64,000 bases of DNA from Mytilus galloprovincialis (lineage: Eukaryota > Mollusca > Bivalvia > Mytilida > Mytilidae): contig NC_134839.1 in NCBI RefSeq assembly GCF_965363235.1, positions 99,405,743-99,469,742 of the forward strand, written 5' to 3'. The first letter of the stretch is position 1, and each line of letters begins with the position of its first letter. The position numbers were made by a program, and so were the translations under genes. Positions 1-64,000 of the stretch are shown here, in pieces. The notes below the pieces were generated by a model, which worked only from the letters and a program-made list of their open reading frames with translations, was not told the origin of the DNA and did no database searches.

Positions 1-1815
1 TGGACGGCATTAACATTCACCCAGAATTATGGACGACAATAACATTCACCCAGAATGATGGACGACAATAACATTCACCCAGAATGATGGACGACAATAA
101 CATTCACCCAGAATGATGGACGGCATTAACATTCACCCAGAATGATGGACGGCAATAACATTCACCCAGAATGATGGACGACAATAACATTCACCCAGAA
201 TGATGGACGACAATAACATTCACCTAGAATGATGGACGGCATTAACATTCACCCAGAATGATGGACATCAATAACATTCACCCAGAATGATGGACGGCAA
301 TAACATTCACCCAGAATGATGGACGGCAATAACATTCACCCAGAATGGTGACGACAATAACATTCACCCAGAATGATGGACGGCATTAACATTCACCCAG
401 AATGATGGACGGCATTAACATTCACCCAGAATGATGCACGACAATAACATTCACCCAGAATGGTGACGACAATAACATTCACCCAGAATGATGGACGGCA
501 ATAACATTCACCCAGAATGATGGACGGCAATAACATTCACCCAGAATGATGGACGACAATAACATTCACCCAGAATGATGGACGACAATAACATTCACCC
601 AGAATGATGGACGACAATAACATTCACCCAGAATGATGGACATAACATTCACCCAGAATGATGGACGACAATAACATTCACCCAGAATGATGGACGACAA
701 TAACATTCACCCAGAATGATGGACGACAATAACATTCACCCAGAATGATGGACGGCAATAACATTCACCCAGAATGATGGACGACAATAACATTCACCCA
801 GAATGATGGACGGCAATAACATTCACCCAGAATGATGGACGACAATAACATTCACCCAGAATGATGGACGACAATAACATTCACCCAGAATGATGAACGA
901 CAATAACATTCACCCAGAATGATGGACGGCATTAACATTCACCCAGAATGATGGACATCAATAACATTCACCCAGAATGATGGACGGCAATAACATTCAC
1001 CCAGAATGATGGACGACAATAACATTCACCAGAATGATGGACGACAATAACATTCACCTAGAATGATGGACGGCATTAACATTCACCCAGAATGATGGAC
1101 ATCAATAACATTCACCCAGAATGATGGACGGCAATAACATTCACCCAGAATGATGGACGGCAATAACATTCACCCAGAATGGTGACGACAATAACATTCA
1201 CCCAGAATGATGGACGGCATTAACATTCACCCAGAATGATGCACGACAATAACATTCACCCAGAATGATGCACGACAATAACATTCACCCAGAATGGTGA
1301 CGACAATAACATTCACCCAGAATGATGGACGGCAATAACATTCACCCAGAATGATGGACATCAATAACATTCACCCAGAATGATGGACATCAATAACATT
1401 CACCCAGAATGATGCACGACAATAACATTCACCCAGAATGATGGACGACAATAACATTCACCCAGAATGATGGACGACAATAACATTCACCCAGAATGAT
1501 GGACGGCAATAACATTCACCCAGAATGGTGACGACAATAACATTCACCTAGAATGATGGACGGCATTAACATTCACCCAGAATGATGGACGACAATAACA
1601 TTCACCCAGAATGATGGACGACAATAACATTCACCCAGAATGATGCACGACAATAACATTCACCCAGAATGATGGAAGGCATTAACATTCACCCAGAATG
1701 GTGACGACAATAACATTCACCCAGAATGATGGACGACAATAACATTCACCCAGAATGATGGACGGCAATAACATTCACCCAGAATGATGGACGACAATAA
1801 CATTCACCCAGAATG
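1..1815. repeat. 29-bp minisatellite array, about 62 copies
   Basis: The block is a head-to-tail array of a 29-bp unit built around ACAATAACATTCACCCAGAA. Units differ at a few positions: GACGAC, GACGGC or GACATC before AAT or ATT, GCACGAC in place of GGACGAC, and a 27-bp form reading GAATGGTGACGAC. The order of variants starting near 221 recurs near 1055, and its beginning recurs near 918, so the array also has higher-order duplication. It touches the left window edge, so its true length is unknown. The period is not a multiple of three and no coding role is evident. Confidence 0.98.
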
Positions 1816-2322
1816 ATTGATGACACATACTGATGAACACTAATTCTAAGTTGAATGAAGTTTTTTCGATTTCCTTACTTGACATATATATGATTCCCTT
1901 CTAAAGATGAATATTTTAAAAAGAATAAGTACGTAATGAACAGATTGAAACGCCACTTATAAGAGACTTTTTTTTATCTGTAGTATTTTCCTATTAAAAT
2001 GTACATTTACTTAGTCTTGTTCAAACGTTTTTAACCTCTTCAACGTCAAATAGTGTACACGATCAACGATTGTACAACCCCTCAAAATTACAAAAAGAAA
2101 AAAAAATTGAAAAATAGTTTAGCTGGATGATACAAGCACAGGGAAAAATCGATATATGTTACGGATATTTGTAAACGTTATCGCAATATGTAAACTAAAT
2201 TTTACAGTCCAGGTAGTTAAAGAATTTTAAAATTAACTTATCAAAACGTGAATAAAACGTAAATAAAATGATAAAGTGATTGGGTCATCCGTGTACAATG
2301 TCCATAGTACACGAATGCCCAA
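1816..2322. other. AT-rich spacer with a hairpin-element fragment
   Basis: No gene is visible. A fragment at about 2058-2100 (ATCAACGATTGTACAACCCC and following bases) resembles one arm of the hairpin element at 63427-63597, so it is probably an old copy of that family. Confidence 0.5.
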
Positions 2323-2323
2323 C

Positions 2324-2682
2324 TCGCTCTTTAGTTTAAACATATTTATTTATAGTGGATTGGGAAACAAGTTTTGCAACTTACATTAATCCCTTTCCAC
2401 TTTGCGGATGCGAGTGCTGCCTTGTAGTGGCATTAGCCTCCTCTTTTTCGAAATCTACAAGGGTGTCTTCAACGTGCAAGAGATGTGGCTCTCTTTTAAC
2501 ACGGGTCAGCCATTTATCGTCCCCTTCCGACTGACTATCATCGTTTCCTCGAGACCATACTCGCAAATGGCGTCAAAGGAGAGCCGAAAATTCAGTTCCT
2601 GAATTTTCATCCAAGACGGGAATCGAACCAGGAACCTTTGTGTTAGTAGTCCGATGCACTAACCACTACACCACGGCTCTCT
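2324..2682 (-). mobile_element. tRNA-derived SINE
   Basis: Read on the minus strand, the element starts with a tRNA-like head (about 2681 down to 2610), continues through an unrelated body and ends at about 2324 in AAATAAATATGTTTAAAC. The head has an A-box-like TGGTGTAGTGG and a perfect B box. The 3' acceptor strand of a real tRNA is missing. The last bases match the 3' terminus of the LINE ending at 7632, which also has CCAATCCA shortly before it; this is the usual sign that a SINE uses a partner LINE's machinery. The 61- to 66-codon ORFs across it are incidental. Confidence 0.8.
2619..2673 (-). promoter_or_regulatory. RNA polymerase III A and B boxes of the SINE
   Basis: On the minus strand the A box TGGTGTAGTGG lies at 2673-2663 and the B box GGTTCGATTCC at 2629-2619. 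Both fit the internal RNA polymerase III promoter consensus of tRNA genes. Spacing is as in a tRNA. Confidence 0.75.
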
Positions 2683-2699
2683 TAAATCGCACTTTCATT

Positions 2700-2935
2700 G
2701 TCTATGTTTAGTGGACCGTAAAATTTGGGTCAAAATTATAATTCGGCATTGCAATTATAGAAATATCATATCATAGGAAACATGTGTACCAAGTTTCAAG
2801 TTGATTGGATATCAACTTCATCAAAAACTACCTGGACCAAAACCTTTAACCTGAAGCGAGACATACGGACGAACGAACGTTATGACGGACATACAGACCG
2901 AAAAACATAATGCCCCTAGGTGGGGCATATCAATG
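2700..2935 (+). repeat. dispersed bivalve repeat
   Basis: Sequence of the type CTGGACCAAAACCTTTAACC, followed by a run of GGACGAACGAAC-like bases and ending in CCTAGGTGGGGCAT. I recognise it as a common non-coding repeat of bivalve genomes; its class is unclear to me. Confidence 0.6.
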
Positions 2936-3559
2936 TGCAAATGTACTTGAATTCTATTGCTACGTTATCATGCTTGTTAATACAGTGAAATAGCCTAACT
3001 AGCGGTGAAACAATAATTTTGGTTTCCAAAACTTTACGATTTTTAGACTTTTGCTATTCCAAAGTTCAACTGCTGTTTTCCAAAGATTCAGAAAATGTTT
3101 TAATCCTATGCTTATGTGGACTTGAAGGAATGGTGGTGACTTTGGAACATTATATAAATTGTCCACAGTATGCTGCATCCCTCAAAAGTTTTCAAATTTA
3201 TCCGCGGCAGTTATTTGTTGATGAAAACCTCGATACTTTATTTTTCTTCTGCTGTAAAACTACAGGTTTGAGCTCCTTAAAACAGTACTGATTTTTTTTA
3301 TTCGTGTTGAAGATCCAAGTATTAGTGTTTTTCTATTATTGTCGTTGTTTAAAACAAGTTTTACTTATTCTTGATTTGATGTCTGCATTTGTTCCACCAG
3401 TTTTATCCAAGATGTTTCCGAAATAAGTAGAAATGTCAAATTGAAACTTTCCTACCTTTTCTGATCTTTTATCTTTCCAAAAAAAATCATGACATGGATT
3501 GTTAGTCTTTGTGTTTGTCTGTTTCATGGTGTTTGGTGGTTTTGTCTCTCGTGTCTTTC
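2936..3559. other. non-coding spacer
   Basis: AT-rich sequence with only short chance ORFs (for example 3019-3291 +). I see no domain, splice structure or repeat that I recognise. Confidence 0.4.
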
Positions 3560-4935
3560 TGAAGATGTGACAGCAGAGCCAAATCGTCTGCTCCGTCTAG
3601 GTCTTCGTGCCTTTTATGTTTTGACACAATTCCATTGTAAATCTCTATGTGTAGTGTCTAGTGTTTCCTTCGTTACCCAGTCTTAAGCTATCAAGAGTGG
3701 TTGTAGTGTAGGAAAAAGTAGGCACCCTTGTTTACCATCAGTGTTAACATGGAAAGAGTTAACTTTGTGAATGATGATTCATGTATAAACTGAACTGTGA
3801 AATCCTCATACAATGCTTTGATCATCTTAGATGGTATTCCATAATGCCTTAGCAGTTGCCACATCCCTTTTCTGTCGACATATCGAATGCTCTTTCAAAA
3901 TCGACGAAGAGGGATGCTTGACGTTCTACTGACTGTTCAATGATTGTACGAAGACTTGCTATTTGTTCAGTAGATCTTCTGTTTGATCTGTTTTATCTGT
4001 TTGATTTGAAACCAGCTTGTTCATCTCGAGGAACCTTATCTATTAAAATTTTTATCCGGTTGAGTATTATTCGATCGGTACAGTATTTGCTAGCTACAGT
4101 TAGAAGTGTAATGCATCTCCGGTTTTCCTATAGACGTAAATCCCTTTTCTTTTGCTATTTTGCTAACAAAGCTTAATAGAGGAGCGAACAATACCAGAGG
4201 GACATTCACACTCATAGATCACATATATAAACTGAGAACGCCGTGGCTAAGAAAGAAAAAGAAAACAGGAAACAATGGTACACAAGACATACCATAGAAA
4301 AATAAAGACTAAGCAACACGAACCCCACCAAAAACTAGGGGTGATCGCAGGTGCCTCTGAAGGGTAAGCAGATCCTGCGCTACGTGTGGCACCTGTCGTG
4401 TTGCTCATGTTATTACAAAACCGGTAAAATAGTCTAAATCGGTAGGTCACATTCGTGGAAAGGGAACAGGATTGTAGTTACGACATTATGAACTTATCCG
4501 ATATCATCTGTGAAACGGATATTCCGTAACGGTCAATCAACTCGTGATGGTGGTCGTAAATTTTACGTAGTGATGGTTTCAACTTCACCATTTGGAATAT
4601 TTTAACCATTTATATGTTGATATCTTTTTCTGCATTCCAGATTTTAATCAAGAGTTTGTACATGTTAAATGTGTTCTATTATCTGATGTCTTGCAGATTT
4701 GAAAGCTTCAGATGGCATTTCTTCTTTGCCTGCTGATTTCCTCTTATTTCGTTCTTTGAATTTCCTTCACACTTCATATTCATTGATAATATATTTATCT
4801 TTTTTTATGTTCAAATACTCTCCTGGTTCTACTTTGATGGTCCTATCTAGTTCTGGTCTATTTATAATGTGATAAAGAATGCATTCTATCTTTTCATATG
4901 TTAATTGAGATTGGCCAAGATTTTTCAATATTTAT
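3560..4935 (-). pseudogene. degenerate LINE reverse transcriptase
   Basis: On the minus strand, broken frames recover a non-LTR retrotransposon RT. The 4800-4610 part gives an N-terminal RT segment (GKEEMPSEAFKS); 4180-3900 gives a form of the DEQAG block and then ASLRTIIEQSVERQASLFVD, followed by FERAFD; 3610-3560 gives HEDLDGADDLALLSH, the catalytic ADD box. Many stops and frameshifts separate these blocks, so it is dead. The 4190-4600 segment does not belong to it: a Penelope-type tail is inserted there. Family membership is from motif resemblance only. Confidence 0.75.
4190..4600 (-). mobile_element. 3' end of a Penelope-like element, nested in a LINE
   Basis: The minus strand encodes, with breaks, LRKIYDHHHELIDRYGISVS near its 5' side, which I recognise as the C-terminus of the Penelope-like RT abundant in Mytilus. 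A conserved 3' region follows (GCAACACGAACCCCACCAAA on the plus strand). Copies of the same tail occur at 14960-15080 (-), 42265-42600 (+) and 44220-44425 (+). It interrupts the LINE pseudogene between the blocks at 4610 and 4180, so it is the younger of the two. Confidence 0.65.
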
Positions 4936-5114
4936 CATATCCTGGTTTCGACTTCGCTGTTTTACGTTTTCAAATAGTTTTATTTGCTGATATCAATCAA
5001 GGTTTTGATGCCGCCCGTATATGTAGAAAATTCTGCTGCTGTTGCAAGGTCATTTAACTATTCTCTCTTGATTTTCCTACAACATTGTTTCACTGCTTTT
5101 TTAAGCTCCTGTGT

Positions 5115-7632
5115 TTGTTATTTTACCTTTGTCCTTAATAAGTTATGTACGAAAAGTTATGGAAAGAGTTGTGTTTAAGGCTCACCATAACAAATGGACA
5201 AATATGGCCGTATTTTCACCTCAAAAACTACTCTGTGTACAGACTTACCTTTGCTGTTTTGAAAGGTTTAATGCCTAGCATCCACTAGATATATGAAAGT
5301 TAAATGCATTTTGTGTTTAAGAAAGATTTAATCTTTCTTGGTTTTTGATGGGCATTTTTTTTCCTTTCTGCAGAAGGTGTAAAAATAAACAAACACCTGA
5401 ATTGCTTTGATACTGTCCACTCACTGACTCAGATAAACTCTTTAACTCACCTAAAGTCATGAAGATACCTCTTGTCCATGTCAATTAATGACAATCAAAA
5501 CAATACAAACCTGTTCTTTACCTGAGGGAGCATCTCATAGTTATACCACAACTAAGTTGATTTTCACACCTTTTGCATGAAGGAAAAAAATGCCCATCAA
5601 AATCCAAAAGAGATTTTATCTTTCTGAAACACAAAATGCATTTAACTTTTTTATATCTAGTGGATGCCAGGTTTTAAAACTTTTCCAACTTTACAGGCAA
5701 GTCTGTACTGAGAGTAATTTTTGGCATGTAAATACAGCCATATTTGTTCGTTTGTTATGATGAACCTTAAGCCACTATACAATCATTTACTTGCTGATAA
5801 ACTAATTTATGAGTATCAATCAGGATTTCTCCCTAAAAATTCAACTGTCCATCAACTCTTAGAAATATACAATTGCATATTAAACTCCTTGGAAAATAAA
5901 TATATACATTGTTTTGTATTCTGTGACTTCTCTAAAGCTTTCGACACAGTTTGGCATAGGGGTCTTATATATCAAATGAAAGCTTACAGCATTGACGGTA
6001 ACTTATTGAATTGGTTTCAGGACTATCTACACGACAGAATACAGAGAGTAGTAATACAGAACTCGTCTTCTTCCCTTTGTAATGTTTTAGCTGGTGTTCC
6101 CCAGGGATCAGTTCTGGGCCCTCTTCTCTTTGTCTTATATATTAATGATATTACTGATAAGCTTACTTCACTGTGTCGACTATTTGCTGACGACACATCG
6201 TTCAATTATTCTGGTAACGATGGTGAACAGATTAAATCTGTAATCGATCGCGACCTGAAAGAGCTGGATGTTTGGTCTTCAAAATGGCTTATGTCATTTA
6301 ACCCAGATAAAACCAAATTATGATTTTTTTCAAATATTGAGATTCCAGACCTTAGCTTTTCCTTAAATGGTAAAAATATACCTTTAAGTACATCTTATAA
6401 GCACCTAGGAGTTAATTTTAGTAGTGACGCAAAATGGAACAATCATATTGAAAGTATGATAACAAGTGTAAAGAAACACTTAAATGTTTTACGTAAACTT
6501 AAAAACCGATTATCTCGAAACAATTTAGAAAACTATACTTAGTTTTTATTCGACACATTTTTGAATATGCCACGGAAGTGTGGATATTTGTGGAATAGAC
6601 TACTCAAATAAATTGGAGGCTGCAAGAATAGTAACCGGTCTACCAGTATTTACTAAAACTGAAATTTTATATTCTAAGATTAGCTATGAATCTCTTTTTG
6701 AAAGAATAAGGAGAAGAAAATTACAGATGTTTTATAACATGAACAAAAAGCATGCACCAGAGTATCTATGTAATCGTGTACCTCCATGAGTACAAAGTAC
6801 AACCAACTATCCGTTGCGAAATGGCCATGATATTATTGTTCCATTTTGTAGACTTTCCCTTACTACTAAATCGTTTAATCCATCTGCAGTACGTGAATGG
6901 AATAAACTTGATCCAAAAGTTCGCAGTGTCGATTCTATTTTTAAATCTAAGAAAGAATTAAAAAAAAACGATATGTCATTATGTAAAATTGAAACGTTTT
7001 ATTTGTACGGCCCAAGGAAATTGAATATCATCTTAACGCAATTGAGATGTTCCGCTTCATTCTTAAACAATGACCTATTTAGAGCTAATATCATAATTGA
7101 TCCTTCTAATCATTGTGGGTCAGATACTGAGGATATCTACCATTACTTCTTTGTTTTTCCAAAATACACATCATGTAGAAAACCCTTATTTAATTATCTT
7201 AACTGGCTATCTCAAAACTTTGCTTTATATACAAAACTATTAATTTGCGGACATTTGAAACTTTCGAATGAACAAAATATTCAAATTTTCAAACATGTTT
7301 AAAATTTTATAAAAAGGTCAAACAGATTTCTAATGCCTTGATAGAGCATTATTGTTACTGGTACGGAACGTCATTGGCATCATTAGTACACACGTCATCG
7401 TCACAGAATCATATATGACTTTTTAAATTTTCTTTTTCTGTTTTTTTCTCTCTCTCCTCTTTTTTAGCTAGTATTATATTCTATAAATTTTTTGCTTAAT
7501 ATTCATGTCCATTATATTATACTATTATTGTAATTTTATATTGTATTATGGAGAAGATTTCATAAGTATGATTTATTTGTGTCCAATCCATTTTGCTTTA
7601 ATTCAGCAAATAAAATATGTTTAAACTAAACC
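5115..7632 (+). pseudogene. CR1/Jockey-like LINE, RT region and 3' end, broken
   Basis: The element begins mid-RT: 5120-5178 encodes SYVRKVMERVVFK. After the MITE at 5179-5766 the RT resumes in the same frame with PLYNHLLADKLIYEYQSGF. It continues through FCDFSKAFDTVWH, AGVPQGSVLGPLLFVLYIND and the catalytic LFADDTS to a stop at 6321. Later blocks (6580-6789, 6814-7302) carry the C-terminal region with HYFFVFPKY in other frames, so there are several lesions. The 3' end is AATAAAATATGTTTAAAC at about 7611-7628. The 5' portion (endonuclease, ORF1) is missing, as is usual for 5'-truncated LINE copies. Confidence 0.85.
5179..5766. mobile_element. piggyBac-type MITE with about 210-bp inverted arms
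   Basis: The 588-bp element has long terminal inverted repeats: the left end GGCTCACCATAACAAA and the complement of the right end GGTTCATCATAACAAA, with arms of about 210 bp. It is flanked on both sides by TTAA (5175-5178 and 5767-5770), the target duplication of piggyBac transposases. It lies inside the LINE RT; deleting the element and one TTAA would leave the host RT frame continuous. It carries no transposase, so it is non-autonomous. Confidence 0.9.
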
Positions 7633-7789
7633 TTTGTTCTTGTATGAGTACCTTTCCCCTTCTTTTGCCTACTCTGTTCTTCTTTATTCCTTTTTACACT
7701 CTTCCTTGGTGATATATCTACCTGCATCATTATCAAAGTCGAGGTTTGACCCCAGGGGTTACTTCCTATATTTTTAGTGGTACGCGTGT

Positions 7790-8095
7790 GGCGCAAAACA
7801 GGGTCGCTTTTTCATGCCCTGCTGGTTAGAACAGAGTCCCTTTTTCATGTCTGCTGATTAGAACAGGGTCGTTTTTTTTCATGCCCTGCTGGTGAGAACA
7901 GGGTCTTTTTTTTCAAACAAAGTATTTGCCTAGAACAAGATCGCTTATTTAACTGTTTAAGATACAGTCTAGAACCCAGGTATAGCACATAGGGTATACA
8001 TTTTCTGAGCGTGTCTAGAACAGGGTATGTTTTTCGATATTTCTGTTTAAAACAGAGTATGTTTTCAATGTTTCTAGTTGTAACAGGATATGATT
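7790..8095 (+). repeat. degenerate tandem repeat with AGAACAGGGT units
   Basis: A motif of roughly 35-50 bp beginning TAGAACAGGGTC and often containing CATGCCCTGCTGG recurs about seven times with decay. The minus-strand ORF at 7845-8114 is only this repeat read in frame. Confidence 0.7.
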
Positions 8096-8540
8096 TGGCA
8101 AGTGCTGTCGGCATAGTTATACCAGAAAGGATAGTCAGTAACCCCCGGGGATTTGACCCATCTTTGCGTATTTCAATGTCTGAACTCGATTCGGAATTGA
8201 TCTTTGAGATGTAAATCTTTTATCTTCTCCACGTTGTATTTTATAAATGTGTGTTCTTCTTTTGTCTTTTAAGCAAGTTTAAGTTTTACTTTGGCTATGA
8301 CAAGATGATGATGAGCTTAGCCTCTCATAAGTCTATCATTTTCTAGTAAAACACTTATTCATCTTTGACTTATCATTGTCTGGTCAATCTACATTAAAGT
8401 TTTTCCATCAGGGATTTCCCTTGTCACCTTGTGTATATCCTTATAAGGGAACAAATACCTTCTTGTACAAGTGTGATATAAATAGATCCATATCAGTTAC
8501 TGATTATATGGATAAACTTTTTAAAAATATTTTTTTGCAG
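8096..8540 (+). other. region upstream of the first recognised zinc-finger exon
   Basis: The first recognised exon of the zinc-finger/cGAS-like gene starts at 8541 in phase 1, so a start-codon exon must lie upstream. I cannot identify it. The short ORF ending at 8214 (MSELDSELIFE) is followed by GTAAAT, but the junction would be phase 2 and does not fit. The remainder is AT-rich. Confidence 0.35.
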
Positions 8541-8834
8541 CAGAAATTGAAGAATGCAAATGCAATGAATGCGGTAAAACATTTAAAACTGGAAAAGGTT
8601 TAAAAATTCACATATCGAAAGTTCACGGAAAACCATCAAATCAAATAACATCGAATGTTAAAACCTCAAAATCAACAATTGAACAAGAAACAAAATATGA
8701 GACACAATTTCAATGTCAAAAATTGGACAAGAATCAAGACCATGATGGCTGCAACTCAATAATATCAAAAGAAAAGGTTCCTGTTATGCTAGACGAGGAG
8801 CTATCTTCATTAAAATCGTCAGACAATCAACAAG
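8541..8834 (+). CDS. zinc-finger exon 1 of the cGAS-like gene
   Basis: A phase 1-1 exon of 294 nt between TTTTTTGCAG and GTATGT. It encodes CNECGKTFKTGKGLKIHISK followed by VH, a C-x2-C-x12-H-x4-H zinc finger, then a polar Lys/Ser/Glu-rich linker ending in SSDNQQ. An ATG-initiated reading frame across the acceptor (8376-8603) is a different frame and breaks the finger, so it was not used. Confidence 0.8.
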
Positions 8835-11800
8835 GTATGTACATTTTTTACATATATTTTGGGTCTTTCTTTCTACTGACAGTAAGTAGTATCAGTATTC
8901 AAAGTGGTTTGTTGTTTTGACTTTTCTTGACGAATTCCAAAACACGTTTAGGGATAGTTTTTTTTAATTATAATATATATAAATGACGTGTTATTTCAAA
9001 ATGATGTACCAGTTAGTTTAATTTACATAATTTAAATAATGATTTATATATGTCGATTTTTTTTTTACTTTGTTAAACAATATATGTATGAAAATATACC
9101 ACAAAAAATAGCTGTCTTTCCTTTTAGATCAGCCAATTTGTCAACAAACTGAAAGGTATGATGCATAATATCGCTAAAACAACTGATGTGTTTAGCTCAA
9201 TTTTTGTTCTTATTATACTATTGCTTTCATTTGCCTGTTGGCGTTACGCAATCAACAATCAATCTGTCATGTTATCGCTCTATCCTCTAGCTGTAGATAC
9301 CTGTTTGTATTGCTATTGATAAACAATGATTGTATTTGACATAAGACTAGCACCGGGAAAACAGTATCAATGCATATGTAGACTGAGGTATAAAATAAGT
9401 GAAACGAATGCTAGTGTTTCATGACAGGAAAGCAAGCCATTGAGAAAAAATGAAAAGGGCTACTACTATTCCGGGAATTCAAAAAAACAAAATCAGTTAA
9501 ACGCATTTTAATAATTGTTAATAGATGAATGCCGACGTTGCTAATGAAATGATTCGAGTAAAATCTGCTTACTATTGTTAGTTTTTAATATGCCTTTTAA
9601 CATCTTTGAGACTAACCAGGAATTATTATGATTCTTTTCAGCTTTACTTAATTAGGATTTATTTACTAATATTACAATAAAGTATAGCTAATGAAGTGAC
9701 TAGATAGGAAACAAGTCATTTTGTTGAAAATTTAAGTTCCTGCGTTTTATTATGACGTCACAAGTTGTACTAATACTGATTTTTTTACGAAAAAATCAAT
9801 GAAAATTGGTACATTTCCGTAGATTGTTGGACAGGAAACATACAGTGCATACGTCATCAACAGAGATCTTTTAAATAATGTTTGTGAAGGCACTGTACAT
9901 GTCTTATTTCAATATTTAGTTTGTCGACGCCTGCACTCTATGCTTCCTGGTCCAAAATGTGGTTGAAATCCAGCTGATTTTGTCAAATTTCACCAAAATT
10001 TCTTATCTAGACTTTTTGAGATGTAAACATCAACGTGCAAGAATAAAACTTTGACAAAAATAGATTTATTCAACTTTATCACATGTCTTTAAAGTCAACT
10101 TAAACCAGTTTTTGTCTTGTAACAATGAACTTTATAATCGGGGCCAAATTAGGCCCTTACCGAACTTACTCCTTTGTTATCTTAAATCTTTAGATATCTA
10201 CTAGTATCTAATTTTAAATGAAATATGATATTGTTCTGGGTTACCCTGAAATGCTATTTTACTACCAAATAATAAAGTCTATTTAGAAGTGAAATACGGG
10301 AAAAAATGAGAAAGTAAATAAAAAGAAATTTGTTAAGCTCAAGGTGCAGTTTGTTGACTTTGAGGAAGCTTTTTGCATATTCCGTTAAGGTTTACACAAA
10401 GTTAATTTCAATATGTTTTATATTTGATACTTTTCCCTCAGTTTAAGTTTGTAACCCGGATTTGTTTTTTTCGATCGATTTATGAATTTCGAACAGCGGT
10501 ATACTACTGTTGCCTTTATTTAAAGTATTAACATCAAAGTTGCCATTTATCTTTTTCTTCAGATACATAGATATCAATATAGGTAAAATCTCTTTTTTAT
10601 GGTAAAGATTTGGCTCATAACTGTTTTGACTAAAACGTATGTGTAAAATTGACTTTTTGGGTCAAGTTCGAAAATTTTAGCATGTTTACAATGACATCAG
10701 TGAAAACAAAATTAAATGCTTTGGCTGAAATTTCAAAGTTGTATAGATCTAACATATCTTTTGATGTATTGAGGACTTTTACATTTCTGCAATTTCAGGG
10801 GCCAAATTATGGCTCTTACATACTTTCTCTTTTGCAGGCTCAAAACTGTTTCAGTCTAGCTTCAAACAACGAAAGTACAAATTGTTTTTCATATGTGTAT
10901 TTTTGTTTTTAACGACATATGATTAACCATTTCAAACCGACGGGGTTTCAAATGTCATGATCATACATAAATAAACATTAAAAAAAATTTGGTAAAAGAA
11001 TATTATTTAGTCACATGAAATAACAACAGTTAGTGAGACGATTAAAAACAAGTGTGTTTTAAAAAAAAGTGGTAGGTAACAGTATTGAAAGAAAAAAAAC
11101 GGTTAAAGTCTTTAAGTAGGAGGTTCTTTCGATTTTACTGATATAATCATATGAAAGAATACTCGTTTTTCAACAAAGAGCTACATGTTTATTTATATTT
11201 GTATTTACTAATGGAAATGCTAATTCAAGTTATTTATTCAATTTGAAGAAACAGAAAAAGCTGGATTCAAATGTAATCATTGTGAAAAGTCATTTAAAAC
11301 AATCAGAGGATTGAAAACGCATGTTTCAAAATCACATAAAGTTTCAACGAAAAATGGACATGATAATCCAAGCCTACCAGTAAACGAAGATACAAGTGAT
11401 AATGCAGCAGTTGAAAAGAAGGAAAATTCAGATGAAGATGTATTTCAGAAGGAAGATAGTGTGGAAGCATGCTCCAATGAGGACGAAGAGTCGGTTTTAG
11501 ATGATAGTGAGCTTGTATCTTCACCAATCATCGAAGATACGTCCATGCTTAGTTGTGAGTAAAACCACCATTGATTCCCCCCCCCCCCCCCCCCGTTAGT
11601 CATTTTCAAATTTGCATTTTTCAACAAAATTTGCGTAATTTATCTTTGTTTCAATTAGAAAAAAATGATAATTAGAATGAGTCAAGTTTTATTCTGTCCA
11701 TTACTACAATTTCACATAAAATTTCATTACAAATAAGTGTAACGAAGTAAGTTCTTTGGATTGTCAAGTGGCCAGTGTTATACCAAACTAAATTTAAATA

Positions 11801-14800
11801 TAAATTTAATAAACATAAATTCAGCATAAATGAAATAATGAAATGAATACATACAAATATAACTAAATAAACACACACAAAACAGAACTAAATATAATGT
11901 TTTGAAATAAACAATTAAAGTCCGCACACCTCCTCCGGGTGCGAGAATTTCTCGTTGCATTGAAGACCTGTTGGTGACCTTCTGCTGTTGTCTGCTCTAT
12001 GGTTGGGTTGTTGTCTCTTTGACACATTCCACATTTCCATTCTCAATTTTAATTTTACGTACTGTAGAATAATTTTGGGTTGTTCCCCTTGAATTGCTTT
12101 TATATATAACGGACAGAAAATAACATATTTTGACACATTTTTGGTTGATTCCAAATTGAAGATAAGAACACTAGATTTTATACTTTTACTCCAATGATAA
12201 CTTCAAATGAGCAATGATGACTTGAAACTGCATAATACTGCACGGAATGCTCGATTCGTTAAACATATATTTAAACGGACTTCTTTGAATATTTCTAACG
12301 GATAATTTCACCGACTCCAGGCGTTGTAATTGATATCAGCAAATACCGAGTTTTAACCATATTACTAATAATACATCATTTGTCTCTCCGACACTATATA
12401 TCACCGACCAGTCGACGATATTTACTACGTGCTGTACGCACATCAAAACCGGGCCTAAAAACCTCTGAGTGTTGTAATAATACGCCTTGGGATATCCATG
12501 TCCTATACTGACAATTGTAATACCCAACTGCTTTTTTACCAACTGTAGATTCAACACAAGCGTGTGCTTTACTCAATGGCCATGTGTCGACTGATTTGAA
12601 TCTAACCTGTGAAATTGCAATAGGCGCGTAATCGCGTGATATACATGAAAGGTCTGCTTGACTATATAGTCCGGTGTTTACGACAATAAGCCCTAACATA
12701 AAATATAGTCCTATGTGAAATAAATATATATAAATAAATAAATGGAGTTTGTTACAATAAGATAATAACCATCACTGAAAGTAAACCAAATAAATTTTAA
12801 CCCCTTCTTATACTGTTAAGAACCAACCATGTCACCTGAACTTTCTAAAATATTGCAGAGGAACAGCAAATAAAAAGGAATGGTGCCTTGAAGACACCCG
12901 AGATATATGTTTATAACTCAGATTTTTGTTTTTGCAATGAAATGCAGGGTTTATGTCAACAATCAAATTCAAGGGAATATTTTTTAAACCATTTTTCGTA
13001 TATAACCGGATGTGACTTACTTTGATTTGGGGGTATGACACAAAGTTAAATTACTGTTGTACATGCAAAAAATTAAACGAAAATTCCTTAAATCATCAAT
13101 TGAATAATTTGTCTCCGGAAATACAAATTCTATGCTAGTGAATTTATGTACATATTTACTGCTTACATATGCATTTATTTAAACTTCAATTTACAGGTGT
13201 TCAAAACGCTGTGTTCAAATGTAATCTGTGTGAAAAATCATTTAAAACAAACAGAGGATTGATAACGCATGTTTCAAAATCACACAAAGTTTCAACAAAA
13301 ATTGGACACGAAGGACCTGGAAAGAAGAAAAAATCATCAACAGATGGAGATGAATTCCAGAATGAAGATATTGTGGCACCAAGCTCGTATGAGGGTGAAG
13401 AGTCGGTTTTAGGTAATAGTGAGTTAGCCCACTACCTATCAAGGAAAGTTGATCATGCTTACTTGCATTGACTTTTTTTTTCTTGGAAAGTATGACGCAA
13501 AATGTTTCTCTTTTTGTCTTGCTTATGATGGAAAGATTGTAACAGAAATTCCAAAAATCATCAATTAAATGATTAGTGGCTTAACTGTCTTAAAATTTCT
13601 TTTAACAAGTACTACTTGTGTATTTATGTATTCATGTACGTATTTACTGCTTACATATACATGTATTTAAACTTCAATTTACAGGTGTTCAAAGCTCCGT
13701 GTTCAAATGTAATATGTGTGAAAAGTCATTTAAAACAAACAGAGGATTGAAAACGCATGTTTCAAAATCACACAAAGTTTCAGCGAAAAATGGACATGAT
13801 AGTCCAGTCTTACCAATAAATGAAGATACAAGTGATACCGAAAGACCTGGAAAGAAGGAAAAATCATCAGCAGATGAAGATAAATGCCAGAATGAAGATA
13901 TTGTGGAGGCAAGGTCCAATAATGCCGAAGGGTCGGTTTTAGGTAATAGTGAATTGGTCCGTTCACATATAATCGGAGATAACACGAATATATGGCCATA
14001 TTTAGGTGCATGTTTACTTTTATTTTGACAGTATTTAACTAATTTCAATAGAGACGAACAACGATATGCCATTTATAACCAAATCCTGAAATGACAATAA
14101 AACCCCAAAGTTTAGGGAACGCGATCTGTTGCTATGTATTGGGTAAAAAAAAAGGAGAAATGGATAACGCCATGGCACAAAACTTTTAAGTTTTAGTTTG
14201 TGACACGGATTTGTTTTCGCTTAATCGATTTATGAATATTGAACAGCGTCAAAATAGTGTTGCCATTATTTAGAAGCTTCGACTAGGGTTTTTTTTCTGC
14301 GAATTGTTCGTTATTCAAAATATTAGGTTACGTAATTAAATTATTAATCAGCATAGAGAGAGAGAGGGAAAAAAATTCAATTACAATTATTTTCAATATA
14401 AACATCTTTAACCCCGTTAAAGAAGACAAATGGGAAAATGGCATTTATATGTTGAATAATATTTTCCACCATTTTGACTCTCAAAACCACTCCATATGTC
14501 GCTGTTGTTTATTAATGAAAAAGGCCAATCATTTATATTTTTTATCTTATTGATAACAATTAATTTTTATTTGTTATCACAAGTCCGTCTAGAAGTCTTC
14601 CCTAGGCATCACTGAAGAGACTTCTCATTTTGAAATGCGCGTCTATTGCAGTGAAATTTGTGCAATGTTTTTTACTTCTTTTTTTTGCCATTTTGCCTAT
14701 AATCTTGAGAACTATAAAGAATAGATAGATACTTGAAGAAAGGGTCAGAAAGACAAGATCTAAAAAATGAATAAAAATTTTGCCGAAAACGTTAGTAGAC

Positions 14801-17800
14801 TCTTTGAATGAGTGATTGCCTCGAAAATGACGATGTTTAACAGTTTTGAAACACACAAAAGATGAAAAGATGAAAAGAAACCTATGGCACCCTTTCTTGG
14901 CATTATAGCTTTCAAATGATTACAACTGAAAGCATATGCAATATATAACCATGTCATTACCATGTAAAAGAGTTCGAGGAACATTCAAACTCATAGATAG
15001 AAAGTAAACTGACAACGCCATGACTAAAAATGAAAAAGAAACACAGACAAATCATAATACAAAAGAAACAACATAAAAAACTAAAAACGTGTAAAATGGT
15101 GTTTGAATTTACAAAAGTCCCTCCAGGTATTTGAGGAGTTTTTCCATCATTTTGTTCTTTTTAGTTTGTCAAATTTTATTGATTGGTGTTGAGTTGTTGC
15201 AATCTTAACCTCGATCTTGCATCCAAAACTATAAAGAATTATAGATCGAAAGTATTTAATCAAATTATTCAGCAAACTTAACCTTCCGTAATATTTTTTC
15301 AGTGATACAAAAACATGTTACAGATCAAGGGAACCAACTAGGTGTTAAACATTATATGTCAGGCGTTTCTTTATTTCTACAAGTTTATGGCGATAACGTA
15401 ACGTCCATTTTAAGTTACGTTTTAATGATTAACTAAGTTTAATTACTTTTCGCCGTTAATTTTCGTACATTCTTTTTGGAATACAACTAACGAATTTCAA
15501 AAAACGAAATAAATTCAAACCTGAAATCGGTAAATTCCTTATGGAAATGTATCACTTGTTCGATTGGAATTCAGAAGATTCTAGTTAGATCTTTATGATT
15601 CTTATTGAAGTAAATGTGTCCAAAGTTTATAACTTTACCATCTAAACATACTAAAGAAAGTTGTATTATGTTTAACTCTCATCATGTAAAAATGTTACAA
15701 AAATATTCTCCTTTAAAACTACTGGGCCAAATTTAACCAAACTATTTAGTACGATGTGTCTGATGACCTCAAATGCAATTAATATGACCGACATGGATAA
15801 AAATAAATTCAATACAGAAAATCTGACAGGACAGATTTTTGAGAATATTCTGATTGATGTACCTAAAGATCATTTACTACAAACTTGCAAAGACTGTTTC
15901 TAATGAGAGTTATTGCCCTCAAATGACCAATTTCTATTTACTTTTTCCCCTCTTATCTTGAAAATACTATAGATAGAGCGAAATTTTAACATTTAAAATT
16001 ACCAGCAAGACGAGATCTATAAATGAGCAAAATATGGCCAAAATCATAGGACAACTCATTTAGACAATATTTACCATTGTTTGCCTATTTGTCTATTATC
16101 TTGAAAACTATAAAGAAAAGATGGACATTTAAAAAAAATATCAGCAAGACAAATAAACTCATCATAGATAACAGGACTGAATTTAGTATATACGCCAGAC
16201 GCGCATTTCGTCTACAAAAGACTCTTAAGTGACGCTCGAATCCAAAAGAGTTAAAAAGGCCAAATAAAGTACGAAGTTGAAGAGCATTCAGGACCAAAAT
16301 TCCTAAAAGTTTTGCCAAATACAGCTTAGGTAATCTATGCCTGAGGTAGAAAAGCCTTAGTATTTCAAAAAGACGCGCGTTTCGTCTACAAAACACTCAT
16401 CAGTGACGCTCGAATCCAAAAAATTTAAAAAGGCCAAATAAAGTACGAAGTTGAAGAGCATTGACAGGTCTACAAATAAATCAAATTGTGTAGATTCTTT
16501 GTAGGAGTGATTGCCCTCAAATGGCGATATTTAACATTTGTGTGTGTGTGGGCAAAACCAGCGGAAGATAGAAAGCAACTGTAGAAACCAAAGATCAACA
16601 AAAAAGAGACGTTATATTTTAGTTTACGATGTTTGTGGTTGTACATTGTTGAAGATGCATATAGACCTATGCAAGCCATACATTTAATGATCATAAGAGC
16701 CTCTAATTGTGCATATAGTATAGATAAAAACATTCAGCAAAAGGTAGCATGCATGTTCGATGTCAACATATAAATAACTTTATAATTTCATTTCAGTCGA
16801 ATCAAAATCTCTAGATTCCACTGACGAAGAAGAAGAAGAAAGTAACGACGACGATAATGAGGATGCTGTGTTGCCTGAAGTTTTAGAATCTGATAAAGAA
16901 ACAAATTCTGAATCGCTAAAAGGTATATACCTGTAACGTCTATGTTATATAGGCACCTACGTTTAAATATTATATTTGTATAGTGTCATAGATCAAACTT
17001 ATTCGTTCAATGAATGTTTACTTGTTTTTGTTTAGAGATCTTTATGATTTCATTTGATATTTTATAGTATGTCTTTTTATGTTGTAATGTAACACTTCTG
17101 TCTTAGGTTAGGGTGAATGTTAGCGCCTGTTTAAATGTAAAAATCACGCTGTATGTCTATGCACCCGTCCCAAGACCGGAGCCTGTTGTTCAATGGTTGT
17201 CGTTTGTTGAGATAGTTTATAGGTGTTTCTCGTTTTAGTTTTTTTTATATAAATTATACCGTTGGATTTTCTATTTGAATTGTTTCATGTTTGTCACTTT
17301 GGGGCCCTTTCTAACGTGCTGTTCAGTTCGAGCCAAGACTCCGCGTTAAAGACTGTATTTTGACCTGTATTTGTTAACTTATTATACATTGCGACTTGGA
17401 TTGAGAGTTGTCACAAAAAAACTCATACCACCTCTTCTGATTTGTAAATAAATCTTACAGTGGATGTGTTTTCTGGGTTTTTGGTTTGTAACCCGGATTT
17501 GTTTTCTAACAATCGATTTAGGAATATTGAATACCAGTGTACTACTGTTGCTTTTACTTATTTGATCGTATGAGGATTATATATTGTGAAATAATGTAAA
17601 ATTCTCGAAGTTGTTTAACAATTTCCTTTTAAGCGAGTGTAGAGCGTGATACAAGACCAGTCTCTACGAAGACTAAGCGAATTGTAGATAAGCTGAAAAA
17701 AGAAAACAGCCTGACAAAATCAGAAACTTCTGTAGCAGTAACAGAAACAAAGAAACTTGTGGACACATTTTTTGAACATCTCAGAGTTATATCACCAACA

Positions 17801-20800
17801 CTAAAGTGGCAGAGATTTAATTCAGGATCGTATTACGATAAAACGAAGGTAAAGTTGATGTTTCAATATTTATTTGAAATCTTAATCACGCAAACTTAGT
17901 TTATGTTGGTATTCAAATTAACAATGATTCTTAAAGAAATTATTAGACACTAGTAAATTCAAAGAAACATTAAATGCATATGCATATATGGATTTTTAAG
18001 TTATCTAAATTTAAGAGCTTTATAAACAACATATTCATAAAAATTAGAATCAAATATTTCGTTTGTAATAAGATTTCTACAGGTAGAGCTCAACCTCAGA
18101 ACATAATCTGGTTTATTCTCCGAAAGAATTTAGTGAAGGTTTTAAGTATGTTTAGTAACAAAATATATGACTTGATAATGTACATGATATATAAATAGAG
18201 TATAATATATTATTTGAAATTTAAAACAAAAACGTCACTACAGAAACAATCCATCTACTCGTACTTTCAAGAGTGGCTACTTTCAAATTTGTTTTCTCAT
18301 GGCCCGGTAACGTGCTCGCCTCTAGTGTGAAAGGAATTTCTGTTTTTGATTCTCGGACGGGCAAAACTGAAGACTTGAAAGGTGGTTATTATTTCAATTT
18401 ATATCCTTAGCTTGATTCGTTTAAATGTAAGAGTTGGATTAATGTATCTGCGTAGAGTGTCGTGTATGTCTGCGGAATGCGACATTATGAAGTAGCAAGT
18501 TAACCATGCAACTGGGCATTTTGGTCTAGTATTTTTTAATATTGATATCACATTAAAATGTTCCCGTCATTATGTGCATGTAATATTGAAGTATATATTT
18601 TGATTATTATGATAATTTATTTAGAATGACCAAGCTGATGAATTTGATATTATGATATATCCAGATAACATACAAGTTGAAGTTAATTTTGACTCTCCAA
18701 TTAGTGGATTCTACAAAGTTAAATTTGAATCGCCTAGAGTTGAGGAAAATTTAAAAAACCAAGTAGAAACAAATGGCTACATCCATCCTGGCAAATTCAA
18801 AGAATATGTGTTTGGTTTGTTCGACCAAGTATTTCAATCAACAGAGCATCATATGTTTAGAAGAGTAACAAGTAAGTGACTACTTATTTCTTTCTCTGAA
18901 GTGTAAATTACTCCAGTAACACAATTTAAAAAATGAACATTAAAAGAAAGTTTTTAAATTTCGTTTATATGGTTTCATAGAAAAAGTCAACAGAAATCGA
19001 TGTTAACATTACCGAAACGACTTGACATAATGAAAGATTTCCGTATTCTTCTTTAATATGGTATTATGTCTGTTACTGTAATGTGGGGTGCGAACGTTAT
19101 GTACGTATTCTGCCTTTTTGGCATGTTCATATTTCTTTTTTTTTAAGAGAAAGAGAGATCGGACAACAGCAGTCCAGCATACACTATCTTTTATAACGGC
19201 ATCCCTGGAAAACCTATAGATATTGATCTAGTTCCGTGTTTTAGGATTAATACTTGGCCATGCATTGCAAGAAAAATCAACCCAACCTGGATACATTCTA
19301 AACTTGGAAATATAGTCAACGATGCTATCAAATGCTACGACGTTGTTTCAAAGACCTGTCCAGACGGTAAGATTGATATAAGTAAAACATCAAATTTAAA
19401 TGCTTATTTACTTCACTTCTAGATTTATGGTAGATTTGTGTTTGCCTGTGTTTCAGATTAGCGATGGTATGTGTGATTGAAGAGTGAAGACGTGAATCTG
19501 ACTTGGAGCAAATACTTGAAAGTTTTTTGTGTTTACCTTTAGTTACATTGTGTTACATTGTGTTATTTTGTACATACAAAGTCGTTATATCTTTGCATTA
19601 ATATTTATTTAAAAAGCCCACAATTAAATAGGGTTTTAGTGACTATCCACTGACGATACCTGTCAGAAAATTTTGACGCCATTTTTTCTTAATCTTTTTC
19701 AGAGGCGCGAAATTCAAACGGTCTTTAAAATCAATTTTTATTAAAGCTTTTTCATTCACATTATTTACATAATTGCAAATAAACTTTTGTCATATACTGA
19801 TATATACTAAATTGCTAAATTGTATTTAAGGCTGAACCCATTTCACAGAGATTGCCCAAAATTAATATCAGATTTACTGCTTCCAGTGCTTATATACAAT
19901 ATTTAGCTTGCATATAGAGTAGTATAGTGCCATAATTATATCAATATAGTGCTTGACATATATATCTAACATTGAACTAATCTAGAACCACTAACTTCTA
20001 CTTCACATATGTCACTGAATAAACTTCACAAACAGCTTAGCAAGCCAGAAATATCTCCATCAAATACAAGAGCTTATACCCCAGTGCTTTTATCAGATAG
20101 TAAAGGAATCAAATTAAAAAATAAAGTATTTTCAGACCATCCTGTTACTCAACATATTCAATGGTGGTGTAAAGGTGGTGAAACTTTTCAAAACCGTTAC
20201 GACTGGCTGAAAGCAAACTTAAGCAGCAAGCTAACAACAACAGGCAATATTTGGTTATATGTTTGGTTAGGTACTTGTAACCTCACACGAAAAGACGGCC
20301 GTTATATATCCATAAGATCAACTGACAACTCTACAGTAGACAAATGCGTAGAATATATTGAGAAAATAATCAAGCTAATAAAAGAATATCCAAACAACAA
20401 AATCTCAATTCTCGAAATTCCTGTATATTCTATATCCACTGACAACAAATCATTAAGACACTCATCCCCGGAACAAGTTGAAAGTCAGGACAAACAATTA
20501 GAGGAACAAATCCATACTCTAAACAGCTACATAAGAAACATCAACAAAGCACTAGGAGTATACAGTCTACAATTTACTACCGACTTTCAAAATCACAGAA
20601 AAGTTAAAGCTCATCAACATCCTGAAAACCGCAACTACTGCTATTTTGAACTTTACAGTGACGGATTACATCCTGGTCATACATTAGCTAGATACTGGTT
20701 ACGAAAAATTAGTAACCAAATGAGTAGAGACTGTTGGAAATAATTTAACAACCTTATCATAGAAAAAAAAATAGCTATCAACCTAAAGTGAATATAAACA

Positions 20801-23800
20801 CTTATACTAAGCATCTTCTCAGCAGTCAGCACGGGTATTTTCCGAGCTATACTGATAAACCTCATATTTCTCTTTGAAAATTAAAAAACAATTTAACCAC
20901 TGGCTAATCGTCTTTGAATATATATACTGATTATACTGAACATCGTCACAGCAATCAACATAGATATTTTCTAAACTATACTGATAAACAATCACAATTC
21001 TTATATAGAAAATTGGATCAATAAACACTAGCTACTTGTCTGCGTCAATAAACTGAATACGGGTTATTTCCGAGCTATACTGAACAACGTCATAACAGTC
21101 AGCACGGGTATTTTCCGAGCTATACTGTTAAAATACCTTCAATAACTATCTAAAAATTGAAACAAAAAACGCTAGCTCTTGTGATAATTCAAATATACTG
21201 ACCATCTTCATATCAGTCAGCACGGGTTTTATTTCCGAGCTATACTGAATATCATCTCATCAGTCAGCACGGGTATTTTCCGAGCTATACTGAACCTCTA
21301 CACATCAGTCAGCACGGGTTTTTCTGAGCTATACTGATAAAACAACTTATATCACAGGAAAAGAAAATAGCACTAATATGGAGATAACAACATTTGAAGA
21401 CAATGGGAAGAAAACATTGCGTAAAAGCCAACGTAATTCAAGAACCAACCTTACAAGATCAAGCTTAAGTCCACAAAAAACTCCAAACTTAGTAAACATG
21501 GTTAATGAAACATCTAAACCTTACAAGCTCAATGCTGATAAAGCACTAGAAAAGAAACGCTCAAATTGCAATGCAGAACATCTGCAAACTATAATGAAAC
21601 AAAATGGTAATTTCAGGATGTACATGAGCACAGCAGCAAATGAATTAACAAAAGCAAAGCTCCCCGTTATCCTTAAGAAGTACACAGACAATGAATGTCT
21701 TGCTATTACTATACACAGAGGGCTTGACCTGAATATTGCTGAAGTAGACACTAGATTTCGTGTTCTTAACCAACTAAAAACGGGAAAGCCAGGAAATAAG
21801 CTTAAATTCACAATCAATTGCTACCATACAAGCACTTCCCTCCTTGTTAATGGATCAAAGCTGAATTTATTCATTGAAAACATCTTGCCCAAATTAAAAG
21901 AAGCAATAAACGCAAATTGTAGCAACCTTAATGAGCTTAACTACAGAATTGAAAATTCAATTGTTTGAAGCATACAACAGTGTCAAACAGAGCATCAGCA
22001 AATTGCTTCTAAAATTCCACAATCAACTACTAAAACCAAAGAATGTGAACAATCTTGCCAAATAGTAGCTAATACAAATGATAGCATACAAACAGAAATG
22101 GAAAATATAGATATTTGTCCAGTATGTCAAAAACAGGCCGATGATGACACCATTGAATGTGAAGAATGTAATGACTGGCTACATTTTGAACGTGTAGGAC
22201 TTACAAAAACCCAAGTCCAAAAAATAGATCATAGCATACCATATATATGTAAACAATGCATAGAGAACCAGCTGTATCAACTTCCAAAAGACATGGATAA
22301 TACCATAGATGTCTCTATACAACAACAGAGCGTTGAACAAGAAACTAATCAAGACTCCACTCCCCAGTCAGCACGGGTTTTTCCGAGCTACACTGGAACT
22401 GATAATGACAGCGCAAACCTCCCCCCAATGGTTAAATCAATAACTGGAATTACGCCAAGCGAAGCAACCACATCACATCTGGCACATGCTTTTCCAAATT
22501 GCACTGGTTCAACAAATGATATTTCATGTACTGATATCCATCCAATAACTAAAGCCATAGCTAAAACTACGCAACAAACAGAAGAAGAATTCAACAAACA
22601 GGTCTCCAGTCAGTCAGCACGGGTTTTTCCGAGCTATACTGACATGACAACCTCTACAGAACAGCAAAATGAGCAGTTAGTACAGATAACCAATACATCC
22701 AACCTTGTTCCAAATGTGCAACAAAAAGTTACTGCCAAACTAACAAAAGCTACCAAGAATACTGGTCCTAATCAAAGACAACAATCAAAAGCCATGGATT
22801 CATCTCAAAGAAGTTATGTAATAGATCTAGAAAGGAAATTAAAAGATCGAGATAGAACAATAGAAATTATGGAAAAGAGGCTATCTCAGCTAGAACAAAG
22901 AGATCAAAGATCATCCTTGAACAACCAAGAACAGAACTATGGAAACACCTGCCATACAAACAATGGGTGTAGCTCAAACAACAATAGCTGCCAAATTCAA
23001 CAAATTATGAACAATGTAAAAAGGCTTGAGTTCCAGCTTACTCAACATATGTGTATGAATACAGCACTGACTACACAAATGGCAATGCAACTGCAGCAAA
23101 GTATACTCCTAAAACAGGCAACATGCCCACCTACAATGCCACTGCCTGCACAATACCAGCAATACAATCATGGAATGTATACAGTGAATCAATCAACAGG
23201 GACATATATTCCCCCTTCATTTCATATACCACCGCCATTGCCTACTTTCAGACCACACCAGTTCATGAACCATCAAACGGGTCAACCCACACCAACAATG
23301 TTGCAACAACCCCCGCTATTTCATCATCAAATACATGTACCATCCTTCATCCAACCTCCAAACCAAAGACCTCAGTATCAGAATATTAACCATCCGATTG
23401 GTCCAGGAATACCACCACCAACATATTTGCAAAGTGGCTTCAATATAAATCCTCCAAATAGACAATCAAACCAAGCTCAGAAAAAAGAATCATCTGTACT
23501 TCACCAATATTCTGTGGACTCGGCCCAGACAGAAAAGGATAACCATGAAGATCAGTCCAGAGCTAATATAGATATGCCACAAAAGGATGATCTGGACTCT
23601 CACGAGAAAGAATTGACAGAAACTAACAAGGGAGCAAGACCAAAGATAATAAAAAAACTCCCCAACAAAGAGACAAAGGAAAGAAAGCAATCAAAACAAC
23701 TAGATTTAAGAGTGGCTATTAAACACATAGAAGAACAATCAGTGGATCAAAATCGCCAACCGAACCATCATTTTTTAGAAATTCCAAGCCTCAAGAAAAT

Positions 23801-26800
23801 TCCACCAATTCTAGACCCAATACAAATGGAAAACAACCCTACCAGAATATAGACGTCATAACTTGTAACATTGAGGGTATAAAGGCAAATATGAAATTTC
23901 TAGAACATTTATCTCAGAAACATGCATTTATCTGTCTGCAGGAACATTGGCTTTGGACTTTTGAAAAGGACTACATTGATAAAGATATACCAGGCATGAT
24001 TAATCATAGTCGATGTCACGATGTTAACGATCCAATATCAAACTTTCAAATACCAAAAGGAAGAGGGGGTGTTGCAATTCTTTGGCCATCATCCTTAGAT
24101 TCTCATGTGAAAAAGCTAGAAGACGGAAACGAACGAATAATAGCTATAGAAATTCAAACTAGGAATAAAGCTACCTGTCTAGTGAATGCGTACATGCCAA
24201 CAAAAAAATCCAACTCTGACGTAGACTATCAAGCTCACTTAGACATTTTACAGGCTATTATGGATAAATATGAAGATACACATACGATCGTATTCTGTGG
24301 TGCTATGAATGGTACCTTAATGAAGGAAAGAAACAATAGTCACGATAAGAAGCTTACTAAATTTATCCAATCCAACAAATTGAACGTACATCAGGAGATG
24401 ATCACAAATTCAACGCCAACCTTATACCATAATGACGGCAAATCAACTTCACAAATAGACTATATATTTTCAAACAACGACGTTATAAATACTGCCATGG
24501 TAATGCAACAAGATCCTATTAACTCATCATCACATCTGCCGGTCATAGCAAATTTACCAAAAGATTAAAGACAGAAGTGAAAAAAGGAAAGAAAAGCCAC
24601 ACCACTTATAAACTTTTATGGGAAAAAACTGACAAGAAAGAATACAAAAACGTCCTCAACAAGATGATTACAGCTTATAACTGGAACGACTCTGATGTGA
24701 ACGAAAAAGTAAGCCAACTTACTTCCATTCTTCACAAAACAGCAGACAAAGTAGTACCTAAAAAACTCATCAAGCTAACTGGGTTCAAAAACAAAGCCTC
24801 TCCAAAAGTTAGACAGCTGATACAGGCAAGCAAACAGAAACACAGAGAATGGGACAACGCTGGACGACCAAGAAACAACCATATACTTTTCGTGGGAAAA
24901 AAATCAGCAAAAAGGGCTTTGCGTCGTCAACAACGAAAAGAAGCAGCGATAGAAAGAGAACAATTTCTGCAACGACTAGAAAAAGACCCAAATGATAAGG
25001 CTTTTTTCCAATTGATCAAGCGAAATCAATCCAGTATAAAGAGCAATGGTCCTGAAATTCTGATAGATGGCGATAAAACATCAAAAACGCCTTCAAATCA
25101 AAGAGAAACTTTTGCAGACTACTTCAAAAATCTAGCCACTCCACAAGAAAATCGGAATTTCAAGGACGAATTACTTTCTCACAGCACAAATAGATGCAAT
25201 TTAATTAAAGAGGTCTCCAAAAATAGTACCAAAAGGAAAATACTATTAACCCAACAAGAAATATTAAATGCTATTCAAAAACTTAAAAATGGAAAGTCGC
25301 CAGATGAATATGGTATCACAGCTGAACATATCAAATATGCAGGGAATGAAATAACCCATATATACCAAAACATTTTCAACCAGATATTTAAGGAAGGAAA
25401 AGTTGCAACCAGCTTTAAAACAGGCATAATAACGCCAGTTCCAAAAAAAGGGGAAAGATTTAACTCAAGCTACAAATTACAGAGGCATAACAGTTACATC
25501 TGCTCATGGGAAAGTATACGAGTACGTGCTGATCGAAAAGACAGGTTTAAAGAATATCAATCAATCAAACCTACAATTCGGCTTTACTGAAAGACTCTCA
25601 CCTACTATGGCGGCACTGATATTATCAGAAGTATACTCAGAAATCAATGGAAAAGATTTATTATTCATAACAACATTAGACAGTCAAAAAGCATTTGATG
25701 TAGTCAATCATCAAATCTTGCTAGACAAACTCTACTATCTAGGAGTAGATATTGAATACTGGGATGTTATTGAGGATATGTACAATGGTGTCACATCAAG
25801 CGTGAAATGGCAGGAAGAAACAAGTCTCTCGTTTAGTATTGATCAGGGAGTAAGACAGGGTGGAATCCTATCTTCGCATCTATACAAACAATACATCAAT
25901 GAATTACTCTCTGAACTAGAAACTCATAACATGGGCATATCTATAGGGAATACTTATGCAGGCTGTCCTAGCTGTGCAGATGATATTGTACTTCTCTCAA
26001 ACGACCAAAATGAAATGCAAGAAATGCTCAACACGGTGTATGATTACTCAAGCGACCATAGATTCTTAATCCATCCAGTAAAAAGCAATACAATAGTTAA
26101 AAGTGTCAACAAAAGAACTAGTGAAAGAATACAACAATCAATTACTTTAGGCGATAACATTATGGAATTTAAATCAGAAACAACACATCTAGGTCTTAAA
26201 AAAACAACATCTGAGGAAACTAAAATTAATATCAATGACAGGATATCACTAGCACGAAGAACTCTGTACTCTCTGATCAAGACTGGCGTTCATGGTACAA
26301 ATAGACTCAACCCAAGAACTTCATGCAAGATTTACCAAGTATACGTCATTCCACGTCTTCTATATGGCTTAGAAAAATTAAATCTCCAAAACAAAGACAC
26401 AGTAGCACTATGCAGTTTTCATCTTAGCACTCTGAAGCATATCCAATCACTTCCAAATAGAACAGCTACATCAGCAGTCTACTTGCTTCTTGGAGCGCTG
26501 CCAATAACTGCTGAGCTCCACAAAAGACAGTTGAGTCTGTTACACTCAATAGCAATGAGTCACAATAACTCAATACGTGAAATTGCATGGAGGCAACATA
26601 CAGCAGGTCGACCAAATAGCTTCTTCAAAAGAATAAATGACATACTGGACATGTATCAACTCCCATCATTCAACGAAATAATGAATCAACATTACAACAA
26701 GCTTGACTGGAAAAACATCGTACGAACAGCTATTTCATCTCACTGGACAGTCAAACTAAAAGCAGATTGTGAAGAAAAATCAACACTCAACTTGCTATCA

Positions 26801-28867
26801 AAAAGAAACCTGAATATTGGACAAACTCACAACGTATGGGATACAATATCGAGCTCCGTCAAAGATGTTAGAAAAGCAGCGACAAAAGTACGCATGTTAA
26901 CTGGAACATACATGCTTCAAACCTTAAAAGCAAAATTCAATCAAGCAGAGATAGATCCTACCTGCCCAATATGTAAGATTGAAGCTGAAGATCTTCAACA
27001 CCTTCTAACAAGTTGCCCAGCGTATAGACACATTCGAAAATCGCACTTTCAACAGATAAAAGAATATATTGTTAGCAAAATTGGAAGTAGTGTATGGACA
27101 ATCAATTTCAATAGCAAATTGGCTATCACGGAATTATTGATAGACTGTCAAAGCTTTGTTGAAAGGAATATTCTCCCGAATGACAAACTGATATTAAGAA
27201 CAATAGAAATGAAATCAAGGGACTACTGCCACCTAATCCACATGAAAAGAATGAACATTACTAATGCCTAGCTAGTGCGTGGAGTTAGGGGCATATCTCT
27301 GTGTATGGTCAAGCCAGTGTCATTTCAAAAAACTTAAAAGTAATACGCCATACGAACATTATTAAACTAATCAAAATAATACTTCTATAACATCAAAGTC
27401 ATGATTTCAGTTTATATAAATTTTCATCTTATAAGAAAACTTAGATACTTTATTCTTACACTAAAAGTACATGATAATTATACTATATCTTGGCAGTTTA
27501 AATTAACGTTAAGCATAATTAAATAATGTAACTCAACATCCAAATTAGTCATGCTTATGTTTTATATTGCATTGAAAAGCACCTGTTTAAATTTATGAGT
27601 CTGCGAACATGTAATTTATTTAGTATACCTCTTGCCAATTTAATACTACATTACTTTAAAAGTCCCTATATTAATGCTTATATATAAATTCACGACTTGT
27701 TGTAAATACACTGGTTTTTATGGTGGAGGATGCTGTTCATTCATATTTTACATAGGATTTATTGCGTGTTTTAATGTACATATACTGTTAACATTTATCG
27801 GTCTCATCCGAGTGCTCCTAAACAGGAGGGAATTACGAAAGAAGAAGAAGAAGCGGAGTGAACCGTTGGTCTGACTCTCTAAATAACTTTCTGGTTTCTT
27901 CGTTTCTTATAATCAGAATTACATAATATGTTACATTGACAAAACCGACAACGCGAGTACAATAGAAAAGTAACTCCTCTTTTGAACAATCGACAATATC
28001 CATTGTAAAACCATGCCGGTGACGATATTGATTAAAATTTATTTATTAAACTGGGTTGCGTTCAATATCATAGCGGCTACGTAGTGCTACGTTGATTTGT
28101 GTCTACTTAAACGAGTAGCTAGTCTAGCTGCTGTCAATATCTATGTAGCAACTAAGGTAGCTACACATTCAATAGTCATAAATCTACATAGCCCTATGTA
28201 GCTGCTACAATATTGAACGCAACCCAGCAATCGTATATTTCAAAGAGGAAGTATTTGTTATACTACGTTTATCTGAAATAAGCATGCAAATACATATGTT
28301 TCACTTACTCCTTGGCATGTTAAAACTTTCAAAAATATTTATATGTTCTACACCTAAGTTTTCCGTTCAGTGACCGTATCAGCAGTATATTTGTCATATT
28401 TCAGACAATTTTATTAATAAAATTTATTATTGTGTTACAAGTTATATTGTGTAATTTCAGATGTTGAAGACAGTCATCTTTTCTGGCGATTGTCATTTTC
28501 ATACACAGAGAAGAAACTGGTAAACTCGGCTAACAGTGTCGATAAATTCAGCACAAAGAAAACAGTATTCAGATTAATAAAATCACTCATTCAAGAACTG
28601 AAAGATAATAATCCAGCAATAATGAAAAAATTCTGTTCGTATCATATCAAACAGTTTATGTTTAAACAATATGATACATGGGGGGAAATATATGATGATG
28701 CGAAAACTCTTAGAAATGTTCTACAGAAATTGTTGGAGCAACTGTCAAGTTCACCCCCTTTTATAGAGAATTATTTTATAGAAAATGATAATGTAATCAG
28801 ATATGTTCCACAGACCGAAATTGCTTTGATTGTAAAATTTCTACTAGACAAAATGAAAGAATTATGA
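8541..28867 (+). CDS. C2H2 zinc-finger cGAS-like receptor (Mab-21 nucleotidyltransferase), 5' end not found
   Basis: Exons: 8541-8834, 11249-11554, 13197-13412, 13685-14005, 16797-16922, 17634-17848, 18625-18871, 19148-19366 and 28461-28867, with possible micro-exons at 9128-9155, 10563-10582 and 15303-15341. All have AG/GT borders and compatible phases, giving about 800 residues plus a missing start. Four C-x2-C-x12-H-x4-H fingers and acidic linkers precede a complete nucleotidyltransferase. Visible are GSYYDKTK, then DEFDIM and IDIDLV (the GS and acidic catalytic motifs), then WRLSFSYTEKKLV, SYHIKQF and IENYFIE of the helical lobe. The order and spacing match vertebrate cGAS. The Cys-rich zinc thumb of vertebrate cGAS is absent, as in cGAS-like receptors (cGLRs). 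The family makes cyclic dinucleotides that activate STING; ligand and product here are unknown. That all exons form one transcript is inferred from strand, order and phase. Confidence 0.8.
9128..9155 (+). CDS. candidate 28-nt micro-exon A
   Basis: Bordered by CTTTCCTTTTAG and GTATGA. Joined in phase 1 to the previous exon it reads DQPICQQTE and leaves phase 2. Alone it would break the frame, but the next candidate (20 nt) restores phase 1, so the pair adds exactly 16 codons. It could be chance; nothing homologous supports it. Confidence 0.35.
10435..10525 (+). repeat. CCCGGATTTG repeat family, copy 1
   Basis: Contains GTAACCCGGATTTG, then ATCGATTTATGAATTTCGAA and CTACTGTTGCCTTTATTTA. Related copies are at 14190-14275, 17476-17562 and 33330-33418. 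I recognise the sequence as part of a common mussel repeat; no coding potential. Confidence 0.75.
10563..10582 (+). CDS. candidate 20-nt micro-exon B
   Basis: Preceded by a strong acceptor (ATCTTTTTCTTCAG) and followed by GTAAAA. Entered in phase 2 from micro-exon A it reads YIDINI and exits in phase 1, matching the next zinc-finger exon. The good polypyrimidine tract and frame agreement are the only evidence. Confidence 0.35.
11249..11554 (+). CDS. zinc-finger exon 2 of the cGAS-like gene
   Basis: A phase 1-1 exon of 306 nt; acceptor at TTTGAAG, donor GTGAGT. It encodes the finger CNHCEKSFKTIRGLKTHVSK plus SH, then an acidic linker with EDTSDN, SDEDVFQKEDS and ESVLDDSELVSS. The acceptor was set by alignment with exons 3 and 4; a second AG six bases downstream would keep the frame and drop two residues. 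The same linker wording in exons 3 and 4 shows that the three exons are duplicates. Confidence 0.85.
11578..11594 (+). repeat. poly-C tract
   Basis: An uninterrupted run of about 17 C, 24 bases after the exon 2 donor. Such runs are length-unstable; the exact length here may be unreliable. Confidence 0.9.
11920..12060 (-). repeat. mussel dispersed repeat (AAAGAGACAACAACCC family)
   Basis: On the minus strand it reads GTGTCAAAGAGACAACAACC, then AGAGCAGACAACAGCAGAAG and a segment ending in CACCCGGAGGAGGT. I recognise this as a frequent mussel repeat. It explains the minus-strand ORFs here. Confidence 0.65.
12336..12699 (-). other. unidentified overlapping ORFs, minus strand
   Basis: Two overlapping reading frames (12394-12699, 101 codons; 12336-12557, 73 codons) lie antisense in the intron. 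The longer product contains GYYNCQYRTWISQGVLLQHS and a basic end. I do not recognise it. Residue composition looks more protein-like than neighbouring chance ORFs, so it may be a decayed mobile-element or gene fragment. Confidence 0.25.
13197..13412 (+). CDS. zinc-finger exon 3 of the cGAS-like gene
   Basis: A phase 1-1 exon of 216 nt between AATTTACAG and GTAATA. Finger: CNLCEKSFKTNRGLITHVSK plus SH. The linker is shorter than in exons 2 and 4 and ends at EESVL. Without splicing at the GTAATA donor the frame runs to a stop at 13471, and I see no later donor, so this exon probably uses the internal donor. Confidence 0.8.
13685..14005 (+). CDS. zinc-finger exon 4 of the cGAS-like gene
   Basis: A phase 1-1 exon of 321 nt with acceptor TTTACAG and donor GTGCAT. 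Finger: CNMCEKSFKTNRGLKTHVSK plus SH. The linker repeats EDTSDTE, PGKKEKSSADED and GSVLGNSELV. A donor equivalent to that of exon 3 (GTAATA after 13942) is also present in phase 1, so 258-nt and 321-nt forms are both possible. Confidence 0.8.
14960..15080 (-). mobile_element. Penelope-like element tail fragment
   Basis: Matches the 4190-4300 copy with differences: AACTCATAGATAGAAAGTAA against ACACTCATAGATCACATATA in the same order, followed by ACTGACAACGCCATGACTAA. It is the extreme 3' part only. Confidence 0.5.
15303..15341 (+). CDS. candidate 39-nt micro-exon C
   Basis: Acceptor TATTTTTTCAG, donor GTGTTA, length 39 nt, phase 1-1. It would insert VIQKHVTDQGNQL between zinc-finger exon 4 and the acidic exon without disturbing frame. 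Symmetric phase and a strong pyrimidine tract favour it; no homology evidence. Confidence 0.4.
16190..16470 (-). repeat. two decayed hammerhead-ribozyme repeats
   Basis: Two partial copies of the ribozyme repeat lie in tandem about 180 bp apart (ribozyme parts at 16192-16235 and 16372-16409), each followed on the plus strand by AAGGCCAAATAAAGTACGAA. On the minus strand the first has lost the essential core G (CTTAAGA for CTGATGA). The second keeps CTGATGA and GAAAC but has lost the stem I partner after the cleavage site. Neither should cleave. Confidence 0.75.
16797..16922 (+). CDS. acidic linker exon of the cGAS-like gene
   Basis: A phase 1-1 exon of 126 nt with acceptor TTTCATTTCAG and donor GTATAT. 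It encodes ESKSLDSTDEEEEESNDDDN and a Glu/Ser-rich continuation. The low-complexity acidic segment probably is a flexible linker between the finger region and the enzyme. Confidence 0.75.
17150..17415 (-). repeat. GCCAATGAGACAACT mussel repeat, inverted copy
   Basis: On the minus strand it begins TGACAACTCTCAATCCAAGT and includes the GGGCCCCAAAGTGAC and GAAACACCTATAA portions of the family. Plus-strand relatives are at 39549-39860, 41829-42118, 48165-48252, 54250-54560 and 57878-57955. Confidence 0.7.
17476..17562 (+). repeat. CCCGGATTTG repeat family, copy 3
   Basis: GTAACCCGGATTTG, AATCGATTTAGGAATATTGA and GTGTACTACTGTTGC in the same order as the copy at 10435. It ends 71 bases before the next exon. 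Confidence 0.7.
17634..17848 (+). CDS. cGAS-like exon with the GS motif
   Basis: A 215-nt exon from acceptor CCTTTTAAG to donor GTAAAG, phase 1 to 0. It encodes a basic segment, then the spine helix KKLVDTFFEHLRVISPTLKW and the nucleotidyltransferase GS motif in NSGSYYDKTK (Gly-Ser codons at 17825-17830). In cGAS the equivalent sequence begins the catalytic core. Confidence 0.9.
17849..18624 (+). other. intron after the GS-motif exon
   Basis: AT-rich, 776 bp, no repeat or gene recognised. The ORF at 17974-18198 looks like chance. Confidence 0.6.
18625..18871 (+). CDS. cGAS-like exon with the first two catalytic acids
   Basis: A 247-nt exon, acceptor TTATTTAG, donor GTAAGT, phase 0 to 1. It begins NDQADEFDIMIYPDNIQVEV; the Glu (18640) and Asp (18646) occupy the metal-binding positions of the family. 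The later GFYKVKFESPRVE and the helix KFKEYVFGLFDQVF follow the order seen in cGAS. Confidence 0.92.
19148..19366 (+). CDS. cGAS-like exon with the third catalytic acid
   Basis: A 219-nt phase 1-1 exon; acceptor TTTTTTTTAAG, donor GTAAGA. It encodes SPAYTIFYNGIPGKPIDIDL, whose first Asp after PI (19219-19221) aligns with the third catalytic Asp of cGAS, followed by VPCFRINTWPCI. A competing AG two bases downstream would break the frame. Confidence 0.9.
19367..20008 (+). other. start of the 9.1-kb intron
   Basis: AT-rich, without a recognisable exon. The 5' boundary of the inserted LINE must lie somewhere here before the first ORF, but I see no clear junction. Confidence 0.5.
20009..20743 (+). 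CDS. SGNH-hydrolase-like ORF of the LINE
   Basis: An intact ORF of 244 codons. Near the N-terminus PVLLSDSKG resembles block I (Ser in the GDS-like motif), WLGTCNL resembles the block with the conserved Gly and Asn, and YSDGLHPGHTLARYW near the C-terminus provides the Asp-x-x-His of block V. Esterase-like domains of this fold are known in the first ORF of several LINE groups, where they may help bind RNA or lipids. Here it is a separate ORF upstream of a PHD-containing ORF1. Nothing signals secretion. Whether it is catalytic cannot be told from the sequence. Confidence 0.65.
   Translation: MSLNKLHKQLSKPEISPSNTRAYTPVLLSDSKGIKLKNKVFSDHPVTQHIQWWCKGGETFQNRYDWLKANLSSKLTTTGNIWLYVWLGTCNLTRKDGRYISIRSTDNSTVDKCVEYIEKIIKLIKEYPNNKISILEIPVYSISTDNKSLRHSSPEQVESQDKQLEEQIHTLNSYIRNINKALGVYSLQFTTDFQNHRKVKAHQHPENRNYCYFELYSDGLHPGHTLARYWLRKISNQMSRDCWK
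20823..21336 (+). repeat. array of seven hairpin repeats between two LINE ORFs
   Basis: A motif of about 32 nt, starting CAGTCAGCACGGG and ending CCGAGCTATACTG with a T-rich middle, occurs at 20823-20854, 20952-20983 (decayed), 21054-21082 (partial), 21096-21127, 21214-21247, 21261-21292 and 21306-21336. The two halves are imperfect inverted complements (CAGT, AGC and CGG against CCG, GCT and ACTG), so the RNA can fold into a short stem with a U-rich loop. Spacing is irregular and intervening sequence differs, so this is not a simple tandem repeat. Three more copies lie inside ORF1. Confidence 0.9.
21378..23852 (+). pseudogene. LINE ORF1 with PHD finger, one in-frame stop
   Basis: The reading frame is open from 21378 to 23852 except for a TGA at 21966-21968, after ENSIV. 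The first part has a domain with INCYHTSTSLLVNGS, which I associate with ORF1 proteins of related invertebrate LINEs. After the stop comes a PHD-type zinc finger, CPVCQKQADDDTIECEECND onward to YICKQC; the usual Cys after the His (HFxC) is Arg here. Then follow a coiled-coil stretch (RKLKDRDRTIEIMEKRLSQL), a Gln/Pro-rich region and a basic tail. Two or three hairpin repeats are translated in it as SARVFPSYT. ORF1 products bind the element's RNA. Confidence 0.75.
22365..22641 (+). repeat. hairpin repeats within LINE ORF1
   Basis: Copies at 22365-22395, 22476-22506 (decayed) and 22611-22641 match the non-coding array upstream. They are 31 nt rather than 32 and are read as QSARVFPSYTG, HLAHAFPNCTG and QSARVFPSYTD. 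Confidence 0.9.
23852..27271 (+). pseudogene. LINE ORF2: endonuclease and reverse transcriptase, two frameshifts
   Basis: ORF2 overlaps the end of ORF1. The endonuclease part (to about 24560) shows TCNIEGIKANM, FICLQEHW, GRGGVAILW, FCGAMNGTL, QIDYIFSN and SSSHLPV. The Asp expected in GDxN and in SDH is Ala and Ser, respectively. A frameshift near 24555-24565 leads into the second frame (24577 on); a second near 25470-25480, just before NYRGIT, leads into the third. RT motifs then appear: DSQKAFDVVNHQ, QGVRQGGILSSHLY and catalytic CADDIVLLS. The C-terminus has a CCHC-like CPICKIEAEDLQHLLTSC. No RNase H is seen. The stop at 27269-27271 is followed by a 3' UTR. Confidence 0.85.
27272..28050 (+). 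other. LINE 3' UTR and intron remainder
   Basis: AT-rich sequence after ORF2, with a purine-rich GAAGAAGAAGAAG at about 27840-27852 as a possible LINE 3' terminus. No exon recognised. Confidence 0.5.
28051..28227. mobile_element. 177-bp MITE with CTGGGTTGCGTTCAATAT ends
   Basis: The first 18 bases CTGGGTTGCGTTCAATAT reappear as a perfect inverted complement at the right end; the similarity extends inward (GGCTACGTAG against GCTACATAG). The interior repeats GTAGCTAC-like words. No clear target duplication. It lies 233 bp before the last exon of the cGAS-like gene. Non-autonomous DNA transposon is the simplest reading. Confidence 0.8.
28461..28867 (+). CDS. last exon of the cGAS-like gene (helical lobe)
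   Basis: Acceptor TGTAATTTCAG, entry phase 1, stop TGA at 28865-28867. It encodes DVEDSHLFWRLSFSYTEKKL at the start, then FRLIKSLIQELKD, KKFCSYHIKQFMFK and IENYFIENDNVI, which follow cGAS block by block. Between EKKLV and FRLIK there are no Cys residues, so the zinc thumb of vertebrate cGAS is missing. The distance from IDIDLV to WRLSFS across the exon junction matches cGAS, so no exon is missing in the large intron. Confidence 0.92.
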
Positions 28868-28972
28868 AAAGTAATTATATTGATATTTGTATATATTTAT
28901 ATCATGCTTTGACCAAAGAAAACATATCATATGAAAAATTAAAATCGAAAAATTTCCAAAAAAGTCATCTTG

Positions 28973-28978
28973 AATAAA
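28973..28978 (+). terminator. polyadenylation signal AATAAA
   Basis: First AATAAA after the stop of the cGAS-like gene, 105 bases downstream. Confidence 0.5.
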
Positions 28979-30735
28979 CATAAAGGTAAAACATTACATT
29001 AAATATAGAAGACTCGTGTCTAGGTTTGGTCCCTTATCTAATAACTTCACTTTATTTAGTAGTCGCGAAGTCACAACTCTCAAATGGGTAATTAGTGTTC
29101 GTTTTCTTTCAATAAAGTTTATTTAAAAAGTTTGTATACAATTTACGTCATCATGTCTTTGCAAGAAGTCATAAAAAAGTATGTCGAAAGAAATGGTAAT
29201 AAGTATTCGTTTAGAGGGTATCGATTTTTGATTATTACTTTTGTTTGGCGTCAATTTTGTCTACGATTTTGCAGTCGACGTCGATTTGAAATTAGTTTAA
29301 ACATATTTTATTTGCAAAAGTAGAAAAGTCGGACGTCGATTTGAAATGGAAGGTCGACATGAGTTCCAACATACATAATTATAAAAACAAATGGTTTGTT
29401 TATACATATCTAAATACTTTACTGCCTCATATTTTACTTCATTTTAATAGGTTTCTTGGTGTATGCAATTTCCCCTAAGTGTATTTTCAACTTTGGTGCA
29501 TGTCATTTGTAAAAATTCTATTTATTTGCAATTCGGGAATTTAATGAAGACAAATCTCACGAAATCATAATATATGTTTTATACCCCCGCTTTAAAAAAA
29601 TCCAATATTATTGTATTGGCAGATACAGAAGTCACGTATATTTGATATCATTTGGTTATATATTTTTAGCTTATCTGCAATCATTTCCATCTTCATGCCT
29701 AATATATCATGTATCATCATGGAAAAATTTACATTTGATTCCTTTGTATATGATAAGTATGATCTTAAAGTTTTTATTAGTTATATTGTTGCATTTTAAT
29801 TTTCTGCAATTTTTTTATCGTTAGAATTCCTAATTATGGTAATACTTATGATAACTATGTGAATATTTTTTAAACAATATGCATTACTTTGATTTAATGA
29901 TAAATAGTGGCATTTAGATTAAATAAAAAATTACACAGTTTCGTCTTTTCTTTTGGTCAGCGACAGTTATGATATCGTCTTTTGAGTATACTCGAACTGT
30001 TTAAATTAGTAAATGTTAAAGAAACATGTGAATGTGTTTCATTATTGTGTAATTGTAAATATTTTTGCTAATAATAGTCTAAGTAATAGTAGTCTGAATG
30101 TTTAAATTCTCATTTGTCTACATGCTGTTTTCTTCAGGGTTGGGACTACCAAAAGTTTTAGACAGTACAACTAACCATGGCTGCCATCTCTGCCTAAATA
30201 ATTCTGATTAATAAACCTTAATAAACCGAATATATAATATTAATGAGTTCAAAATCTTTCAAATTTACCTATATAGACCATATGTAGTAAAAGGAGCAAA
30301 CCAATATACAAACTCCAGTCCAAGATGCAACAAAATTATCACATGTATCAGAGGCCTACTTGAAAGTCAAACAAATGGAAGTTTTTAACGACCTTGACTG
30401 GCTATGCAGCCCTTGCACGGTCGGCCCTGGCTTGTGCCTTTTTGGCATTAAATGATTTAATTTTTACCATATGGTAATTGACATAATTTTACTTGAAAGT
30501 AACGTATCATCTACGCGTTAAACATTGAGTAATCGGGAGACAATGTGAAGCCATGTACAGTCTTGAATAGAATTGCGAGTATTTCCATTAGGCGTCGATC
30601 AGATTCACAGATTTATCAGTATATATCGACCAGCCTTATCCCTTATTTAAACATTGAAATTATACTAAAATAAACTCTAGGTGTTGAAACCACCTTATGT
30701 TCAGAATTGGCAACGGTGAATATCTTAAGGATTGG

Positions 30736-30766
30736 AGAGACATATAATAATGTATTATATGTCTCT
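30736..30766. repeat. perfect 14-bp hairpin
   Basis: AGAGACATATAATA, three loop bases, then its exact complement. It is AT-rich and may be the core of an old palindromic element. Confidence 0.8.
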
Positions 30767-31088
30767 GAGGATGGTGAGCATCCGAAAATTAGAGTACATT
30801 TTGTAATATATTTTTAACTATATACTGCATGTACAAATTGAAGCATATAGTACAAATCCTACTTCTATCAACTGTACATTTTCGACGTGGCCCATTATGA
30901 CCCTAAGACTCGAGGTTGACACTTTACGGCAGGAAAAAAGAAGTCGTGCAGTGCCATCTGCACATATGAAGTCGACATACCGGTATCCCCACGGAAAACC
31001 TTTTTATAGATATCTCTAAACAAGATAATGTGTTTTGTACTCCTACCTGATTTACCTTTAAATCTTCAAAATTTTGTATTTGCTCCAG

Positions 31089-31200
31089 AGTGCATCACAC
31101 TTCGACTACAAAAGACTTATCGGTGATGCTTGAATCAAAAGAAGTTTAAAAGGCCAAATAAAGTACGAATTCGTCCGAGCAAATGTTGTAATACGATTAA
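31089..31200 (-). repeat. decayed hammerhead-ribozyme repeat
   Basis: The minus strand retains the outline of the ribozyme (CCGATAA for CTGATGA, GAAG for GAAA) and the adjoining AAGGCCAAATAAAGTACGAA on the plus strand. Core changes make cleavage implausible. Confidence 0.65.
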
Positions 31201-31312
31201 CAGGTTTGAATGAACACTCAGGTTGCATCGAATTTATCATATCATAAGGGTAAATAGTAATACACTTTATAAGGCAAATATCAAATTTGTATCTTTACAT
31301 CGCATTTTTACT

Positions 31313-32809
31313 TTACTTCCGTCTATATATAAAATCCTTGCGCTGACAAACCTGTCCACCCATATTGATTTTCTTTAAGAAGCGGCTTTTCCTGAATATG
31401 TTTTCTATTTCCTCCTTTTGATCCAACATTTCATTCCCTGAACAACTGATGCTCCTCAAGTCAGGACAAAACGTAACCAGCTGCTCTAGACTTGATTCAT
31501 TCATGTCCGAATTTAGAAATTCTATTTTTTTCACATGACTATGTTTTTCAATGAGAGAACGTCGTTTTTCTACGAAACATAATAACTGTTGGTTTTTTAT
31601 CAAGTTCAGCTTTTCAAGATTTTCACATCTATTGATTGACACAAATCGTAAATGTCGATGATTTAGTAGCAAATGTTCTATGGTGGTAACGTCAAAGTCT
31701 AGTCCAATTATATCTATATGAAACAGACATTTACTGTATTCTGATACAGCTAATAGACCATCATTGGAAAAACATTCGCTTTGTATTTCAAGAAACTTCA
31801 AATCAGTACAGTGTTCAACTAGATTTCTTATACCGGTATCATCCAATTTTGGACAGTTGACCATACATAAATGTTTTAATTGACTACACCCTGACCCAAG
31901 AGCTTTCAGGGTTTCAGGATACAACTGAATACCACTACCAACTGCTGGAATATTATAAATTTGTAAATTTTCTAGTCTTGTGCAGTGTTCCGCGATATAT
32001 TTTACTCCAACGTCGGAAAGTTTGGGACAAAACAAAATGTGTAATGTTTTAAGATTTTTTGCTGTTGAAGCAATATTGTTAATTCCATCGTCGTCTACAT
32101 TTGTACTTGTAAGGTCAATTGATGTCAAATGACAGGGATTGATTAAACCATCAAAAGACTGACTGTCAATCCCTGTGCAATTACTTAAAACTAAATCATT
32201 CAGCTGTGTAGCATGTCGTAATGTCTTGCATATTGTCTGGTTTTGTACATCTGACGACTGTATAGATAAACTTCTTAAATCTCTTTGCTTTGAAATGAAC
32301 TGATCTAAACACTGATTTAATATTGTTTCATTTGCCCCTTTGGATATAGATATGTCAAAGTCTCGGAACTGAACCCTGTTGAAAACTGTTATACACCCGA
32401 CAAAGTCTGCGGAACGAAATATTCGCAGTCTGATTGATGTTAATTTCGGATATGAATTGACTATATTTAGACAGACATCTCTCTCGTTACCAGGAAGGTA
32501 ATTGATAATTTGAAGATTTGCAATATTTGGAAGATCGTAATTAATACCGTTGCTGAACAACTTCATAAGATGGTCACTTTTAATCAACAGGTTTTGAACA
32601 AATTGTCCGATGCGGGAAAAATGTTGAAAGCATAGATCAAAATCCTCATCACTGAATTTGATTAAATTAAGAATTATCCACAAATCACTACACAGCGCAA
32701 CTCCATTCCAATAGCTACAAACTTGACTTGTATTCCTTAATAAATCAAGTTTGGTTAAGCATGAAAATATATTCGTTAACACTTCTGGTGGAAGGTGGTT
32801 AACATTCAT
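31313..32809 (-). CDS. F-box and leucine-rich-repeat protein
   Basis: A 498-codon uninterrupted ORF. Residues about 4-45 form an F-box (NHLPPEVLTNIFSCLTKLDL, then CSYWNGVALCSDLW). The rest holds leucine-rich repeats of the cysteine-containing type found in FBXL proteins: LNDLVLSNCTGID, LTSIDLTSTNVDDDGINNI, LKTLHILFCPKLSDVGVKYI and LKHLCMVNCPKLDDTGIRNL. FBXL proteins are substrate receptors of SCF ubiquitin ligases, the F-box binding Skp1 and the repeats the target. The ORF could start 23 codons earlier, but the intervening TTTTTTTCTTCATCTTGCAG is a textbook 3' splice site ending at 32832, so translation more likely begins at MNVNHLPPEV in the second exon, after a 5' UTR intron. Target unknown. 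Confidence 0.9.
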   Translation of the reverse strand: MNVNHLPPEVLTNIFSCLTKLDLLRNTSQVCSYWNGVALCSDLWIILNLIKFSDEDFDLCFQHFSRIGQFVQNLLIKSDHLMKLFSNGINYDLPNIANLQIINYLPGNERDVCLNIVNSYPKLTSIRLRIFRSADFVGCITVFNRVQFRDFDISISKGANETILNQCLDQFISKQRDLRSLSIQSSDVQNQTICKTLRHATQLNDLVLSNCTGIDSQSFDGLINPCHLTSIDLTSTNVDDDGINNIASTAKNLKTLHILFCPKLSDVGVKYIAEHCTRLENLQIYNIPAVGSGIQLYPETLKALGSGCSQLKHLCMVNCPKLDDTGIRNLVEHCTDLKFLEIQSECFSNDGLLAVSEYSKCLFHIDIIGLDFDVTTIEHLLLNHRHLRFVSINRCENLEKLNLIKNQQLLCFVEKRRSLIEKHSHVKKIEFLNSDMNESSLEQLVTFCPDLRSISCSGNEMLDQKEEIENIFRKSRFLKKINMGGQVCQRKDFIYRRK

Positions 32810-33985
32810 GATATCAAAAGCAATGACCAAACTGCAAGATGAAGAAAAAAACATGTTATTCCTTTGCTTTTTACTCATCTGACGATGTACTTAACTTCAG
32901 AATTGCACAAAATGATGGTCAATCTAATTTTAGTGAATAGACCTCAAAAGTAGAATATGTTTCAAATTAGCCCATTTCTTTACTCAAATACATACAAAAG
33001 AACGGGCTATGGTGTGGAATGGTTGCCAATATGACAACAGCTTATGCTTTATAGTTTTTTATACGCCCGTTTACGGGATTGTTTTCGTTTTTTTTTATAT
33101 CAATTTTAGATTTTACGTTTCCGAGTTATCATGGTTATTAGATAAAAGCGGGAGGTTTGGCATGCCACAAAACCAGGTTCCACCAATTCTTTTTATTTAT
33201 TTATTAAAATGTCCTGTACCAAGTCAGCAAAAATGTCCATTGTTATAATAGTTCGTTTCTGTGTGTGTTACATTTTAATGTTGTGTTTCTGTTGTGTCGT
33301 AGCTCTCTTCTTGTATTTGATGTGTTTCCTTCAGTTTTGGTTTGTAACCCGGATTTGTTTTTTTCTAAATCGATTTATGAATTTCGAACAGCAGTGTACT
33401 ACTGTTGCCTTTATTTATTCATTAAAAAGGGGAATTTTCAAGTTTTCGGGTAATAAGTCAAAAATTCTTTCAGCAGTTTTCATGAAGCTTTGGTGAATTG
33501 TTAATTTCTATTGAGGTATCCTCCCTTTGGATTTTTATAAATTTTAGGTTGTATGTTTCCGAGTTATGGGATTTTATTAATAAAAAGGGGTGATTTTCCG
33601 GTATTCAGACAATAACTTTATAAGTCAAAAATGCTTTGAGCAGTTGTCATGAAACTTTGGTGAATTTTTTTATATATATTGATTAAGATAACCTCCCTTT
33701 AGTTTTTCATGAATTTCTGATATGACATTGAGAAGTTATTTAATTTTGTTCTTTGAAAACGCGACGGGCGTATCATGCGTTCATGGCTCAGCTGTTTATT
33801 CTCATTGTCGAAGGCCGAATTGTAACACCTATGTTTTGCCTTTATCTGCATTTGAACTCTGATGGATATTTGTCTCATTGACAACCATACTACTAAATCT
33901 TTTTTCTGAGAGTATATTGATATCGATATGGTCATTGCGCCTAACAGTACCTAAATATGTATGAAGCCGTTTTCTATTATGCCCA
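32810..33985. other. upstream of the F-box gene: repeats and AT-rich DNA
   Basis: The promoter and first non-coding exon of the F-box gene should lie here but are not identifiable. Contains copy 4 of the CCCGGATTTG family (33330-33418), decayed relatives of its flank up to 33740 and a minus-strand fragment of the GCCAATGAGACAACT family (33848-33905). Confidence 0.55.
33330..33418 (+). repeat. CCCGGATTTG repeat family, copy 4
   Basis: GTAACCCGGATTTGTTTTTT, AATCGATTTATGAATTTCGA, then CTACTGTTGCCTTTATTTAT; closest to the copy at 10435. Confidence 0.75.
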
Positions 33986-34144
33986 TAGGCGGATCCAGGG
34001 GGGCCTGGGCCCCCCCTTTCATGGGAAAAATTTGATTGATTATATAGGGAATCATTGAAGCATGACTGGAGCGCCCCCTCCCCCTTTCCACTTTAGGTCA
34101 GTCAGCGGGCCCCCCTTAGGAAAAGTTCTGGATCCGCCACTGAT
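33986..34144. mobile_element. short element bounded by GGCGGATCC and GGATCCGCC
   Basis: A roughly 160-bp element with G/C-rich inverted ends (GGCGGATCCAGGGGGG and CTGGATCCGCC). The inside includes ATGACTGGAG and TAGGTCAGTCAG. A second copy in opposite orientation lies at 57109-57262, and a fragment at 47645-47692. It is of a kind widespread in invertebrates, probably a MITE or short SINE-like repeat. Confidence 0.7.
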
Positions 34145-34710
34145 GCCTTTATCGTATAAAGGTACATATCTGAATGTGCTCAGATATGTATGCTTTACAA
34201 AAATCTGGAGAGATTTAGTACATAAATACTTTATGTTCGTTTGAACACAGTGAATTTAGAACATAATCTTTGTTTCTGAGAGTATATTGACTTTTGATTT
34301 TCTTCCCAGATAATTTTAAAATGAAATTCTGCCTGTTTTGTGTAAAATAGACTATAGTACTTACTGTTTATATGGAGGTATAACTTCAATATGAAACTAT
34401 CGATCACGAATGCGTTCGTATCACATCACGGTATATTAATGGTGATATGTGTACATTACATTTTCAATAAATACACACGGTATTTAAATATTGTTTTGAA
34501 TTGTGTATATTTAATGCATGTAAACAGGTTGTGTACACGTATTATTCGTTCTTTAATCAATAAAAAAAATGTCATTTTTATATTCTTTAGGATAATTGGT
34601 GGACTTTATCTAACAAATTTCACCCGATTTGTTGACAGAAATATTTTTATTTGGCCAAACTGTATTTATTGGGAAATCATTGTACTAACAGGACCTCAGT
34701 ACAATGAGGA

Positions 34711-35132
34711 GGGGGGATAGGACCTTTATCGGGACTCCAGGATCGGGTGTTTTTAAGCTCGGGATTTCGGGATTGACCCTTTCGGGATCCGGTAATTATT
34801 TTCTTCGGATTTCGGGACGTCGGGATTTACATTATTTAAATTCGGGATTTCGGGATTTCGTGTTTTTAAGCCCGGGATTTCGGGATCAGGACCCCTCCTA
34901 TCCCCCTCAATAAGGGGGGATAGGACCTTTGTCGGGACTCCGATTCGGTTGTTTTTAAGCTCGGGATTTCGGGATTGAACCTTTCGGGATCCGAGAATTC
35001 TTTTTTCGAATTTCTTGATGTCTGGATTTAAAATTTATTCAAATTGGGGACCTCGGGATATCGTGTTTTTGAGCCTGGGATTTCGTGTTTTTACCCTCCG
35101 ATTTCGGGAGTAGAACCCCTCCTATCCCCCCT
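34711..35132. mobile_element. two adjacent copies of a 200-bp MITE
   Basis: Copy 1 (34711-34906) and copy 2 (34914-35132) each run from GGGGGGATAGGAC to CCTCCTATCCCCC, an inverted terminal repeat of about 12 bp. The interior is a string of TCGGGATTTCGGGAT-like words. They are separated by seven bases and differ at many positions, so the pair is not very recent. Confidence 0.75.
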
Positions 35133-37179
35133 ATAATGACATGTTACAACTACAGATCTGAAGAGATAGTGTTATTGGGGTTTTTTTTTCTCACCGCGCA
35201 GATTTTTGTCCCTCAAATTTTCCTTTTCAAAGCCCTTTTCATTCCCTTTTAGCTTGAGCTTTTAGTAGCATATAGTAGGCGTGGGGAAATTCATGTAAAT
35301 GAACTAAAATGTATCCGCTCTATAGAATATTTTCATAAATTTTCAGCGAGCAAAAAAGCGGTTATGTTCATTTCTGTTTTCATGCACGTCGTGCCACTTG
35401 TTGTCCATGTCCTCGAACTAATTATAAGACCCAGCGAATTAGCAATTGATATAAATATTGATAGATTAGTATATTTATGTCAAATAAAACAATTATCAAA
35501 TTCGTTTATTGTGTTTACGTGTGTGTTTAAATTGTAAAATTCTAGCCGAATATGGGAAGCAAGAATGCCCAGAGAACCACCAACATTCGGCAGGAAAACT
35601 CCATCACAACTTCAGTGATGACGGACTAGTGATACTGTAGATGGACCAACAAGACAACTTAATCACCAAGACCCCCTTTATGTGGACGATAGTGTCGATA
35701 TTCTATTCAACATGGTTTCTAACAACCTAAATATGCTTAATATGATCGAAAAATTATAAGACAAAAACAAATCACATTAAATAATATTTAATAATATAAC
35801 GCTCGTTTCCACGAGGCATTGCTTTTAATATCTTCATTCCTTTCGGACGAGACTGAGTATCCATATATACTTCCCCTCCAAATTAACCATCTTCCCTATA
35901 TCATGGGTTCTACTATATGATAGAACTACTCCATGGCACCATATATGACCAAAGATATTGATATTATCATATATTATGATCTTTCCTGTCTAAATTAAAG
36001 CAATTTCTCATAGCCAAACTGTTCATCAAATTCTTTAGAAACGGTAATCTTTAATTCAGATTTTGGACATCGTAATATAAAGTTTAAGACTGCAGTATAA
36101 TGGTTAAAGAAAGACAATTCAATTTCGACAGTCGTCGCATTGTCGTTTCCCCGCGGTCCAGATTTGCACAGCAATACAGATTTTAAACTAATCTTTGGTT
36201 TATTTATTCTTTATATTCAGGATTTATTAAATATCAAACTTTAAATTATTTGAAGATTCGATATTATTATCCAGCCATCTGTATTTAAAGACTAGCGGTA
36301 GCGGTAAGGTCTTAAATATGTTTGGACATTCTAGTTTTTATATATAAGAAGATGTGGTATGAGGGCCAATGAGACAACTTGGGTGTTTTTTTATTGTTAT
36401 ACTATGCACCCGTAAATACATGTGCTTTTTCTTTTCTTTTTTTGTTTGTTTTCATAAATCAATAACTATAATTTCTTACGAAAACTATATTACTTTGGAC
36501 CGAAAGTGTTTAACACTTCTTGTCTTTATTTACATACGACCAATGTAATCTAATCGATCCTTTTATTAAGCATAATGATTTATTCAGCAATTCAGTAGAG
36601 TTGTGAAATCTCTGCAGTTTGAATACTACTGTCATTATTTGTGTTTTTTTGTTTTAGTAATAAAAACACGAAAATATGATTGCTAAACACTTATGGTCCT
36701 TCATCCTGTCGATACATACAATTTAGAACTGCCCAGAATCATGTTTTTTGTGGGTTCTTTTTTATTTTTTTTTACAGCGAATGGCCTTGAGTCATTCCGG
36801 TGTTATGTTGCCGCAGATATTTCTACCCAGTTGACCTTGTTTTATTTACGTATATCGTATAATTACGCGGATATCGTCGAGTGCAAAAAGAAAAAAAAAC
36901 GTTTTTTTCCTAGACTCTTGTTATATAAAATTTCGTTATAAAATATCGATAACAAATCATGAGTACCGAAAATTTGTGTTAACGCATGCGGAAAAATATC
37001 TCGAGAACATTTGCAACAAGAGCGGTAACATATGAATGAATATTTAAATCCAGTCCAGCATGCACTTGTACTGCACTATCATCAGAATAGAAGTGTTGTG
37101 CTCTTACAAAATCTGTCCATGCGAATGGTATAAGCATTCACATACACATTCAACCTTGATCCATTTTGTACGTTCAGAA
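35133..37179. other. intergenic, no gene found
   Basis: AT-rich. Only a 44-base fragment of the GCCAATGAGACAACT family (36343-36386) is recognised. The ORF at 36693-36941 shows no recognisable domain. Confidence 0.5.
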
Positions 37180-37862
37180 GCCTGTAGTTCAGTGTTTGTC
37201 GTTTGTTTCTGTCTATCATATATGTTTTTGTTTATCGTTTTTATCACAGATAAGCCATTGATCTATTTGTTTTGTTTAAAATGCTTTACGTTTGGACCTT
37301 TCACAAATATAGATATAGTTCCTTTTGATGTTTTGAGTTTTGCTCATTGATGAAGGTAATAGTTCTTTTAGTTGTTTAAAGGCCCCAGTTACACTGTCAC
37401 GTTTCAAGAGCTACGTTTTACTACGTTTTGAAAGCGTAGCGAAACGGGAATATACGTAACGAAACGTATCGAAACGTAGTGATCCTTTGTTCAAAACGGG
37501 ACCTGCCCCGTATGATTTGAAAATTCAACAACAAACGCAGCGAAAATTGAAACAAAGTAGAAACCTAGTAAATACGTAACAAAGCCTATCGGAACGTAAC
37601 AAAACGTGCTTACTACGTATCGAAACGTATCAATGCGTGGTGGAAACGTGGGTCTACACGTTCTTATACGTAGCAAAACATGATAAGAACGTAACACAAA
37701 CCTAGTACGCCCTAGTAATTTTTATTCAAAACGTAGTTAAAACGTAGCATTTTAAAACGTAGTAAAACGTGACAGTGTGACTGGGGCTTTACACCTCGTT
37801 ATTTGGTCTCTTGTGATTAGTTGTCTCCATTGGCAATCGTATCGCATCTCCTTATTTTTTCA
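37180..37862 (-). repeat. GCCAATGAGACAACT repeat split by a MITE
   Basis: The left part (GTAGTTCAGTGTTTGTCGTT, 37183 onward) and right part (AGTTGTCTCCATTGGCAATC, 37819-37838) are the two ends of one inverted copy of the mussel repeat. The MITE at 37377-37791 sits between them. Confidence 0.55.
37377..37791. mobile_element. 415-bp MITE with ACGTA-rich interior
   Basis: Left end AAAGGCCCCAGTTACACTGTCACGTTT (shown by AGTTACACTGTCACG) and right end ACGTGACAGTGTGACTGGGG are inverted complements over about 22 bp. The interior consists of many CGTAGYRAAACG and AACGTA words on both strands, which makes it self-complementary at several scales. No transposase. Confidence 0.8.
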
Positions 37863-38042
37863 TACTCATAGAATGATAACCAACGTACATAATTTTCAAT
37901 TTGAGTGACTGATTAAGAGTGAAATTTCCGAAAAGTACACGGGATACGTACTTGAAAACATATATATTAGAATAGTTTAAACACAATTAGTTAGGTGATT
38001 TAAACCCTAAAATTGATACTATAAGAGTAGTTTTCTACAGAC

Positions 38043-38328
38043 ATAAAAGCAAAATGCCTTAAGTGTGTAGGTAAAGGTTATAATTTTGGCTAGATTGCTT
38101 GTTAGCTGAATCGTGAATTCATTATTAGGTAAAAATATACTTCCCTCCTGTAAGAGTTTACTAGTTGTACAGACAGATAGATTGGTTATTTGTCGGACTA
38201 GTCTACTCTTAACGCAGGGTAGTACACCTAACCTAATAATGACTTCGCGGTTGAGCTAACAAGCAAACTAACCAAAGATAGTACCTTTACCTACACACTC
38301 AATGCATTTTGCTGTAATAGGCTTTTTT
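38043..38328. mobile_element. fold-back element with about 110-bp arms
   Basis: The left arm AGCAAAATGCCTTAAGTGTG, continuing through GTAGGTAAAGG and TTGCTTGTTAGCT, returns as the inverted complement at the right (ending CTCAATGCATTTTGCTGTAA). The arms are about 85 % alike by eye, separated by a short middle. Probably a non-autonomous DNA transposon. Confidence 0.8.
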
Positions 38329-38330
38329 AG

Positions 38331-38984
38331 TTTACGTTATAACTCGTAAATATAAACAAAATAGGTATGCATATGTAGTTAAATGATACAAGTTTTAAAA
38401 AAATGAAATCATAGACATTGTGTCAAGTCTGTGATCTTGAAAATCATAATTTAAAAAATTGAAATGATGCATGAAATAATAAATCATCAATATAGTCTAA
38501 GTCAGAGCATTTGAAGTCAGAAAACTTATAAATACAGGTATCGAAGAAGGGTGTTTGACTTCAGTGTCTAGGAGGTCGTGGAATTCAAAAAACTTGTCAA
38601 ATTAAATACTTTTCAAAATAGTTACTTGCTGTTCCTCCGCTAATCAGACGCTAAATATCAGTTAAAATTTAGAAAACGCAAGTCAAGTTGTGATACGCCA
38701 AATGAATAAACTGCACTGGATAGAGATGTTAAATACATCTCATGTTTGCATCCTTTTTTTTAATTTCTTTACATATTTTTCAGTCCGACATCGTTTAGAC
38801 GCCTCGTTTCAAGAATCTTTCAAATATTTACAGCATTCGACATACATGTATGTACTCACAGCAGTTGTCAAAATTTTGCATTTTGATAACATTTTGGTGA
38901 GAAAATATTTGTCCTTGTGCAGAAATGGACCAATATACATGTACAGATAAAAAAAAGTTTAGGTGTAATAGTATATAAAAACTA
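38331..38984. other. spacer downstream of the dynein-domain gene
   Basis: AT-rich; the plus-strand ORF at 38690-38950 has no recognised feature. Confidence 0.45.
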
Positions 38985-38990
38985 TTTATT
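38985..38990 (-). terminator. polyadenylation signal of the dynein-domain gene
   Basis: AATAAA on the minus strand directly follows the TAA stop (38994-38992) by one base. Confidence 0.5.
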
Positions 38991-38991
38991 G

Positions 38992-39237
38992 TTATAAATA
39001 TTTCCAGATATGTCCAAATGTTGATACCGAATACCGAGAAAACTTATCACTTTTGTTTTGTTTTTCTGTTGTCTTTTTCTCTGTCTGTGATGAAGTTTTC
39101 AAATGTTTATCATATTGATCCATTGCAATAACCCATCTACACAATGATCCTGCTGCTCTTGAAATGCTCATCATTCTTTCAATGGTGAAATCTGGATCAC
39201 TGGTGTAAGTTTTACGAATTCTAGTCATTATATTTGG
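38992..39237 (-). CDS. dynein-domain gene, exon 3
   Basis: Acceptor TACTTTATTTCAG; starts PNIMTRIRKTYTSDPDFTIE in phase 0 and ends in TAA. It contains the helix RAAGSLCRWVIAMDQYDKHL that in dynein leads into the return strand of the coiled coil; that strand is not present, and a polar tail takes its place. Confidence 0.8.
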   Translation of the reverse strand, partial: PNIMTRIRKTYTSDPDFTIERMMSISRAAGSLCRWVIAMDQYDKHLKTSSQTEKKTTEKQNKSDKFSRYSVSTFGHIWKYL

Positions 39238-42200
39238 CTGAAATAAAGTATTACAAAATCAAAGAAAAGTTTGCTGTCTTATTGCAATATAGCATTATCT
39301 TATTTTATTTAAACAAGTAACAGAAATATTAAATGTTAATCACATACATGTAAGTTAAGCATGTGTATTGTCATGTGATATTTTGGTACTGCTCCTTTTA
39401 ACAGTAAATTTCAATTTCCCTTGGAATCACAACGGGATGAATTTTAATTCTTTCAATCTTGGTCAAAATCCATATAATTTATGTTGTAACAAAATATTGA
39501 CATATTTGAAACATGTAATTGAATTGCAAGGCTTAAAATGGCTTTAGATAGATATAGGAAGATGTGGTGTGAGTGCCAATGAGACAACTCTCCATCCAAA
39601 TAACAATTTATGAAAGTAAACCATTATAGGTCAATGTACGGTCTTCAACACGGAGCCTTGGCTCACACCGAACAAAAAGCTATAAAGGGCCCCAAAACTA
39701 CTAGTGTAAAACCATTCAAACGGGAAAATCAACGGTCTAATCTATATAAAAAAACGAGAAACGAGAAACACGTATAAATTACACAAACAATCGACAACTA
39801 CTGTATATCAGATTCCTGACTTAAAACAGGTGCAAACATTTGCAGCGGGATTAAACGTTTTTCTCCCTTTTTCTGAAACAATAGCATAACATCACAACAT
39901 AGAAAACCACACGATAAAATATCAATTGGAAGGCTTAACTCAATCAAAAAAACGTAAATTAACACACTATGAACGAATAAAATTAAACTGTATTCAGATT
40001 GTTCTCTGCAGAACTATACGAAACTTGTTTTGATACACCAAATGTGTTTTCCCCACCAGCCCAAAGCACAGTATACCATTTATGTTTTAAAGAAATTACT
40101 AAATTGTTGACTAAAACTTTAAACGTGTAAGTATGGTATCCTCATCAGAAACTTAGTGATATAAATGCAATTCCAATTGCTTTTATTTGATTATAGGGGA
40201 TACAATGCTATGGTAAAGTCGTAGACTTTATATCCTTTATGATTTCCAGTCGATTTTGAATTGATCCTTGATCTAGCTTCAAATTTATATGACCTTGTTT
40301 TTTTCGTCTAGCCCCTAATTGTATATATACATGCGTGTGTTTCATTAGTTGAATAAAACCATTAAGCCATGTCTCTAAATCGCACAGAGTCTTAAAAAGT
40401 TTTAAATAAATACAGAACAAAAAAAGCATTGATATGTAACAAATGACAACAATTGAGTACGTGGTCATCTGAATAGGAAGGAAGAAAACTATCTTTGTTA
40501 TCACTTCCCCTCGTCATTTCAGTTTTGATCAGCCAAACCACTTACAAGCTGGTTTATCCTTTCATTTTTTGTTTTACTTTTTTTTTGCTGTCTAACCTTA
40601 ATGGTTAGAATATATGATACATAAAATTCGTTGTAAGAAACGTATGGTTCATTCAAAAATTATTTGGCTGACAATCTTTGTAAATCTTTGTCGTTTGTTC
40701 CCCATTGGTCGAGATATGTATAGATACGTTTTAATCCGTATTCCTAGTGTTGTCTTTTGCTAGTAAGCTTACCCGTATGTTCCGTATTTCTAGTGTTGTC
40801 TTTTGATAGTAAGCTTAGTTACCCGTATGTTCCGTATTTTTAGTGTTGTCTTTTGCTAGTAAGCTTATCCGTGTGTTCCGTATTTCTAGTGTTGTCTTTT
40901 GCTAGTAAGCTTATCCGTATGTTCCGTATTCCTAGTGTTGTCTTTGCTAGTAAGCTTAGTTACCCGTATGTTCCGTATTCCTAGTGTTGTCTTTTGCTAG
41001 TAAGCTTACCCGTATGTTCCGTATTCCTAGTTTTGTCTTTTGCTAGAATGCTTACCCGTATGTTCCGAATTCCTAGTGTTGTCTTTTGCTAGAAAGCTTA
41101 CCCGTATGTTCCGTATTTCTAGTGTTGTCTTTTGCTAGTAAGCTTACCCGTATGTTCCGTATTCCTAGTGTTGTCTTTGCTAGTAAGCTTAGTTACCCGT
41201 ATGTTCCGTATTCCTAGTGTTGTCTTTGCTAGTAAGCTTACCCGTATGTTCCGTATTTCTAGTGTTGTCTTTTGCTAGTAAGCTTACCCGTATGTTCCGT
41301 ATTCCTAGTGTTGTCTTTTGCTATAAAGCTTACCCGTATGTTCCGTATTTCTAGTGTTGTCTTTTGTTAGTAAGCTTACCCGTATGTTGTCTTTGTCTAC
41401 GTTTTTAAGTCTTTGTAGAAAAGAGTTTGGGTCACTGAGTTGTTTCTGTGAATCTGTCCAAGAGGAACACTTGCTATTTCCTAGAAGTAGACACACTGCT
41501 TGCATTACCCTAATAACACCACTCGGAGGAGCTGATAGACTTTTCAACTCGTTCAAGTCTGCTCTTTTAATCTAAAATACATTGAATTGGTATATCAGTA
41601 AAAAGTTGCGTGCACTTATTTTGGCGAGGTGTATTTCTTTTAAATTGATGCTGGTGTATGAACATGTGAGGCTATCTAAATTATTTTTATGAAACATAGT
41701 TTATTTACAAATGTAGATGTTTGTTTATGACAGAATACTCCACGTTGATATTTGCGTTAATATCTTGATAATACACATTCATTTTCCAAATGATTGCTTC
41801 TGTTAAGAAGTTATACATCTAATATAAAAAAAAGATGTGGTATGATTGCCAATGAGACAACTATCCAAAAAAGACCAACATGACACAGACATTAACAACT
41901 ATAGGTCACCGTGTGGCCTTCAACAATGAGCAAAGCCCATACCGCATAGTCATCTATAAAAGGCCCCGATAAGACAATGTAAAACAATTCAAACGAGAAA
42001 ACTACCGGCCTTATTTATGTAAAATAATGAACGAAAAACAAATATGTAACACATAAACAAACGACAACCACTGAATTACAGGCTCCTGACTTGGGACAGG
42101 TACATACATAAATAATAAGTACTGTTGTATATGAATGTTTTAGTAACTTCAGCATATGTACAAATAAACTCATCATAGCATATGTGCAAACTACAATCTC

Positions 42201-43019
42201 AGTTATAAAGAGAATAACAAAAATAATTAATTTTCTATGACAATTAATCAAGGTGGAATGTATTTAACACACTGCAAAAGCCATTATCCATCAGTTTCAC
42301 AGATGACGACAGATATGTTTCAATTGTTGTACCGGCAATCCTGCATGTACCTGGAAAATGACCAACGGAATAAGACTTATCACCTGGTTTGTACTCACAT
42401 GAGCAACACGACGAATGCTATATGTGGATCAATATCTTTGTACCCTTTCACAGCACCTGAGATCACCCCCTGGTTTTGATGGGGTTCGTGTTGATCAGTC
42501 TTTAGTTTTCAAAGTTGTGTTTTGTGTAATGTTGTTTGTCTTTTCGTCGTTTATCGTTTTTTGTTCGGTTTTTTTTTTTCTCGTAAATTTGACTATTTCT
42601 TGGATATTATTTTTGAATAAGTCAAATCAAAACACAGTTTTATTCACTTGTTTTAATAGTTATTTCCAAGTGTATACCAAACGCATACGCCTCATATCCT
42701 TATAAACGGTTTGATTCCATCGGTACAGATAATTTTGGATTTTGTACTTCATAAAATGTTTCAACAAACTTCCTAATGGTATACAATATGTAGCTATTTT
42801 TTTTTACGAAGAATGTCCTAAATTGTGTATGAACAAAATTTGGAAGTAAGTCAAAATTACAATTTCACATTCATAATTTAATTGAAATAAACAGTGAAAG
42901 GAATGTTATGTTACTTATAACTTTAATTCAAACACTATTACTCATTTATAATAATACTCACACACCTTGTTCATATCCTTCATAACTGAATTTATATCAA
43001 TTTCTTGGGTTGCCATCAT
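38992..43019 (-). CDS. small protein made of a dynein microtubule-binding domain
   Basis: Three minus-strand exons, 42966-43019, 41380-41571 and 38992-39237, all phase 0 with GT/AG borders, give a complete product of 163 residues. It starts MMATQEIDINSVMKDMNK (an in-frame TAA lies just upstream) and ends at TAA. The core follows the dynein heavy-chain microtubule-binding stalk head: DLNELKSLSAPPSGVIRVMQ, AVCLLLG, SWTDSQKQL, FLQRL, DKDNIR, SDPDFTIERM, then ISRAAGSLCRWVIAMDQYDK. Heavy chains are thousands of residues long; here only the stalk tip and short flanks remain, without any AAA motor domain. The tail is Lys/Thr/Ser-rich. It could bind microtubules without being a motor. It may instead be a pseudogene fragment, but intact frames and splice sites argue for a real gene. 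Confidence 0.75.
39549..39860 (+). repeat. GCCAATGAGACAACT mussel repeat
   Basis: Runs from AAGATGTGGTGTGAGTGCCA through AACGGGAAAATCAACGGTCT to GCAGCGGGATTAAAC. Non-coding. Confidence 0.75.
40736..41379 (-). repeat. 46-bp tandem repeat, about 14 units, derived from a splice donor
   Basis: Unit (plus strand) runs from GTATTCCTAGTGTTGTC through TTTTGCTAGTAAGCTTACC to CGTATGTTCC; some units carry an AGTT insertion or lack one T. The minus strand of each unit contains ACATACGG followed by GTAAGC, exactly the last bases of exon 2 and its 5' splice site. By eye 12 of 14 units keep a GT there (GTAAGC or GTAACT) and two have AT. Confidence 0.95.
41380..41571 (-). CDS. dynein-domain gene, exon 2
   Basis: Acceptor GTATTTTAG, donor GTAAGC, 192 nt, 64 codons, phase 0-0. 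Encodes ADLNELKSLSAPPSGVIRVM to NVDKDNIR, the first half of the microtubule-binding head. The Pro-Pro and LLG positions are those typical of dynein. Confidence 0.85.
41829..42118 (+). repeat. GCCAATGAGACAACT mussel repeat
   Basis: From AAGATGTGGTATGATTGCCA to CTTGGGACAGGTACATACAT; nearly full and close to the copy at 54250. Confidence 0.85.
42265..42600 (+). mobile_element. Penelope-like element, C-terminus and 3' tail
   Basis: Encodes HYPSVSQMTTDMFQLLYRQS then the tail CACCTGAGATCACCCCCTGG and GGGGTTCGTGTTGATCAGTC. The same order as the copies at 4190 and 44220. Confidence 0.65.
42966..43019 (-). CDS. dynein-domain gene, exon 1 with start codon
   Basis: Two consecutive ATGs at 43019 and 43016 open an 18-codon exon ending MKDMNK before GTGTGT. 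The in-frame codon two before the first ATG is TAA, which fixes the start here. It may be an acquired first exon, since dynein has a long coiled coil at this point. Confidence 0.65.
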
Positions 43020-43764
43020 GGGTTATTTTTCCTCTGATAGACTTATTCCAACATTTTGTGACAAAGTTCAGAAACAGCGCAATGTTTCTTTAAAAGTATT
43101 ATAACTGTATTGTCAAATTTGACATAAGTTATATTACACGTACTATGATCGATGAAAATAATATACGTAGTATTGTATTACTTATTCCATAAAACAATTT
43201 AAATGTATTTTGTTTAAGGATTACCTACCACCAGCAAGATTGACGTGTTTTTAATCTCCTGAATATAGGTTTTTTAAATTAAAATATACATTGTATGATG
43301 TTATTATAGTTTCTAATTTCAGATGAAGGTTAACATATGTATTAAGAAATATAAAGGCCATTTTTTCATACGTGGACACCTAAGAGACGTCCCAGTAAAA
43401 TTCATTAACTGCATGGTTCAGAAAGAAATCCATCTTTTGTTTATAAGCAAAGCAACAAATGTGTATTCAAAATTAAGATAAAATTTGAAATAAATAAGAC
43501 GAGTGTACATGACTGAAATGTAATCAGCTGGACTTCTCCAATCAGACAGTAAATCCCATACGACAGAGGGTGTCCGTTTAGCTGTATGGGATGTATAAAT
43601 ACGCAGCCACGTGCGGTCGGAATGGGAACTTTATATCCGATGAATCCGATTATATTCTCCATTCCAAACTAAAAGACAAATCGAAAGAGTTGGTCCTGCT
43701 TTGTTTCATAAAAAGAATGGTCGACGAAACAAGTATATTGTCCTAACTATAGGGATGGATACAC
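43020..43764. other. upstream region of the dynein-domain gene
   Basis: The promoter should lie here; no clear element is visible. The minus-strand ORF 43441-43662 is not recognised. Confidence 0.4.
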
Positions 43765-44425
43765 TTTGGATTCAAACAAAACACATGGTTAGCAATATCC
43801 TTTAACTTTACTTTCCGCTAAATAGATGATGTTCTCTCACTAAATAATTCATAATGTGGTTATTATGTTGATCGTATCTAACCCATTGAACTTGCGATAA
43901 AGGATACAACAGATATGTCCTATATTTTGATTAACATCTAGAAATTGACAATGATGGTCGGTTTAAAACAAAGCTTCACGACAAAAGAGTTGATTACAGC
44001 TCCCTAATTGTGAATTTTCCATTTCTTTCCCATTTGTATATGAAGTGCTCAACATTCCAGCATCGACTGCATACAAAGTATGTCACACAGTTTACGTGAT
44101 ATTCTAGGGCTTGTATTTCCTATCATGATACCCTTGCTAGAGGCTTGCTGCTCACTCAGAACATATTAAATCAAAAGTTTCTAAATCGTGAAGTTGGAAA
44201 CACTACTTTGTACGTGCTACATGTGAACAGGGTCTTTTTACCCTTCAAGAGCACCCGAGATCACTCCCAGTTTTTGATGGGGTTCGTGTTGCTAAGTCTT
44301 AGGTTTTTTATGTTGATTTTTGTGTACTATTATTTTTCTGTTCATCTATTTTCTTTTTTACCAATGGCGTTTGTCAGTTTATTTTCGATTATAAATTAGT
44401 TTGAATTCTCCTCTGGTATCTTTTG
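43765..44425 (+). pseudogene. Penelope-like reverse transcriptase remnant with 3' tail
   Basis: Broken frames give ISFNFTFR, IDDVLSLNNS (catalytic box region), EIDNE-like and FPIV-like blocks and then the 3' tail ending CTCCTCTGGTATC near 44420. Numerous stops. It represents about the last third of the RT. Confidence 0.65.
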
Positions 44426-44531
44426 CCTCTCTTTGAAGAGAAATCATTGCAATATAAAAATGAAGATTGTCAATCTCCGGCGCAGAGATCACATATCCGT
44501 TCCGTTCAATACTTTGTAACACTACACTCAA

Positions 44532-46635
44532 GGGAAAACGGTAGTATTTAATTTTCCCAGCATTAGGTTGGCCTTTTGTGTACCCAAGGCAGGTGAAGGA
44601 AGTCAAATTAGGAGCGCTGTGATTGGATGTAAGGGTACAATATATTTTTTATTTATCTATGAATAACTGCAGTGTGTATATTTACAATATAAATTTTAAA
44701 ACCTATTGAAATATTTTCTAGAGAATTATTCGAAAAGACTTGCAAAATTTCATAAATTTGGTGCAAAATGACGGTGGGCATGGATAACATAAACAAGCGC
44801 CGTTGGAAGTTGGTCATGATACTGTTTGGCTTTAATTTTTAAAACAGAGTAATAAAGTACTAACACAACATATAACTGTTTTATCCAGGTTTTTATCTTA
44901 AAAAGTGGTAAATTTAGAAAATGTTAACATTGTCGCCAATGGCAGAATAAATAGTACCGTTTTCCCTATACTGAAGATAGCAAGGGAAATCAAAGTCACT
45001 CAAACTTCAATTCTTTTATACTTTTTTGAAGCTTTTGATTAGTACATTTGATTTTTATCACAAAAAATAGAAATTTTTCTCTGAGAACAATACTGTGTTG
45101 AGAAAAGTGCTGAGTCATCATGATAGGTCAAATTGATTGGTAATGATATAAAACTTTATTCTAGGATGTCAATATTAACTATATTGTGTAAAATGCACCA
45201 TATTATAGTTCTTTTGTATTTGATTTCACCTTTCGCAATGATTTTTTTAATTGGAAACACCAGAATTCAAGTCGCGACAAATATTTTTTACTGAAATGTT
45301 TGCCTTTTTTGCTGCGTAATTCCCTAAATGTATAACATGGGTATTTCTGTAAAAATAATCTATCAAAAATGGGAAATTGTCTGGTTTAGTTTGTACTGTT
45401 TATGGAATTAGGCAATATTTGGTCACATTGAAAGCATTTTCAGTGTTAGAATTGTTCATCTAAGAAAAAAAGAGGCCCACTTGAGGCTAAATTTACATAG
45501 AATTTATACTCTCCTGTGTAAAGAATTGTTCACATTCTTGATAATGCATGCAGCAAATATTTCAAAAGTGCTTCATTTTGTAGTTTCTTTCTTTTATTAT
45601 ATCAGACATAAATAATTTTTCATTTCCTACTGTTTGAAAGGACTTTTGTTGGAAATTAATACTCCCAAGGGACATAATTTAGCTTTTTCATTGATTAATA
45701 CAGGCAACAAAGGCAACTTTGCAGCTGAGTAGTTTGCATATTTAATGTTTAAAGTGTCTAATATCTTTGTTTTCATCATCTCAATACAGAATAATAGATT
45801 TTATAACAAGCTCTAAAAATTTTAACCACAATATGGCATATACTAAAGCATGGAATGGAGATTAGTATGAAAAATCTTGAATTTGTGCATTTCTTGTAAA
45901 TTTTTGATAAAATGAATACAAGTTGAATGGAACTGTCCATTTTATCTGTTTAAATGGAACTATTTATCATTCTTTTTAAATAAGATAAGATATGATTGGA
46001 TACAGGTTGTTTATTAAGGCTTTTCTGAAAGAAGTAGAGAATAAGGTAAACCAGCATGTAGGGGTGGGGATATAAAATGATCTATGTTTCTTTAAGTACT
46101 GGGGACATACAAGTATTTATTATAGCCAAGGTTTTCACAATAGCCCAGTATTGCATTAATAATGTCATAAGAATTCTTTATATCTTTATGTCACAGTATA
46201 GGGAAAACGGTAGTATTTAATTTTCCCAGCATTAGGTTGGCCTTTTGTGTACCCAAGGCAGGTGAAGGAAGTCAAATTAGGAGCGCTGTGATTGGATGTA
46301 AGGGTACAATATATTTTTTATTTATCTATGAATAACTGCAGTGTGTATATTTACAATATAAATTTTAAAACCTATTGAAATATTTTCTAGAGAATTATTC
46401 GAAAAGACTTGCAAAATTTCATAAATTTGGTGCAAAATGACGGTGGGCATGGATAACATAAACAAGCGCCGTTGGAAGTTGGTCATGATACTGTTTGGCT
46501 TTAATTTTTAAAACAGAGTAATAAAGTACTAACACAACATATAACTGTTTTATCCAGGTTTTTATCTTAAAAAGTGGTAAATTTAGAAAATGTTAACATT
46601 GTCGCCAATGGCAGAATAAATAGTACCGTTTTCCC
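44532..46635. mobile_element. 2.1-kb element with two 436-bp direct repeats and TCAA target duplication
   Basis: Two direct repeats, 44532-44966 or so and 46201-46635, appear identical by eye. Each begins GGGAAAACGG and ends CCGTTTTCCC. TCAA stands immediately outside both ends (44528-44531 and 46636-46639). The 1.2-kb interior begins TATACTG and ends CAGTATA, has no substantial ORF and shows no purine tract or tRNA-like primer site. Options are a composite of two MITE copies moved as one unit, or an unusual LTR-type non-autonomous element. The identity of the repeats implies recent insertion or gene conversion. Confidence 0.8.
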
Positions 46636-46639
46636 TCAA

Positions 46640-49600
46640 TATGACCTCTGCCATACATTTTTTTGCGTACTTTTTTGTTCCCAATCTCTAATCAAAATCT
46701 ACATTACTGTTTATTTAATTAAGATACTTTTATGGGAAAAAACATAGAAATTCTCATTTTTGCGAAGAAAAGTATATCAAACGGAAAATGTTGCTATGTT
46801 TATTAACTTAATACTGAAAGTTGCATTTCCGTTAGAGATTAAATGTCTTTCGTAAACACAGCCGGTTGAGAAGGGACTATTTTGTCACCGTAATTACTAT
46901 TTTTACTATATTACATTAATTTTATATATTAATTTCTACCTAAAATTGCAATTACTATTATGTTCTGTAATGCCTGTAATAGTACAGATTCCCGGAGACA
47001 TCATTTTAAATTTTTACCCTGCCACGTTTTTTTTTTTTGTCGCCGATAAGAACAACATGGTGCTTGTTTTGTTTTGTCATGGACTTTGGTGCAGTTTGAT
47101 GTAACCCGATGTTTTCTGACATGAGCCCACCCTGAAGAAGATGGAGCAAAGACAAAATGTATTATGCAGAAAATGCAAATCAATATAAGCCATTTGGTAA
47201 GCACAATAATTATTGGCAGGGCTTATTTTACCAACTTAGCATCAGTTATCAAATAATATTGGGGGGGGGGGGGGGTAAGGTAATGTATACAAAAACACAG
47301 TACTTATAACAACAATAATTGTTCACCTGTATATAAACCACCCTGCTAGCCACTATAATAGGTCTTTAAAAAAATACCCCACATCCATAAGTGGACTTAA
47401 GCTGGCCTCTACATTTCTATTGATACATTTGTAAATCAAGATACATTTGTATATATGTAGGTTGTCACTTACTTTAAAAGTTTGCAATTTTATTCTTTGA
47501 TATAACTTCTCCACATTCATACCTACACAATTAAGTCCTTATAACTATGATGTCTTGCAAGTATATTTTTATTTTTTTTCTGTCAGGATGAAGATGTTTT
47601 TTATAATTATTTTGACTACATTCAATACCCAAAGATTTATTTTAACATCAGCTAGTGGGCCCCACTTATGAAAATTTCTGGATCTGCCACTGATTATCAT
47701 ATTTGTACTTAAAGTCTACCACCAGTTCCATGTTGTACAGTTTGTCCAGTTCAGCAGGGGATGCAAGTACAACTGACAAAACAGAGTAAGTTAATTAAAA
47801 GTACTTGCATATCATTCTGTTTTCTAGCAAGGACTAGAGAGTGAAGTGTTTATAAAGCGACAAATTAAATATGATAGTAATAAATTGTAAAATGATAGAA
47901 ATGCATAACTAATCAATACTTATATCTTTCTTAGATTCACCATAGTCAATCTTTTTCTGTTAGGTACAAATGTAGTAGTTCAAATACTTTTTGCACTAAT
48001 ATGTGTTAGTTTTCCTTCCAGTTTTTGCAAACAAATGCACACAAAGAAAGAATAGATAAGGGACATAGGCTCATACAAACAGCTGGTGAAAGTTTTGCCT
48101 ATTTATTTTAATCTGTTTTTTTATTATTCATTTTAAAGGTAGAAATCATAGTTATGTATAAAAAAGAAGATATGTTGCCAGTGAGACAACTATCCACAAA
48201 AGACCAAAATTAATCAGACATTTACAACTATAGGTCACATTATGGCCTTTAAAATGAGATGTAGTTTAAGTCTATGTGACATTATCAGACACAAAAAAAT
48301 ATTCCCTGAATTTTTACAAAGGCCAAATGATACCATGATGGATCGCTTGACCATGTTGACTGTAAGCTGTCAATAGACAATAGACAATACTCTATTTATA
48401 AACCTCAGACACATAGGTGTACAAGAGGACATCATATATACATGTATACACATGTTTATACTCAATACATTCACACTAAACATAATAATGCTACATACAT
48501 GGGAAAATATAGCAAAATGTCAATTTACAAACTACTATAACATTCAACTAAAAAAAAGAGAAAAGACTAACATAAATCACAAGTATTGTGTAAGAATTTT
48601 TAAAAATATTGCTAAGTTTTTGTAAAGTTCCACATGACAAAATGTTAAATGTCAATATAATGAATACACTAAAATTAAGAACACTTTAAGTTCTAGACAA
48701 TCAAACAAATAATATTTGAATAAGTACAAATGTATACTTTATACTGAACATGAAAAATGATATATATTATATAAACTCTTATTGAATTTTTATGACCTCA
48801 CAGAAATGTGGTTATAATTCTCATTAGAGCTAATTTCCTAATGCTTGTAAAATAAGACTTTAGTTCACTTGCCTGCAATGTTAGCTCAAGCATTGTAATA
48901 AAAATTGACATCTGCAAACAATATAGATAGGCATAGTTATTTAAACTTGTATATTATATTTCAATTTAATTGAATGTTATCCCAATAACAATTGTACAAT
49001 ATACAAACAAAACAAGCAAGCTAACCAAATTCTTACTCTACATACATTAGGAAATTATCTCTAACTACTGCTTCTATAATTTCCTTTCAATTTAGCAGTT
49101 ATGACACCGTTATGCCAAAAGATGATTTAAAGGGGCATCTGGAGTAAAAAGACAGACTACTAAGTATAACATGAAATTGATTATATCAATCAAATTATAA
49201 AATATTTGACAATTTTATTTTCAATTAAAGTTTAACACAAATGTTTAAGACTGATTAACTTCTCTTAAGTAGTGCATTATATAATGTCAAAGTTTTATTC
49301 ACAAAATTCATAATGCTACAAAGTACTGAATTTTTATATAGTTTGTAAATGTTGTGCTATTCATCTACATCTTCTGTGTCATTACTTTATTTACATGCAA
49401 ACACAGGATCATACAAATCATAAATAGTAAACATTGTAAAAAAAATTTGTACAAGGCCAAAATTAAAAATATGTTTGTTTCCCCTTCCCCCACCCGGGTA
49501 AAAAATAAGCCCCCGGGTCAAAAAATTATTTCCCACAAAAAAATCGGATTTATTTTTTTCCTGAAAATAATTTGTTTTCATTTTTGGAAAGTGCTTGAAA

Positions 49601-50700
49601 GCAGAAGGATAGATAATCTAAATAAATACACTCAAATTGAGCACAAATAACTGCTAAGTGGCCTGGACTGGACAAGACTTTTAAATGTGGCCTAAGTTGA
49701 AAAGGCTACATAGAGGTCAATATACAGTCTCCAACAGAAAACCAAAGAAGGAAAAATATAGTGAATTTTGGAGAATTAATATTATTAAATGTACATGCAT
49801 TTGAAATATTTAAGATATATTGTTTCAAATTTTTTTTAGTTCTAGGTTCCACGTAACTATCATTTTAGAAAACTGGGATTTCCATGCTAAGTCTTATTAG
49901 AGGGATATTTGATTTTCATTGGTTGTAGATATGGAATCTGGCAATGGTAAATAGACACTGACAAGTCTTTGATAACATTTTTTATTGTTTTGAATTTTTC
50001 TTCGTCAGTTGACTAAAATTAGGTGGAGGTGTGTTCTAATTTCCAACAGAGGAGCAGTCAACCTATATCAATATGTGCATGAAGCAATTTGATAGTTGCT
50101 AGATACTGAATGATTATACCACAATAAAGTTTAAACCTGTGCATATATACTTAAAATACGATAAAAAAAGTCATGTCTTTTTCAGGACTTCTGAATCCAA
50201 TCATGTAGTATGGAATGTTATTGAGATATGGTTTTGGTGGATGGATGGTCATGAAGGACCTGCCACTGTCCTGTAGTACAAAGTATATCACTGGATTTAG
50301 CTCTTTGTCTAAGTGTATTATTAAAGTACTTTGCTTTGAGCTCAGTTCATTGTTATGCAATTCATTCTTTGTGAAATTAAGATTTGACAGACAACTCTCA
50401 TAGACAAGGATTTGTCAAAGTAGTATCACCTCGATGTACAATGTAAGTATTCGGGAGATAAAAGCATTCTATTTTGATCTGACCAAAACATTTTATAAAA
50501 AAAAAGTGGGAACAAATTTACCTGACAATGCTACTCCCGCTACTAGCAATATAATGCTAGGTTGTTTTAATACATCTGTACTGCCTGCTGATGACTCGGC
50601 CCTGAGTGTAAATGGTCCTTCAATTAGGATGGAAAAAAATTATAAGGCCTATCTAGTCTAATCGATTTCTAAAACTATATTTCATTGCACATGTTCAACA
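46640..50700. other. long AT-rich intergenic region
   Basis: No gene found. It includes a G homopolymer (about 47262-47275), a fragment of the GGATCCGCC element (47645-47692), a short copy of the GCCAATGAGACAACT repeat (48165-48252), and a G/C-rich palindrome-like CCCGGGTAAAAAATAAGCCC at 49493-49512. Minor ORFs, including 49354-49650 and 50434-50661, are not recognised. Confidence 0.5.
48165..48252 (+). repeat. fragment of the GCCAATGAGACAACT repeat
   Basis: TGCCAGTGAGACAACTATCC followed by CAACTATAGGTCACATTATG; truncated after GGCCTT. Confidence 0.7.
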
Positions 50701-51100
50701 TTTTTATACAACCACAAAAAATTTTGCGGTCGTAAATTGGTATCCTGTCCGAAAGATGGATGGTTTCCGGATAATATCTTTAGTATAAGTAATTAGGAAT
50801 CAATAAAATTATAACACAACGTTTATAACCACAAAAGGAAGCTTGGGATTGATTTTGGGGGTTATGGTCCCTAAGGTTTAGGAATGAGGGGTACAAAGGT
50901 GCCCAAAACAAGCCTTAATCTAGTGTCAGTATAAAAAGTTGTGTATAAGCTAAGTATTTCAATTGTTTTAAAATTGTACCACAATGTTTAATACCATAAG
51001 TAGAAGGTTTGTATATATTTTGTGGGTTATGGGACAAACAGTCTAATAATTAAGGGCCAAAAACAAACATTTTTGTAGATTCAAGACCCTTAATTGGGCC
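50700..51100 (+). repeat. bivalve repeat with GGGATTGATTTTGGGGGTT
   Basis: Opens with TACAACCACAAAAAATTTTG and holds two rounds of a unit with CTTTAGTATAAGT, CCACAAAAGGAAGCTTGGGA and a GGGTTATGG phrase. Related to 53040-54030. Confidence 0.65.
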
Positions 51101-51103
51101 ATA

Positions 51104-51347
51104 ATAAATAATAGGTTTGTTTGCCCAAACGCTACCTACTCAGAAAAAAGCTGCCTACTCGAATTCTTTTATTGTCCTGATTTGAAGAATTTTTTTTTTA
51201 ATCAAATAGATATGAAGACTAATAAACATCTGATACTTCAATTTCTTTTTTTGAAAAAAGAAAAAGAAAATGCCTCCCTACCTACCCACTGTATCAACCT
51301 TTGGGAAGGGTTTGGGCAAACCAAAATATTTTTAAGTGTGGCCCAAT
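51104..51347. mobile_element. MITE-like repeat, copy 1
   Basis: Ends GGGCC...TTTGTTTGCCC and GGGCAAACC...GTGTGGCCC are loosely inverted. Inner sequence CTAATAAACATCTGATACTT is shared with a second copy at 56662-56923. Confidence 0.65.
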
Positions 51348-53039
51348 GTATGTAGAAATTGAGTCAATATCTAGCTATACATATGCTATAGATTTTCTAT
51401 AGGAGTAATTAAACACTTTTAAAAATACTGTCTTTATTTTTAAGTTACCATTAATCTAAATTGCAGTTCTTCAAATGACCATGAGTACAGTTGTAAATTG
51501 TTAATGGAAGAAGAGGAAGAAGTTGATGGACAGGAATACAGTAATCAGACAAAAACAATTATGCATATGTTGAATGTAACAATTGGGATTATTTTTTTTA
51601 ATTATGCAAGTTTATTAAGAATAGACCTGATTTGTATATACATGATGAAGATAAATACTACTTGAAAATATTTAATTTTGCTTTATTCTTTTGCAGGAAA
51701 TCAAGTATGAAATTGAGAGGGTTCAGTATTTCTAGCATATTATAGTATTCATTTATACTTAGGATTGCTATACAACTATACAAACAACTGATCAAACACA
51801 AGCCACCATTTGTTACTTTGTAACTCACTAATTGCTTTATCTTTTGTTTTGCTTTAATTTACTCATTTGGCCCTATGTTGCTTCTAGCCTTTTTTTTTGC
51901 TTGAAGATAAAAGTTATGCTCTATAATAACAAATTTCATTATATATAAGTCTGTAAATAAGGGAAATACACTTGTTGTATGTTGGTTCGAATCCAACTGC
52001 AGACGTACAAATGTAAGCTAGTTAAGCTTATGAAATCATTTTTTTTTTCATCATTTTACAAATAACAATGATTTTTAGGATAATAGCTTCTTTACTAATA
52101 ATTGGAAAAATAACTCGTATATTTTCCTTTAGACTTTTGTTTTTTATTTCAAATAAATAAACAAACACAATTCATTTAATTGGCATTTATGAAACAAAAA
52201 TAGAAAATAAAATATAATACATGTATATTGATATTAAAGAATGCTTTCACATTTTGCTTTTCACCTCTTATAGTGTTGAAATCACTATTATTTTCTACAT
52301 ATTGGTGTTGGTGTTTAAACTAAAAGAAAAATATACCAAACTGGACATATTTTTATCCTGTAAAAGTTACTCTCCATCTGCATGAGATAGTAGCACAGAC
52401 TTATTTGTAGATTTTTTAAACAAAATGCATATGATAGAAAAACAAAATCATGTACCATATGTGTAGCGTAAATTAAAATGCACAGACACTGCAAAGTCAT
52501 ATAAACTTACAGTTTGGTTAACAAATTTTCTAAAAAGGCTGTAACTTATTTGTTTTCAATAAACAATTACTGTAGTGGTAGCCATAATTTGCCACCTGAT
52601 GAGTACCCTTGGCAGGGACGAAACAGTCAACCTACATCTTGCGTTAAAGAAAAGATATTACTTGTTTATATATTGATATTTTCAGTAGGTGTTGATTTTT
52701 TTTATATATATTATTGTATTTTTGGCTAAAATGAATTATCTGATGCACTCCTACATAATGCATTTTAATCAAAATATCTAAAATCTGTCTTTTTTTTTCT
52801 TCAAATATTACAACTTTAACTTTTTGATTCGGATCCCAATTGTTGTTTCAACACATTTTTTTACAATTATGAGTAGACTTATATTGCCATCTTATAGTCA
52901 ATAGGGAAGACTTTTAACTGCAGAAACTGAAATTGAAATACAAAATGGTGCATATTTGTTGGTTCTTAACCTGATTTTAAAGACTGTTCCTAACTTTCTA
53001 AAATTTAAGTTTTTGTTACTCCTCAGGTCCATACATGTA
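51348..53039. other. intergenic, no gene found
   Basis: AT-rich DNA with short chance ORFs (52315-52500, 52514-52729). Nothing recognisable. Confidence 0.45.
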
Positions 53040-54030
53040 GATCATATGCATACTATGGACAGGAAGCTTGAGATTGATTTGGTCCCAATGGTTTAGGAAT
53101 TAGGGGCCAAAAAGGGGCTTAAATAAGCATTTTTATTTGTTTTTGCACAATAACTTTAGTATAAGTGAATAGAAATTTATGAAATTTAAACATAAGTTTC
53201 ATGACCTCAAAAGGAAGGTTGAGATTGATTTTGGGGGTTTTGGTCCCAACTGCTTTTGAAAAAAGGGCCAAAAAGGAGCTCAAATACATTTTGTAAGCAG
53301 TTGATTTTGGTTTTCGCTCAATCACTTTAGTATAAGTAAATAGAAATCTATAAAATTTAAACACAAGGTTCATGACCACAAAAGGAAGGTTGGGATTGAT
53401 TTTGGGGGTTTGGGTCTCAAAGATTAGGAATTCGAGGCCAAAAAGGGGCATAAATAAGCATTTTTTTTTGGTTTTCACCCGTTAACTTTAGTAAAAGTAA
53501 ATAGAAATATATAAAATTTAAGCACAAGGTTCATGACCAAAGAAGTTAGGTAGGGATTGATTTTTGGGGGTTTTGGTCCCAACAGTTTAGGAATGAGGGA
53601 CCAAAAGGATCCAAAATTAAACTTTCATCTAAAATTGAAATATATTTGCATAATTTGAGATGCTGAATCTAACTGTGTAATTAGATTCTAATTTTTTTTT
53701 TATTTTGGTCCTGTTTTTTTTTAAACTGGTCTACATTAAGGTCCAAAGGGTCCAAAATTAAACTTAGCTTGAGTTTAACAAAAATTGATTTTTTGGGGTT
53801 CTTTGATATGCCAAACCTAAACATGTACTTCGATTTTCGATTATGGGCCCAGTTTTTAAACTGGTTTAAATCGAGGTCCAAAATTAAACAAAAAATGAAT
53901 AGATGGATATATACATTGAGGACTAAAAGGTTCAAAATGGAACTTTGTTAGATTTCTTCAAAAATTGAAATCTTGGGGTTATTTCATATGCTGAATCTAA
54001 ACATGTATTTTGATTTTGGATAGGACAATA
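53040..54030 (+). repeat. tandem and dispersed bivalve repeat
   Basis: From 53090 to 53600 a unit of about 160-170 bp occurs about three times, with CTTTAGTATAAGTAAATAGA, TAAACACAAGGTTCATGACC and GGTTGGGATTGATTTTGGGG. Then a second bivalve repeat follows (GGTCCAAAGGGTCCAAAATT, TGATATGCCAAACCTAAACA). Minus-strand ORFs here are translations of the repeats. Confidence 0.8.
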
Positions 54031-54249
54031 ATAGGTAAATTTCAAATTCAATTTAAGACCACATTCATTCTGTGTCAGAACCTATTTTGTGTAAACTATT
54101 TATTCACAATCCAAATTCAGTGCTCAATCAAGCTTGAATGTTGTGTCAATACTTGCCCAACTGTTCAGGATTCGACCTCTGGGGTCTTATACAGCTGTGC
54201 CCTGCAGAGCATCTGGTTAAATTTATACTTATTTTATTATTTTAGCTAC

Positions 54250-54560
54250 TTATAAAAAAGAAGATGTGGTATGATTGCCAATGAGACAACTATCCACAAA
54301 AGACCAACATGTCACATACATTTTCAACTATAGGTCACTGTATGGCCTTCAACAATGAGCAACGCCCATACTGCATAGTCAGCTATAAAAGGCCCCAATA
54401 AGACAATGTAAAACAATTCAAACGAGAAAACTAACGGCCTTATTTATGTAAAAAAATGAACAAAAAACAAATATGTAACACATAAATAAACAACAACCAC
54501 TGATTTACAGGTACCTGACTTGGGACAGGCACATACATAAATAATGTGGCGGGGTTAAAC
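54250..54560 (+). repeat. GCCAATGAGACAACT mussel repeat, near-complete copy
   Basis: From AAGATGTGGTATGATTGCCA through AAGGCCCCAATAAGACAATG to GTGGCGGGGTTAAACATG. Best-preserved copy in the window. Confidence 0.85.
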
Positions 54561-56660
54561 ATGTTACCGGGATCCCAACTAACTTTAACTAGTTTGGACA
54601 AATTTCTAAATGTTTAGCATTAAGATGACTTTTAAATTGGCAGCAATATTAATTTGAGTCAAATAAGGGTCTTTTTTGCCCTTACTCCTTTGAGATCTTG
54701 AATTAAGTGTTGACATTTAAACGGCTGGATTGACAAACAATGGCATACCATGTATATCCCTTATCTTCAAAAAAACCAGAAATTACAAAGATAATTTTTT
54801 TTTTTATTATATTTTCAGATAACAATTATGTTAACCTGATCATAGGAGGTTTATCTAGAAACATGAGAAGCATTACAAGCCTGCATAGATTATACACCCT
54901 CTCACTTTAAAAGAACTTACAAAGTAGACTTAAGAACTGATAAAAAAATGATTCATGTTTCAATTAGTGAATTGGAGTGATTCTAATTGCACATGCAAAT
55001 GTGTGCATTTAATACATGTATTAATTACAATGAATTTTATTAATAGTTGTTTTGAAAATTTTGTATGTCTTCTTAAATCTATCATGAACATATTGTTGTT
55101 AACAATTAAAATAGAAATAAAGAATACATTTTATCAGTTTTAGCCAAATAGTATGTTAATATGAATGTCTTTCACATTGTTTACATTTTTAAAACTTCCC
55201 AAAAAGCCTTTTGCTTTATACTACTCATAACTTCAGTAATGTTCAGATAAAACTGATTTAACTTTTTACCTAAGATTTAAGATTTAAGCATATGAATTCA
55301 AGGAAATAATTGGTATGAGTCAATTGGACAGCATTCCAAAACACAAAAATCTGAATAAAATACTTCAGTTACAAATAAAGATCTGCAATCAACAAAAAGA
55401 AAACAGTAATAACAGTTGTCTTGCAAATAAATTATAATGGGTTAAATGCATCTCAAACTGGATACATGTACATCATGTCTGTGCTTGATTAAATGGTTGT
55501 ATTGATGCATAAGAAAGTTCAGTATTATAACCTCTTACAATGACAATTATTTCATGACCCCACACAATGAACTTGCAGAGGGGATAATGTTTTGATCCAT
55601 GCATTTGTCTGTCTGTCTGTCAGTCCTGGTCTTCCAACAACTTGTCATCACAACTCCTCTGAAAACACACTTGTAAGAGAACTTCATGAAATTTTATAGA
55701 TGTGCATATCAACAGGAAATTGTGATTTAATTCTTTTTCTAGAAGTTATTCCCCTTGAACTTATTGGCCTCAATTATACTTCAGCAATAGTTTTTCATTG
55801 AAAATTATATGAAACCTCAAAAGAGAATCTTATTAAGCTTTGTAGACAACAAGGACATACTAGGTACATTGTAGATGTTTGTCCAGTGACAATGTGGGGA
55901 CATGTGTATGTGCTAACAATGGTTTTTGAATTTATTTTGAATTCAATATGGCATGTACAATGTTTTACTAGATGATAAATTTAAGCTCCATGTAGCTTCC
56001 AGGTTTTGTTGGCTTACTGAATAAAAAATATGAGATGTGTTTGTTGCTAGTGAGAAAATATTTTTTTAGCAGTGATAATGGGTCCAGAATTTTTTTCAAC
56101 TTGAAATAATAACAATTGATTAACAGTACATACATTCATCACTGGCTTAATGCACACAACTCCAATACCAATTATTGATAATGCCAAGAGTATCAGGACA
56201 TAATTTGGGTGTAACAGCTACCAAGGTATCTGTTAGCTTAAAACCCAGTCCCCAATCATGTATATTAAATAATAGACATTGGTTAATGTGCAGTAAAAGT
56301 CAAGATTATATGATACTAGAGAAGGGGTCAAAATGCAAGAATAAAAGTAGAGTAATAAAATCATTGTCATGTTTTATACTGCAAGATTCAGAATTTGAAA
56401 GAATTATTTCATATACATGTAGGTGTCTATGTACTGTAAAATGCTTGCACAAGAATAGGCTTCATAAAAGAAAAGCAATATATTTTTCTCATTTGGTAGC
56501 AAGAACTTTTATTAGGATAGGAACAACCCTACCAAGCTATGAGAGGCTTTCCCTCTGACAAAGGGTTATGCTGTTATACATGTATCACAGAGGTTTGTTA
56601 ATATTTGCCATTTACCTTTTTTTAATGGAAGTTTAATGGATTCCTAATGGTATGGATACA
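54561..56660. other. intergenic, no gene found
   Basis: AT-rich. A stretch near 55600-55770 with CTGTCTGTCTGTCTGTCAGT looks like a decayed bivalve repeat. The 127-codon ORF at 56175-56558 shows no recognisable domain. Confidence 0.45.
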
Positions 56661-56661
56661 T

Positions 56662-56923
56662 TGGGCCCTAAAAAAGAATATGTTTGCTTGCCCTAATCCT
56701 ACCTACCCAGAAAATAGCTGCCTAATCAAAATCTTTTATTGTCCTGATTTGAAGAAGTTTGTTTTTTTTATCAGATAGGCAGAAAGACTAATAAACATCT
56801 GATACTTCAATTTCTTTTTGTTGGAAAAAAAGGAAATCAATGCCTACTTACCTACCCACTGTCTCAACCTTTGAATGTAGGGTTTTGGCAAACCAAAATA
56901 TTTTTAAGTGTGGCCTTGTAGTA
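56662..56923. mobile_element. MITE-like repeat, copy 2
   Basis: Same order as 51104-51347: TTTTATTGTCCTGATTTGAA, ACTAATAAACATCTGATACT, TACCTACCCACTGT and TTTTTAAGTGTGGCC. Confidence 0.65.
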
Positions 56924-57108
56924 ATATATAGCACTTTATTCCAGATTTCCCAACCTTAGATCTTCTTAATTTCTAAATTGTTCTTTTTGCAAAAACTTTG
57001 GAACACAGGGAGGGGGTTTTGTTACAATTTGCTGGGCATGTTGGGTTTACGGTTTCAATAAGACTTTCACTTACATGTACTTTGTTCCCACTGGATAATT
57101 TGTCTCCT

Positions 57109-57262
57109 CAGTGGCGGATCGAGAACTTTTCATAAAAGGGGGGGGGGGGTATCTGACTGACCTAACGGGAGCCCACTCCAGTCATGCTTCAGCGATTCCC
57201 TATATAATCAACCAATTTTTTTCTCAAGAAAAGGGAGGGCAAGCCCCCTGGATCCGCCTATG
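57109..57262. mobile_element. GGATCCGCC-bounded element, second copy
   Basis: Starts CAGTGGCGGATC and ends GGATCCGCC, orientation opposite to 33986-34144. Contains a 10-bp G run. Confidence 0.7.
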
Positions 57263-60050
57263 CTTCTATGTCTATCACTCTATGACATGTAAATTGAAGT
57301 GTGATTTTTGGGAGTTTCTTTTGTATATATGAACCCGGCAAATTGTAACAAACCATGTGGATTACACAGAGCTGCTAAGTGGACAACTACCTTCAAGGAC
57401 CAGGATCAAAGGTGCTAACCGAGTGATAAAAAACTTGAAAGACTCAAGCCGTACATGTAGCCTTTCGGCAAAATTCATAGAATTTCTTCTTTTTTCGCTT
57501 CAAATATACTCCTCATAGTTACCAGGATTGAAATTTTGTGTTTGCGTCAGATGCACGTTTCGTCAAAGTAATTTTAAATCTTCAATTTGGCGACAATCCT
57601 AGTTGAAGGATATGAAGCGATGAGATGATTCTCATAATTTCCGCCATCGCCACTTTACCTGATTACTCTTAACCTTCCGCATAAAAAATTTCGACAGTCC
57701 TCGCTAGGTTGTGTATCACGCAAGGGACTTTGCAGAGAATACCGAATGCTTGTCGGCCATGAGGAAATTTCCTCATGGGGTCGGACAATGTATGGCAGAG
57801 GTCATATTAAGTGCAGTATTGCAGAGCATGTATGGAACGGATATGAACTCTGCGCCGGAGATTGGAAGATTGTACGAGTTTCAATGAGACAACTCTCAAT
57901 CCAAGTCACAATTTGTAAAAAGTATAGGTCAAAGTACGGCCTTCAACACAAGTTCTCATTATTTATAGGATACCTTATGTTGCATTTTGCAAAGCAAAAA
58001 TTCACACCCTTCATCCCGATCGTCCCACTTTGGAGACTTTCTGTTTTATAAATTGTTAACTGTTTGCCATAGGACGGTATTTAAACCACATTGTACAAGC
58101 CTATTTCAGGTCAAAATAGAGAATGTTAAATCATAAAAAAAACATTCTAACACAAAGTGTAATAACCAATAAAGTGGAGTTATGAGTTTCAGTTTCTAAC
58201 CCCATACTTACAGAATCTACACATATATAGAAGGTTTTATAAAGTGCAAAATATTTAATTTGTGAGATAAATTAAACTATTAGTATTAGTATACTAGTTG
58301 TTAATCATATTCTAAAGCTTCATTCGGACGGGTGTTTACCACTGTTTTTTTACGTCAATTGAGATTACAACTAGACCAAATGGTCTACATTTATAAAAGT
58401 GTAGGTACTTCTTAAAAGCTTAAATGTAAATCTACTACAAGAAGTTTTATAATAACCAAGTAGCCATTATCAATATAAGAGTTGTTCTTAATCAAGTGGA
58501 CAGCACTATTGAAATTCCATCATTATTTGTTACTTCTGCTGTATGTTGCTATAAACATATATCATACCAGTGGCATCAGAGCAAAACGTACAATTAATGC
58601 CTGATTTTAGTAGCCTTGGGTACATTCAACGTATAGTTTTCTTTAAATACCCCCTTATAAAGTTTGACGAAGACAATATTTAAAAGCCCAGTAGGAACAA
58701 GAAACCGTTCTGGATATTGTTTCATTCCCAAATTAATAGATAAATGAAACCTGTCATGATACAAAACATGCTTTATGGTAGTTGGCTACAAAAATTTTTG
58801 TCGCCAGGAGCCAATTATGTATTCATTTTGTACAATAAAGTTTCTCAGAAAAATTTAACTATTATTTTGAAAACAATATATATGATACATTGTAACTTAT
58901 CCTATATAGTCTATAATTACTAAGACCTTTAAAGACCATATATAACTGTTGAAAAATTGTTTCTGAGTTTCAGTAGTTTTTACTTGTATTTCAAAAAAAC
59001 CATTTAGTAAAATATCTATTTACAGATTCAATTAAGTGCGAGTGTTACGCAGAATTCTGCAAACGCATGATTGAATCTTAATTTTATATCTAACTTTTTT
59101 ATATTCATCTTATATAAAGTCCTATGTGAAATGTGTACATTTTAGACACATTAACGGTCTGTGTTGTTTTCGATATGGCGGTTGTTACAGTTTGACAACT
59201 CTCCGACGCGAAAGCTTTACTGGAATGTATCCTAGGAAATCGAATGAAATGGAATTTATTTATTTTTTATAAGACATCGAAACTAGTCCAGCATTTTTTA
59301 GACATACAAAACATTATCTACGATCCTTCAAGTCATTTATTTTTCATTTAATGTTTGATAATTTAGTTAAAAAAAGACTGTTGTCGAGGTACAGCCATTT
59401 TATTATATTCATTAATTGAAAATTTGCTTTCTTCAAGTTTTAAAAATATACGTACATCGTCGAAGGTATAAAAGGATGAAATGTAATAAGTTCCATTGTT
59501 ATTGGCACTTACATGACAAAAATAGTAAAATTATATAAGCCTGCCAAACTGGTCATGTAAATTGTAATGATACATGAGCAGGTTGGTATATTCTGGACAC
59601 TTTCGTGCAGAGAGGTCACTTGTAATGTCATCATAGTGTCATAAACATGTCTAAATTACATATTTGACCAAATGCAATAACTTAACCTATTATACTCTTA
59701 GACAACATAGATAAGAGCCATGAACTACCTCTGCGAAATATTCAACACACAGCAGTAATGGAAATGTGTTATTTACAAAACAAACCACAAAGCAAAATAA
59801 GCAATAGGATGGGTGCAGTAACAATAAAGAAAACAACTGTGGAAAAATGAAATGCTTGATGTATTTGGATCAGTAGTTCCAATTTCGGCTCCAAGCAAAT
59901 TGAATGGCGCTTCGTCAATTCTGAAAGAAGAAAAAAAAACTTTGATAGCGACAACAGTGATATGTCTTTGACCAAGTTTTCTAACGCAAGCACTCTGTCA
60001 CATATAAGCTAGGGACACAGACATTGTAATACCATACACACCACTGAATT
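57263..60050. other. intergenic with repeat fragments
   Basis: Includes a truncated hammerhead repeat (57550-57577, minus), a fragment of the GCCAATGAGACAACT family (57878-57955) and otherwise AT-rich DNA. On the minus strand near 59930 a strong acceptor (TTTTTTTTTCTTCTTTCAG) precedes a short open stretch ending at 59769 with a hydrophobic tail; it could be the last exon of an unseen gene but has no partner exon. Confidence 0.45.
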
Positions 60051-60275
60051 CTATACTCCATCCAAACCTAGACGGTCCAATACTTCTATACTCCATCCAA
60101 ACCTAGACGGTCCAATACTTCTATACTCGATCCAAACCTAGAAGGTCCAATACTTCTATACTCCATCCAAACCTAGAAGGTCCAATACTTCTATACTCCA
60201 TCCAAACCTAGAAGGTCCAATACTTCTATACTCCATCCAAACCTAGACGGTCCAATACTTCTATACTCCATCCAA
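60051..60275 (+). repeat. 35-bp tandem repeat, about 6.4 units
   Basis: Unit: CTTCTATACTCCATCCAAAC followed by CTAGACGGTCCAATA, with G/A variation (GACGG or GAAGG). An inverted partial copy is found at 61034-61080. Confidence 0.95.
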
Positions 60276-60309
60276 ATAGTTATCAAAAGTACCAGGATTA
60301 TAATTTAGT

Positions 60310-60338
60310 ACGCCAGACGCGCGTTTCGTCAGTGACGC
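60310..60338 (-). ncRNA. hammerhead ribozyme with deleted core
   Basis: The minus strand keeps the stem I and III parts but has lost 14-15 bases covering TGATGA and stem II; CACTGACGAAAC results. It cannot cleave. Confidence 0.75.
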
Positions 60339-60651
60339 TCATATCAAAATAGTTATAAAGCCAAAAAATACAAAGTTGAAGAGCATAGAGGATCCAAAAT
60401 TCCAAAAAGTTGTGCCAAATACGGCTAAGCCCGGTAATCTATTCCTGGGACAAGAAAATCCTTAGTTTTTCGAAAAATTCAAAGTTTTGTATCAGGAAAT
60501 TTATAAAAATGATCACATTATTGATATTCATGTCAACACCGAAGTGCTGACTACTGGGCTGGTGATACCCTCGGGGACGAAACGTCCACCAGCAGTGGCA
60601 TCGACCCAGTGGTGTAAATAGTTATCAAAAGTACCAGGATTATAATTTAGT

Positions 60652-60695
60652 ACGCCAGACGCGCGTTTCGTCTACATAAGACTCATCAGTGACGC
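60652..60695 (-). ncRNA. type I hammerhead ribozyme, intact
   Basis: In 44 nt on the minus strand: stem I strand GCGTCA, core CTGATGA, stem II GTCT/AGAC with loop TATGT, core GAAA, a three-pair stem III (ACG/CGT with loop CG), cleavage triplet GTC and the second stem I strand TGGCGT. All core nucleotides are present and stem I pairs fully with G-U allowed. The tiny stem III is like that of metazoan retrozyme hammerheads, which often act as dimers. Confidence 0.88.
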
Positions 60696-61004
60696 TCATA
60701 GCAAAATAGTTATAAAGCCAAACAATACAAAGTTGAAGAGCATAGAGGATCCAAAATTCCAAAAAGTTGTGCCAAATACGGCTAAGGTAATCTATTCCTG
60801 GGACAAGAAAATCCTTAGTTTTTCGAAAAATTCAAAGTTTTGTATCAGGAAATTTATAAAAATGATCACATTATTGATATTCATGTCAACACCGAAGTGC
60901 TGACTACTGGGCTGGTGATACCCTCGGGGACGAAACGTCCACCAGCAGTGGCATCGACCCAGTGGTGTAAATAGTTATCAACAGTACCAGGATTATAATT
61001 TAGT

Positions 61005-61033
61005 ACGCCAGACGCGCGTTTCGTCTACATAAG
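61005..61033 (-). ncRNA. truncated hammerhead ribozyme
   Basis: The cleavage site, stem III and GAAAC are present, but the unit breaks off before CTGATGA, where CAACCTAGACGG of the 35-bp repeat begins. Confidence 0.75.
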
Positions 61034-61086
61034 CAACCTAGACGGTTATAGAAGTATTGGACCTTCTAGGTTTGGATGGAGTATAG
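61034..61086 (-). repeat. inverted remnant of the 35-bp repeat
   Basis: On the minus strand it reads CTATACTCCATCCAAACCTA and AGAAGGTCCAATACTTCTAT, as in 60051-60275 on the plus strand. The hammerhead array is thus flanked by inverted copies. Confidence 0.85.
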
Positions 61087-61146
61087 AAATAGAATACTAA
61101 GGAGATGTAGTATTATTACCATTGCATGAGATAATTACATGTACCC

Positions 61147-61401
61147 ATGTACCGGAGACCAAGCAGCTATATGTTATCATACAAACCTATGTTCAGAGTA
61201 AATTACAAATATATGAAAATAGATGTTTGGTCCCCTTTTAATTTTCAAAAACTATATATCGTTGACATATATGTTGGGTGCGCATTAGCTAGCAACCCAA
61301 TAAAACCAATGATCAAAACACATCCAGAATTCGATAAACAGTCTTCAACAAAAGACGGGTATCTAGACAAATGCCGAGCTTTAATAAACCTCCTCAATTA
61401 G
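61147..61401 (+). other. unidentified 84-codon ORF
   Basis: Product includes VDIYVGCALASNPIKPMIKT and a polar C-terminus DGYLDKCRALINLL. I do not recognise a family; it lies between repeat remnants and may itself be a fragment of a mobile element. Confidence 0.2.
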
Positions 61402-61414
61402 TAAGGTTATTTAT

Positions 61415-61570
61415 GATTTCTGTTTACAAATCAAATCGACCAGTAGTTGTGTACAATTAGTACTCATTGGAATACCGACTGTGTTCTTACATATTAATCC
61501 ATCAAATGCAACAAATATGTTGTCGATTTAATAGTCATAAATAGGTAATACTGCTTCGTTTTGTTATCAT
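61415..61570 (-). pseudogene. Penelope-like reverse transcriptase fragment
   Basis: The minus strand encodes IDNIFVAFDG and TVGIPMSTNCTQLLVDL, matching the RT block with GIPMGTNCAPLL that I associate with Penelope-like elements of mussels. Short and isolated. Confidence 0.6.
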
Positions 61571-62720
61571 GCGGACGAAAATTGAAGCAGTAGCTGAAAT
61601 ATACAGGGGTAAATCCAGAACGATTTCAAAATGGGAACTTGAATTGCTGAAGACATAATATATACAATCTATTCCACAGAATCGATCGAGTAAGTCAACC
61701 ACATTTAAGACAATTCTATATTATACAATCATGAAACTTGTATTTTCCCCATCCTATCTCTACCCCCTCCCCCTTTTTAACATATCTGTTGTTTTGCCAT
61801 TTAAAGGCATACTTTACAGTTTTGATCCCGTATTTACATTTTGATAAAAATTTCCACTTTTTACATGATTAAATCAAATATGTAATAAAAATATACCACC
61901 TTCATTTGCTACTTTTTGAGTAAAATAAGGTCGAAATTTTGTATATTTGCTCAAAATTCGGATTTGTGGCCGTATTTTCCGTTTCGAATGAAATACATAT
62001 CTTTTTTGATTTAAAAGATAAACACAAATTGTTTTTTGTTTAATAATTAGTAATTTCTGTATGTTACAAGTATCCTAAAAATTTATACATTTTTATTCAG
62101 AAATAACTCATATTTATCAAATGTTCATGAATGTAGAAAAAAACATCATTTTTGCTGTATATATCAAATTTAAAAAAAAATGCACTATTTACGTTTTCAT
62201 GAAAATTGCCACACATAATTGATCATAATCTTCTCGCGTAATAAAACCAAATTATCAAGTTAAATTGATTGTCAGGTCCCGATTTGAGGTGTCGAAGTGA
62301 TTATATTATGAATTCTTTAAAACCGCCCACAGGCACTTGTCTCAGATTTTCCCCCCATATATACAATAATTATTTGCAGGTATATATATGAAAAAAATGA
62401 CAAGTACCTGTGGAATCGCCAATGAAACATATATATCATGTTTAAAAAATGCACCGTTTTTAAATGACAGCAATTTGACTAATTTCCTACTTTAGAAAAG
62501 AAAAAGAAAAAGGTTTAAGAAAATCTTGTATGTGAAATCCCTATCTAAAAATCTTATTCCTTTTTTCTCGGTATATTCTCGTCCCCTTATTTTAATCTAT
62601 TATTACCTGTATGGAGCCTCTCTTCTTTACCGGAAATGAGCGCCGCCTAACGATAAAAATACGCATCTGATGAGTCTTGAAATAGAAATATAAAACCGGT
62701 AAAAAGTGATATCAATAGTA
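61571..62720 (+). other. upstream region of the myosin gene
   Basis: AT-rich, no repeats recognised. The last 100-150 bases (from about 62600, CCTCTCTTCTTTACCGG and GAGCGCCGCCTAACG) are richer in GC and are a plausible core promoter or 5' UTR. Confidence 0.4.
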
Positions 62721-62821
62721 ATGGCTGGTACCATTCATGAAGGGCCAGAATTTGGCATTGGAGACTTTGTTCTCCTCCATGATGTCACACTGGAGGCCTT
62801 CATGGATAATTTAAAACTCAG
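62721..62821 (+). CDS. class I myosin (myosin-Id-like), first coding exon
   Basis: ATG at 62721 opens MAGTIHEGPEFGIGDFVLLH, then DVTLEAFMDNLKLR, with a donor GTAAAT after 62821 in phase 2. The sequence matches the extreme N-terminus of the motor domain of myosin-Id/Ig (EFG.ADFVL followed by FM.NL.LR), where the next exon should supply the FEKGRIYT region. Class I myosins are single-headed actin motors at membranes; myosin-Id sets left-right asymmetry in flies and vertebrates. No second exon lies before the window end, so intron 1 exceeds 1.1 kb. Confidence 0.7.
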
Positions 62822-64000
62822 GTAAATATATCATTTGTTTTGGGTCGTACACCTGACAGAGTGGCGCGAGTAAACCTGTACAGGTAATATTTTTATTAAC
62901 ATTTTAGTTAGAATTTTAAATTAAAATTGTCTGTTATAAGAAATGCCATATATTTTTTTAATTGTTTGTAAATATCAAGCACAACGACAGTCTCGTACTA
63001 TGGTCCGAAGACCTTATCGACCAGGCAGTTGGTACCCCTCGCCCTAATAAATTATAAGACCCATACATGTACTTTGGAGATCCTCATTTATAGGTATAAG
63101 ATCACTTCATATATGTACAGTTTGAAACATTGGGTTGCAGTGACAACTTTATTAATACTTGTAGTGCATTTTCCCTTAAATTTCCTATGCCAATGTTTAT
63201 TTATGATGTCATTGAATAAAAGCTAACTGATCTCCTGCACTTATGTAGTGGTATGTAGAAAGAACCAATTGTAAGATGATGTCTGTTTACGCCATGTAAC
63301 ACTGGGTAAAAACAAAACCCTCAAGATTGGTGTATGGGTAGTATAGCTGCATTGCAGAACTGCCATACTTACATGTACATGTAACAGTATCCACATACAT
63401 GTAGCATGATCGGATCATCCATTTAAGAATTGAATGCTTCTTTTTGTAAATTTATTGGGGTGTAAAAGCGTTGACCAAAGTACATTTTGTATGAAGCGCT
63501 TCCTGTCATCTGCGGAAGCGCTTCATTCTAAAAATATACGCACGGTCAACGCTTTTACAACCCTATAAAGTTACAAAAAAGAAGCATTCAATACTTATAA
63601 TTACATTTTTTAGCTATGATCATGGAAACACGATTTTTATATATTTTTTTATTTAATTCACCTGTGCACTTTATCGTTGGACCACGTGTTATCATGAATG
63701 AAAAGTTGTATTGAGCAATGCAACTGCTTACGGAATAACATGTGATGTGCAGTTAGCCAATCAGAATAAAGTATTATAATGAAACATACATTTAAAAACA
63801 ATAGCAACAGAAATTACAAAAATTTACATACTGTAGACACTTTACAATTTATATTGACGTGATTTGGCATTAACTGATTAAGCATGTCTTTCAACATAGA
63901 TAATTATTTTCAAATAAACACAAAGGGTCTCAGTCATGACAGTATGTATCAGTAATCAGTGAAAATGGAAACTCTACAGAAATGTCGCCAAGTGAGGTCT
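62822..64000 (+). other. intron 1 of the myosin gene, to window end
   Basis: AT-rich; holds the hairpin element 63427-63597. No further exon recognised. Confidence 0.55.
63427..63597. mobile_element. hairpin MITE
   Basis: About 170 bp with arms of about 55 bp: ATTGAATGCTTCTTTTTGTA and GTAAAAGCGTTGACC on the left, inverted on the right. The centre has a second inverted pair, GAAGCGCTTCC and GGAAGCGCTTC. A decayed relative is at about 2058-2100. Confidence 0.8.

What the first reader, a model, noticed from the sequence alone, without database searches (positions are those of the whole stretch)
8541..28867. A cGAS-like receptor fused to an array of C2H2 zinc fingers
Nine well-bordered exons on one strand, all with compatible phase, join four zinc fingers to a complete cGAS-fold enzyme. 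cGAS-like receptors are widespread and expanded in animals and bivalves; a zinc-finger N-terminus of this kind is not one I know. The fingers could bind DNA, RNA or a partner and give the enzyme a new ligand range or a location (for example chromatin). The conclusion that the exons belong to one transcript is inferred.
Basis: partly seen in the sequence, partly recalled or inferred. Interest (0 to 1): 0.92.

Follow-up and report, generated by a model that had tools for sequence, protein, structure and literature searches.

The report
Zinc-finger cGAS-like sensor gene
A shellfish-type genome carries a gene that appears to join four small zinc-binding fingers to a complete enzyme of the cGAS family, which in animals detects foreign DNA or RNA and raises an immune alarm, so this sensor may have a second way to grip its target.

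Summary
Confirmed with corrections. Nine phase-compatible plus-strand exons (8541-28867) encode four C2H2 fingers, an acidic linker and a complete cGAS-like (Mab-21) enzyme with all three catalytic acids. The enzyme is about 37% identical to the oyster receptor 8GJW; oyster Cv-cGLR1 is dsDNA-activated and makes 2'3'-cUA in print. The proposed 15341 micro-exon is not supported, finger exon 2 has a weak acceptor, and no start exon was found.

That fingers and enzyme share one transcript remains an inference; no transcript data were available. Support: the first two enzyme-side exons have no in-frame Met; all five upstream exons are phase 1-1; the finger query matches nothing else in the assembly; the acceptor entering the catalytic domain is phase 1 here and in three nearest paralogs. 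Two paralogs have another phase 1-1 exon upstream, in seven copies and one. Against: the third paralog could start inside its first catalytic exon, and no paralog has fingers.

Best reading: a nucleic-acid-activated cGLR with an N-terminal finger array, a new variant of a known family.

The parts
8541..8834 (+). E1: C2H2 finger 1 and linker; phase 1-1 exon (8544 is an alternative acceptor)
   Evidence: sequence; acceptor 89th and donor 99.5th percentile; Pfam zf-C2H2; the most diverged of the four finger exons
11261..11554 (+). E2: C2H2 finger 2 and acidic linker; phase 1-1 (11255 is an alternative acceptor; both weak, exon may be skipped)
13197..13412 (+). E3: C2H2 finger 3; phase 1-1; recent duplicate of E4
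   Evidence: 77.5% nt identity over 329 aligned positions, including flanking intron
13685..14005 (+). E4: C2H2 finger 4; phase 1-1 (13942 is an alternative in-phase donor)
16797..16922 (+). E5: acidic linker exon, 18 Asp/Glu in 43 residues; phase 1-1; no in-frame Met
   Evidence: highest coding score per codon, 0 of 2000 stop-free noncoding stretches as high
17634..17848 (+). E6: start of catalytic domain, basic spine-helix region and GS motif (GGA TCG at 17825-17830)
   Evidence: no ATG in the exon; homologous exon in three paralogs
18625..18871 (+). E7: nucleotidyltransferase core, first two catalytic acids E-F-D (18640-18648)
   Evidence: acceptor only 47th percentile
19148..19366 (+). E8: third catalytic Asp (19225-19227, PIDIDLVP)
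28461..28867 (+). E9: C-terminal helical lobe (Mab-21_C) and stop codon TGA
19976..27268 (+). LINE-like retrotransposon reading frames (PHD, endonuclease, reverse transcriptase) inside intron 8; not part of the protein

Best explanation
This is one animal gene that encodes a cGAS-like receptor with an N-terminal array of four C2H2 zinc fingers. SHOWN by sequence: nine phase-compatible exons; a complete nucleotidyltransferase domain with the GS motif and all three acidic residues; closest solved relative the oyster cGLR 8GJW; no vertebrate-type zinc ribbon; four basic fingers (net charge +5 to +6 each) with linkers of 50-80 residues, followed by a strongly acidic exon. INFERRED: fingers and enzyme are translated together (my estimate 0.85). 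INFERRED mechanism: double-stranded nucleic acid, most likely DNA, lies along the basic spine helix and switches the enzyme on to make a cyclic dinucleotide (2'3'-cUA or a cGAMP) for STING. The well-separated fingers with near-identical presumed contact residues act as low-specificity nucleic-acid tethers that raise avidity and clustering, a job that the disordered basic N-terminus does in vertebrate cGAS (recalled). The acidic linker next to the spine helix holds the enzyme off until long nucleic acid displaces it. The array grew by tandem duplication of a symmetric phase 1-1 exon, a mode also suggested by the repeated exons upstream of its nearest paralogs.
For: Exons, phases and open joined frame. 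Domains. Best structure match 8gjw, E 2.6e-57; 36.8% identity over 329 aligned positions, against at most 33% over shorter stretches for the 30 Mab-21 loci that fetched, which do not include the C10 paralogs. 8GJW is the C. virginica cGLR (PMC12424679 legend); Cv-cGLR1 is dsDNA-activated and makes 2'3'-cUA (PMC9980059). Catalytic part pI 8.79, inside the >8.5 range reported for nucleic-acid-sensing cGLRs. No in-frame Met in E5 or E6. The finger query matches nowhere else in the assembly at E<=0.01. Between E4 and E6 only two ATG-plus-phase-1-donor candidates with donor score above 0, sharing one weak donor at 15126. Nearest paralogs on C10 share the exon partition: P1 and P2 52-58% identical in E7-E9 and 38-43% in E6, P3 40-52% in E7-E9 and 38% in E6. 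The acceptor entering the catalytic domain, placed by eye, is phase 1 in 4 of 4 genes. P1 and P2 have 8 copies of a 54-nt exon-like unit and one further shared stretch upstream, all with phase 1-1 AG and GT borders. Same-genome precedent for N-terminal fusions: ankyrin repeats before Mab-21 in L018, L019, L020. Finger duplicates E2-E4 show dN/dS 0.43-0.62.
Against: No transcript evidence. Initiator exon not found. E2 acceptors weak. Paralog P3 has an in-frame ATG right after the same acceptor and could be a plain cGLR. No finger lies in the 36 kb read upstream of the three paralogs, and their cassettes are not homologous to this gene's upstream exons, so the fusion has no second instance found in this genome. 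The cassettes are themselves inferred exons; whether the unit also occurs elsewhere in the genome, as a dispersed repeat would, did not complete. dN/dS is only mildly below 1 and rests on few substitutions. Codon scores of E1, E3, E4 and E8 over their first 45 codons are matched by 8-12% of stop-free noncoding stretches, E9 by 5% and E2 by 4%. The spacing from the second to the third catalytic acid is 98 by my count, outside the 50-90 of the published motif, and the residue before GS is Ser rather than Gln/Thr (motif); 8GJW shares the Ser.
Confidence: 0.7

Rival explanations
1. Two adjacent genes: a C2H2 gene (E1-E4 plus an unseen terminal exon) followed by an ordinary cGLR gene with an unseen first exon between 14006 and 17633.
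For: Most published cGLRs (87%) have no extra domain. Paralog P3 could start in its E6 equivalent. A weak ATG/phase-1 donor candidate exists at 15096-15126. No fingers in the stretches read upstream of the paralogs.
Against: Needs two further unseen exons. Only 2 weak first-exon candidates in 14006-16796 (one donor) and none in 16923-17633; E5 and E6 have no in-frame Met. The finger exons lie on the same strand in the same interval between a minus-strand transporter exon upstream and a minus-strand F-box frame downstream, with no other host gene recognised in it (small exons were not searched for systematically), and share phase 1 with E5 and E6.
Confidence: 0.13
2. The fusion is real but the fingers bind protein partners or place the enzyme in the cell, and contribute nothing to nucleic-acid sensing.
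For: Isolated fingers with long linkers and a Gly at the recalled helix position 3 are not typical sequence-specific DNA readers, so their target is open.
Against: Each finger is strongly basic (net +5 to +6) in an otherwise acidic N-terminus, which favours nucleic acid; one of the matching Pfam subtypes is an RNA-binding type (zf-C2H2_jaz, 3.5e-8).
Confidence: 0.3
3. A decayed locus: a pseudogene with a retrotransposon in its last intron.
For: Weak E2 acceptor; LINE-like reading frames spanning about 7 kb in intron 8.
Against: No stop or frameshift in nine exons over 778 codons and intact GT and AG at every border; intact catalytic residues; the element lies within an intron.
Confidence: 0.05

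Closest known systems
Oyster cGLR1 (Cv-cGLR1 of C. virginica, PDB 8GJW; Cg-cGLR1 of C. gigas)
   Same: Catalytic domain aligns almost end to end (query 36-354 of 361) at 36.8% identity with the same SGS and acidic motifs; basic pI expected of nucleic-acid sensors.
   Different: The PDB chain is 355 residues with about 27 before the aligned core, too short for such an array (whether the natural protein is longer was not checked); the gene here adds about 417 residues with four fingers.
Vertebrate cGAS
   Same: Fold family, catalytic acids and the basic start of the spine helix align.
   Different: No zinc ribbon: the alignment has a gap where the vertebrate Cys/His insertion lies (identity of that insertion recalled). 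N-terminus is a finger array plus acidic linker rather than a basic disordered tail (recalled).
cGLRs with appended domains (ankyrin, TPR, death domain, multi-cGLR; Li et al. preprint PMC9980059)
   Same: Domain fused to a cGLR core.
   Different: C2H2 fingers are not named in that main text ('zinc' 0 occurrences); architectures under 0.5% are lumped as 'Other' with details in Table S2, which I could not read.
Three-gene paralog cluster on C10 of the same genome
   Same: Closest paralogs, same exon partition, phase-1 entry to the catalytic domain.
   Different: No fingers in the stretches read; two of them carry 54-nt cassette exons upstream instead.

Membership tests
cGAS-like receptor (cGLR superfamily) | Mab-21 nucleotidyltransferase domain (PF03281) | tested here: met
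   1.7e-22, 80.9 bits against cut-off 24.1
cGAS-like receptor (cGLR superfamily) | Active-site motif h[QT]GS-X8-20-[DE]h[DE]h-X50-90-h[DE]h | tested here: inconclusive
   GS, E-F-D at X11 and third Asp present, but Ser before GS and 98 residues to the third Asp by my count; the oyster enzyme 8GJW also has Ser there
cGAS-like receptor (cGLR superfamily) | Homology over both the NTase core and the C-terminal helical bundle | tested here: met
   Mab-21_C 3.7e-8; 8gjw aligned over query 36-354 of 361
cGAS-like receptor (cGLR superfamily) | Predicted structure matches cGLR fold | not tested
   the spliced protein is not a contiguous window translation, so it was not sent to the structure tool
cGAS-like receptor (cGLR superfamily) | Synthesis of a cyclic dinucleotide on ligand | not testable with these tools
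   needs biochemistry
cGAS sensu stricto (vertebrate type) | Zinc-ribbon insertion in the C-terminal lobe | tested here: not met
   no such insertion in the two cGAS alignments printed
C2H2 zinc-finger protein | C-X2-C-X12-H-X4-H with the canonical F and L | tested here: met
   four copies
Single fused gene | Spliced transcript joining E4 to E5-E6 | not testable with these tools
   no transcript data; indirect support only

The most novel reading that the evidence does not exclude
A clade of molluscan DNA-type cGLRs builds its N-terminus from tandem-duplicated symmetric phase 1-1 exons that can be added, lost or skipped without disturbing the enzyme; in one member the module is a nucleic-acid-binding C2H2 finger, giving an innate sensor a second, evolvable and possibly alternatively spliced recognition array beside its catalytic ligand groove.
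Probability: 0.35. Interest if true: 0.85.

Novelty: new variant of a known kind. Interest (0 to 1): 0.63.

Why it matters
Bivalves carry very large numbers of cGLRs (over 200 in some genomes, PMC9980059), and that survey tested 140 representatives of about 3,000. A member with its own nucleic-acid-binding array, close to a dsDNA-activated oyster enzyme, would show one way these sensors gain new or stronger ligand recognition and would parallel, by different means, the DNA-gripping N-terminus of vertebrate cGAS (recalled). The repeated symmetric exons in this gene and its paralogs suggest that sensor specificity can change by exon duplication; RNA and binding assays can test this directly.

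Tried and rejected
Micro-exon 15303-15341: negative codon score and the lowest donor rank of the set; rejected. E5 as a relic of a finger-exon linker: protein shuffles reach the observed score in 1545, 1448, 36 and 1389 of 2000 for E1-E4, and codon shuffles in 292, 197 and 471 of 500 for E2-E4 at DNA level; not supported (only the E3 protein comparison is nominally low). Locating the initiator exon by codon and donor scores: 35 candidates against 28 in a control stretch; no signal. A first pass with a donor cut-off of 3 was too strict because at least four of the gene's own eight donors score below it, so I repeated it at 0. Homology of the paralog cassettes to anything in this gene's region: none. 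C2H2 motifs in the 30 Mab-21 loci fetched: 0 of 30 by pattern, but those loci reach only 1.5 kb to either side. E1 versus the other finger exons is saturated at silent sites, so no dN/dS was obtained for it. Rfam and tRNA scans of the window: nothing.

Full report
WHAT IS THERE. Nine exon-like stretches with AG and GT borders lie on the plus strand between 8541 and 28867. With E8 ending at 19366 they join to 778 codons followed by a stop, with no internal stop. Every intron is phase 1 except E6/E7 (phase 0). Finger exons E1-E4 and linker exon E5 are all symmetric phase 1-1. Ranked against every GT and AG in 124 kb with simple matrices recalled from general knowledge, 8 of 8 donors lie at the 92nd to 99.6th percentile and 7 of 9 acceptors at the 78th to 98.5th; the weak ones are E7 (47th) and E2 (41st or below). 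Codon bias trained on 29 reading frames of the same assembly (mostly Mab-21 loci, so not independent of the enzyme exons) is positive for all nine exons, clearly beyond stop-free noncoding stretches for E5-E7 and modestly for the others.

DOMAINS. Pfam gives Mab-21 (1.7e-22), Mab-21_C (3.7e-8) and four C2H2 stretches. The enzyme's best solved relative is 8gjw, 'cGAS-like receptor 1', E 2.6e-57, ahead of vertebrate cGAS at 2e-16 and weaker. A later preprint names 8GJW as the C. virginica cGLR (PMC12424679, figure legend seen as a passage). In the cGLR survey preprint (PMC9980059; passages, and sections 6 and 33 read in full) Cv-cGLR1 and Cg-cGLR1 are dsDNA-activated and make 2'3'-cUA. The alignment places the query's E-F-D and the second Asp of P-I-D-I-D on the catalytic acids of cGAS and shows no insertion where vertebrate cGAS has its zinc ribbon (the residue names are recalled). 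The catalytic part has pI 8.79; nucleic-acid-sensing cGLRs were reported above 8.5. Two features deviate from the published motif: Ser before GS, also seen in 8GJW, and 98 rather than at most 90 residues to the third acid by my count.

IS IT ONE GENE? Indirect evidence says yes. E5 and E6 have no in-frame Met, so the enzyme needs an upstream coding exon. The nearest upstream exons with good borders and the right phase are the finger exons. With the donor cut-off at 0, which all of the gene's own donors pass, only two ATG/phase-1-donor candidates lie between E4 and E5, sharing one donor at 15126, and none between E5 and E6. The interval is bounded upstream by a minus-strand sodium:dicarboxylate symporter exon about 16 kb before the window and downstream by a minus-strand F-box/LRR frame at 31316-32890; I recognised no other host gene in between, but did not search systematically for small exons. 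The finger query finds only its own four exons in 1.385 Gb at E<=0.01, so these are not copies of a common family.

PARALOGS. Searching the assembly with the catalytic part (113 of 415 first-look candidates scored, 97 matches) gave the gene itself and a three-gene cluster on C10 with the same exon partition: P1 and P2 at 52-58% identity in E7-E9 and 38-43% in E6, P3 at 40-52% in E7-E9. I read upstream stretches of each: 12 kb for P1, 18 kb for P2, 6 kb for P3. In all three, as here, the acceptor entering the catalytic domain, placed by eye, is phase 1. P2 has seven and P1 one copy of a 54-nt exon-like unit (about TEKQTDKCEKEKSPSTPLES), 8 of 8 with an ACAG phase-1 acceptor and a phase-1 GT (7 GTGAGT, 1 GTGATT), and P1 and P2 share one further phase 1-1 stretch at 72% DNA identity. 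In these 36 kb the unit is found on the gene strand only, but whether it occurs elsewhere in the genome did not complete. No finger passes threshold in the 36 kb on either strand. P3 has an in-frame ATG directly after its acceptor and may be a plain cGLR. So arrays of symmetric exons upstream of the catalytic domain are seen in this gene and at least one paralog, while the finger module is known here from one gene only.

FINGER ARRAY. E2-E4 are recent tandem duplicates (DNA identities 73-81%, dN/dS 0.43-0.62; E1 too diverged). Fingers are C-X2-C-X12-H-X4-H with net charge +5 to +6, spaced 73, 80 and 50 residues apart; E5 has 18 acidic residues in 43. By the recalled Zif268 numbering all four have Thr at -1 and Gly at 3, which argues against sequence-specific reading and for repeated low-specificity contacts.

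MECHANISM. Shown: composition, motifs and gene anatomy. Inferred: nucleic acid on the spine helix activates synthesis of a cyclic dinucleotide for STING; the fingers tether DNA or RNA and raise avidity; the acidic linker restrains the enzyme. Whether this genome has STING could not be tested.

NOVELTY. The survey states that 87% of cGLRs carry no extra domain and names ankyrin, TPR, death-domain and multi-cGLR forms; 'zinc' does not occur in its main text. The PLoS Biol survey PMC10732462 has 'zinc' 0 times in the main text (abstract and passages seen). Literature searches: 'cGAS-like' + 'zinc finger' + 'mollusc' found 0 papers; 'cGLR' + 'zinc finger' found 8, of which I opened one (PMC10854198, passages: the Zn-ribbon of vertebrate cGLRs and an unrelated ZCCHC3); a search for at least 3 of six terms found 271 papers and listed 40, of which I opened PMC9980059 and PMC11817969 (passages: no fusion described); 'cGAS' + 'Mytilus' + 'STING' found 42 and listed 20, of which I opened PMC6723221 (passages); '8GJW' found one, PMC12424679 (passages). 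Nothing I saw describes such a fusion, but supplementary tables and most subscription papers are out of reach, and protein databases could not be searched. In the same genome, ankyrin repeats precede the Mab-21 domain in three of the nine Mab-21 loci that I scanned with Pfam, so N-terminal fusion as such is not unusual; fingers were found only here.

SPECIES. Not given.

Noticed in passing
L043, L044, L045 (G000:C10 72063180-72069179 and 72089700-72101699, minus strand): A 54-nt symmetric phase 1-1 exon-like unit (about TEKQTDKCEKEKSPSTPLES) is repeated seven times upstream of one cGLR paralog and occurs once upstream of another, with ACAG acceptors and mostly GTGAGT donors; possibly a variable N-terminal cassette array.
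   Followed up: partly
L047 (G000:C10 72035500-72041499): Paralog P3 has an in-frame ATG immediately after its catalytic-domain acceptor, so it may encode a cGLR without N-terminal extension.
   Followed up: partly
L018, L019, L020: Single-frame Mab-21 proteins with N-terminal ankyrin repeats in the same genome.
   Followed up: no
G000: 149 Mab-21 matches among 150 scored of 543 candidates, many on C14 and C5 in clusters: a large radiation of the superfamily.
   Followed up: no
window 19976-27268: LINE-like element with PHD, endonuclease and reverse-transcriptase frames filling most of intron 8; a 45-base tandem repeat lies in its 5' part at 21194-21337.
   Followed up: no
window 5718-6320: Reverse-transcriptase fragment of another retroelement upstream of the gene.
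   Followed up: no
window 31316-32890, minus strand: Long open F-box/LRR protein frame.
   Followed up: no
window 1-1825: 63 copies of a 29-bp tandem repeat at the window's left edge.
   Followed up: no
L005, L006: Two Mab-21 loci on C5 whose matches contain one in-frame stop each.
   Followed up: no
L032:3290-3892, minus strand: Sodium:dicarboxylate symporter exon, the nearest upstream neighbour recognised.
   Followed up: no
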